A stretch of DNA of 64,000 nt from Blepharisma japonicum (lineage: Eukaryota; Ciliophora; Heterotrichea; Heterotrichida; Blepharismidae): assembly GCA_949751835.1 (NCBI GenBank), contig CATKHK010000038.1:248001-312000 (forward strand). Reading direction: 5' to 3'. Positions 1 through 64,000 of the stretch are shown here, in pieces; positions within the stretch are counted from its first letter, which is position 1; each line of letters opens with the position of its first letter. Under the pieces are notes generated by a model. It was not told the origin of the DNA. It searched no databases and saw only the letters and a list, made by a program, of their open reading frames with translations. A program made the position numbers and the translations under genes.

Positions 1-1
1 A

Positions 2-3000
2 ATACAAATTCTCAAATTTTTTACAGTTGTTTTAACTTCATTTGGATTTATTTTGGGGCATTTAATGGACAATTCATTGCTTATTAATTTTTTGGTTATT
101 ATTTTGTGACCAATATCAGCTTATTTTGTGATGCAAATTACTATAAAGCAATACACTCAAATAGATTCAATAGCTTCAAAAGATATGAAAGATATAAAAT
201 CTAAATATGAGCTAGAAAAAAGACTAAGGCACTGCATGTGCTTAAATAGTGTCGAGCATAAAAATGAGATAATCCATGCTTTTGAAAAATTTTTTAAAAA
301 AAACAGTTCCCAAAGAGATAAGCTTCAAATTATTTGAATAGCAAATTACTGCTTATTCAAACTCAAAGACGAGTCTTTAGCTAAAGTCAAATTAAGCAAA
401 ACTAAAAAAGTATCAAATTGAAACTTAGAAGCTAATTTTCAAGAATATCTATGTAATAAAAATGTCAACGAAGTATCATCAAATGAAAGTTTGCAATTTA
501 TCAATTATTTCCAACAATTAAGTCTGATAAAAAAGAAAGATTCAAAATTATGTGCTTCCTTATTAGAATTTTGAGAAGAAATAATCTCATCTAGACCAGA
601 TCTTAAAAGATTGATAAATAGGCTTGAATATATTGATAAAACCATTTCATATCTTAATAGTCAATATAGACAGCTAGTTGCTAATTTTTCTGATTCTCAA
701 GAAGGTTTAATTCTCTATAATTCATATGCGAAGGATGTTATATATGATTATGTCAAATCAAATTTTTTAGAAATTAAGTTAAAGGGACTGGAAGATTTAA
801 ATACCCCAAATATTGATTTAAAAAAATTTAGCTATATGAATGATTCTCATGGCATTTTGATAATATCAGCTGAGCAAGATAATTATGGACGAATATTATT
901 TTCAAATCCAAGAGCAGCGGAAATTATGAAGACTTCTATAAGCAACTTAGAAGAGAGCAATATAATGGAATTTATTCATTACTATTACTGCGAAAGCATT
1001 AAAAAAGAAGTTCAATGACTTATAAATTATGGCTCGAATTCTGAAATTGATTTAGGAAAGAATTTCTTTTTGGGTATTCCTGGAAAAGATTTGATAGAGT
1101 ATGCAGGAAAAGCGATAATTACTTCGATTGACAATAATCTTGTTGTTATATTAAACTTCGAATTGAAACAATTAAAGCATCAAATAGCGCTTTTGACAGA
1201 AACTGGAGAGATTTTGTGCTATTCAGAACATTTTTCTGAATTTGCTGGGAAGTACAATGAAAATTTGATAGGCTGCAATATTAAGGATTTATTTTCTGGA
1301 GTAGAGGTGCATGATTCAACATTAACTTTTCGCTTAGAAAATAAAGAAACAATTTTAGTCATGTCTTATACACAAGTTTGTAAATTAAAGGTCTTTTATG
1401 TTATGCTCATAAATGATAATGAAGAAATTCAAAGAAGAAAAAATAAAAATAGCAAAAATGATGATGAAGAAGGCGAAACAATAAATAATCATCGCCTAAA
1501 TCAAAGCGAATACAATGAGAAATCTTATCAGATCTGAGAAACTTTAGATGAAAATATTATAAATTCAGAAGTAGAACTAGTCAATCGAAATTCAAATTCA
1601 TATGAACCTTCTTCAGAAACCCTTGAAAAAACATCTTCAAGCAAATCTTCAAGTTCAAAATCTATAATTCCTAGCCAAAAAAAGGTTTTTAGAGTTCTGG
1701 CCACTTCCTCTCGGTCAATAAATATTTTGCATCTTTTCTTCATTTTATCAGTAAACCCTATATAGATTTTAGCTGTTTTAAGCACAAATGTTGTTGTTCT
1801 CATTTATGCTTTTTCATATATCAATTTTATAAAAAATATGGATTTTCCTATGGCTATGGCTCAAGCAGAATCTAGATTGCAGATTGCTGCTTATAACTCA
1901 CAATTACTCTGAGAATTGGTATTTTTAAACGACTCCAATTGGTATCAAGATTTAGTATATGCCTGAAAGGGAATGCCAGAATATATAGATGATGTAAGAG
2001 ACATTTATATGGATATTGCTACTAATTTACCAAATTGAAACTATTGCTCAAGCAAATCAATATTGACTGATAAGAGTATTCTTGTATGAGAATCTGGCAA
2101 CATGAAAAAAATAAGTCTTTTGGATGTTCTTTCTCAATCTGCTCAGTTTGTAATAATCATATAGGGATACAACATAATAAGAAAGTACAACGACTCTGAA
2201 GATTTTTCAAGCGAAGTTAAGTTTTTGAAAATGACTGGCTATGGCTACGGATATCAATATATTAATAGTTCACTATATGAAGTAATGGATTGCCAAAAAT
2301 CACTGATGCTTACATTTAAATCTGAAATGTTTGTGCTCCTCATATTGGGGATAGGAGTTCTTGGCTTATGCTTTTTTATAATGATCCCATTTTGTTATAC
2401 TGTTATAAAAATTGAGAACGATCTTTGGAATAATTTAAGAAGAAAGACATTCCGAAATTATTTAGAAATGAAATTGGCACTTATAGAAAGGCTTAGAAGC
2501 GTTCACTCTCAGCCTGAAATTTTATTTAACAATGGATCACCAAATAAGGTATTATTCAATTTCAAAAATTATTGAAAATATATATGAAGGATTTGTGTAT
2601 ATTTTTTAATCGTTATAGCGTTTTCTGTAATAAATATTACTTATCTCTATGAGAATTGCACAAATTACTTAGCTTACAGGCCTGATGTGCTTAGAGAAAT
2701 AATCCGTACTAAAATTTATATAAATACCCTTGCTATCTCAGCATCAGATATGCAAGATGGAGTTACAGGTGTTCCATTGAATAGTTTTTTTACTATACAT
2801 AATTACCCCAATATTGCAACTCTTTTCCAAAATTCTATATCATCGCTCAGAGATTCGAGATTAATATTAAGAAATCCGAAATACTCACCAATTTTATCAA
2901 GTGATTTTAAAAAAATGTATTATGAAGATGATAGTCAACCACATACGCATTATTTAGATTATGGCACATATGTAGCTGAAGAAGAACAAATAGATTATGG

Positions 3001-3277
3001 CTACATAATTGCACATTTAAACGTCACTAATGATGCATGAAGGTGATGATATTACAATATGACACTTTTTAGAGCAAATTATGATAAATATGTTGACATA
3101 ATCGATAGTTATTCTCAAAGAGTTATTGAGGATCAAGTAAGTACTATTGTTGTAGCATTTTCTATTTTTGTTGTAATTTCGATTATGATATATTTTATGC
3201 TTTATTTTGTATTTTTCAAGAACGAGAAGAAATATCTGCAGAAAATCAATTCGATGATGAATATTATGCCTGTTTAG
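2..3277 (+). CDS. TmcB-like PAS membrane protein, copy 1 (5' end missing)
   Basis: The window opens inside the N-terminal membrane bundle, so the first ~285 residues are missing and 1,081 remain, ending at TAG. Visible parts in order: the last two helices of the bundle, the helical TPR-like middle with its conserved YQLEK/YELEK-type start, two PAS-like domains (first around 840-1000 with the G-R-I-L-F-S-N-P-R-A core, second around 1185-1300 with E-T-G-E-I-L), a charged linker, then four membrane segments. Two phase-0 introns of 15 nt lie at 1751-1765 (GTAAACCCTATATAG) and 2150-2164 (GTAATAATCATATAG); removing them leaves one open frame with TGA read as Trp. It belongs with copies 2-5. TGA replaces the glycine codon of the I-L-G-P-I-S motif near 107, as in copy 4. 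Function is inferred from architecture: a multi-pass membrane sensor of unknown ligand. Confidence 0.72.
1751..1765 (+). other. 15-nt intron 1 of copy 1 (type example)
   Basis: GTAAACCCTATATAG interrupts the codons for the conserved F-I-L-S / I-L-A-V membrane helix. It contains an in-frame TAG, so splicing is required for this copy. The same position carries a 15-nt intron in all thirteen copies: 6451, 12314, 16652, 22448, 27730, 32789, 37135, 41985, 47574, 52526, 58420 and 63190 (starts). Each 15-nt intron has T at position 9 and A at position 10, consistent with a fixed branch-point adenine. Confidence 0.9.
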
Positions 3278-3846
3278 GATTATAAAATTTTTGTTAGTTA
3301 AATAAAAAATAGTTTAATTTATAAATAAATTTTCTCGTTTGTTGTATTAAGCTAAGACAGTATTTGAATTGCAATTTTGATTTGAAGTCATAAATTTCAC
3401 ACAATTATTATCTAATTTCCATTTAATAGCCTACTAAGGAGCTTTTTAAGAAAGCTATAGAAGTTTTAATATGAAAATTGCATTTATGTAGTCAATTTTA
3501 TGAGATTAGCATGCCATTTTCGTTTTACGACATATTAATATATCTAACAGGTCTTAACTTTAGTTTAGAATATTTGATATGTGAAATATTCAAAAAAAAT
3601 CATCCCAAAACGAGTTTCTATTTTTTCATAAGGATTTTTACCTAGCAAAAAATTAACTAAAAAATATTTAATTAGAATCGCTCAATAGTCAGTAACTCCA
3701 TTTACAACGCCAATATAATAATTACCTCACAAACAATTATAGCTCCTTTAATTTTGTTTATAAATAAGCAGCGAGCTTCATAAATTTCTTTAACCTTAAA
3801 ATTTATACTAATAAAAGGATTTTTTTAACTTTTATTTCTTTCAATA
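3278..3846. other. Spacer between copies 1 and 2
   Basis: This is 569 bp of AT-rich sequence with stops in all frames under the UGA=Trp code. I see no gene, relic or clear repeat. The last ~60 bp, rich in A and T with a TTTTATTTCTTTCAATAATG start context, should contain the 5' UTR and promoter of copy 2. Confidence 0.6.
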
Positions 3847-6800
3847 ATGTTTTCACTTCAAGCTGGCATAAATGAGCTCTTTTCTTCCGAAAGATTATTT
3901 GAAAGAAATTCTCTAAAAAACTCACTATTTGAAATATATAGTAAATTATACCATCGAAAAACTTTAGAAGAAAAATCTATATTCAAGTTAAAGGCTAATG
4001 AAACTATATTAGGCACACTTTGGTGCCTCCAAATGCTGAGTTTTTTATGAAATCGAAATCTTTCAATATCAGACTGATCGGAAAATATGATAATATGAGA
4101 AATTATTGGGTATTTTAGACTTGATAATATATGTTCAGAATTTGGAATTATCTACGAATGTCTTTATTTATCAATTGCAACCACTTTTACACTTGGAACC
4201 ATCGTTATTTACTTAGTGATAAATATATATTTTTCGCTAAGCATTAAAAAATTATGTCAAGTATTCAAATGAGTTTTCAATTTTTGACTTATTGCATTTT
4301 TAATGCCTTCTATAGCCTTATATTCCATTTTTTTAAAATATAGCTTTTGGCCTCAAAAATATATTTCAGAATACAAAAATGGAAGTCGCATAGAAGACTT
4401 TGAAATAAGCACTGGATTACAATTTGTGATAATTTTAGCGTTAATTATAGAATTTCCTTTGCTTTATTTATATAGTCAATTTTCAAGTGAAGTTCGGCAT
4501 TCTGAAAATAGTAAAACTATAAAAGCAAAGGCTCATTCAAAAATTGATGGTCACATAGCTATATTTACTTATTTTTTGCCAATAATTTACACAATTTTTA
4601 ATGAAAACTATATGATTTATTTTCAGTTTTTCGTTATGATTGCTTCAATAATTATAATTATTGAGTCTGAAATACTTTTACCTTATTTTTCTCTTTATTG
4701 CAATCTAATACAAATTTTCCAGCTTTTTACTGTGGCTTTAACTTCTTTTGGATTCGTTTTAGGATATTGAATGGATAATTGACTGGTTATTATTTTAATC
4801 GTAATTATTCTAGGGCCAATATCAGCAATTTTTGTAATACAGCTTACTATAAAACTGCATAGACAAATAAACATGGTGGCTTTGACAGATATGGAAGAAA
4901 TAAATTCGAAAAACGAGCTAGAAAAAAAACTAAGACATTGATTATGCTGTAATAATATCGAATATAAGGATAAGATAATCTGCATCTTTGAAAATTTTTT
5001 TATAAAAAATAATTCTCACGAAGACAAACTTTATATTATTTGAGTAGCAAATTATTGTTTATATGCTCTAAAAGATGAACCTTTAGCAAAAGTCAAATTA
5101 AGCAAAGCAAAAGCAATTTCAAGTTGAAATTTAGAAGCTGAATTCCAAGAATATCTATGCAATAAAAATATCAACGAGTCTTCATCAAATGAGAGCTTAC
5201 AATTAATTAACTATTATCAGCAATTAAATTTGCTAAAAAAGAAAGATTCAAAATTATGCGTATATTTATTGAAATTTTGGGAAGAATTAACATCAACAAA
5301 ACCTAATCTTAAAAGATTGATACATAAACTGAAATGAATCGATGAAAATATTTTATATCTGAATAATCAATATAAGCAGCTTGTAATGGAATTCTTGGAT
5401 TCTCGAGAAGGCTTAACACTTTATACTTCATATGTAAAAGATATAATTTATGATTATGAAAAATCAAATTTACTAGAAATTAAACTAAGAGGATTAAGTG
5501 GTCAAAGCACCTCAAATAATGACTTAAAAAGATTCAGCTTTTTGAATGACTCTAATGGAATTTTGATAATATCTGGCGAGATAGACAATTTCGGTAGAAT
5601 TTTATTCTCAAATCAAAGAGCTGCTGAAACTATGAAAACTTCTATTGGAAACTTAGAAGAGAGCAATATAATGGATTTTGTTCATCATTATTACTATGAT
5701 AGTCTAAAAGAAGAAATTCAATGGCTCATTCATTATGGCTCAAGCTCTGAAATTGATTTCAGCAAAGGTTTCTTCTTAAATATTTCAGGAAAATATTTAA
5801 TTGCATTTACTGGAAAAGCAATAATTACTTCAATTGGCAATAATATTGCTTTTATATTAAACTTCCAACTAAAGCAAACAAAGCGCCAATTCGCACTCTT
5901 AACAGAAACTGGAGAAATTTTAAGCTGCTCAGAATATTTTTCACATTTTATTGGAAAATCCAATGAAATTTTGATAGGCTATAATATTAAAGATTTATTC
6001 TCCGATGCAGAAATGCATGGCTCTGCATTAATTTTTCAATCAAAAAACAAAGAAACCATATTAGAGATATCGCATACACAAATAAATAAAATAAAGGTCT
6101 TTTATGCTACTCTCATGAACGATCATGAAGAAATCAAAAAATGAAAAAATAAAAATAATCATCATCACCATCATAAAATAAATGAAAAAATGCATATGCA
6201 TCGTTTAAGCATAGATGGGCATTTAAAAGGCTCTGCAAAAACTTATCAAATATCAGACGAAAAATTCTTAAATTCGGAAATAAAACTAATTGATACAAAC
6301 CCTTATGAAGCTTCAGAGGGCTTTGAAAAAAATTCTGTAAGCAAGTCATCAGACGCAAAATCTCAAGTTCTAAGTGAAAGAAAATTTTTCAGAATGCTAG
6401 AAATTTCTTCTCGATCAATAAATATTTTGCATTTTGCCTTTATTTTGTCCGTAATTCATATATAGATTATAGCTGTACTGAGCACAAATATTGTAGTTCT
6501 TTTTTATGCTTTTTCTTATATCAATTTTATAAAAAATATGGATTTTCCTATGGCTATAGCTCAAGCTGAGTCGAGACTACAAATTGCTGCTTGCACTGCG
6601 CAGCTACTATGAGTACTCACGCTTTTTGACGATCCTAGTGTGAAAAGAGATATATTAGCGGTGGAAAGTTTATTACCAGGGTATATAAATGATATAAGAG
6701 ACATTTATATGGATATTGCTACTAATTTACCAAAATGGAATTATTGTTCAAGTAAATCAATTTTAACTGATAAGAGTATTAATGTGTGAAATTTGGATGA

Positions 6801-7980
6801 AATAAAGAGAGAAAGCTTATTGGATTTGCTCTCTCAATCTGCTCAGCAAGTAAAAAATATATAGGGATATGATTTATGAAGAAAGTATCAAAACTCTGAA
6901 AATTATATGGACGAGGTCAGATTTTTGAAGATGAATGGCTATGGGGATGGATTTCAATATATTAATGCATCATTATATGAAATAATTGAATGCCAAAAGT
7001 CACTTATGCTTGATTTTAAATCAGAAATGTTTGTCCTCCTCATATTAGGAATTGGGGTCCTGGGTTTATGCCTTTGTATTATGATCCCATTTTGCTATTC
7101 TGTGGTTAAAGTTGAAAACAATTTTTGGAATAATTTAAGAAAAAAAGCATTTCAGAATTATTCTGAAATGAAGCAGACACTTTTAGAAAGATTAAAAAAT
7201 ACTCATTCTCAGCCTGAAATTCTATCAAGCAGCAAAAACCCTTCTAAGAAAATATTCAACTTCAAAAATTATTGAAAATATGTATGAAGAATTTGTGTGT
7301 ATTTTATAATTGTCACAGCATTTTCTTTAATTAATATTACTTATCTCTATGAAAATTGCACCAATTATTTAGCCTACAGGCCTGAAGTAATTCGGGAATT
7401 AATTCGTACTAAAATAGTGATAAATACCTTTATCATCGCAGCATCAGATACACAATATTATCTTATAGATTTTCCTCTGGATTATTTGTTTAATATACAT
7501 AATTATGAAAATAGCTTAGCGATTTTTGAAAAATCTGTGCTATCTCTTGCGGATTCAAGATTAACCTTAAGAAACCCGAAATATTCGCCAATTTTATCAA
7601 GTGATTTTAAAAAAACGTATTATGAAAGTGATAGCCAATTATCAACACATTATTTGGATTATGGTGCATACTCTGCAGGAGAAGAATTAATAAATGCTGG
7701 CTACCTAGTTGTGAGTACAAATGTAAATAATGATCCTACATATAGAAATTGAGTATACAATGTCACACTATTCAGAGATAATTATGATAAATATGTTGAC
7801 ATAATTGATAGTTATTCTCAAAGTGTGATTGATAATCAGATGAATATTATTGTTTCAGCATTTTCTATTTTTGTTGCGACCTCAATTTTGATATATTTTA
7901 CGATTTATTTTGTATTTTTTAAGAATGAGAAGAAATATTTACAGAAAATCAATTCAATGATGAAATTTATGCCGGTATAA
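3847..7980 (+). CDS. TmcB-like PAS membrane protein, copy 2 (complete)
   Basis: A complete copy of 1,367 residues (exons of 868, 128 and 371 codons), used here as the reference for the family. Membrane helices fall near residues 57-72, 105-130, 143-166, 191-213, 235-285 (two), 288-307 and 312-333. The conserved E-V-R-H-S ... K-A-H-S-K-I-D motif lies between helices at about 217-234. A helical TPR-like region spans 350-540 and PAS-like domains sit near 570-640 and 680-745. A charged linker runs from 755 to 850, then helices at about 856-885, 1051-1075, 1140-1160 and 1323-1347, with a ~160-residue loop before the last. Introns lie at 6451-6465 and 6850-6864. The start is the first ATG of the open frame and matches the start context of its paralogues. 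Known relatives (TmcB/TmcC) are membrane proteins of largely unknown mechanism; ligand and role here are unknown. Confidence 0.8.
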
Positions 7981-8137
7981 TATTATATAAAGTTAAGAGA
8001 AATAAATGATTCATATCAAAAGCGAATATAAACCGCCTTTATTTTATTTAAAAATAAATAGTTTACTAAATATATGCATTTTATTTCAAAAATTGGATTA
8101 ATAAAAAAAGGAAATTTTTAGTTTTATTTTATTCATA
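7981..8137 (+). promoter_or_regulatory. Duplicated upstream region of relic 1
   Basis: From about 8008 the sequence matches the region upstream of copy 3 (about 9590-9712). Both have TTCATAT-AAA followed by a GCCTTTATTTTATTTA block, a TTTATTTCAAAA-TTGGATTAATAAAAAA block and ATTTTATTCATAATG. The region therefore looks like the promoter and 5' UTR of a former family member whose coding part has been lost. Promoter activity itself is inferred only from position and conservation. Confidence 0.5.
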
Positions 8138-8222
8138 ATGCTTCCACACAAAGTTGGTTTATATAAACTCTTTTCTTCAAATCAGATGCTCGAAATCTTA
8201 GAATCAAAATATACTAAATTCC
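8138..8222 (+). pseudogene. Relic 1: 5' end of a lost family copy
   Basis: ATG at 8138 opens a stretch encoding M-L-P-H-K-V-G-L-Y-K-L-F-S-S-N, which aligns with the starts of copies 3 and 4 (M-F-E-P-K-A-G-L-Y-R-L-F-S-S-N). Similarity fades after about 28 codons, where unrelated and GC-richer sequence begins. Nothing further downstream matches the family, so this is a 5' stump rather than a short gene. It has its own copy of the family upstream region. The break may coincide with insertion of the LINE-like fragment that follows. Confidence 0.75.
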
Positions 8223-8690
8223 GAACCACTTGTAAATCTTGGCTTGGAAGCCCCTACTTATTTCAGACTTAAACAGCATCACTAGTTCTGCTATGGCTGG
8301 AGTTGCATCATCTATAAGATTCCCTTCCACCCTACACTCCAGCTGAAGGAAAGTTTGCATAAATTAAACCCATTCCCTCGGCCTCACTTTTTCACTATTT
8401 CTCATATGCCGTTTTATAAATAACAATAAAAACCTGAAAACTCAGAATGGAAGATCTTGGATTTCTTCCAAAAGATGATAAATCCTAACAATGTCTTAAT
8501 ATCAAATGGGCATGATCTCTGATCTCATAGGATTTACTCAGCGGCTGCGATATTTAGAGGAAATTACACTAATAAGGAATTGAATGAAAATTCAAGGAAT
8601 TTAGGAAAATTGAAGGAAGGAAATTGGAAGTAAAAATTAAAGCCACCTCGGGCGCGATACAACGTATATAATAATAATAATATCTATCTA
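8223..8690 (+). mobile_element. Probable 3' end of a non-LTR retrotransposon (LINE), 5'-truncated
   Basis: The base composition becomes clearly GC-richer than the surroundings. A 66-codon open stretch (8433-8633, stop TAA) contains V-L-I-S-N-G-H-D-L-W-S-H-R-I-Y-S-A-A-A-I-F, which recalls the start of an RNase H domain (D-G ... A-A-A-V-F). Just upstream, other frames carry protein-like stretches broken by stops. About 35 bp after the stop comes a run of TAA units (around 8669-8683), like the (TAA)n tails of I-type LINEs. The 5' side abuts the gene relic at CTAAATTC and the tail is followed by CTAATTC, possibly a decayed target-site duplication. Identification is by eye and tentative. Confidence 0.42.
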
Positions 8691-9600
8691 ATTCTATTGA
8701 ATTTTCAAACAACCTACATTTTAAAAAATTAAATAATATTTGCTATCCAATTTTTATATCTAGAATTTGCAATTGTCTCCATATCCTGCAGTTGCAATAA
8801 ATGATGCCTTACTTCTGTGTCGGGAAAAACCATGATTGATAAAATTAACATATTTAGCCATAGGAAAACAATCAAAATTTACCAAATAAAAATTCCCTAG
8901 AGCTGCTTTCAGTTCTTAGGATTTTCCCTAAAAATTTAAGAAAAAGGGGTTGAAAAGTTTTTGACACCATAACTCTCCAATCTCAACATTCTTAGAATTT
9001 TTTCAGCGCGCTCTTGTAGCCTTAAGGTCTAATAAATAGGTATTGCTTATGATAGTTATTTGAATATAAGAAAATATTAAATATTTTGTACTTTATTATT
9101 TTTAGGCATAGTTAATAATATAGCAAATATAGATTATTTAATTACTTAAGACCTACTGTATATTTGCGTAATTCACAATTTCAGCCTGCAATTTAATAGT
9201 TCAATAATATGGGATTGCCAAAATATAGTTAGATATCTTATGGATTGATTTTTGGTATGTTCTTCCGATATCATTCAGCCTCTGATAATCCAAGTATTCT
9301 AAATATCATAGTTTAATTTTATTTAAAAATTTTAGGATGAATGATAGGAAGAGAAATATCTAGTAGATATTAACTATATAATCTTTACTATATATAAGAT
9401 ATTCATGCTTATAAAGTAATTATTTACAAATTATCAATTGTATAGTTTAATTTTCTATATGCCATTAAGATTTTTTCTCTACAAGGGGTAAGTGATCTTT
9501 CTAGCTATATAAATCAATTTATAGATCTTGAATTTAGAGTAAGTTTGATATTGTATTAATCCATTATATTCTCAATTAAGAGGCAACTAATTCATATAAA
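8691..9600. other. AT-rich spacer before copy 3
   Basis: About 900 bp with no open frame of note and no similarity to the gene family that I can see. It has a slightly GC-richer patch around 8930-9030. It may be what remains of the lost body of relic 1 or of the inserted element, but nothing in it can be recognised. Confidence 0.4.
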
Positions 9601-9603
9601 TAG

Positions 9604-9616
9604 CAATTATAAATTG
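9604..9616. promoter_or_regulatory. 13-bp inverted repeat upstream of copy 3
   Basis: CAATTATAAATTG is a perfect inverted repeat (CAATT-ATA-AATTG) lying 109 bp upstream of the copy 3 start. The identical 13-mer occurs 103 bp upstream of the copy 4 start. It sits in a longer conserved block beginning TTCATATAAATAG. Conserved spacing suggests a regulatory site, but recent duplication could also explain the identity. Confidence 0.4.
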
Positions 9617-9712
9617 CCTTTATTTTATTTATAAATAAAATAACTAAATACATTAGCTTTATTTCAAAATTGGATTAATAAAAAATACGTTTTTACTGTC
9701 ATTTTATTCATA

Positions 9713-12700
9713 ATGTTTGAACCCAAAGCTGGCTTATATAGACTTTTTTCTTCAAATCGGATAACTAAAAGAAATGCTCTAAAAAACTCACTATTTGGGG
9801 TATATAGCCAATTATATCATCAAAATACTTTAGGAGAAAGATCACTTTACAAGCTAAAATATACTGAAGCGATATTAAGCATCCTTTGATGCCTCCAAAT
9901 GCTGAGCTTTTTATGAACTCCAAATCTTTCAATAAAAAACTGAAGAGATAACATAATAATATGAAAAATCATTGGGTATTTTAGGATTGACAATATATGC
10001 TCAGAATTCAAAATAATCAATGAATGTCTATATTTATCAATTATCATTACTTTTATACTTGGATTTGGAATTATTTGTTTAGCTATCAGTGTTTATTATT
10101 CATTAAGCTTTTCAAAATTATTTGACATATTTAGATGAATTTTCAATATATGATTAATTATATTTTTGATACCTTCTATGGCTTTATATTCCATCTTTTT
10201 AAAATATAGCATTCGGCCTCAAGAGCATATTTTAGAATATCAAAATTATGATCATTCAAAAGATTTTGAAATAAGTGCTCCATTACAATTTGCGATCATT
10301 ATCGCAGCTTTAATAAATTTTCCTTTGCTTTATTTTTATACTCAATTTTCAAGCGAAATCAGGCATTCTGAAAGTAGTAAAACTATAAAAGCAAAAGCTC
10401 ATTCAAAAATTGATTTTCATATAACAATATTTACTTATTTTTTGCCAATATTTTATGCTATACTTGATGAAAATTATATGATAAGTTTTCAATTTTTTGT
10501 GATGGTTATTTCTATTATTATAATGATAGAATGTGAATTACTTTTACCATTTTTTTCTCTTTATTGCAATTTAATCCTCATTCTCAAGATTTTAACTATT
10601 GCGCTAACTTCTTTTGGGTTTTTCTTAGGGTATTTAATGGATAATTCTCTGTTTATTATTTTTCTTGAGATTATTTTGGGTCCGATATCAGCTTATTTTG
10701 TGATGCAGCTTACTATAAAGCTCCAAAATCAGATAAATGTAGCAAATTCTGCATATATGAAAGATATAAATTCTAAATATGAACTAGAGAAAGCATTAAG
10801 GTATTGATTGTGCTTAAATGATACCGAAAATAAGAATGAGATAATCCGAATCTTTGAAAAATTTTTTATACAAAATATTTCTCATAGAGATAAGCACCTA
10901 ATTATTTGAGCAGCAAATTATTGTTTATTTTCACTAAAAGATGGATCTTTAGCAAAAGTCAAGCTTAGTAAAACCAAAAATATTTCAAGCTGAAATTTAG
11001 AAGCTGAATTCCAAGAATACCTTTGCAATAAAAATATCAATGAATCTTTATCTAATGAAAGCTTACAATTAATTAATTTTTATCAGCAATTAAATCTTCT
11101 AAAACAAAAAGATTCAAAACTGTGCATTTATTTATTGAAGTTTTGGGAAGAAACAACTTCAGCTAGGCCTAATCTCAAAAAATTGACAAATAAGCTGATA
11201 TGAATTGATAAAAACATTTCATATCTTAATAATCAATATAGAAAGCTAGCAATAGAATTTTTGGATTATCGCGAGTTCTTAACACTCTATGCTTCATATG
11301 CAAGAGATATTATCTATGACTATGAAAAATCAAATTTACTAGAAATTAAACTAAGAGGATTAAACGATCCAAATATTATGAATACTGAATTTAAAAAATC
11401 CAGCTTTTTGAGTGAGTCTAATGGCATATTAATAATATCAGCTGAGCCTGACTATTTTGGTAGAATTTTGTTTTCAAATCCAAGAGCTGCTGAAATTATG
11501 AAAACTTCTGTTGAGATCTTAGAAGAGAGCAAAATAATGGATTTTATTCATTATTATTACTGTAATAACTTGAAAGTAGAAATGCAATGGCTTATTCATT
11601 ATGGCTCAAGCTCTGAAATTGATTTAAGCAAAGGCTTCTTTTTAAGTATTCCTGGAAAATATTTAATAGAATGCACAGGAAAAGCAATAATTACTTCAAT
11701 TGATAATAATCTCGTTTTTATATTAAACTTCCAACTTAGAGAAGTAAAGCATCAAACAGCAATGTTAGCAGAAACTGGAGAAATTTTATGCTGCTCAGAA
11801 TATTTTTCTGAATTTGCTGGAAAAGTCAATGAAAATTTGATAGGTCTCAACATTAAAGATTTATTCTCTGAAGCAGAAATGCATAAATCAGCACTTATCC
11901 TTCAGTTAGAGCATAAAGAAACACTTTTAGTCATATCTTGTGCTGAAGTTTTAAAATTGAAGTTTTTTTATGCTATTCTTATAAATAATCACGAAGAAGT
12001 CCAAAAGTGAAAAAGTAAAAATTGACAATATGGAAAAGAAGAAAAAGAAGAAATAAATAAGCATCGTTTAGTTTCAGAAGTATTTAATAAGGAATTTTAT
12101 AGAAACCATCAATTACCAGATGAAAAAAATATAAGTAATGAAATGATTTTAAATGATACAAATGCTTATGAAGAGTCAGAAGCCATTGAAAACAATTCTT
12201 TAAGCCAGCTATCAGATGCAAAATCTCAATTTCAGAGCCAGAAAAAGCTTTTTCAAAAGCTGGCAATCTCTTCTCGGTCAATAAATATTTTGCATTTTGC
12301 CTTCATTATATCAGTAATTCCTATTTAGATTGTGGCTGTTTTAACTACAAATATTGTGGTTCTTTTTTATGCTTTTTCATATATCGATTTTATAAAAAAT
12401 ATTGATTTTCCAATGGCCATAGCTAAAGCAGAGTCGAGATTACAAACTGCTGCTATAACTGCACAGTTATTGTGAGTGGTTACTGTGGTAAACGATACTT
12501 CTACTGCTGGTCAAGATTTAAAAGTACTTAAAAGATTATTACCAGGATATATAAATGATATAAGGGACATTTATATGGAGATTGCTTCTAATTCAACAAA
12601 GTGAAACTACTGCTCGAGTAAAAAAATTTTAAGTGATAAAAATATTAATGTATGGGATTCTGGACAAATAAAAAGAGAAAGTTTATTGGATATGCTATCT

Positions 12701-13848
12701 CAATCTGCTAAGCAAGTAAAAATTATATAGGGATATGATATGTGGAGCAAGTATAATAATGCTGAAGATTATACAAATGGGGTTAAATTTTTGATGATGA
12801 ATGGCTATGGAGATGGATTTCAATATATTAATAGCTCACTATATCAAGTAATGGAGTGCCAAAAATCATTGATGCTTGATTTTAAATCAGAAATATTTGT
12901 GCTCCTCATATTGGGAATTGGAGTCCTTGGCTTATGCTTTTGTTTGATGATTCCATTTAGCTATTCTGTAATTAAAATTGAAAATGTTTTTTGGAATAAT
13001 TTAAGAAAAAAAGCATTTCAAAATTATTCTGAAATGAAACAGTCACTTTTAGAAAGGCTCAAAAACGTTCATGATCAGTCTGAAATGATACTTAATAATA
13101 AAAGCCCGACTAAGGAAATATTCAACTTCAAAAATTATTGAAAATATATATGGAGAGTTTGCGTATATTTTATGGTCGTAATAGCGTTTTCTTTAATTAA
13201 CATTTCCTACCTCTATGAAAATTGCACAAATTATTTAGTCTACAGACCTGATGTAATTCGAGAGTTGATTAATACCAAAATAGTTATAAATACCGTTATT
13301 ATCGCAGCGTCAGATTTACAAAATGATGCTGCAGGTTTCCCTTTGAATTATTTGCTTAACATCCATAATTACGCAAATAACTTAGAAATTTTCCAAAAAT
13401 CTATATCAGCGCTCAAAGATGCAAGATTAGTATTAAGAAACCCGAAATATCTGCCAATTTTATCAAGAGATTATGAAAAGAAATATTATGAAAGCGATAA
13501 TCAACATCCATATACAAATTATCTAGATTATGGTGCATATGCTGCTGAGCAAGAATTAATAAATTCTGGATATATTATTGCAAATTTAGATGTAACTCAT
13601 GAAAGTACATATAGAGATTGAGTATACAATATTTAATTTTTAGAGATAATTATGACGAATATGTTGGTGAGATAGATAGTTATTCCCAAAGCGTTATTGA
13701 TAATCAAGTTAAAATTATTGTTGCAGCATTTTCTATTTTTGTTATGATCTCAGTTGTTATATATTTTATTATTTATTTTGTATTTTTTAAGAACGAAAAG
13801 AAATACCTACAGAAAATTAATTCGATGATGAAATTTATGCCTGCCTAA
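9713..13848 (+). CDS. TmcB-like PAS membrane protein, copy 3 (late frameshift)
   Basis: The gene is intact through the membrane bundle, TPR-like region, both PAS-like domains and most of the second membrane part, with introns at 12314-12328 and 12716-12730. Near the 3' end the family motif (Y-N-[IV]-[ST]-L-F-R-D-N-Y-D) is disrupted. Compared with copy 4, one base is missing around 13634-13637 and an in-frame TAA appears at 13634-13636. The coding length without introns (4,106 nt) is one short of a multiple of three, confirming a single net indel. The reading frame as written ends after 1,297 residues and lacks the last membrane helix; the remaining 3' codons are still well preserved to the TAA at 13848. 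It could be a young pseudogene, a truncated functional form, or a base error. No 15- or 16-nt intron explains the gap. Confidence 0.75.
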
Positions 13849-14050
13849 GACATTAATTATTTATAGTTAATAAGTAATAATTCATTTCTAAATAATTTCC
13901 CTATAGACTCGAGGTATGATGGTGCCGTAATTGATTCATATAAATAGCAATTATAAATTGTAATTTTTTTATTTATAAAATAAATAAAACCAATAAATAC
14001 ATGTATATTTCAACTAATAAAAAATAAGTTTACTGTTATTTTATTCAAAA
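13849..14050. promoter_or_regulatory. Short spacer: 3' flank of copy 3 and promoter region of copy 4
   Basis: In 202 bp the 3' flank of copy 3 carries an ATTCATTTCTAAATAA-TTTCCCTATA block that recurs after copy 4 (about 18201-18231), likely part of a shared 3' UTR or end-forming signal. It is followed by the conserved TTCATATAAATAGCAATTA upstream block of copies 3 and 4, including CAATTATAAATTG at 13948-13960. Both signals must fit here, so the spacer is close to the minimum for this subfamily. Confidence 0.45.
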
Positions 14051-17000
14051 ATGTTTGATTCCAAAGTCAGCTTATATAAACTCTTTTCTTCCAATCTGAT
14101 AATCAAAAGCAATGCTCTAAAAAATTCATTATTTGGGGTATACAATCAATTATACCATCAAAATACTTTAGAAGAAAAATCAATTTCCAAGTTAAAAGCT
14201 AATGAAATGATATTAGGAATACTTTGATGTCTTCAAATGCTGAGTTTTTTATGAACTCCAAATCTTTCGATAAAAAACTGACAAGAAAACATGATGATAT
14301 GAAAAAGCATTGGCTATTTTAGGATTGACAATATATGTTCTGAATTCGGAATAATCAATGAATGTCTCTATTTATCGATTATCTTTACTTTTATGCTTGG
14401 GTTTGCAATTACTTTTTTAGCTATCAGTATTTATTTTTCATTAAGCATATCAAAATTATTTGGCATATTTAGATGAATTTTCAATATCTGGCTAATTGTT
14501 TTTTATATCCCATCTATGACTTTGTATTCCATCTTTTTAAAATATAGCATTTGACCCCAAGATTATATTTTAGAATACCAAAATAACAATCATTCAAAAG
14601 ATCTTGACATAAGTGCTCCATTACAGTTTGTGATCATTATAGCAATAGTTACGAATTTTCCGTTGATTTATTTTTATACTCAATTTTCAAGTGAAATCAG
14701 GCATTCTGAAAGTGATAAAACTATAAAAGCAAAGGCTCATTCAAAAATTGATGGTCATATAGCAATATTTACTTATTTTTTGCCAATATTTTATGTATTA
14801 TTTGATGAAAATTATATGGCTTATTTTCAATTTTTTGTGATGGTTATTTCAATAATCATAGTTATAGAATGTGAAATACTTTTACCATTTTTTTCTCTTT
14901 ATTGCAATTTAATATTTATTCTCAAGATTTTTACTATTATGTTAACTTCTTTCGGGTTTGGGTTTGGGTATTTAATGGATAACTCGCTGCTTATTATTTT
15001 TCTGGTAATTATTTTGTGACCAATATCAGCTTATTTTGTGGTGCAGTTTACTATAAAGCTCCAAACTCAAATAAAATCAGCAAATCCTGCATATATGAAA
15101 GAAATAAATTCTAAATATGAGCTAGAAAAAACACTAAGAAATTGATTGTGCTTAAATGATACTGAGCATAAGAATGAGATAATCTACATCTTTGAAAAAT
15201 TTTTTATAAAAAAATTTTTCCATAGAGACAAGCTCTTAATTATTTGGGTAACAAATTACTGTTTATTTGGACTAAAAGATGAACCTTTAGCAAAAGTCAA
15301 GCTAAGTAAAACAAAAGAAATTCGAAGCTGAAATTTAGAAGGTGAGTTCCAAGAATACCTTTGTAATAAAAGTATCAACGAATCTTTGTCTAATGAGAGT
15401 TTAAATTTAATCAATTTTTATCAACAATTAAATTTGCTAAAAAAAAGGGATTCAAAACTGTGCATCAATTTAATGAAGTTCTGGGAAGAAACGACTTCAG
15501 CTAGGCCTAATCTCAAAAAATTGACAAATAAACTATTCTGAATCGATAAAAACATTTCATATCTCAATGAAAAATATAGAAAACTTGCATTTGAATTTTT
15601 GGATTATCGTGAATTCTTAACACTCTATGCTTCATATGCAAGAGATGTTATCTATGACTATGAAAAATCGAATTTACTAGAAATTAAATTAAGAGGATTA
15701 AATGATCCAAATATTACAAATACTGAATTTAAAAAATCGAGTTTTTTAATTGAGTCTAATGGCATATTAATAATATCAGGTGAGCCTGACAATTTTGGTC
15801 AAATTTTGTTTTCAAATTCAAGAGCTGCTGAAATTATGAAAACTTCTGTTGAGTGCTTAGAAGAGAGCAAAATAATGGATTTTATTCATTATTATTACTA
15901 TGAGAATCTGAAAGAAGAAATGCAACGTCTTATTCATTATGGTTCAAGCTCTGAAATTGATTTAAGCAAAGGTTTCTTTTTAAGTATTCCTAGAAAATAT
16001 TTAATAGAATTCACAGGAAAAGCAATAATTACTTCAATTGATAATAATCTTGCTTTTATGTTAAACTTCCAACCAAAAGAAATGAAGCGCCAAACAGCTC
16101 TTTTAGCAGAAACTGGGGAAATTTTATGCTGCTCAGAATATTTTTCTGACTTTGCTGGAAAATTAAATGAAAATTTGATAGGCTTCAACATTAAAGAATT
16201 ATTCTCTGATGCAGAAATGCATGGCTCAGCACGAATTCTTCAATTAAAACATAAAGAAACACTTTTAGCCATATCTTGCGCTCAAGTTTTAAGATTAAAG
16301 GTCTTTTACGCCGTCCTTATAAATAATCACGAAGAAGTTCAAAGGTGAAAAAATAAAAATAGCCATTATGATATCGAAGAAAAAAAAGAAATTCATAATC
16401 ATCGTATAGACCTAGAAGTATATCATAAGGAATCCTATAGAAGTATTCAATTATCAAACGAAAAATATGTAAGCACAGAAATGAAATTAATCGATACAAA
16501 CACTTGTGAAGAGTTAGAAGCCTTTGAAAACAATTCTTTAAGCCAGCTATCAGATACAAAATCCCAAGTTCAGAACAAAAAAAAGATTTTTCAAATGCTA
16601 ACAATAAGTTCTAGGTCAATAAATATTTTGCATGTAGCCTTTATTATATCAGTAAATTCTATTTAGATTATAGCTGTTTTAACTACAAATATTGTAGTTC
16701 TCTTTTATGCTTTTTCATATATTGATTTTATAAAAAATATTGATTTCCCAATGGCTATAGCCAAGGCAGAGTCGAGATTACAAATTGCTGCTTGTACTGC
16801 ACAATTATTGTGAGTGATTACAGTGATAAACGATCCTACTGGTGATACAGATTTAAAAGCAGTGCGGAGCTTATTACCAGGATATATAAATAATATAAGA
16901 GACATTTATATGGATATTGCTTCTAACTCAACCAAATGAAACTATTGTTCAAGTAAAACTATTTTGACTGATAAGAATATTAATGTATGGGACTCTGGGC

Positions 17001-18184
17001 ATACTAAAAAAGAAAGTTTATTAGATATGCTGTCTCAATCTGCTCAGCAAGTAAAAATTATATAGGGATATGATTTAATAAAAAAGTATAATAATGCTGA
17101 AGATTATACAAATGAGGTTAAATTTTTGATGATGAATGGCTATGGAGATGGATTTCAATATATTAATAGCTCACTATATCAAGTAATGGAGTGCCAAAAA
17201 TCATTGATGCTTGATTTTAAATCAGTAATGTTTGTGCTGCTTATACTAGGTATTGGAGTTCTTGGATTATGCTTTTGTTTGATGATTCCATTTTGTTATT
17301 CTGTAATTAAAATTGAAAATAATTTTTGGAATAATTTAAGAAAAAAAGCATTCCAAAATTATTCTGAAATAAAGCAGTCACTTTTAGAAAGGCTCAAAAA
17401 CGTTCATGATCAGCCTGAAATGATATCTACTAATAAAAGCCCGACTAAGGAAATATTCAACTTCAAAAATTATTGAAAATATATATGGAGAGTTTGCGTA
17501 TATTTTATGGTCGTAATAGCGTTTTCTTTAATTAACATTTCCTATCTCTATGAAAATTGCACAAATTATTTAGCCTACAGACCTGATGTAATTCGAGAGT
17601 TGATTAATACCAAAATAGTTATAAATACCTTTATTATCGCAGCATCAGATCTACAATATGATGCTGCCAGTTTCCCTTTGAATTATTTGCTTAACATCCA
17701 TAATTACGCAAATAACTTAGAAATTTTCCAAAAATCTATATCAGCGCTCAAGAATGCAAGATTAGTATTAAGAAACCCGAAATATCAGCCAATTTTATCA
17801 AGAGATTATGAAAAGAAATATTATGAAAGTGATAGTCAACAACCGTATACAAATTATCTTGATTATGGTGCATATGCTGCTGAGCAAGAATTAATAAATT
17901 CTGGATATATTATTGCAAATGTAGATGCAACTCATGGAAGTACATATAAAGATTGAATATACAATATTTCACTTTTTAGAGATAATTATGATGAATATGT
18001 TGGTGAGATAGATAGTTATTCCCAAAGCGTTATTGATGATCAAGTTAAAATTATTGTTGCAGCATTTTCTATTTTTGTTATGATCTCAGTTATTATATAT
18101 TTTATTATTTATTTTGTATTTTTTAAGAACGAAAAGAAATACCTACAGAAAATTAATTCGATGATGAGATTTATGCCTGTCTAA
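14051..18184 (+). CDS. TmcB-like PAS membrane protein, copy 4 (complete)
   Basis: 1,367 residues, uninterrupted under the UGA=Trp code, with introns at 16652-16666 (GTAAATTCTATTTAG) and 17051-17065 (GTAAAAATTATATAG). The domain order matches copy 2. It is the closest relative of copy 3: over the 149-residue stretch around 17507-17956 I count about 12 differences, whereas the first ~200 residues of the two copies differ much more. The start M-F-D-S-K-V-S-L-Y-K-L-F-S-S aligns with the other starts in the subfamily. An I-L-W-P-I-S sequence (Trp from TGA, about 15017) replaces I-L-G-P-I-S. It is likely a multi-pass surface or vesicle membrane protein with a cytosolic PAS region; partner and ligand are unknown. 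Confidence 0.8.
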
Positions 18185-19852
18185 GACCATAAATTTTTAA
18201 TAATTCATTTCTAAATAATTTCCCTATAACTTGAGTGATGATAAAAACCAACGTAAAAATGGAAAAGCGGAAACTCTTGAATATATTTAAATGATGAATT
18301 TTAATTTTTTTACCTGTTTTAAGGCAATCTTCTTAAGTCAAAAAAGAAAATTTGTATTCATTTTTTATATTTGACCATAAATCAAAAATGAATTAAGTTA
18401 ATAGACTAACATACGTTAAATTGAATTGTAAATAATTCCACTACGAATAAACAGCAGCAGCCAACACCTTTAGATCAGAGAACTTTGAGTTAGAGAAAAT
18501 AGACTTTTCCTCAGTACCTTACTGAGGGTTTTAATGAAAGGCTTGGTACTCGATTTTTAATTGATAATAGTAAGAAAATTTATTTTTCATAATTCTTGAT
18601 TCATAATGATGTGGCATTGCTACCCATCCCTTTAGACTCTAGAGGTTATTGAAAACTCACAGTAGCAGGAGCGTTGTGAGAGTAGGACTACTGGGATTAG
18701 CAAAATAAGGTAAAGATAAACACTAATAAGATTAAGATTAGAATAGCATATCCCAGACAAAAGCTATAAAAATTTCACTAACCAAAGAAGCAAGATAGCA
18801 TTCCCTTATAATTATATTGGTATTTTGTTGAAGAAATTCCATATGAATAATTAGATAAAAATCGATGATAAAGTCTTTTCACAATAATTGCTATGAGGAG
18901 TTTCAATACTTATCAGCTAGCAAGCAAGTCTTATAATTTTAATCACACACTCAGAAATTTGACTAATAGTGTGGCAATGGGCTTTGATAATTCTTAGAAA
19001 AAGATTATGAAAAAAAGTAATTTTTATTAAAATTATAATTTCCTCATAGGAGCCATGAGGTTAAAGCCATGAGAATTAACTTGGAATAATCTAAGGTTTT
19101 AGCTGCAGAGTCTGGTTTATTCTCAATATAACTAATAAATTTAGATGTCTTTATACTTTTTAATGAAAAATTTGCTTGATAAGTGATTATTTGGTTTCAT
19201 AGTAGTATAGCAGAAATTGAAGCAAATTTAATAAAAAATTTTCTAAATTTATATAAGTATTGATATTAAACAACCTAGAAGACAAGTAAAATAAATTTTA
19301 TGCAGATTAATTATCTAGCAAGAGTTTTATTCTATTGATCTAATTAAACTAATCTAAGATGGACATATTATACCTTTTAACCATATTAAATAGGCATTAT
19401 TTCTTTATCAGTAGAAAAACTTAGTAAACTCATCTAATTTTAAATAAATATTATTTTGTTGGCTTTTGATATAATAAAAAACTATTGAGGACTTTCAATT
19501 TTATATTTTTCAATGATTTTAAGTGTGGATAATTATATATTAGCTTTAAATAATTAAATTATTTCATAAACATTAATTAGAATCTTGGCAACTTAAAGAT
19601 AAGCTACTAGCTGCTAGCTGCGTTTATGGATTTATATCCTTATGTTTTGTATTTAATGAAAAATAATTTATAATAATAATCCATTTATATGCTAACTAGA
19701 ATTCTCATTATATTGAGGTCAATAAATTAAATTATCTCAAAATTAGCTACTCGACTAATATATTTTGTTTTAACTAAATAAAAGATTTAAAATGCTATTT
19801 TATTCGGAAAATTAGCTTAGTAAAAAATTTCTATTGCTATTTTTTCTCCATA
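18185..19852. other. Long spacer between copies 4 and 5
   Basis: 1.67 kb. The first ~45 bp repeat the 3' flank seen after copy 3. A somewhat GC-richer patch at about 18440-18720 has a protein-like stretch (L-P-I-P-L-D-S-R-G-Y-W-K-L-T-V-A-G around 18605-18675) interrupted by stops, possibly a very old coding or mobile-element remnant that I cannot name. The rest is plain AT-rich sequence. The final ~60 bp lead into the TAATG start of copy 5. Confidence 0.45.
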
Positions 19853-22800
19853 ATGTTTGCACATAAAGCTGGTATGCACGATCCCTTGACTTCCAAAAAT
19901 AGCATTGGAAAACATTTGAAAATTTTGATATTCAAGATATATAGTCAATTATATCATCAGAAAAGTTTAGAAGAAAAATCAATTTTCAAACTAAAAGTCA
20001 AAGAAATATTATGAGGCATAACTTGATGCCTTCAAATTTTGAGTTTGTTATGAACTCCAAATCTCTCAATTGCAAATTGAGACGAAAATATGATGATATG
20101 AAGAATCATAGGGTTTTTACGGATTGATAATATATGCTCAGAATTTGGGATTATTAATGGATGCCTATATTTATGAATTGCAATTACTTTTCTGCTTGGT
20201 GCCGGCATTATTTGCTTAGCAATTAGTATTCGCCTTTCTTTAAGTATTACAAAGTTATGTGGTATATTTAGATGCGTTTTCAATATTTGACTGATTTTTT
20301 TTTTAATACCTTCTATCACTCTGTATTCCATTTTTTTAAAATATGCCTTTTGGCCTCAAAAATATATCTTAGAATACAAAAATAACAATAATTTAGAAGA
20401 CTTTGAAATAAGTGCTATACTACAGTTTGTGATAATTTTAGCATTAGTTATAGATTTTCCCTTGCTCTATTTTTATACTCAATTTTCAAGTGAAATCAGG
20501 CATTCTGAAAGTAGTAAAACTATAAAAGCAAAAGCTCATTCAAAAATCGATGGTCATATAGCTATTTGTTCTTATTTTTGTCCAATACTGTATGTTCTAC
20601 TTGACGAAAACTATATGATTTATTTTCAAGTTTTCGTGATTACTATTTCAACAATTCTAATTATAGAGTCTGAAATACTTATACCTTATTTTTCTCTTTA
20701 TTGCAATTTAGCACAAATCCTCAAGCTTTTCGCTGTGGCTATAACTTCGTTTGGATTTATTTTAGGATATTTAATTGATAATTCATTGGTTATTATTTTT
20801 ATAGTAACTATTATCGGTCCAATATCAGCTATATTTTTGGTGAAATTAATTATTGAATTTCAAAGGCAAATAAATTCAGTAGTCTTAACAAATATTGAAG
20901 AAATAAGCTCTGAATATAAATTAGAAAAAATGCTAAGATATTGATTGTGCTTAAATGATACTGAGCATAAAAATGAGATAATCCGTATATTTGAAAATTA
21001 TTTTATAAAAAACACTTCCCACAAAAATAAGCTTCAAATTATTTGAATAGCCAATTATTGTTTATTTAATTTAAAAGACGAATCTTTAGCAAAAGTCAAA
21101 TTAGCCAAAGCTAAATCTATTTCAATGTGAAACTTAGAAGCTGACTTCCAAGAATACCTATGCAATAAAAATATTAATGAATCTCCTTTAAGTGAAAGCT
21201 TACAATTTCTCAGCTATTATCAACAATTAAATTTGATAAAAAATAAAGACTCAAAATTATGCTTCTATTTATTAAAATTTTGAGAAGAATTAACTTCATC
21301 CAAGCCTAATCTTAAAAAATTAAAAAATAGGCTGAAATGAATTGATGAAACAATTTCATATCTTAATAACCAATACAAAATGGTGATATGGAAATTTTTG
21401 GATTCTCGAGAATGCTTAACACTTTATGCTTCATATACAAAAGATGTTATTTATGACTATGAAAAATCGAATTTACTTCAAGCTAAATTAATACGATTAA
21501 ATAATCAAAATGCTGCGAATGCTCAGTTTAAAAAAATAAGCTTTCTGAATGAATCTAATTGCATTCTAATAATATCTGGCGAGACTGATAATTTTGGCCA
21601 AATTTTATTCGCAAATTCAAGAGCTGCTGAAATTATGAAAAGTTCTATTGGCAGTTTGGAAGAGAGCGATATAATGAGTTTTATTCATGCTTATTATAGA
21701 GAAAATCTAAAAATAGAAATGCAATGACTTATTCATTATGGCTCAATTTCTGAAATTGATTTGGGCAAAGGATTCTTCTTGAATATTCCAGGGAAATTTT
21801 TAATAGAATGTATAGGAAAAGCAGAAATTACTTCAATTGAAAACAATCTTGTTTTTATATTAAACTTTCAAATAAAGAAATCAAAGCACCAAGCAGCGCT
21901 TTTAACGGAAACAGGAGAGATTTTATGCTGCTCAGAGTATTTTTCTGAATTAACTGCTAGGCATAATGAAAATTTAATAGGCTTCAATGCTAAAGATTTA
22001 TTTTCTGAAAAAGAAATGTGTGGCTCAGATCTAATTTTTCAATTGCAAAATCAAGCAATTTTAGTCATGTCTCATACAGAATTTTATAAATTAAATGTTT
22101 ACTATGCTAAAATCATAAATGATCATGAAGAAATTATAAGATGAAAAAATAAAAGTAACGGTTTCTCTAAGGAAGAAAAAGAAATAGCATATAATAAATC
22201 TTTGAAATCAGAAAAATGTGATAAGACATTTTTAAGAACATATCAAACGTCAGACGAAAAATATATAAGTTCAGAAGTAAAATTAAGCCACATGAACTCT
22301 AATGAGCCTTCAGATGTCCATGAAAATGATTCTTCAAGTAAACTATCAGATGCAAAGTCTCAAATTTCAAGCAAAAAAAATGTTTTCAAAATGCTAACCA
22401 TTTCTTCTAGGTCCATAAATATTTTGCATTTTTCCATTGTTTTATCAGTAAACCTTATATAGATCATAGCTGTTTTGATTACAAATATAATTGTGCTCTT
22501 TTATGCTTTTTCATACATCAATTTTATAAAAAATATGGATTTTCCTATGGCCATAGCTAAAGCAGAGTCAAGATTGCAATGCGTTGCTTATATTGCGTGA
22601 GTACTCTGAGCGCTAAGAAACAAAAATGATTCTTATTCAGATCCAAATTTATTAATATTTTGAAATGCAACGCCAGCGTTTGTAAATGAATTAAGAGATA
22701 CTTATCTGGATATTGCTTCTAATTTACCAAAATGGAACTATTGTTCAAGTAAAACAATTTTGGCTGATAAGAAACTTAATGTATGAGATTATGAGCAAAT

Positions 22801-23983
22801 AAAAAAAGAAAGTTTATTGGATATGCTATCCCAATCTGTTCAGCAAGTAAAAATTATATAGGGAGAGCAATTAATAGCAAAGTTTAATAATTCTGAAGAT
22901 TTTTCAAATGAGGTTAAGTTTTTGATGATGAATGGCAATGGAGATGGATTTCAATATTGTAATAACTCGCTATATGAAGTAATGGAGTGTCAAAAGTCTC
23001 TAATGCTCGGTTTTAAATCAGAAGTCTTTTTGCTACTTATACTAGGGATAGGGGTTTTTGGCCTGTGCTTTGGCTTGACGATTCCATTTTACTATTCTGT
23101 GACAAAAATTGAAAATAATTTTTGGAATAATTTGAGAAAAAAAACTTTTCAAAATTATTCAGAAATAAAACAGTCACTTTTAGAAAGGCTAAGAAATATT
23201 CATTCTCAACCTGAAATTCTTATAAGTAATAGGAACCCATATGAGACAGTTATTAACTTCAAAAATTATTGAAAATATATATGGAGAATTTGCATGTATT
23301 TTATGGTTGTTATAGCATTCTCTTTAACAAATATCACTTATCTCTATGAAAATTGCACAAATTATTTAGCTTATAGGCCTGAAGTCCTTAGAGAGCTAAT
23401 TCGCACTAAGATTCTTATAAATACTCTTGCAATCTCGGCATCAGATTTACAATATGATTACATAGATTCTGTATCAAATGTTTTGCTCAACATACATAAT
23501 TATGAAAATAGTTTAATGATTTTCCATGAGTCTATATTAACTCTTCGTGAATCGATAGTATTATTAAGAAATCCAAAATATCTGCCAATGCTATCAAGTA
23601 ATTTCAAAAAAATGTATTATGAAAATGACAGACAATTGCATCCATATAATAATTATTGAGATTACGGTACATATGCTGCTGAAGAAGAAATAATAAATTC
23701 TAGTTATTTGATTACACATTTGGATGTATCTGATAGCCAAACATACTGGAATTGAGTATATAATCTTACAATTTTTAGAATAAATTATGATAAATTTGTT
23801 GATGAAGCTGACGCTTATTCGCAAAGTGTTATTGAAGATCAAGTAAATATTATTGTTCAAGCGCTTTCTGTTTTTATCATCGCCTCAATTGCAATATATT
23901 TTGCGCTATATTTTGTATTTTTTAAAAATGAAAAGAAATATTTACAAAAAATCAATTCAATGATAAGCATTATGCCAAATTAA
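19853..23983 (+). CDS. TmcB-like PAS membrane protein, copy 5 (complete)
   Basis: 1,366 residues with introns at 22448-22462 and 22847-22861, open throughout with TGA as Trp. The N-terminus (M-F-A-H-K-A-G-M-H-D-P-L-T-S) is the most divergent of copies 2-5, but the helical bundle, S-S-E-I-R-H-S-E-S-S-K-T ... K-A-H-S-K-I-D motif and both PAS-like cores are conserved. The second PAS-like domain keeps T-E-T-G-E-I-L-C-C-S-E-Y-F. The last loop is slightly changed and the protein ends K-I-N-S-M-I-S-I-M-P-N. It is the last member of subfamily 1 before the array switches to the F/G type at 25 kb. Confidence 0.8.
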
Positions 23984-25086
23984 GACTTCATAATTTAAAA
24001 GCACAATAAATAATAATTCATTTCTGATAATTTTTCTTAATTAAATAGATTATATTTATTTTTTACTTCGGGTGTTATTGCAGACCCACGTGCAATTTTA
24101 TTTAGTTTTAAAAACTTTCAATCCATAATGTCCTCCTCCATTATTCCCCATATTTTTAATTTTTCCTCAATGCTTTTCACTTCAAAAAATTTATCATGTT
24201 TAGGTTTCTTTCGACTACGCCTTACTTTGCTATTAAAGATTTTTTCTCATTAAATCAGCTGAAATTTTTTAATTCTGAAACATCTGATGCAAGCCAATAG
24301 GAAGATTGTTTATACCTATAATATCTTGCAATATTCTGAGAATATTTAATATTTATAAAAATGGTAAAGTAGAAAATCAATTGAGCTACTTCTTGCTATT
24401 TTTATAATAATAGAGCTGCAATCATCTTTAAAGCATAATTCTGCCGAAAATTATAATCGGTTGGGAAAATATTTTTTGAAATAAAAATAAATTAAAGTAT
24501 ACACTCTAAGTTTTATATAAAGTTTAAGTCTTCTCAAAAATTAAATTTCAACGATTTCCGCTTAGCATAACCCCACCCCTCAATTGCAAACTAACTATTT
24601 AGTTTTTTAGTAAGAAAACCATTTTTAAGCTCAATAGACAATTTATCATTTCAGTATTGGTATAATCATAAGTTAAATGGAGCATTAGAACAGCAAAAAA
24701 TTAGATCTTTTACTTACAGAGAGTAAGCCACGCTATTAATTTTTGAATAAAGAATGTCTTAGGATCTAATTTGATAAATTGAATTTTTCTCTAAAACGGA
24801 CTTAAAAAATCAAAGTTATGGTTCGTTTATAATTTATTGGTTTCTTTTTTTTATCATATATGAAGCTTATATTTAATTGATAATCACCTATATAATATAA
24901 ATAATTTTATATGGAATTTCTGATCATATTGTATATTTTTAAAAGCATTCATTTATTTTTGGATCAACTTAGTTTAATATGTAAATTAATTACTTATTTT
25001 CTTTTTAAGAAAAATAAAATCAATTTCTCAAGAAAAATTTAAAAATTAAGCCATAATTTCATAAATATAAAAAATTATATTCCTTA
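23984..25086. other. Spacer between copies 5 and 6
   Basis: 1.1 kb, AT-rich. The start again carries an AATAATTCATTTCTGATAAT block similar to the 3' flanks of copies 3 and 4. No open frame, repeat or family relic was recognised. The last stretch is very A/T-rich and should contain the copy 6 promoter. Confidence 0.5.
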
Positions 25087-28000
25087 ATGTTCACATATGA
25101 AGGTAATTTTATTGAGTCTCCAAAGAAAGGCCTATGAAATAAAAAAGAAAGGAATTTAAAGATTTCAATTTTTGAGGTTTATAGACAAGTTTACCACAGG
25201 ACTACGGAAGAAAATTCTCTTATTCGTCAAAAGATTGAGAAAGCAATTGATGGAATAATTTGGTGCTTCCAAATGGCGAGCCTAATATGAACTCCAAATC
25301 TCTCAATTACTTACTGAAAAGAATATATGACATTATGAGAAATTATTGGATATATAAGGCTCGACAATATTTGCTCAGAATTAGGAATATTGAATGAAAT
25401 TCTAATCATTGAAATTATTATCGCTTTTTCAATTTTCTTAAGTATTCTTGCAAGTACGTTTGCTGATTATTACTCACTGAATTTGCCAAAAATATTATTT
25501 ATTTTCCTTAAATGATTTTTAAATTTGTGAATAACAGTTTTTTTAATACCTTCCATGGTTTTATTTACCATATTTCTGAAATATAATTTTTTGCAAGAGA
25601 ATCATATTTCTGAGTACAAAAATAGCATTAATTCTTCAGATTTGGAGGTTAGCTTTATTTTACAATTTGTGATAGTATTTTCAATAATTATAAATTTTCC
25701 TTTGATTATTTTTCATGCTGAATTTTCAGGTGAAATAAGGCATTCTATGAGCACTAAAGTATTGAAATCAAAAGCGCACTCACAAATTGACACTCATATA
25801 GCTCTTTTTACCTACTTTTCACCAATATTATACGTATTGCTTAATAGCGACTACATGGTTTATTTCCAACTTTTTATGATGATTTTTTCAATTATTATGA
25901 TTATTGAAAATTTGAAGTTTTTCTCATATTTTTCTTTTTTCTACAATTTAATGCTTATTCTCCAGCTTTTTATTATTGTTTTAATTTCATTTGGATTCAT
26001 TTTGGGTACTATAATGGATAATTCTTTATTTACCATTTTATCAGCAATTGTTTTAGGACCATTATCAGCTTTATTTTTGATTCAATATACCCGAAAAATA
26101 AAAATAATAAATAATTCAAGCACCATTCCAGTAAACTTGGCAGAAATAAGTTCTCAATATCAGCTAGAAAAATCTTTGAGGAATCTTTTGTGCTGTAATG
26201 ACAAAGAGCATAAAGATAACATTATTTATCTATTTGAAACTTTCTTTACTGAACAATTTTTTCATGGAGACAAGCTTCAAGTTGTGTGGGCTACAAATTA
26301 TTGTTTATTTACACTAAAAGACAAATCATTAGCAAAATTAAAACTAAGCAAATCGAAAAGAATTACCAAAGCAAATTTAGAAGCTGAGTTTCAAGAATAC
26401 TTATGCAAAATAAATATACAAAATTCTTTATTTAATGAAAGCTCACAATTTATTAACTATTTTCAACAATTGAATATAATTAAAAAGAAGGACAAAAAGT
26501 TTTGTATCAATTTGTTGAATTTTTGAGAAGAATTAATCTCTCCTAAGCCTGATCTTAAAGGATTGACAATAAAATTGAACTGGCTTGATAAAAAAATTTT
26601 ATTCCTAAATAATCAATACAATCAATTAACAACAAAATTTTTGGACTCAAAAGAATGCTTAGCACTCCATGCTTCATATTCTAAAGATGTTCTTTATGAC
26701 TTTGAAAAATCAAATTTACTGGAAAACAAGCTTAGAGGGCTACATAGGAGTGCTATAAATTTTGATTCAAAAAAGTTCAGTTATTTTAGTGATTCTAATG
26801 GAATTTTAATTATTTCAGGAGAAGAAAGAAATTTTGGTACAATTATATTCTCAAATCCAAAAGCAGCAGAAATTATGAAATCTTCTTTAATAAACATTGA
26901 AGGCAACAATATAATGAATTTTATTCATGCTTATTATTCTGAAAAAATAGAGCAAGAGGTAAAGTGGGCTATTCATTTTAGTTCTAGCTCAGAAATAGAT
27001 TTAAGTAAAGGATTCTTTTTAAATATTCCAGGCATGCATTTAATAGAGTGTATAGGAAAGGCCACAATGACTTCAATTGATAATAACATTGCTGTTATAT
27101 TAGCTTTTCAGCAAAGAAATGCCAGACGAGAAGTTGCATTGACAACTGAGACTGGAGAAATTTTATGCCACTCAGAAAATTTCCCAAAAATAGCAGGAAA
27201 ACTTAACGATAATTTAGAAGGCTGCAATCTTAAAAATATATTTTGTAAATTAGAAACGAATGACGCACAATTCTTTATCCCTTATCGTTTACCCAATTTT
27301 GAAAAAGAAACCATTTTAATAAAATATTATACAAAAGTCTACAATGCCCAAATATTTTATGCTTTGCTTATTAATGATAAAGAAGAGCTTCGAATATGGA
27401 TGCATAAAAATAATGCAAATCAATTTTTTGATGAAGAAGAGGAAAGACGAGTATTGAATCCCGATTCTTTAAATCTATTAACCCACAAAAATCAAGAATT
27501 TCTAGGAGATTTTCAAAAATCATATGAACAAATCATTAACTCTGAAATGAACTTAAATCAGCCAAGCTTTAACGATGGTGTTCCTGAATTAGTAGAAAAT
27601 CATTTTTCAGATAAACTTTCAGAAGAAAAATCACAAATTTCTGAGAATTCTCGCCAAAAAAAATATTTCCAAATGCTGTCAACCTCTTCAAGATCAATTA
27701 ATATTTTGCATATTGCTTTCATTTTATCTGTATTTTTTAATTAGATTATAGCTGTTCTCAGCACAAATATTGCGGTTTTATTTTATGCATCCTCCAGCAT
27801 TGAATTTATAAGAAATATGGAGCTTCCAATAGCCATAGCAAACGCAGAGGCAATACTACAAAAAGTGGCATATAGTGCCCAAATAATTTGGGCGCTTTCT
27901 AATTATGGAAGTTTGGAAACTGCTTTTAGCTTATTTTTAGTATGATCTGGGTTCCCTTCCTCAGTGGCTAGCTTAAAAGCTTCTTTACTCTATATTACTT

Positions 28001-29256
28001 CTAATTTACCGAAATGGAACTATTGTTCAAGCCGAAGCATTTTGACTGATGAACGTATTGATTCATGGGATTCTGGAAAAATAACAAAAATGAATTTATT
28101 AAATATGCTTTCAAAATCTGTTCAATTTGTAAGCTTTATGCAGGGAAATGATATGACAAGGAAATACAATAGCTCAGAAGACTATACAAATGAATTTAAC
28201 TTTATAGTAATTAATGGATATGGAACAGGATTTGAATACTGCAATAATTCACTATATGAAATAATGGAGTGCCAAAAATCAATAAATTCTGACTTTAAAT
28301 CTAGCATGTTTATTCTGCTCATATTAGGGATAGGCGTTCTTGCTTTATGTGCGTGCATTATGGTACCATTTTGTTGATCTACTATACAAATTGAAAATGA
28401 TTTTTGGAATAATCTAAGAAAAAAAGTTTATGATAATCATGCAGAGTTGAAGCACGGACTTTTAGAAAGGCTCAGATTTGTGCATTCTCAGCCTGAAATT
28501 TTGCTTTCTAATCGAAATCCATCAAAAAATCGATTTAATTTCAGAAATTCCTGAAAATACAACTGAAGAATTTGCATTTATTTTATCGTTGTAACAGTAT
28601 TTTCTATTGTCAATATCACTTATCTTTATGAAAAATGCACAACCTATTTGTCATATCGGCCTGAAATAATGAAAGAGCTGATCCGCACAAAAATATTGCA
28701 AAATACTTTTGCTATATGATCAACAGAGCTTTTATTCCAAAACTGAGGATTTCCACCATTAAACGAATACCTCTATTCATATCCTTTTGTAGATCCTAAA
28801 ATTGAACTTCAAGAAACCTTATCAGATCTTGAAGATTCAAAAAAATTGTTAAAAAATCTAAAATACTCACCTATTATGTCAGATGATTTTAAAACGAAAT
28901 TTTATGAAAATAACTATCAGGTTTACACGAATTATTTAACTTTCGGCTCATATACAGCTGAAAACATATTATTGCAGGAAGGTTATTTGGTTGGATTTTC
29001 AAAGATTTTAAATGACTTTTGAGTGAATTGAATAATTAATATCATTTATTTGAATACAAGCTATGATGAGCTTGCAAATGAAATAGATGGCCACTCTCAA
29101 AAAGTGATTGATGACCAAGTGGCAATTATTGTATGAGCATTCGCACTTTTTACTATTGCATCTGTAACAATTTATTTTTCATTTTACTTTGTGTTTTTTA
29201 GAAAAGAAAAGCAATATTTGCAAAAAATCAATTCGATTATGAAGATCATTCCATAG
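25087..29256 (+). CDS. TmcB-like PAS membrane protein, copy 6 (complete)
   Basis: 1,379 residues ending at TAG, introns at 27730-27744 (GTATTTTTTAATTAG) and 28129-28143 (GTAAGCTTTATGCAG). First of a second subfamily: the membrane motif reads S-G-E-I-R-H-S-M-S-T-K rather than S-S-E-[IV]-R-H-S-E, and the N-terminus starts M-F-T-Y-E-G-N-F-I-E-S-P. The PAS-like cores are clear (I-I-F-S-N-P-K-A-A-E-I-M and T-E-T-G-E-I-L). The second intron lacks a stop codon and is a multiple of three, so its retention would add five residues (V-S-F-M-Q) without breaking the frame. The ATG chosen is the first in frame and gives a length that closes exactly. Confidence 0.8.
28129..28143 (+). other. Readable 15-nt intron 2 of copy 6
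   Basis: GTAAGCTTTATGCAG sits exactly where copies 1-5 have TAG-ending introns. It has no in-frame stop, so only transcript data can tell whether it is removed. The equivalents in copies 9 (42378-42392), 12 (58813-58827) and 13 (63586-63600) are also stop-free and end in CAG. Confidence 0.75.
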
Positions 29257-29339
29257 TTTCTATAGATTGTAAATAATTTTTTATAAAAAACTTAATGATA
29301 ATCTCGTAAATAATTTATTTCTCAAAAATATCATAGGAA
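29257..29339. other. 3' flank of copy 6
   Basis: Short AT-rich 3' flank after the TAG stop, without a recognised signal. Confidence 0.4.
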
Positions 29340-29595
29340 TTGACGGTTTCGAGACATACTCTTTTATTCACCTTTTACCGTTTGCTCTAATGGCTCTGCC
29401 TAGGTAACGTAACCTCTTCCCAACCTCCAAGAAGCAAACGTTTGACCCCTCCGCCAACACACAGCCTATACAGCCCTCCCGCTAACTCCAGAACCAATCA
29501 GCAATGTTGGTAGGTGTAAAGTGCGGCCCGAGCTCAGAATTACCTGAGCGGGAAGCCATCAAATTCACTCAAGCCATTATCAAACTTTTGACGGT
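29340..29595. repeat. GC-rich islet bounded by 8-bp direct repeats
   Basis: This ~256-bp segment is far richer in G+C than anything around it and begins and ends with the same octamer, TTGACGGT (29340-29347 and 29588-29595). Near its right side, at 29527-29552, is a GC-rich hairpin: CCCG and CTCAG on the left arm pair with CTGAGCGGG on the right arm, with a two-base bulge and a six-base loop. No open frame or tRNA-like box was recognised on either strand. The repeat-bounded layout would fit a small inserted element with a target-site duplication or an independently transcribed RNA; neither is shown. Confidence 0.4.
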
Positions 29596-30163
29596 AGGAT
29601 TCCACCGTGGAATTAGAGACTTTAAATATCTGTTATATCTTAATCTTAATATACAACTAAAGAAATTTTCTTAAAGTCTGGATATTTCTCAAATATGATA
29701 GGTCTGGTCTAAGGTGCACAAGGAATGAAGTTTTCCATTATAATGACCTCATTTTCAATAATTACTATTTATAAGGATGCATGCATTATCTTATTTTTTG
29801 TTTTCATTAAAGAAAACTAATGATTTATTTATTATTTAATTAAAGAGTTGAATTACCAGACACCCTATGTCAATTTAAAAGTTATAGTATTCCAATCAAT
29901 TTAATATAGCCCATGTAAAACCGTTCTATGCCTCTCATTCTAGATATTAATTATTAACCTTAGATCTAATTAAATTGATAATGTTATAAGTTTACTCTAT
30001 TTAGTAATTTTTTCAAGGTTTTTTTTTGATTTAAACAATTTCATCTTTATATAAACAATGCAATTATTAATTTTTATAACTATCATTCTTTAACTCTTTA
30101 TTGATTAGCAGTAATATTTTGTAAAATTAAGGTTAAATTGATATCTATTATTTTTTTACTATT
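29596..30163. other. Spacer before copy 7
   Basis: AT-rich spacer without an open frame. It has runs of T and A typical of the promoter regions in this array, and nothing else that I can identify. Confidence 0.45.
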
Positions 30164-33100
30164 ATGCTTGTAGTTGAAGACGATACACCAGACTTATCAA
30201 CAAGAAAAGAGCTCTGAGAAACTAAAGAAAAAACGGTAAAACCTTTATTGTTTGAATTATATAGCAGGCTATACCACATGAAATCTATAGATGAAAAGTC
30301 TATCTTCTGGCAAAAGGCTACTGATGCAATTGAAAGCATTATTTGATGCTCTCAAATGGCAAGCTTATTGTGGACTCCAAACCTATCAATCACAGGTTGA
30401 AGGGAAAATATGACTATCTGAGAAATTATAGGATATTTAAGATTTGACAATATTTGTGCAGAGTTGGGAATTTCCAATGAATACCTTTATCTCTCAATTC
30501 TTATAATCTTTTTAATTTTTGCTTCAAGCGCTGCTATCTTTGCTATTATTTGTTATAATTCCTTAAAGTTACCCAATTTTTTATTTGATATACTTAGATG
30601 AACTATGAATCTGTGAGTAATCATTTTTTTAATACCATCACAAACTTTATTTTTCATATTTTTGAAATATAATTTTTGTCATCAAAATTTTATCTCAGAG
30701 TACAAGAATAACAATAATTTTTCAAAATTCGAGATAAATGTTGCATGGCAACTTATGATAATTTTTGCAGCGATAATTGCTTTTCCATTGCTTTTGTTTT
30801 ATACTGTTTTTTCAGGAGAAATTAGGCATACAATAAGCAGCAAAATAATTAAAGCAAAGGCGCAATCAAAAATTGAGGTGCAAATAGCTATTTTTACATA
30901 TTTCTCACCAATAATTTATGCACTAATGGATAAAGACTACATTATTTATTTCCAAATTTATATGATGGCCATACCAATAATAGTTATTTTGGAAATTATG
31001 AAACATTGACCGTATTTTTCGTTATTTTGCAATTTAACACTAATTCTGAGACATTTTATTCTTGCTGTAATATCTTTTAGTTTTGTTTTAGGAGATTTAA
31101 TGGATAATTCGCTATTGATAATTTTAATAGCGATATTTTTAGGGCCATTTTCAGCTTGGTTTATTATACAAACTGCTTTAAGGCTTCAAAAAAGATCAAT
31201 TATAGCTATCCCAGCAAGCATAGTAGAAATAAATTCTGAATATCAGCTAGAAAAATCGTTAAGACATTCACTGTGCTCAAATGAAACTGACCATAAACAT
31301 CAAATAATCCTCATATTTGAAAATTTCTTTGCAGAAAATAGCTTACTTAGAAGCAAGTTTCAAGCTATTTGAGCAGCAAATTACTGTTTGTTTACATTGA
31401 AAGACGAATCATTAGCAGCAGTTAAATTATCAAAAACTAAGAAAATTTCAGAATGAAATTTAGAAGCTGATTTTCAAGAATACCTATGCAATAAAAATAT
31501 ACAAAATTCTTCTTTGGAAGAAAGCACTCGGTTTATCAGCTATTTTCAGCAATTAAATCTAATAAAAAAACAAGATCTCAAACTATGTGTAAATTTATTG
31601 AATTTCTGAAATGAATTAATCTCAACAAAGCCTGATCTCAAAAGACTTGTGAAAACCTTGAACTCAATATCTAAAACAATTTTATTTCTTAATAGCAAGT
31701 ACAATCTTCTCACAACAAAATTTATTAATTCCAGAGAAAGCTTAGAGTTGTATGCTTCCTATGAAAAGAATATTCTTTATGAGTTCGAGAAATCAATTTT
31801 GCTTGTAAATAAATTAAAATCATTGGAAAGGAATATTGCAAATTTTGATTCAAAACAATTCAGTTGATTTAATGATGCTAATGGGATTTTAATTTTTTCA
31901 GTTGAAGAAAATAATTTTGGAAAGATATTATTTTCAAATCCTAGAGCTGCAGAAATTTTGGAATCCTCCTTAAATATTATTGAAAGAACCAATATAATGA
32001 ATTTTTTCCCATCATATTACTGAGAAAAAATAAAAGAAGAGATCGAATGAATTATTCACTATGGGTCATGCTCAGAAATTGATTTGACTAAAGGCTTTTT
32101 TTTGAATCTTCCAGAAATAAATTTATTAGAATGCATAGGCAAAGCAACAATAACTTCAATTAATAATAACCTTGTCCTTATATTAATATTTCAGCTAAGA
32201 CAAGCAAATCGTCAAGCCTCATTGATAACTGAATTTGGAGAAATTTTATGCTACTCAGAACATTTTCCTAAATTTGTTGGAAAATTCAATGACAATTTGA
32301 TAGGCTGCAATATTAGGAATTTATTTCCTCAGATTGAAATATTTGAGTCGAAATTATTTATTCCATATCATTTACCGAATTTTAAATCAGAAAATATTTT
32401 AGTAAAATCCTACATACAAATCAATAAATTAAAGATTTTTTATGTCTTATTAATAGCAGATGAAAAGGAAATTTACAACTGAAAACATAAAAATAGCTTT
32501 TTACCATTTGATATAGAAGAAGAGGAAAAAAATAAAAAATCTTTGAAGTTTTTAAGCACAGAATTACCCAGTAAAGTAGATTACCAAAGATCGTATGAGC
32601 CACTTATTAGCTCTGAAGTGAGTTTAAATGAGCCCAGCTTTAACGAAGAAGCTCCAGAAATAATTGAAAACAATTCTCCAGACAAAAAGCCTCAAATTGT
32701 ACAAAATTCCACTCAAACAAAAACTTCCAAAATATTAGCAGCATCTTCAAGATCAATAAATATTTTGCATATAGCTTTCATTTTATCAGTAATTTCTATC
32801 TAGATTTTATCAGTATTAAGCACAAATATTGGTGTTCTCTTATACGCTTTTTCCAGCATTGATTTTATAGAAAACATGGAGCATGCAATATTTTTAGCAG
32901 AAGCTGAAGACAAATTGCAAAAAGTTGCCTTTGGCACTCAAATAATGTGAACTCTTTCTAATTATGGAAATAATAAGACTGCATTAGCTTTAAGGGTCAC
33001 ATGGGCTTCATTTCCTTACACAGCTGCTGAGCTAAGAAATATTTATTTAAATATTTCTTCGAGTTTACCTAAATGAGACTATTGTTCAAGCCAAAGTATT

Positions 33101-34318
33101 TTAAGCGAAAAACGCATTGATTTATGAGATGCAGGAAAAATTAAAAAAGTTAACTTATTGGAATTATTGTCACAATCTATTCAGACTGTAAGAACTATGT
33201 AGAGTTATGATTTTATAAGAAAGTATAATAATTCAGAAGACACTACAAAAGAAGTTGATTTTTTATTAACAAATAGTTATGGAGAAGCGTTTAAGTACTG
33301 TAATAGCTCGCTATATGAAATAATGGAGTGCCAAAAATCACTTAGTTCAGATTTTAAGTCTGTGATGCTTATTCTTCTGATATTGGGGATTGGTGTACTT
33401 GCTTTATGTGTTTGTGTTATGATACCATTTTGCTGCTCTACTGTTAAAATTGAAAATCAACTGTGGAATAGTTTGAGAAAAAGAGCAAAGGAGAATTATT
33501 TTGAGATAAAACAGTCATTATTAGAAAGACTTAGAATAGTGCACTCTCAGCCTGATTTTTTTACAAATAATAAAAATTCACCAAAAAACAAAATTAATTT
33601 CAGAAATTATTGAAAATTCATATGGAGAATTTCTATATATTTTATAGTTGTCACACTATTTTCAATCATAAATACCACTTATCTCTATGAAAAATGCACA
33701 GATTATTTATCTTACAGACCTGAAATGATGAAAGAGCTGATAGGTGCAAAAATCTTACAAAATAGTTTTGCAGTATGAGCCACTGAAATTCAATTCGAAC
33801 ACTTGGGAGCTCCGCCATTACATCAATATCTTAAAGCATATCCATTTTCAGATGTTAAAACTGCATTCGAAGAGACAATATCGATTCTAAAAGACTCAAA
33901 AAAAATGTTAAGAAATCAAAAATATTTGCCAATTTTATCCAAAATATTTAAAACAAAATTTTATGAAAATGATTATCAAATTTCTAAAAGATATTTAACT
34001 TATGGTACAAGTTCAGCTGAAGAAGCATTAATAAATGATGGCTATATGGTTGCATATACTCGTGTATCTGTGATTGAATGATTGAGATGAATATCTGGTG
34101 TCTATTCTTTGAATGATAATTATGATGAGCTTGCTAGTGAGCTTGATAGATACTCTCAGAAGGTGATCGATTCACAAGTAAATATTATAGTTTGGACATT
34201 TGTTATTTTTACTATAAGTTCAATGGTAATATACTTTTCGCTTTATTTGGTGTTTTTCAAAAGAGAAAAGCAGTATTTGCAGAAAATAGATTCAATGATA
34301 AAAATTATGCCTAAATAA
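30164..34318 (+). CDS. TmcB-like PAS membrane protein, copy 7 (complete)
   Basis: 1,374 residues with introns at 32789-32803 (GTAATTTCTATCTAG) and 33188-33202 (GTAAGAACTATGTAG). It groups with copy 6. The N-terminus is unusual (M-L-V-V-E-D-D-T-P-D-L-S-T-R) but the L-Y-H ... S-I-D-E-K-S-I-F segment that follows fits the family. The bundle motif is S-G-E-I-R-H-T-I-S-S-K with A-Q-S-K-I in place of A-H-S-K-I, so one otherwise conserved histidine is changed. PAS-like cores: I-L-F-S-N-P-R-A-A-E-I-L and T-E-F-G-E-I-L. All other domains are present and in order. Only 182 bp separate its stop from copy 8. Confidence 0.8.
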
Positions 34319-34500
34319 TTAATTTATATTTAAGTTAATTCAGGAAAATTTCATAATTGTGAAATGAGTAATATGCATTTAAATATAAATAAGATGGAAG
34401 TTTTGGTGTTTAATAGAGTTTAGATATCAATATATATAATTCTAAGATTTATTGATTTTATTCAAAAATATTTTGAACTTATAGTTTTTTTAATCCATTA
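34319..34500. other. Short spacer between copies 7 and 8
   Basis: 182 bp, very A/T-rich, containing both the 3' end of copy 7 and the promoter of copy 8. From about 34440 it begins to resemble the sequence upstream of copy 10 (TTTTTTTAATCCATTAATG against TTTTTTTATTCCATTAATG), marking the left edge of the 8+9 / 10+11 duplication. Confidence 0.5.
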
Positions 34501-37500
34501 ATGTTAACATTTTCAGATGAAATTACAGAGTCCTCATCTCCAAGACAAAGATTATGAAATACTCAAAAAGAAAAATCTATAAAACAAACATTTTTTGAGT
34601 TCTACTGTTTACTTTATCACAATTCAAGCCTTGAAGACCATTATGCTTTTCGTCAAAAAGTTAAAGAAGCAATTGAAGGAATTATTTGAAGTTTTCAAAT
34701 TATGAGCTTATTATGGGTTTCAGATCTTCCAATAAAGCATTGAAAAGAACATATGGAAATGTGAGAAATAATTGGATACTTAAGATTTGATAATATATTT
34801 TCAGAATTTGGAATGATACAAGAATGCTTATACTTGTGCATTACAGGAACTTTTATTGTCTTTTTTGGTATTTTCGTTTTGGTGTTGATGCTAAATTATT
34901 CAGTTATATTATCAAAGCCAATTTTCGGAATATTTAAACAAATTTTAAATTTCTGGGGTAATGTGATTTTGATACCTTCTATGGTGTTGTTTTTCATCTT
35001 TTTAAAATACAATATTATTTATCAGGAGAATATTTCTGAGTATAAGAATAATAATGATTTTTCAGATTTTAAGATAAGTGCTCCTTTACAATGAGCAATT
35101 ATCTTTGCAGTAATTATAACATTTCCTATGATTTTATTCTACACTGAATTTTCAGGTGAAATTAGGCACTCATTAAGCGTTAAAGTATTAAAAGCAAAAG
35201 CTCATTCTAAAATAGATCTCCAATTAGCAATTTTTACTTATTTTTCTCCTATTTTTTATGTGTGCCTAAATAGCAATTATATGATTTATTTTCAAATTTT
35301 TATGATGATGGGTTCAGTCATTATGATGATAGAAGTTATGCAATTTTTACCATATTTTTCAATCTATTCCAATTTATCACAAATACTTAAGCTTTATTCA
35401 ATATCTGTTATATCGTTTGGATTTTCCATGGGATTTTTAATGGACAATTCATTATTCATTATTTTATTTGCAATAATTTTAGGACCACTTATGTCAATAC
35501 TTCTTATACACATTACTTTAAAACTTCAAAAAAATATAAATTCAAATATTCCATCTGATATAACTGGAATAAACTCCGCTTATCAGCTAGAAAAATCGCT
35601 CCGACACTCCTTATGCTCGAATAATATTGAAAACAAAGATCAAATAATTTACCTTTTCGAAAATTTCTTTATAGAAAACCCCTTTTGTCGAAATAAGCTT
35701 CAAAGCATCTGGGCTGCAAACTACTGTTTATTTACATTAAAAGACAATTCTTTGGCCATACTTAAACTAATTAAAACCAAAAATATTTCAGAATGAAGCT
35801 TAGAAGCCAATTTTCAAGAATATTTATGCAATAAAAATATCGAAAATTCCTCATCAGATGAATCAGTCCAATTTATTGATTATTTTCAACAGCTAAACTT
35901 AATTAAAAAGAAAGATCACAAATTATGCATCAATTTGTTGAAATTTTGAGATGAAATAACAGCATCAAAGCCTGATCTCAACAAATTAGTAAAAAAGTTG
36001 AATTGGATAGACGAAAAAATTTTATCCATTAGCAATCAATATAGCCAACTAACAGCAAAATTTTTTTACTCAAAAGATTTTTTAGAGATTTATGCTTCAT
36101 ATACAAAAGATGTACTTTTTGATACTGAAAAATCTAATTTGCTTGAAAATAAATTAAAATCATATAATAAAAGCGCTATAAGCTCTTACTCAAGAAATCC
36201 AAGCTGCTTTAATGATGAAAATGGGATTTGTGTAATATCAGGGGAGGAAGAAAACTTTGGAGAAATCCTTTTTTCTAATGCAAAAGCTAATGAAATTATT
36301 AAATTTGCAGATGGGGGCAATATTATGGACTTTATCCCATCTTACTATAATAGAAAATTAAAAGAAGAAATTAGTTGGGCTATTCATTATGGCTCAAACT
36401 CAGAAATTGATTTAATAGAAGGATTTTTCTTGAAGCTTCCTACAAATTGTCTCGTAGAAATCACTGGGAAAATGATAATGACCTCAATTCACAATTACCT
36501 TGTTTTTATATTGATTTTCCAGAAAAAACAAGTTAATCATCAAATTGCATTACTTTCTGAGGAAAGAGAAATTTTTGATTATTCTGAAGATTTTCCTTTC
36601 GTAGCTGGGAAATTTAATTGTGATTTGATAGGAAACAATCTAAAAAATTTATTTCCCGAGCTTGAACATTTTGATTTACAATTATCAGTCCCTTATCACT
36701 TAAAAAATTGTAAAAGCCAGACAATCTTGATTTTAGATCATTTGCAAATCAGTAGATTAAAAATATTTTATGCTTTATTAATAAATGATTATGAAGAAAT
36801 CAAGGATTGAATAAATAAAAGCAGAATACTTAAAAAATACAAAAAAGAGAAAGAAAGCTTAATAAGCTGTCCTTTGTCACTAAGCTCAATAAAATCATTT
36901 AATTCAGAAGGAAATAAAAATTGGCTATATCGCATCTCAGAAGAAGAGTGCTTTAATTCTGAAATTATTTCAAATCAAACAAGTATTAATGAGTCTTCAG
37001 AAACAGCCAAAAGCAATCGAGCAGATATTATTAAAGAAAGATCATCAAAAAATTTATCCCAAAGTAAATTTCTCCGTTTATTAAAAACCTCTTCACGGTC
37101 AATAAATATTTTGCATATTGCTTTCATTTTATCAGTAATTTTTATTCAGATTTCCGCTGTTTTAGGCACAAATATTGTCGTTCTATTTTACGCTTTCTCA
37201 AACATAGATTTCATTAAAAATATGGATCTTCCCATTACAATCGGCAAAGCAGCGAAAAAATTGCAAAATATTTCATTAGCTTCAAGCATACTTTGAAGGC
37301 TTGGAGATTATAAAATTTTTGGCACTGAAATGGCTATATCAACATCCTGAATTAGATTAGCAACTTTTATTTCTGAATTAAAAATCATTTACTTAAATAT
37401 TACTTCACATTTAGAAGATTGAAACTACTGCTCAGGACAAGATATTTTTATTAATGAAAAAATAAAGCTATACAATTGAGAACATGACAAAAAAGTCAAT

Positions 37501-38661
37501 TTATTAAGCATGATTTCACAGGTAATTCAATCTGTAAAAATTATATAGGGAAATGAAATGATCAGAAAAGGCAATAATTCAGAAGACTACTCAAATGAAG
37601 CTTCTTTCTTGTATATTAATGGGATTGGCGATACATTTCAGTACTGTAACCATTCTTTATATGAAGTAATGGACTGCCAAAAATCAATTATGCTTGACTT
37701 TAAAAGGGATATGTTTATTCTACTTTTATTAGGGATTGGTGTACTTATTTTATGTATTTACTGTATGATTCCTTTTTGGTATTCTAATACAAAAATTGAA
37801 AGCGATCTATGAAACAATTTAAGAAAAAAAGTATATTACCATCCTGAGATAAAATTGGCTTTATTAAAAAGACTTAAATCTGTCCATTTACAGCAAGAAA
37901 TGCTAATTAATGATAGAAATTTTGCTAGTTCCCAATTTAATTTCAAAAATAATTGAAGACTTATATGAAGGCTTTGTGTATATTTTTCAGTTGTTACGAT
38001 GTTTTCTTTGATTAATATAACTTATCTTTATGAAAAGTGCACAGATTATTTAACTTATAGGCCTGAAATAATCAAGGAAATAATTCATGAGCAAATGCTG
38101 GAAAATTCAATAGGCTTATCAGCAACTGAGTCTCAGTTCAAAAACTGAGGACTCTTATCATCAAATAAAACTCCTTATGAATATCCTCTGATGAACAGTG
38201 AAGCTGCATTTCATAAGGATATATTAAGATTTAGCCTTTCAAAAATAATTATAAGGGATCCAAAATACTTGCCTATTTTATCAGAAAATATTAAATCCAA
38301 ACTTTATGAGAATCATTATGATATTTGATCAAAATATTTCATTTTTGGAGTATATGCTGCTGAGGAATTAGTAAGATTTGACAGTTATTGGGTCATTCAT
38401 TCAAACCAATCAATACTTTTATGATTAAATTGGCTTAGAAATATTGACACATTGATTATTAATTATAGTGAACTTACTGATGAAATTGATCAATATTCTC
38501 AAAGTGTAATTCAAGGCCAGATGAAAACAATTGTAGTAGCATTTTCATTTTTTATCATAAGCTCAATTATTATATACTTTACACAATACTTCGTATTTTT
38601 TAGGAGAGAAAAACAGTATTTACAAAAAATAAATTCAATGATGGAAATTATTCCATCGTAA
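34501..38661 (+). CDS. TmcB-like PAS membrane protein, copy 8 (complete)
   Basis: 1,376 residues with introns at 37135-37149 (GTAATTTTTATTCAG, stop-free) and 37534-37548 (GTAAAAATTATATAG). It is the intact twin of broken copy 10. The start M-L-T-F-S-D-E-I-T-E-S-S matches copy 10 almost exactly. Features: S-G-E-I-R-H-S-L-S-V-K bundle motif, TPR-like middle, a first PAS-like domain with I-L-F-S-N-A-K-A, and a second in which T-E-T-G-E-I is replaced by S-E-E-R-E-I, so the usual glycine is lost here (copy 10 keeps it). The linker is longer and lysine-rich. Retention of intron 1 would add V-I-F-I-Q in frame. Confidence 0.8.
37135..37149 (+). other. Readable 15-nt intron 1 of copy 8
   Basis: GTAATTTTTATTCAG occupies the intron 1 site but ends in CAG and contains no stop. 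The same sequence is found in copy 10 at 47574-47588. All other copies have a TAG-ending, obligatory intron at this site. Confidence 0.75.
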
Positions 38662-39254
38662 TTCGATATATTATAGATTTTCCTTTAGAATAAGTCACTT
38701 ATTTTTTATAAATTATTATTTGCTGTTTTAAGGCATTATTGTGAATTTAATCATAATATAATTCAAAAATACTTGTTAATTTAATAGTAATCATTTTTGT
38801 GGCTAGTTGGTATTTTCTATATACAGCTGTTGCAAATTTAATTACATTTTATAAGTTTTTAGCATAAAGAAATCATTCTCAGCTATAATTTTTGATTTGG
38901 ATAAAGTATATAGTCTATACATACACTTAACCATATTAATTCTGCTTGAGGGTATTGCATTTATAAGTGAATAAGGATTTATAATAAGTTTTATTTCAAC
39001 CATTTTAATATAAATAATTGATTTTTGAGCTTTATAGCTAATTTGTACATAGTATTTATAATTTTTATAAATTCATTAATCTTTTATAAAAATAAAAAAG
39101 TTGATTCTATTTAAATTAATAACCTATTTAATAATTAATTTGCATTTTTTATATAAAACTTTTTATAAAAATTTTACAAATTTTTTTAAAAAAATGATCT
39201 AATATTTTTCTAAGCCTGGGTTTGCAATCATACTAATTTTATTATAAAATATTT
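38662..39254. other. Spacer between copies 8 and 9
   Basis: About 590 bp, extremely A/T-rich, partly alignable to the copy 10-11 spacer (for example the ACTTATTTTTTATAA stretch near 38697 and the GAGCTTTAT stretch near 39028). It has no open frame. It lacks the GC-richer patch that the copy 10-11 spacer holds. Confidence 0.45.
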
Positions 39255-39335
39255 ATACTGAGAGTTTTCATTATATACTTTTAGGATTAGTGTATTTTTT
39301 TTAAGTCTTAATCTGTTATATTTAAAACCCTATTG
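39255..39335 (+). promoter_or_regulatory. Conserved upstream block of copy 9
   Basis: GGATTAGTGT, then a T tract, then AAGTCTTAATCTGTTA-ATT-AAAACC directly before the start codon, is shared with copy 11 (about 49847-49907) and in weaker form with copy 13 (CAGTAACATTTATAAAACCC). Conservation across copies of differing age suggests a core promoter or 5' UTR element for subfamily 4; there is no direct evidence of activity. Confidence 0.45.
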
Positions 39336-42300
39336 ATGTTTGAGTTTGAAGCCGAAATATATCAATCACCTGCTTCTACCCAAGATTTATGAAAGAGTAA
39401 AAAGCAAAAATTGATTAAACAATCGATTTTTGAGTTTTATTACCAACTTTATCATTATGAAACAATAGAAGAAATATCTATGTTTCGGCAAAAAATTGCA
39501 AAAGGAATTGAAGATGTAGTTTGATGCTTTCAAATAATGAGCTTATTATGAATTCCACACCTTCCAATTAAAGGGTGAAGCGATAATATGATATTATGAA
39601 AAATTATTGGGTATTTTAGAATTGACAATATATGCTTTGAATTAGGAATTATTGATGCATACTTATATTTATCAATTGTGGTAGATTTTATAATATTTTT
39701 TGGTTTAATTACTTTAACCTTTATGATTTATCATACAGCTAATTTACCAAGATGATTCTTTATATCATTTAAATGAATTTTCAATTTCTGGGCAAATTTG
39801 ATTTTTATACCGTCTATGGTATTATATTCTATCTTTTTAAAATATAACTTCACATCTTCAGGAAGAATATCTGAATATAAGGACAATAATGAGCTAGCAA
39901 ACTTTGAGGTAAATACTACAATACAAATTTTAATAGTTTGTGCAATAATTTTTAATTATCCTTTGATTTTATTCCATACTGAATTTTCATGTGAAATTAG
40001 GCATTCAGTAAGTAAAAAGAAGCTCAGATCAAAGGCTCATTCGAAAATAAATTTGCATATAGCAATGCTATCATACTTTGCTCCAATATTTTATGTATTG
40101 TTCGATAAAGACTTCATGATTTATTATCAATTCCTTTTGATGATTATTTTACTAATTTTGACTACAGAATCTCTAATTTATTTACCATATTTCTCTTTCT
40201 ATTGTAATTTGACGCTAATTCTCAGACTTTTTGCTATTTCTATAGTATCTTTTGGATTTATTTTAGGGGATTGAATGGATAATTCGCTATTAATTTTTTT
40301 AATCACAATGATTTTAGGGCCGTTAGCAGCTGTACTAATTTATCAATTTGTATTAAAAGTGCAAAGAAATATGGTTTTTAATCTTCCATCTAGTTTAGCT
40401 GGGATAAATTCTGTATATAAATTAGAAAAATGTCTTAGGCATTCACTAATATTAGATGATCCTGATCTGAAAGACCACATAATTTACCTTTTCGAAATTT
40501 TCTTCACAGAAAAGTACTTGTGCCGAGATAAGCTTCTGATTATCTGGGTAACAAACTATTGTTTATTTACGCTAAAAGACGAACCTCTGTCCAGAATTAA
40601 GATAAGCAAAACTAAAAAAATTTCAGGAAATTTGGAATCTGATTTCCAAGAATATTTATGCAATAAAAAAATTAAATCTTTATCAAGTGAAAGCACGCAG
40701 TTTATTGATTACTTTCAGCAATTGCATATGATAAAAAATAAAGATTTAAAATTATGCATTAATTTATTGAAATTTTGAGAAGAAGTAGTTTCATCAAGAC
40801 CTGATACTATAAAACTCTCAAAAAATCTTTTATGGTTAGAAGAAAAATTATTATTTTTAAATGATAAATATACCAAATTAACCACAAAATTCTTCAACTC
40901 CAAGGAATCTTTAGATCTTTATGCTTCATATGCCAAAAGCATCCTTTTTGATTGAGAAAAAGCAAATTTACTGGAAAATAAGTTGCAATTGTTTACTAAA
41001 TCTGCTAAAAAGTCCAATTGCGAATTCTTTAACGACATTTATGGAATTTTTGTCGTCTCATGCGAAGAAGAGAAGTTTGGTGAAATTTTATTTTCAAACC
41101 CAAAATCCAGTGAAATTATGAAGTCTCCTTCACATAGTATTGATGGGACCAATATAGCACACTTCATTCCTTCTTATTATCTTGAAAAAATAAAGGAAGA
41201 GATACATAGAATAATTCACTTTGCATCTACATCAGAAATTGATTTAAGTTGAGGATTTTTTTTAAATCTTCCGTCTCACTATCTGATAGAATGCTCTGGG
41301 AAAATTTATATAACTTCTCATAAAAATTATCTTATTTCAATATTCCTTTTTAAGCCTAAAAGAACTAAACATCAAATCGCTTTGATATCGGAAACTGGAG
41401 AAATTTGTGGCTATTCTGAAAATTTCACTAAATTTGTGAAAAAATTCAATGGCAATTTAATAGGATACAACCTCAAAAACTTATTCCCTGAGATAGCAGA
41501 ATCTGATTGGCAATGATTTATCCCGTATAGGCTATCAGGATTTGAAATTGAAACTATTTTATTTTTTTGTTATTACCAAATAAAGGAAATCAAAGTGTTT
41601 TATGTTATTTTAACAAATAACTATTATGAAATTCAAAGACTAAAACATAAAAATTCGAAATTTGAAGGGGAAAATGAAGAAGAATTAGAAGAACCAGACG
41701 AAAAAGAAAACAAAACAGCTAGTCAACTCTTATTAAAGGTGCCAATTATAGAAGTAAATAGTAATGAAGTATATAAAGAGTATCCAGATATAGATGACGC
41801 TTATGCAAATTCTGAAATGAATTTAAACCAAGAATTCTCAATTGAGTCTTCTCAAGGAACTGATCATGCTTTTTCTGAAGAAAAATCCCAGGTTTCAGAA
41901 AATACTCGTAGGCTGAGATTTCTTAAGCAGATAGCTATATCATCAAGATCAATAAATATTTTGCATGTAGCTATTATTTTAGCAGTATTTTTTATATAGA
42001 TTGTAGCTGTTTTAGGCACAAATATTGCAGTTCTATTTTACGCCTTCTCTAAAATAAATTTTATACGAAATATGGAACTTCCTTTGTCTCTTGGGAAATT
42101 AGGTAAAAAATTCCAAAATATTGGCTATACTGTTCATATGCTTTGGACACTGACACCTATAGCAAGCGCTGAAGTCGAGTTAGCATTAAAAGTAGGGTGA
42201 AATAAAATCATCGGTTTTATGGTTGATTTAAAAGGTCAGTATCTTTATATCACTTCTCATATAGAAGAGTGAAATTATTGCTCTGGAAAAGAAATTTTTA

Positions 42301-43508
42301 TGAATGACAATATTAAGCTGTGAAATTCTAATAAGAAAATAAACTTATTAGATATGATTTCAGAGTTTATCCAAACGGTAAAAGTTATTCAGGGAAATGA
42401 GTTTGTTAGAAAATATAATAATTCAGAAAATTATAGTGATGAAGCCTCATTTTTAGTCGCCAATAGTTATGAGCAAGCAGTTGAATACTGCAGTAGATCT
42501 TTAAATGAAATTATGGAATGCCAAAAAATAATAATGTCAGACTTTAAATCAGAAATTTTTATTTTTCTTATTTTGGGGATTGGCGTTTTTGCCTTATGTG
42601 TTTGTGTAATGATACCATTTTGATATTCAACAGTTAAAATAGAAAGCAAGCTTTGATATAATTTAAGAAAAAAAGTATATGAACATTATTTTGAGCTGAA
42701 ACGGTCCTCATTGGAAAGATTAAAATACGTTCATTCGCAGTCTGGAATTTTACTTAGAGAAAGTAATCCATTAAAGAAGCATTTTAACTATAGAAATTAT
42801 TGAAAATATATTTGAAGAATTTTTGTATATTTCATAATTGTAACACTGTTTTCTATTATAAATATCACCTATCTCTATGAAAAATGTACAGATTATCTAA
42901 CTTATAGACCAGAAATAATGAAAGAAGTTATACGTGCGCAATTATTTCAGAATTCTATGGCAATAACGTCTACAACTTCTCAATTGGAGCACTGAGGATT
43001 GTCATTATCAAATTATTTTCTTAATGAGTATTTTTTAGTCAATAGTATATCTGCATTTCAAAATGATATAAAAAACCTTGCTCGCTCGAAGTTGACTTTA
43101 AGGGATCATAAATACTTGCCGATTTTATCAGAAAACTATAAAACACGCTTCTTTAAGCATGAAAATGAGCCAAACTGGTATTATCTTGATTTAGGGGTTT
43201 GGGCTGCTCAAGATATTATAATTTTGGATAGCTATTTGGTCACTTATTCAAATTTTGATGTCAATTTATGATTATTTTGAATACTGAATCTTGAAGAATT
43301 GACTATAAATTATGCTGAACTTGCAGATGAAATTGATACGTACTCACAAAGTGTAATTGAAGAGCAAGTTAAAATAATAACAGCAGCTTTCGTTGTTTTT
43401 ACTATGAGCTCGGCATTTATATATTTTACACTATATTTCCACTTTTTTAGAAAAGAAAAACAATATTTGCAGAAGATCGATTCAATGATGAAAATTATTC
43501 CTTGATAA
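39336..43508 (+). CDS. TmcB-like PAS membrane protein, copy 9 (complete)
   Basis: 1,380 residues, the longest copy, with introns at 41985-41999 (GTATTTTTTATATAG) and 42378-42392 (GTAAAAGTTATTCAG, stop-free). It is the intact twin of broken copy 11. The N-terminus is acidic and glutamine-rich (M-F-E-F-E-A-E-I-Y-Q-S-P). The bundle motif reads S-C-E-I-R-H-S-V-S-K-K, with Cys for the usual Gly. The TPR-like part contains S-L-I-L-D-D-P-D-L-K-D where other subfamilies have C-S-N-N. PAS-like cores are I-L-F-S-N-P-K-S-S-E-I-M and S-E-T-G-E-I. The linker has an acidic run (about 41660-41710). It ends I-I-P-W before TAA, the Trp being TGA. Confidence 0.8.
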
Positions 43509-44049
43509 GATATAAATTTATTTTATATATAAAGTAATAAATAATGTTTACTTAGCTATTTTTAAGTGTCATATTGCTGCTTTATGTATTTTTTAAAAGA
43601 TATGGAATTTATCTCATAGATAAATTAAAAATGTTTTCAGTTTATAATGTTTGAATCAGAAAGCAGATATGCTTATTTTTTCTGTGTGCATATAAGATTT
43701 ATTTAAGCATGATTTTTATTTTTATGATTTATAAGAATACTGAAGTAGCCGCAATCAGTTAAGGAAAACTTATCATAAATTATTAATTACTTTTAGCTCT
43801 GTTGATGCATTATTTTGCTCTTTTGAAATAAATAACACTCATAATAGAATTGTTCTCATCTTTAATCACATCTTCATGGTTTTCTTTATCCAATCAACAA
43901 ATTTTTGTGCATATAGCACCACCTAGTGTATTTTACAAGTTTCCTAAAATAATTCATTCGAGTTCCGACTTTTGGTAACCTCTAATAATAGCTCTATTCT
44001 GTTCTAATCAAATAAATAGCAATCGTTTAGCAGATGAAGTTCTTTTTGT
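43509..44049. other. 3' flank and spacer after copy 9
   Basis: To about 43760 this aligns loosely with the 3' flank of copy 11 (54121-54370; for instance AGCATGATTTTT against TGCATGATTTTT), so it is part of the duplicated unit. Beyond that, about 43800-44040 read on the minus strand gives a coding-like stretch (K-E-N-H-E-D-V-I-K-D-E-N-N-S around 43835-43895) that may be the far end of the minus-strand remnant described next. Confidence 0.4.
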
Positions 44050-44286
44050 TTCACTTTATGCTTCAATTTCTGTTTCAATTTTTTCTTCATCTCTTGCTTC
44101 AAATCTTTCTTCAATTTTTGCTTCAATCCTGGTTCAATTAATTCTTAGATTTCTGTTTTGAATTTTGTTCAATTTCTGTTTCAATTCTTGCTTCAGTTTT
44201 TGCTTCAATTGATGTTTAAATTCCTAATTCAATTCCTGCTTTAAAATCTGTTTCAATTTCTGCTTAACTCCTCCTTACAATTCTGC
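44050..44286. repeat. 12-bp minisatellite, about 20 units
   Basis: On the + strand the unit is close to TTCAATTTCTGY. I can lay out 20 consecutive units, 17 of 12 bp and three of 11 bp, with much sequence drift. On the minus strand a 12-bp unit gives four residues per repeat (L-K-Q-K or I-E-A-E type), the pattern of a charged coiled-coil repeat; the 11-bp units break that frame. It looks like a coding repeat that has lost selection, or a plain minisatellite. Confidence 0.7.
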
Positions 44287-44740
44287 TTCAGCGCCTCTGC
44301 CAGATTCCTGCTCCACTTCTCATCATATTTCCTGTTCTCTTTCTCTTGAATTCTTTGTCTCTCATCTCGATAGAGTTTCCCGTTACAATCAGTGCCTTCA
44401 GAATTTCTGACTCATCATTTTTCCATCTATTTTCTTTAACCTTATTTTTTTGCATGTACTTTGGTCCGTCCTCATCCTGAGCCTCATCTTTTCAGCCAAA
44501 TTCTTCTCTAATAGAAGCAGAACTGGCATCTGCAACACTTGAATATACACTATATTCTTCATCTTCATCTTCATCATCATACCGATAGTTCCTGTCTCCA
44601 TAATCTTCCACAGAAAAGGCATCCTCATATTCCCATCTAGAGACCCAATATTCATGCTCGACTTCCTGTTGCCATCTCACTTCATGATTATCTCTCTCAC
44701 AATAAGTTTCCCACTCTTTTCAAAAAATGCCAGCTTCCAT
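44264..44740 (-). CDS. Hypothetical acidic, tryptophan-rich protein (possibly decayed)
   Basis: The only candidate gene on the minus strand. With TGA as Trp there is an open frame of 158 codons from ATG at 44740 to TAA at 44264-44266. It starts M-E-A-G-I-F-W-K-E-W-E-T-Y-C, is rich in Trp, Tyr, Asp and Glu, and has an acidic run around codons 55-62 (D-D-E-D-E-D-E-E). The frame is also open upstream of the ATG to 44812. After about codon 120 the neighbouring frame looks more natural (E-R-Q-R-I-Q-E-K-E-N-R-K-Y-D-E-K-W) and runs into the coiled-coil-like minisatellite, so a frameshift or decay is likely. I do not recognise the family. It lies head-to-head with copy 10, 213 bp from that start. Confidence 0.35.
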
Positions 44741-44952
44741 TCCAAACTTCAATTTATTCAGATACAGTTTTAAAGTTATTAAGGTACTGTGCCTATTTTT
44801 ATTTACAGCAATTTATTAGAAATAATTTTGATCAAAAATGCATTAATTATTTCCCGATAGAACTAAAATAGTCGTAAAAATAATTCATGCCAATTAAATT
44901 TTTATATTTTACTATTTAAATAATTTTATATTAAAATTTTTTTATTCCATTA
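44741..44952. other. Spacer upstream of copy 10
   Basis: 212 bp, A/T-rich. The end (TTTTTTTATTCCATTAATG) matches the region before copy 8, so the duplicated unit begins here. It would serve as promoter for copy 10 and, if real, for the minus-strand ORF. Confidence 0.4.
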
Positions 44953-47900
44953 ATGTTAACTTTTTCAGATGAAATTACAGAGTCCTCATCTCCAAGACAA
45001 AGTTTATGAAACACTCAAAAAGAAAAATCTATAAAAACATCATTTTTTGAGCTCTACTGCTTACTTTATCACAATTCAAGCCTTGAAGACCATTATACTT
45101 TTCATCAAAAAGTTAAAGAAGCAATTGAAGGAATTATTTGAAGTCTTCAAATTATGAGCTTATTATGGGTTCCAGATCTTCCAATAAAGCATTGAAAAGA
45201 ACATATGGAAATGTGAGAAATTATTGGATACTTAAGATTTGACAATATATTCTCAGAATTTGGAATGATACAAGAATGCTTATATTTGTGCATAATAGGA
45301 ACTTTTATCATATTTTCCGGTAATTTAGTTTTGGTTTTGATGATAAATTATTCAGTTAGAATACCAAAGCCAATCTTTGGTATATATAAACAAATTTTCA
45401 ATTTCTGAGATAATGTGATTTTGATACCTTCTACGGCTTTATTTTTCATCTTTTTAAAACACAACATTATTTCTCGAGGCAATATTTCTGAGTATAAGAA
45501 CAATAATGATTTTTCAGATTTTAAAATCAGTGTTCCTTTGCAGTGATTATATCATTTCCTATGATGCTATTCTATACTGAATTTTCAGGGGAAATTAGGC
45601 ACTCATTAAGTGCTCAAGTATTAAAAGCAAAAGCTCACTCTAAAATTGATTTGCAATTAGCAATTTTTACTTATTTTTCTCCTATTTTTTATGTATGTCT
45701 AAATAGCAATTATATGATTTATTTTCAAATTTTTATGATGATAGCGTCAGTCATTATGATAACAGAAGTTATGCAATTTTTACCATATTTTTCAGCCTAT
45801 TCCAATTTATCACAAATTCTTAAGCTTTATTCAATATCTGTTGTATCATTTGGATTTTTCCTGGGATTTTGAATGGACAATTCATTATACATCATTTTAT
45901 TTACAATTATTTTGGGACCAGTTGCTGCTATTCTTTATATAGGCTATACTTTAAAACTACAAAATTGCATAATTTCAAAAATCCCGTCAAATATAGCTGG
46001 AATAAACTCTGCTTATCAGCTAGAAAAATCGCTCCGACACTCCTTATGCTTGAATAATATTGAAAGCAAAGATCAAATAATTTACCTTTTCGAAAATTTC
46101 TTTATAGAAAAACCCTTTTGTCGAAATAAGCTTCAAAGCATCTGAGCTGCAAACTACTGTTTATTTACATTAAAAGACGATTCTTTGGCCAAACTTAAGC
46201 TGATTAAAACCAAAAATATTTCAGAATGAAGCTTAGAGGCCAATTTTCAAGAATATTTATGCAATAAATATATCGAAAATTCTTCATCAGATGAATCAGT
46301 CCAATTTATTGATTATTTTCAACAGCTAAACTTAATTAAAAAGAAAGATCACAAATTATGCATCAATTTGTCGAAGTTTTGAGATGAAATAACTGCATCA
46401 AAGCCTGATCTCAACAAATTAGTAAAAAAGTTGAATTGAATAGACAAAAAGATTTTATCCATTAACAATCAATATAACCAACTGACAGCAAAATATTTTT
46501 ACTCAAAAGACTTCTTAGAGATTTATGCTTCATATACAAAAGATGTACTTTTTGATATAGAAAAATCTAATTTGCTTGAAAATAAATTAAAATCATACAA
46601 TAAAAGCGCTATAAGCTCTTACTCGAGAAATCCAAGCTGCTTCAATGATGCAAATGGGATTTGCATAATGTCAGGGGAAGAAGAAAACTTTGGAGAAATC
46701 CTTTTTTCTAATGCAAAAGCTAATGAAATTATTAAATTTGCTGATGGGGGCAATATTATGGACTTTATTCCAACTCACTATAATAGAAAGTTAAAGGAAG
46801 AAATTAGTTGGGCTATTCATTATGGCTCAAGCTCAGAAATTGATTTAGTAGAAGGTTTTTTCTTGAAACTCCCCAAAGATTTTCTGATAGAAATCACTGG
46901 GAAAATGATAATAACCTCAATTGACAACTATCTTGTTTTTATATTGATTTTTCAGAAAATACAAGCTAATCATCATTTTGCGTTAATTTCTGAGGAAGGG
47001 GAAATTTTTGATTATTCTGAAGATTTTCCTTTTGTAGCTGGACAATTTAATTGTGATTTGATAGGAAACAATCTAAAAAATTTATTTCCCGAGCTTGGAC
47101 ATTTTAATATACAATTATCAGCCCCTTATCATTTAAAAAATTGTAAAAGCCAGACTATACTGATTATAGATTATTTGCAAATCAGCAGATTAAAAATATT
47201 TTATGCTTTATTAATAAATGATTATAAAGAAATCAAAGATTGAATAAATAAAAATAGAGCCCTTAAAAAATGCAAAAAAGAGAAAGAAAATTTAATTAGC
47301 TGCCCTTTATCGTTAAGCTCAATAAAATCATTAAATTCGGAAGACAATAAAAACTGATTATATCATATCTCAGAAGATGAGTGTCTTAATCCTGAAAATA
47401 TTTCATTTCAAACGAGTATTAATGAGTCTTCAGAAACAGCCAAAAGCAATTGATCAAAAAATATTAAAGAAATATCAAAAGTACCAAAAATTCTATCTCA
47501 AAATAAATATCTGCATTTATTAAAAACCTCTTCACGGTCAATAAATATTTTACATATTGCTTTCATTATATCAGTAATTTTTATTCAGATTTCAGCTGTT
47601 TTAGGCACAAATATTGCCGTTCTTATTTACGCTTTCTCAAGCATAGATTTCATTAAAAATATGGATCTTCCCATTACTATCGGCAAATTAGCAAAAAAAT
47701 TACAAAATATTTCACTAGCTTCAAGCATACTTTGAAGGCTTGGAGATTATAAAAATTTTGGTACTGAAATCGCTATATCAACATCCTGAATTAGATTAGG
47801 AACTTTTATTTCTGAATTAAAAGATATCTACTTAAATATTACTTCACATTTAGAAGACTGAAACTATTGCTCGGGACAAGATATTTTTATTAATGAAAAA

Positions 47901-49100
47901 ATAAAGCTATATAATTGAGAAGATGACAAAAAAGCCAATTTATTAAGCATGATTTCACAGGCAATTCAATCTGTAAAAAATATATAGGGAAATGAAATGA
48001 TTAGAAAAGGAAATAGTTCAGAAGACTACTCAAATGAAGCTTCTTTTTTGTATATTAATGGGATTGGAGACGCATTTCAGTACTGCAATCGTTCTTTATA
48101 TGAAGTAATGGACTGCCAAAAATCAATTATGCTTGACTTTAAAAAGGATATGATCTTTCTTCTTGTATTAGGGATTGGTGTACTAATTTTATGTATTTGC
48201 TGTATGATTCCTTTTTGGTATTCTAATACAAAAATTGAAAGCGATCTGTGAAATAATTTAAGAAAAAAAGTATATTACCATCCTGAGATAAAATTGGCTT
48301 TATTAAAAAGACTTAAATCTGTCCATTTTCAGCAAGAAATGCTAATTAGTGATAGAAATTTTACTTGCTCCCAATTTAATTTCAAAAATAATTGAAGACT
48401 TATATGAAGGCTTTGTTTATATTTTTCAGTTGTTACGATGTTTTCTTTGATTAATATAACTTATCTTTATGAAAAGTGCACAGATTATTTAACTTATAGG
48501 CCTGAAATAATCAAAGAAATAATTCATGAACAAATGCTGGAAAATTCTATAGGCTTATCAACTACTGAGTCTCAGCTCAGAAATTGAGGACTCTTATCAA
48601 CAAATAAAACTCCTCATGAGTATCCTCTGATGAACAGTGAAGCTGCATTTCATAAGGATATATTAAGATTTAGCCTTTCAAAAATAATTATAAGGGATCC
48701 AAAATACTTGCCTATTTTATCAGAAAATATTAAATCCAAACTTTATGAGAATCATTATGAGGTTTGATCAAAATATTTCATTTTTGGAGTATATGCTGCT
48801 GAGGAATTAGTAAGATTTGACAGCTATTTGATCATTAATTCAAACCAATTAATCGATTTATGATTAGATTGGCTTAGAAATATTGACACATTGATTGTTA
48901 ATTATAGTGAACTTACTGATGAAATTGATCAATATTCTCAAAGTGTAATTGAAGATCAAATTAAAACTATTGTAGCAGCATTTTCATTTTTTATTGTAAG
49001 TTCAATTATAATATACGTTACACAATATTTCGTGTTTTTTAGGAGAGAAAAACAGTATTTACAGAAAATAAATTCAATGATGGAAATTATTCCATCTTAA
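44953..49100 (+). pseudogene. TmcB-like PAS membrane protein, copy 10 (frameshifted)
   Basis: Near-twin of copy 8; for example about 8 differences in 84 residues around 47997-48251. At about 45538-45543, 19 nt present in copy 8 are missing inside the fourth membrane helix, apparently by loss between the similar strings CCTTTACA and CTTTGCA. The frame then reaches TAA at 45607-45609, giving only 218 residues. Everything downstream remains open and in family register to the TAA at 49100, with introns at 47574-47588 (GTAATTTTTATTCAG) and 47973-47987 (GTAAAAAATATATAG). No 15- or 16-nt intron rescues the break. It is either a recently broken gene or carries an assembly or base error at this point. 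Confidence 0.75.
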
Positions 49101-49386
49101 TCCGATATAGTATAAATCTTCTTTTATAACAAGTGGCCTTATTTTTTATAAGTTATATTTGCCTTAATTTAAGTATTCTTGCGAATTTATTAATGATGCA
49201 AATAAAAAAAATTATTTAATTTAATAATAACCATTTGGTGCATTTTCAGCGAGAATTTTTGATTTGGATACTCTATATATTTGTTTAGCATATTAAATAT
49301 GATTGATGACAGTGCATTTATATGAAATTAAGAATATATAATAAGTGTTATTTCAGTAATTTAAATAAACAAATTGATTTTAAGCT
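49101..49386. other. Spacer after copy 10
   Basis: AT-rich sequence alignable in pieces to the spacer after copy 8. No gene seen. Confidence 0.4.
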
Positions 49387-49665
49387 TTATTGAAAATTTA
49401 TAAATACTCTGATTCCAATCAAATAATTAATTTTTAAATTTATCGCCAATAATCACAATAAAATTAATGATAATTTTTTTTTCACTCTTCTAAGCGTTCC
49501 TGCAACTAAAGCAGCCTTAGGCGGGTGCTTTCCTTTGCAAATATCTCTGTCAATTAAAAAATTATTGATGTATTGGCGGCAATGCTCATATTCATTGTTA
49601 GTGAGCTTTTGCTTTTTTTTATTTGTATATATATTTTTAACAAAAAATGCATTTTTTAGATTCTT
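49387..49665 (-). other. Coding-like patch, minus strand, unidentified
   Basis: Read on the minus strand this gives 92 open codons ending in TAA at 49387-49389, but with no ATG. The middle (about 49490-49610) is GC-richer than its surroundings and reads as plausible protein, including D-I-C-K-G-K-H-P-P-K-A-A-L-V-A-G-T-L-R-R. Nothing similar is present between copies 8 and 9. It may be a fragment of a transposed gene or element. I do not recognise the family and the case rests on composition only. Confidence 0.3.
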
Positions 49666-49846
49666 TTAAGAATAATAACTAACTTAATGGTTAGTTAGCA
49701 TTTCTTTAATAAACCTTTCCATTTATCTATTTCATTTATTTATGAAAACTTTAGTGTGGCTATTTTTAAACTAAACCTGAATTTCCGATTATGCCAATTT
49801 ATTTATACACATTTATATTGAAAGTTAATTCACTATAAGCTTTTAT

Positions 49847-49907
49847 GGATAAATGGGGATTAGTGTTTTTTTTTTAAAGTCTTAATCTGTTACATTAAAA
49901 ACCATTT
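49847..49907 (+). promoter_or_regulatory. Conserved upstream block of copy 11
   Basis: GGATTAGTGT, a T tract and AAGTCTTAATCTGTTACATT directly precede the start codon and match the block before copy 9. Confidence 0.45.
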
Positions 49908-52900
49908 ATGCTTGACTTTGAAGCTGAAAATTTTCAATCATCTGCATCCACCCAAGGATTGTGAAAGAATAAGAAGCAAAAGATGATTAAGCAATCGATT
50001 TTTGAGTTTTATTGCCAACTTTATCATTATGAAGCTATTGAAGAAATGTCCATGTTTCGGCAAAAAATCGGAAAATCAATTGAAGATCTAGTTTGAAGCT
50101 TTCAAATAATGAGCTTATTATGAATTCCAGATCTCCCAATCAAAGATTGGAGCGATAATATGATATTATGAAAAATTATTGGATATTTTAGAATTGATAA
50201 TATATGCTCAGAATTCGGGATTATTGATGCATACTTATACTTATCAATTGTAGTCGATTTTATAATATTTTTTGGCATATTTACTCTGAGCTTTATGATT
50301 TATCATTCAGTGAATTTGCCAAGATTATTCTTAATATCATTTAAATGAATTTTCAATTTCTGGGCAAATTTGATTTTTATACCATCTATGGTATTGTATT
50401 CCATCTTTTTGAAATATAACTTTGCATCTTCAGAAAAAATATCTGAATATAAGCACAATAATGAGCCTGCAAGCTTTGAGGTAAATACTACAATACAAAT
50501 TTTAATAGTTTGTGCAATAATATTTAATTTCCCTTTGATTTTATTCAGTAAGTAAAAATAAGCTCAAATCAAAGGCTCACTCGAAAATTAATTTGCATAT
50601 AGCTATGCTATCATACTTTGCTCCAATATTTTATGTATTGTTCGATAAAGACTTCATGATTTACTATCAATTCCTTTTAATGATTATTTTACTAATTTTG
50701 ACTACAGAATCTCTAATTTATTTACCTTATTTTTCTTTCTATTGTAATCTGACACTAGTTCTTAGGCTTTTTGCTATTTGTATAGTATCTTTTGTGCTTA
50801 TTTTAGGAGATTGAATGGATAATTCGCTATTAATTTTTTTAACTGCAATGATTTTAGGGCCGTTAGCAGCCGTACTAATTTATCAGCTTGTATTAAAAGC
50901 GCAAAGAAATATAGCTATAAATCTTCCATCTAGTTTAGCTGGGATAAATTCTGTATATAAATTAGAAAAATGTCTTAGGCATTCATTAATATTAGATGAT
51001 CCTGATCTGAAAGACGATATAATTTACCTCTTCGAAATTTTCTTCACAGAAAAGTACTTGTGCCGAGATAAGCTTCAGATTATCTGGGTAACAAACTATT
51101 GTTTATTTACGCTAAAAGACGAACCTCTGTCCAGAATTAAGATAAGCAAAACTAAAAAAATTTCAGGAAATTTGGAATCTGATTTCCAAGAATATTTATG
51201 CAATCAAAAAATTAAATCTTTATCAAGCGAAAGCACGCAGTTTATTGATTACTTTCAGCAATTGCATATGATAAAAAAAAAACGATTTAAAATTATGCAT
51301 TAATTTATTAAAATTCTGAGAAGAAGTAGTTTCATCAAGACCTGATACAAGAAAACTCTCAAAAAATCTTTTGTGACTAGATGAAAAATTATTATTTTTA
51401 AATAATAAATATACCCAATTGACCACAAAATTCTTTAACTCCAAGGAGTCTTTAGATCTTTACGCTTCATATGCTAGTAATATCCTTTTTGATTGAGAAA
51501 AAGCAAATTTACTGGAAAATAAGTTGCAATTGTTTACTAAATCTGCTAAAAAGTCCAATTGCGAATTCTTTAACGACATTTATGGAATTTTTGTAGTCTC
51601 ATGCGAAGAAGAGAATTTTGGTGAAATTTTATTTTCAAACCCAAAATCCAGTGAAATTATGAAGTCTCCTTCACATAGTATTGATGGGGCCAATATAACA
51701 AACTTCATTCCTTCTTATTATTTTGAAAAAATTAATGAAGAGATACATCGAATAATTCATTTTGCATCTACGCCAAAAATTGATTTAAGCTGAGGATTTT
51801 TTTTAAATCTTCCATCTCACTATCTGATAGAATGCACTGGGAAAATTTATATAACTTCTTATGAAAATTATGTTATTTCAATATTCCTTTTTAAGCCTAA
51901 AAGAACTAAACATCAAATCGCTTTGATATCGGGAACTGGAGAAATTTGTGGCTATTCTGAAAATTTCCCTAAATTTGTGAAAAAATATAGAGGCAACTTA
52001 ATAGGATACAATCTCAAAAACTTATTCCCTGAGATAGAAGAAATTGATTGGCAATGATTTATCCCGTATAGGCTATCAGGATTTGAAATTGAGACTATTT
52101 TAGTTTTTTGCTATTACCAAATAAATGACATTAAAGTGTTTTATGCTATTTTAACAAATAACTATTATGAAATTCAAAGATTAAAACATAAAAATACGAA
52201 ATTTGAAGGGGAATATGAAGAAGAATTAGAAGAACTAGACGAAAAAGAAAACAAAACAGTTAGTCAGATCTTATTAAAGGTGCCAATTATAGAAGTAAAC
52301 AGTAATGAAATATATAAAGAGTATCCAGATATAGATGACGCTTATGCAAATTCTGAAATGAATTTAAACCAGGAACTCTCAGTTGAGTCTCCTCAAGTAA
52401 CCGATCGTGCTTTTTCTGAAGAAAAATCCCAGGTTTCAGAAAATACTCGTAGGTTGAGATTCCTTAAGCAGATAACTACATCATCAAGGTCAATAAATAT
52501 TTTGCATCTAGCAATTATTTTAGCAGTATTTTCTATATAGATTGTAGCTGTTATAGGCACAAATATTGCAGTTTTATTTTACGCTTTCTCTAATATAAAT
52601 TTTATACGAAATATGGGATTACCTTTAACTCTTGGTAAATTAGGCAAAAAATTCCAAAATATTGGCTATACTGCTCATATGATTTGGGCATTAACGCCTA
52701 TAGTAAGTCCTGATCTCAAGCCATCATTAAATACAATGTGAAATAAAATCATCAGTTTTATGGTTGATTTAAAAGGCCTGTATCTTTATACCATTCATCA
52801 TTCGAAGGGTGGAATTATTGTTCTGGAAAAGAAATTTTTACGAATAACAATATAAAGCTATGAAATTCGAATAAGAAAATAAACTTATTAGACATGATTA

Positions 52901-52917
52901 CAGAATTTATGAAAAAT

Positions 52918-52933
52918 GTAAAAAATTATTTAG
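52918..52933 (+). other. 16-nt intron 2 of copy 11
   Basis: GTAAAAAATTATTTAG lies at the intron 2 site where all other copies have 15 nt. The extra base is on the 5' side: the presumed branch adenine is at position 11, keeping its distance to the 3' splice site. Removing 16 nt keeps the downstream frame (GGA-AAT-GAA...). Confidence 0.7.
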
Positions 52934-53761
52934 GGAAATGAATTTGTTAGAAAATATAATAATTCAGAAAATTATAGTGATCAAGCCTCATTTTTAGCGG
53001 CAAATAGCTATGGCGAAACATTTGACTATTGCAATAGGTCTTGACATGAAATTATGGATTGCCAAAAAGTAATAATGTCAGAATTTAAATCCCAAATTTT
53101 TATTTTTCTTATATTTGGAATTGGGGTTCTTGCCTTATGCATTTGTCTAATGATGCCATTTTGGTATTCTATGGTTAAAATAGAAAGCAATCTTTGAAAT
53201 AATTTAAGAAAAAAAGTATATGTGCATTATTTTGAGCTAAAACAGTCATCATTGGAAAGACTAAAATATGTTCATTCACAGTCTGATATTTTACTTAGAG
53301 AAAATAATCCATCTAAGAAGCATTTTAACTTTAGAAATTATTGAAAATATATTTGAAGAATTTGTGTAGATTTTATAATTGTCATACTTTTTTCTGTTAT
53401 AAATATTACCTATCTCTACGAAAAATGCACAGACTATCTATCTTATAGACCAGAAATAATTAAAGAAATCTTACGTGCACAGTCATTTCAGAATACTTTG
53501 GCAATAGGGTCAACAAATTCTCAATTAGAGCATTGAGGATTGCCATTATATAACTATTTTCCTAATGATTATTTTTTAGTCAATAGTATATCTGCATTTC
53601 TAAATGATTGAAGAAATCTTCAACGTTCGAAATTGGTTTTAAGGAATCCTAAATATTTGCCCATTTTATCAGAACAATTTAAAACAAGCTTCTTTAAATA
53701 TGAAAATGAACCCACCTGATATTATTTTGATTTTGGAGCATATGCAGCTGAAGATATCATA

Positions 53762-53832
53762 TACTACGTTTTATTAAATTCTTACTTTTTGCAGCAAATC
53801 TTTATTTATTATAATTTTAAGATAAAAGTATA
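53762..53832. mobile_element. Candidate retained IES (71 bp, TA-bounded)
   Basis: Relative to copies 9 and 12, 71 bp interrupt the codons for E-D-I-I / N-F-D-S-Y. The insertion is preceded by TA (53760-53761) and ends in TA (53831-53832). Its ends are mirror images: TATACT on the left and, read on the opposite strand, TATACT on the right. Taking it out together with one TA rejoins ATA-AAT-TTT-GAT in family register. TA-bounded, short, AT-rich segments that are precisely removed during macronuclear development are the known form of IESs in Blepharisma and Paramecium. It could also be an ordinary small insertion. Confidence 0.6.
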
Positions 53833-54120
53833 AATTTTGATAGCTATTTGGTCACTTATTCAAATACTGACCCCAATTTGTGATTATATTGAATATTAAA
53901 TCTTGAAAAAATGACTAAAGTTTATGATGTAATTGCTGATGAATTTGATAGGCACTCACAAAGAATAATTGAAGATCAAGTTAAAATTATAACAGCAGCT
54001 TTTGTTATTTTTGCTTTGAGCTCTGCATTTATATATTTTGCACTTTATTTTCAATTTTTTAAAAAAGAAAAACAACATATTCAGAAGATTGATTCAATGC
54101 TGACAATTATTCCTTGATAA

Positions 54121-54913
54121 AAATAATAATTCTATTTTTAGAATATAGTTATAAGTAATGCTCACTTAGTTGCTTTTAAGTGGTATATTGTCATTCTATT
54201 TTAATTCTCATATTTTTTTAAAATATGAATCATCCATCTTGCAGAAAAATTAAAAAAGTATTCTCAAATAATTGAATTTGATATAAAAAGCAAATATGTT
54301 TGCTTTCCAGCATTCAGATAAAATTTATTTATGCATGATTTTTGGTTTTAATCTGCAAGAAAACTAAACGCAGCAATAGTCAGTGAATTAATTTAAATCG
54401 CCTTTTAAATAGAATTTAAAATTTATATTTTTGGGCCTCTTTCAGTTGGAATAATTTTTTTAAATAATAAAAATTTATAGGCGAAAATATGAGTATAAAC
54501 AGCAACAAAAATTTGCAAGTCAAGCACGTTGAGAAGGAAAAGAAGAGTGGTGTGTCCAGAAATGAGAGAAAAATAGAGAAAGATAGGTAAGCAAAGACTT
54601 TTAGAAAAAAACAAAAAATCCTGCTGCACTAATATTTTATTAACTAAACATCTACTATAAAATTTCTTTAACACATTAAGTTAAAAAATATATAAATTAG
54701 TTATTCCTTCTTTTAAAATTTTGTATTGCTATGAGAATTAAATCGATAATAAAAATTTACTCAAATCATTTTTTTTCAAAATATTAAATAACAGTTTTTA
54801 TAATTTATCAATAGAGAGAATAAAAGCCGATGGTTTATTCTATGAATAATTTAAACAGATCAAATGGCTAGAATTTATTTAATTAGCTGCATTTTTAATT
54901 AAATAATTTATAT
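54121..54913. other. 3' flank of copy 11 and spacer
   Basis: The first ~250 bp align loosely with the 3' flank of copy 9. A small + strand open frame (54489-54590, 33 codons, very basic, M-S-I-N-S-N-K-N-L-Q-V-K) is noted without support as a gene. The rest is AT-rich. Confidence 0.4.
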
Positions 54914-55195
54914 CTGAGCTTAATTTTGAAACTTGCAAATTCACTTCTATCACGAAGGAAACATGAAAGAATAAAAACCAAAAATCAGTTAAAAGACGAC
55001 TTTTGAGTTTTACCACCAACTTTAGCACAATGAAACTACTAGTAATGTCTCAATAAACAAGCAAAAAGCTTGCATTGCAATTGAAGGCATAGTTTTGTCA
55101 ATTCAAGTGATAAGTTCAATCTCCATATATTTCTAATTTTTTTTTAAAAGCAATATTAACAGAAAAAAAAATCAATGCTGAAAATTATTTTATAA
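54914..55195 (+). pseudogene. Relic 2: family copy with nearly all of its interior deleted
   Basis: From 54914 to about 55120 the sequence aligns with the first ~65 codons of copies 12 and 13 (GAATAAAAACCAAAAATCAG, TTTTGAGTTTTACCACCAAC and so on), with many small changes. Directly afterwards, about 55125-55195 aligns with the last ~20 codons of the same genes (AAAAGCAATATTAACAG, then TCAATGCTGAAAATTATT). About 3.9 kb of normal gene between these points is absent. It is a clear dead copy, older than copies 10 and 11 judging by its drift. Confidence 0.75.
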
Positions 55196-55797
55196 TAAAA
55201 TTAAATTTGGTATAACTATAGAGATAATAAGTAGTTTAAAAAATAAAATTATTTCAGATTATATTTATATAACTACTTCAATAAATTTTAATATAATTTA
55301 ATTTTCGCAGTGTTTGCACTTTTTAAGAGAAAAGAGCTGCTTTTATAGACATCAGTTCAAAGAGAAAATTATTAATAAATAATTCTTAATTTTATGATAA
55401 ATTATTTTCAAGTTTGAGATTCTTTGAATAAGCTATGCTAGTTATTAATGAAAATTTCTAACTATAATTTTAGTAATTTTAAAGATTTATTATAAAATAC
55501 AAAAATTTTTGAATAATTATTCATAAGTTTGTGAGTAATTTTTTTTTCTAACCTTTTTGTTTTTCAATGGACCGTTGAACTTTTTATAAAAATTTGGATA
55601 TGTCATTGCTTTTTACTTTAAATCAATTATTTACTGATTTTTATTTTTTTTTAAATTCATTTATAGTAAAAACAATAAACATTCTGTTAAATAATTTATC
55701 ATTAAACTCGTTGAAAAGACTTTTTCCTCTTTCTAGCATTTGAAGCAAGCTTTAAAGCTTATATTTCTTTATTATTGAATTTCTAATAAAATCATTA
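55196..55797. other. Spacer between relic 2 and copy 12
   Basis: 600 bp of A/T-rich sequence with long T runs. No open frame or relic recognised. The end (AAAATCATTAATG) is the start context of copy 12. Confidence 0.45.
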
Positions 55798-58700
55798 ATG
55801 TTTGAAATCGATGCTGAAATTAATGAATCGTCTGCTTTTAAAAAAGATTTATGGAAGAACCAGAAGCAGAGAACAATTAAGCAGTCAATTTTTGAGTTTT
55901 ACTACCAGCTTTATCACAATAAGACTGATGAAGAAATCTCCATTCTTAGGCAAAAAGTTGAAAAAGCAATAGAAGATTTAATTTGATGCTTTCAAATGAT
56001 GAGTTTACTATGAGCTCCAAGTCTTCCAATTAAGGATTGAGTTGATCATATGACATTATGAGAAATTATCGGATACTCAAGACTTGACAATATATGCTCA
56101 GAGATAGGGATCATTGATGTATACTTATACTTATCAATAGTTGTTAATTTTACAATATTTCTCAGCATTATGACTTCAATCTTGATTATCTATCGCTTTG
56201 CTAGCTTACCGGCATTAGTATTTATATTATTTAAATGAATTTTCAGTTTCTGATTGAATTTGATTTTTATACCATCTATGACATTGTATTCCATTTTTTT
56301 GAAGTATAGCTTTAATCCTTCAAGAAATGTATCTGAATATAAGAACAATAACAATCCCTCAAACTTTGAGGTAAATGCTGCATTACAAATTTCTATAATT
56401 TTTTCAATGATTATTGCTTTTCTATTGATTTTATTCCATACTGAATTTTCAGGAGAAATAAAACATGCTTTAAGTACAAATAAATTAAAATCAAAAGCAC
56501 ACTCGAAACTTGATATACATATAGCAATACTATCATACTTTTCTCCTATATTTTATGTTTTGTTTGATAAAGAATATATCATTTATTATCAATGCTTATT
56601 GATGATAATTTTAATAATTTTGATAACAGAAACTATAATATTTTTACCATATTTTTCAAGTTATTGCAACTTAGCGCTAATTCTTCGGCTTTTTACTGTT
56701 TCTGTAGTATCCTTTGGATTTATTTTAGGGTATTGGATGGATAATTCAGTATTAATTATTTTAATAGCTATACTTTTAGGGCCTATAGCAGCAGTTTTTA
56801 TTTATCAGTTTACGCAAAAATGTCAAAGATGTTTAATCGTAGATCTTCCAAAAGGCTTAGATGGAATAAATTCTGTATATAAACTAGAAAAATCTCTTAG
56901 GAATTCATTACTCTTAGAAGATTCTGAAAATAAAGACCAAATAATTTACTTATTTGAAATATTCTTTATAGAAAAATACTTATGTCGAGATAAGTTTCAA
57001 ATTCTCTGGGTAACAAACTATTGTTTATTTACATTGCAAGATGAACCTTTATCAAAAATCAAATTAAGACAAGCAAAAAATATTCCAGGAAATTTAGAAT
57101 CTGATTTTCAAGAATATTTATGTTATAAACATATTGAATCTTTAAGAAGTGAAAGCACAAAATATATCGACTACTTTCAGCAATTGCATATAATCAAAAA
57201 GAAAGATTTAAAATTATGTGTCAACCTATTGAAATTTTGAGAAGAATTAATTACATCAAAGCCAGATATTAAAAAACTGTCAAAAGAACTTCTATGGATA
57301 GAAGAAAAATTGTTATTTTTGAATAATAAATATATTGAATTCACAGCAAGATATTTTGATTCTAAAGAATCTTTAGATCTCTATGCTTCATATGCAAAGG
57401 ATATCCTTTTTGACTGAGAAAAATCAAATTTATTAAAAAATAAGTCACGATCATTTGGTAGAAGTACTATAAACTCCTATTCACGAAATTTTGAATTTTT
57501 TAATGATCACAACGGAATTTTTATAATTTCATGTGAAGAAGGAAACTTTGGTGAAATTCTTTTTTCAAACCCAAAATCTAGCGAAATTATGAAGTGTCAT
57601 TCATACAATATTAATGGAGCCAGTATAACAAACTTTATTCCGACTTACTACTGTGAAAAACTATATGAAGAAATTCACAGGACTATTCATTTTGCTTCCT
57701 GCTCAGAAATAGACTTAAATGAACGATTCTTTTTAATCCTTCCCTCACATTTTCTAATAGAGTGCTCTGGGAAAATTTTAATAACCTCACACGATAATTG
57801 TCTCATTTCTATTTTAATTTTTAAACCAAAAATAGCTAAACATCAAGTTGCCTTAATATCAGAAACCGGAGAAATTTGCAGCTATTCTGAAAATTTTTCA
57901 AAATTTACTAAAAATTATAGAAGCAATTTAGCAGGATATAACCTTAAAAATTTATTTCCTGAAATACCAGATTTTGCTTGGCAATGATTTATCCCTTATA
58001 GGCTATCAGGCTTTGAAACCGAAACTATTTTGGTTTTATGCTATTATCACGTCAATAAAATGAAAGTATTTTATGCTGTAATAACAAATGAATCTGATGA
58101 AATTCAAAGATGGAAAAATAAAAATTCGTTATTTGAAAAGGAAAATGAGGGTGAAAAATTTTATTTGGCAAGCCAAATATCATTAAACGTTCCAAATACT
58201 GAACGTAATAGTGTCATATATAATGAAGATTCAGAAATTAAAGAAATTTCTGTTCATTCAGAAATGAATTTAAATAAATCAAGCGAAACTGCAGAATTAA
58301 CTTATCGCTCTGAAGAAAAATCTCAAATTTCGGAATATACTTATCATAGAACGTTTATTCATCAAATAACTACATCTTCAAGGTCTATTAATATTTTGCA
58401 TTTATCTATTACCTTAGCAGTATTTTTTATATAGATTATAGCTGTTTTAGGTGCAAATATCGCTGTGCTGCTTTACGCATTCTCTAATATTAATTTTATA
58501 CGAAATATGGATCTTCCTTTAACACTTGGAAGGTTAGGCAAAAAATTGCAAAATGTAGCCTACACTCCTCATTTACTTTGGGCGCTTTCACCAGGAGCAA
58601 GCTCTGATACTCAGCAGGTGCTAAAAGTTGTATGGAATAAAATCATCACTTATAATGCTGATTTAAAAGATATGTATCTTAATATTACTTCTAATTTAGA

Positions 58701-59952
58701 AGAGTGGAATTATTGCTCAGGAAAAGAAATTTTTATGGGAAAAAATATAAAGTTATGGAATTCTAATAAGAAAATCAATTTATTGGATATGATTTCAGAA
58801 TTTATCCAAACTGTAAAAAATATTCAGGGAAATGAGTTTGTGAGAAAATATAATAATTCAGAAGATTATAATGCAGAAGCTTCCTTTTTAATAGCTAATG
58901 GATATGGAGAAGCATTTGAATACTGTAATAATTCTTTATATGAAGTTTTGGATTGCCAAAAAGTAATTATGTCTGATTTTAAATCAAAAATGTTTATCTT
59001 TCTTATATTAGGAATTGGTGTTCTTGCATTTTGTTTTTTCTTTATGATACCATTTTGGTATTCTACTGTAAAAATTGAAAGCGATCTTTGAAATAATTTA
59101 AGGAAAAAAGCATATGAGCATCATTTTGAACTAAAGGAGTCCTTAGTGGAGAGATTAAAGCGAGTTCATTCTCAGCCTGATATTTTACTTAGTAATGAAA
59201 CTCCTTCAAAAAAATATTTTAATTTTAGAAACTACTGAAAATATATATGAAGATTTGTCTTATACTTTATAGTTGTCTCAATGTTTTCTATTATAAATAT
59301 CACCTATCTATATGAAAAATGCACAAATTATTTATTTTATAGACCAGAAATATTAAAAGAAATCATACGCGGACAAATTTTACAAAATTCTATAGCAATA
59401 TGAGCGACAAATTCTCAATTTGAGCATTGGGGAATTCCATTGATAAATAATCTTCCTAATAATTACCCTTTAATGAACAGTTGATCTGCATTTCAAAACG
59501 ACCTTGCAAAGCTTGAACGTTCAAAATTGGTTTTAAGAGATCCCAAATATTCACCTATTTTATCAGAGATATTTAAAAAGAGTTTCTTTGAATATGAAAA
59601 CGAATCAAATCATTATTATTTTGATTATGGGGCATATGCTGCTGAGGATATCATAAAATTCGACAGCTATTGAATTACTTATTCAAATATGCTTGCCGAA
59701 TTCTGATTAATTTGAGCCCTGAATATTGAGATTTTGACTATTAATTACGGTGATCTTGCTGATGAGATTGATAGCTATTCTCAAGGTGTTATAGATGATC
59801 AAGTCACAGTTATAGGGGCAGCTTTTGCAGTTTTTGCTATATGTTCGATAATTATATATTTTTCATTATATTTTATATTTTTTAGGAAAGAAAAGCAATA
59901 CTTGCAAAAGATCAATTCAATGCTGAAAATTATTCCGTGACAAATATGATAA
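55798..59952 (+). CDS. TmcB-like PAS membrane protein, copy 12 (complete)
   Basis: 1,374 residues with introns at 58420-58434 (GTATTTTTTATATAG) and 58813-58827 (GTAAAAAATATTCAG, stop-free). It belongs with copies 9, 11 and 13. N-terminus M-F-E-I-D-A-E-I-N-E-S-S; bundle motif S-G-E-I-K-H-A-L-S-T-N, where the usual R-H-S is K-H-A, a notable change in the best conserved motif of the family. PAS-like cores are I-L-F-S-N-P-K-S-S-E-I-M and S-E-T-G-E-I. The C-terminus is extended by three residues (I-I-P-W-Q-I-W, both Trp from TGA) before TAA. The three exons close exactly in phase 0. Confidence 0.8.
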
Positions 59953-60558
59953 ATTTTCTTCTTATATATAAATTATAATAGGGTTTAAAATTAATGCTAT
60001 CATATTACACTTTTATTTCTTATTAAAAACCTTCTATAAGATACTTTAAGAGTTTTTCGTATAATTTTCCAGGTAGAAAAGCATAATTTACATACCTACA
60101 AATTATGAAAATTAATGATTATTTTAATACTACTTTTTCTTTGCCTTTAAATAGTAATCTTAAATGTTAATAAACTTTTTTCCATATTATAATTATTTTG
60201 ATGAATTAATAAAACTATTTAATTGTCTACTTAAAATTAATTTTAATATAATCAACCTAAATTTGAGTATAAATATATACCCAAATACATTAATAGTACT
60301 TTTATATTTAGCAATCATGCTTGCCTGCTTAATTTATACTACTGTAGGTTTACCAACTATTAATTTTAAAATTAAAACTTTCAAATTGGGCAATTTTTTT
60401 ATTTTTTTCGTTCTTTTTATTATTCTAGAGTAATCAGTTATTTATTAATTTATATATAAATTAATTTTATTTGAAAAATCGTTGCTTTGAGAGTAGGTAC
60501 AAAAATAGATATTTAAGGCTAAAATTTTCTTATACAGTAACATTTATAAAACCCATTT
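59953..60558. other. Spacer between copies 12 and 13
   Basis: 606 bp, AT-rich. A hydrophobic 89-codon open frame at 60164-60433 is probably a by-product of the composition. The last 30 bp (CAGTAACATTTATAAAACCC) resemble the upstream block of copies 9 and 11. Confidence 0.45.
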
Positions 60559-63500
60559 ATGCTTGAGTTTGAAGTTGAAATAGATCAATTATCTGATTCC
60601 AGTAAAAGATTATGAAAAACTAAAAAGCAAAAAACAATCAAGCAATCGATTTTCGAGCTTTATAACCAACTTTATCACAATAAATCAGATGAAGAAATTT
60701 CTATGTTAAGACAAAAGGTTAGCAAAGCAATTGAAGATCTAATTTGATGCTTTCAAATAATGAGTTTATTATGATTTCCACATCTTCCAATTAAAGACTG
60801 GAACGATAACATGATATTATGAGAAATTATTGGGTATTTTAGAATTGACAATATATGTTCAGAGCTAGGGATTATTGATATATATTTATACTTGTCAATT
60901 GTAGTTAATTTTATAATATTTTCAGGTATATTGATTTTAGTTTTTATGATTTATCGTTCGGTGAGTTTACCGAGATTAATCTTTGTCCTATTAAAGTGAA
61001 TTTTTAATTTTTGGATTAATGCGATTTTTATTCCATCTATGGTGCTGTTCTCTGTCATTTTGAAATATAATTTTGCATCCCTAAAGAATATATCTGAGTA
61101 CATTAGCAATAAATCTGAGATCTTTGAGGTAAATATTGCTTTACAAATTTCTATAATTTTGGCGATAATTATTACTTTTCTCTTGATTTTATTCCACGCT
61201 GAATTTTCAGGTGAAATCAGACATTCTGTGAGTAAAAAAATACTGAAATCAAAGGCTCACTCAAAAATTGACTTCCAAATATCAATTTTTGCATATATTT
61301 CTCCAATTATGTATGTATTGAGTGTAAAAGATTATATAATTTATTACCAATGCTTTTTGATGGTTAGCTCAATAATTATGATGGCAGAAATTATAATCTT
61401 TCTGCCATATTTTTCAGCCTATTGCAATTTGACACTAATTTTTCGATTTTTTGCTATTTCTGTAGTATCTTTTGGGTTTATTATAGGAAATTGAATAGAT
61501 AATTCACTATTAATTATTTTGATAGCGATTATCTTAGGACCTTTAGCGTCTGTGTTCATTTATCAATATATTTTAAAACTTCAGATGAAAATTATAACGA
61601 ATCTTCCAGCTAGCTTATCGGAAATAAATTCTGTATATAAATTAGAAAAATGTCTTAGGCACTCTCTAGTATGAGATGACACTGAGAATAAAGATCAAAT
61701 AATATACCTCTTTGAAATTTTCTTTATAGAAAAATACTTATGCCGAGATAAGCTTCAAGTTCTCTGGGTAGCAAATTACTGCTTATTCACACTGCAAGAC
61801 GAGCCTCTATCAAAAATCAAGCTAAGCAAAACAAAAAACATTTCAGGAAATTTAGAATCTGATTTTCAAGAATATTTATGTCAAAAGAAGATTGAAGAAT
61901 CCTCATGAAGCGAGAGCACACAATTTATTGATTATTTTCAGCAATTACATATGATAAAAAAGAAAGATTTAAAATTATGCGTAAACTTATTGAGATTCTG
62001 AGAAGAACTTATTTCACAGAGCCCTGATGTTAAAAAACTGTCAAAAAATCTTATGTGACTTGAAGAAAAACTGGCATTTTTAAATAATAAATATAGCCAG
62101 CTAACCACAAAGTTTTTTAACTCCAAAGAATCACTAGATCTCTACGCTTCATATGCAAAGGATATTCTTTATGATTGAGAAAAATCAAATTTTTTAGAAA
62201 ATAAGTCAAGGTCATTCAGCAGAAATGCTATAAACACCTATTCACGAAATTTTGAATTTTTTAATGATATTAATGGAATATTTATAATTTCATGCGAAGA
62301 AGAAAATTTTGGTGAAATTCTTTTCTCAAACCCAAAAGCAAGTGAAATTATGAACTCTTCTTCCTATAACATTGATGGGACCAATATAACAAATTTTATT
62401 CCACCTTATTATTGTGAAAAATTAAACGAAGAAATCTGTAGAATTATTCATTTCGCCTCAAACTCAGAAATAGATCTAACTGAAGGATTTTTTCTAAATC
62501 TCCCCTCCCATTTTATAATAGAATGCTCTGGAAAAGTTTTAATGACCTCACACGAAAACCATCTTATTTCAATATTACTTTTTAAGCCTAAAAAATCTAA
62601 ACATCAGGTCGCATCAATGTCTGAAACTGGCGAAATTTGCAGCTTCTCAGAACATTTTACTAAATTTCTCAAAAATTCTAGCAGAAGTTTAACAGGATTA
62701 AATATCAAAAATTTATTTCCTGAAATAGAAGAATTTGGCTGGCAATGATTTACCCCTTATAGACTATCTGGATTTGAAGCTGAAACTATTTTAGTTTTAA
62801 ATTATTATCAAGTCAATAAAATGAAAGTCTTTTACGCTGTTTTAACAAATGATTATGATGAAATTCAAAGATGGAAAAATAAAAATTCGCCAATTGAAAA
62901 TGAAGAAGAAAAATTTATTTTGACAAGCCAATTATCGTTAAAAGCATCAAGCACAGAAGGAAATAGTAAAATATTGCATAAAGAATATACAGAAATTGAA
63001 GATATTTACGCTAATTCTGAGATGAATTTAAATCAAGTAAGCTCAAATGAATCTCCAATGGTAACTGACCATGCTTATTCTGAAGAAAAATCACAAGTTT
63101 CGGAAAATACTCATCAAAGGAGATTCCTTAGACAGATAACTACTTCTGCTAGATCAATGAATATTTTGCATATAGCCATTATTTTTGCAGTATTTTTTAT
63201 ATAGATTATAGCAGTTTTAGGCACAAATATCGCTGTGCTATTTTACGCCTTCACTAATATTAATTTTATTAGAAATATGGACTTGCCTTTAACTCTTGGA
63301 AAATTAGGCAAAAAAATGCAAAATGTTGCGTATACATCCCACTTGCTTTGGGCACTTTCGCCAGGAGCAAGTTCTGATACTGAGCAGGCATTAAGGGTAA
63401 CGTGAAGTAAAATTATTGTTTTTATGACTGAATTAAAAGGCCTGTATCTTAATATTACTTCTCATTTAGAAGATTGAAGTTATTGCTCGGGAAGAGAAAT

Positions 63501-64000
63501 TTTTATGAATGAAAATATAAAACTATGGAATTCTCATAAGAAAAAAATAAATCTATTGGATATGATATCAGAGTTTGTTCAAACCGTAAGAGATATTCAG
63601 GGAAATGAGCTTGTAAGAAAATATAATAATTCAGAAGATTATAATGCAGAAGCCTCGTTTTTAGTGGCCAATGGATATGGAGAAGCATTTGAGTATTGCA
63701 ATAGTTCTTTATACGAGGTTATGGATTGCCAAAAAATAATTATGTCTGATTTTAAATCAGAAATGTTTATTCTTCTTATATTGGGAATTGGTGTGCTTGC
63801 ATTATGCATTAGCATTATGATACCGTTTTGGTATTCTACTGTAAAAATCGAAAGCAATCTTTGAAATAATTTAAGAAAAAAAGTATATGAACATTATTTT
63901 GAGCTGAAACAGTCCTTAGTGGAGAGATTAAAGTGCGTTCATTTTCAGCCTGAAATATTGCTTAACGATGGAAATCTATCAAAAAGGCAATTTAATTTTA
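60559..64000 (+). CDS. TmcB-like PAS membrane protein, copy 13 (3' end missing)
   Basis: 1,137 codons are visible before the window ends, about 83% of the expected protein. All domains up to the helix with G-I-G-V-L-A-L-C-I-S-I-M-I-P-F (63779-63826) and the F-R/Q-F-N-F region after it are present; the large loop and last helix lie outside. Introns at 63190-63204 (GTATTTTTTATATAG) and 63586-63600 (GTAAGAGATATTCAG, stop-free). Start M-L-E-F-E-V-E-I-D-Q-L-S; bundle motif S-G-E-I-R-H-S-V-S-K-K. Closest to copy 12. No break is seen, so the array continues with an apparently working gene past the right edge. Confidence 0.75.

Follow-up and report, generated by a model that had tools for sequence, protein, structure and literature searches.

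The DNA analysed here, a window of 64,000 nucleotides from Blepharisma japonicum (contig C38, positions 248001-312000), was found to lie within a tandem array of genes encoding TmcB-type membrane proteins, and we interpret these proteins, in large part from predicted structures and with a probability of roughly 0.5, as receptors that may form an expanded chemosensory repertoire. The array spans 183 kb of this 415,726-base contig, in an assembly of 45,185,585 bases and 224 contigs, and direct reading of C38:185001-385000 revealed 30 family units from 191,632 to 374,165. Four minus-strand units are followed by a 25-kb stretch with other genes and then by 26 units, 25 of which are on the plus strand; across the contig, 26 of the 30 copies are open, with a complete frame after removal of two short introns. 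The right end of C38 carries 12 TGTTAGGG telomere units, this repeat being a permutation of CCCTAACA. The left end (C38:1-1000) resembles what we take to be a minus-strand 18S rRNA gene, and the contig may presumably break at an rDNA locus.

Family units make up about 82% of the window and, as had been predicted, belong to a single family that is on the plus strand throughout and overruns both ends. The original prediction counted 13 copies and two relics; both relics (U16f and U17f) were recovered, but the total is 13 units (U07 to U19) with the relics included, not 15, comprising ten open copies, U09f with one 1-nt frameshift, and the two clearly broken units. The window start truncates U07 (1-3277), the frame of which opens about 0.9 kb earlier at C38:247102; next come U08 (3847-7980), U09f (9713-13848), U10 (14051-18184), U11 (19853-23983), U12 (25087-29256), whose second intron ends in CAG such that the frame reads through, and U13 (30164-34318; introns at 32789-32803 and 33188-33202), the reference for residue numbering. 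U14 (34501-38661) and U15 (39336-43508) are the first and second genes of a duplicated two-gene block, the broken copies of which are U16f (44953-49100), with a 19-nt deletion and 90.9% DNA identity to U14, and U17f (49908-54120), with 88.5% DNA identity to U15 over most of its length. U17f has five gaps whose lengths are not divisible by three; one lies within intron 2 and resembles a 16-nt intron, and therefore four are regarded as frame-breaking. A plus-strand scrap of the N-terminal region (54892-55094; 32% identity to U18) precedes U18 (55798-59952) and U19 (60559-64000), the latter being cut by the window end and stopping about 0.7 kb beyond it, near C38:312713. The frameshift of U09f is a 1-nt gap versus a relative, near the 3' end of an otherwise open copy, and a sequencing error is also possible.

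The view that the window holds no other convincing gene needs one reservation, in that a minus-strand acidic ORF of 182 aa between U15 and U16f (44267-44812) is the best non-family candidate there and a possible extra gene; it had no Pfam match at E<=1. Elsewhere on C38, three tandem ORFs of 467-468 aa ahead of the plus-strand array (C38:228676-235909) constitute another local tandem family, the first of them matching Sugar_tr (6.8e-84). A 294-aa ORF between U23 and U24 (C38:336704-337585), outside the window, begins with a part resembling what we take to be the rolling-circle Rep of CRESS-DNA viruses, and is a possible endogenous viral insertion within the array.

Protein identity among the 26 open C38 copies was only 31 to 84%, and a duplicated-assembly artefact was therefore ruled out; expressed as differences, the copies vary by 16-69% in protein, the DNA divergence of the youngest blocks being about 9-12%. 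The predicted reading of UGA as tryptophan was upheld, with 429 TGA and 216 TGG codons and no internal stops in the 26 spliced open C38 copies, and with Trp accounting for 38.3% of the residues aligned opposite TGA, versus 1.8% overall. The shared intron sites were likewise confirmed as two phase-0 positions occupied by 15-nt introns of the form GTA...AG. Introns of the array genes measure 15 or 16 nt; intron 2 of U02m (C38:196451-200621) and U04m (C38:207506-211661) is 16 nt instead of 15, shifting the frame there, and U17f is apparently alike. The open genes encode about 1,370-1,420 residues. The same genetic code, intron sizes and telomere are given for Blepharisma stoltei, along with a 41-Mb somatic genome, in the account of Singh et al. 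2023 (PMC9942806).

In the open copies, about seven or eight hydrophobic helices form the N-terminal block and are followed by a TPR_TmcB region, a PAS-fold region and a variable linker, after which four more membrane helices bracket two domains that are predicted to be all-helical. Membership of the TmcB type was supported by the TPR_TmcB profile (PF25474), the mark of TmcB/TmcC-type proteins, which include the ‘tiny macrocysts’ proteins of Dictyostelium; the N-parts of all 13 window units matched it at E<=0.1 (best 2e-12), and the PAS region comes after it, as in that type. When the same profile was searched against the genome, 11 of the 13 window units matched, ten over the curated cut-off and U12 below it, with U15 and U17f absent. 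The PAS assignment is carried by fold more than by Pfam, the matches to PAS_9 (5 of 13) and PAS (4 of 13 window N-parts, E<=0.1) being weak, and the Foldseek and VIA-align rows for the N-terminal model being PAS proteins. According to this model the region probably comprises two PAS domains, the second being less sure (model blocks of 41-69 pLDDT). Hydropathy analysis agreed with the predicted multi-pass topology, displaying 11-15 peaks in four array copies. A non-arrayed TmcB/PAS_9 gene on contig C5 is laid out in the same order, from helices through TPR_TmcB, PAS and linker to four late helices, with 12 hydropathy peaks of which the last four are arranged as in the array copies; unlike these, it encodes 1,709 residues, whereas the array copies score lower against the PAS profiles and occur in large tandem arrays.

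For the C-terminal part, Foldseek returned weak matches, transporters and TTYH2 among them, and a second look with VIA-align ranked bacterial sensor domains first. In their predicted fold, with helices that continue through the membrane, the C-terminal helical domains may resemble the bacterial extracytoplasmic sensors NasR (NIT), McpN (PilJ-type), NarQ and TorS. The array proteins differ from these sensors in having no sequence profile match and two such domains per chain, and in carrying PAS/TPR on the N-terminal side, in place of the kinase or methyl-accepting signalling part. Searches at E<=1 across the genome gave no match for NIT (PF08376; the control matched in one of 14 genomes, not over the cut-off) or PilJ (PF13675), and two sub-cut-off matches for 4HB_MCP_1 (PF12729), on C7 and C42, neither at a counted family locus; membership of these three families by sequence was rejected on this basis, with which a shared fold is still compatible. 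Sequence searches for PDB relatives yielded two rows for exon 3, neither credible (best E 1.1); the N part gave nothing at E<=1. The animal NIT-domain guanylate cyclases, as presented in PMC7400543, are a case in which a eukaryotic membrane protein is proposed to sense through a NasR-like double helical bundle, and the array proteins may be comparable to these in that respect, but have no cyclase match, just as NIT itself was without a genome match.

We infer that the two C-terminal helical domains lie on the outer face. The charge bias of the four late helices is consistent with this for the first and the last helix, contrary for the second and weak for the third, and sequons showed no clear enrichment within the two domains. 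Four cysteines conserved among the 26 open C38 copies, namely Cys978 and Cys1055 (26/26), Cys1177 (24/26) and Cys1045 (20/26), would suit extracellular disulphides.

A genome search with the TPR_TmcB profile gave 146 matches at E<=0.001, of which 140 were over the cut-off, and merging these by position with the matches of an exon-3 query (at least 105) and an N-part query (at least 52) produced at least 171 related loci, broken copies and non-arrayed genes counted. This figure is a lower bound, since candidates were only partly scored and the direct reading of C38 gives 30 units where the merge gives 28. The merged loci are distributed over C58 (31), C38 (28), C57 (19), C50 (13), C56 (11), C40 (9), C20 (7) and smaller sets, with 34 having no neighbour inside 15 kb, and further arrays besides that of C38 were present on C58, C57, C50, C56 and C40. 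The proposed expansion is thus evident within this genome. Two additional queries stand outside the 171 loci, one with a C58 N-part (51 of 195 candidates scored) and one with the C-part of a non-arrayed gene, which gave weak matches at additional sites on C75 and C15. A pair of very similar TmcB/PAS-type genes was also observed on opposite strands of C54 (126561-129893 and 223489-226821), about 97 kb apart.

The copies arose through local and two-gene block duplication. Copies farther apart on the contig tended to be more divergent in protein (Spearman 0.532, a value reached in 0 of 9999 permutations), and for 13 of 26 open copies the closest relative was the adjacent open one (0 of 9999 permutations); besides the block U14-U15 and its copy U16f-U17f, there are alternating block pairs, U01/U03 and U02/U04. 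The four sequence groups expected in the window were recovered as U07-U11, U12-U13, U14/U16f and U15/U17f-U19, with the U12-U13 fork supported at 93/88, below the tool's star. A maximum-likelihood tree was built from 38 N-parts, one or two of them from each array other than that of C38. All but one of the 26 open C38 copies grouped together there at 85/81 with one C57 copy as sister, and the exception, U30, the last C38 copy, joined another C57 copy at 91/72. Synonymous divergence of exon 3 was below that of the N part in U06/U07 (0.50 vs 1.03) and U09f/U10 (0.12 vs 0.35), which might reflect 3'-end gene conversion; not all neighbours show this difference.

Whole-copy omega (pairwise Nei-Gojobori) ranged from 0.18 to 0.36 across the 11 pairs examined, and the copies are therefore maintained, most of them by purifying selection at an omega of about 0.2-0.35. 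Values of 0.20-0.35 per exon for U16f and U09f against their relatives suggest that these were lost recently. The copies had been expected to differ most in loops and linker, which held for the linker (mean divergence 0.75) and to a small degree for the ectodomains (each at 0.60, versus 0.44-0.57 elsewhere; 25 copies); column entropy peaked in the linker and distally in each of the outer domains. Among 325 pairs screened, 32 had dS<1.2, and in 26 of these ectodomain dN exceeded cytosolic dN, mostly by a small factor. In the youngest open pair, U20/U21 (dS 0.21), the rate of change in the outer domains was 3.74-fold that in the cytosolic part, dS being equal in both (Fisher p 8e-7, for a pair picked after looking), whilst the ratio in the other 24 pairs listed was 0.53 to 1.50. 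General diversifying selection on the outer domains is unsupported, and strong acceleration, seen in this one pair, does not establish diversifying cell recognition.

If the array encodes chemosensory receptors, the two helical domains would face outward and bind ligands in the manner of bacterial four-helix sensor domains, and binding would shift the long membrane-crossing helices. The PAS/TPR region would read this shift and pass the signal to a partner protein, such indirect action being proposed because no catalytic output domain was recognised in the region. Through its many copies of the gene, the cell would have a broad repertoire for chemosensing. It is likeness of fold that points to the ligand-binding step, and we infer the later ones.

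The original prediction had named a sensory or a cell-recognition repertoire; the sensor-like C-part fold speaks for the former, and the latter has no specific support. Variable outer domains that recognise gamones or partner cells in conjugation, as a mating or self/non-self repertoire, might account for the distal entropy peaks and the acceleration in U20/U21, and the name ‘tiny macrocysts’, given in Dictyostelium, refers to a sexual stage. We nonetheless consider this unlikely, given that whole outer domains diverge little beyond other parts, that most pairs show no acceleration of them, and that two gamones, to which mating in Blepharisma is ascribed in PMC10892320, do not call for 171 receptors. 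Equally improbable is a channel, transporter or membrane scaffold in which the C-terminal helical domains are structural and PAS/TPR regulates transport; the roughly eight N-terminal hydrophobic helices could suit such a role and the weak Foldseek matches include transporters and TTYH2, yet the top-ranked VIA-align matches of the C part were bacterial sensor domains, and no transporter or channel family of Pfam was matched by the units tested (E<=1) or the 13 window N-parts (E<=0.1). Membrane-protein genes standing head to tail with broken copies interspersed also recall antigenic variation, in which one or a few copies of a surface repertoire are expressed at once. Such mutually exclusive expression is highly improbable here, as the large cytosolic TPR/PAS part is kept in every open copy, 26 of the 30 C38 copies are open, and the low omega throughout fits signalling proteins that are each in use.

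The chemosensory reading also invites comparison with animal odorant receptors, which form large tandem birth-and-death arrays; in C38, too, related copies lie side by side with some broken ones among them, although the proteins are unrelated to odorant receptors. A bolder and rather doubtful proposal is that about 170 receptors, each coupling two outward helical sensors like those of bacterial chemoreceptors to a tandem PAS/TPR reader, would be a TmcB-derived ciliate counterpart of bacterial chemoreceptor or animal odorant-receptor sets. The family was not described in the titles and abstract beginnings returned by an open-licence PMC full-text search, preprints being outside its scope, and to our knowledge few receptors are known for chemical sensing by ciliates. 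At least 171 loci with sensor-like anatomy provide a concrete candidate set for tests of expression, location and ligands, in a heterotrich genus for which expression data across development have been published. Should the chemosensory reading be true, the TmcB family, which is represented in Pfam by a single domain, would gain a likely role as a membrane sensor.
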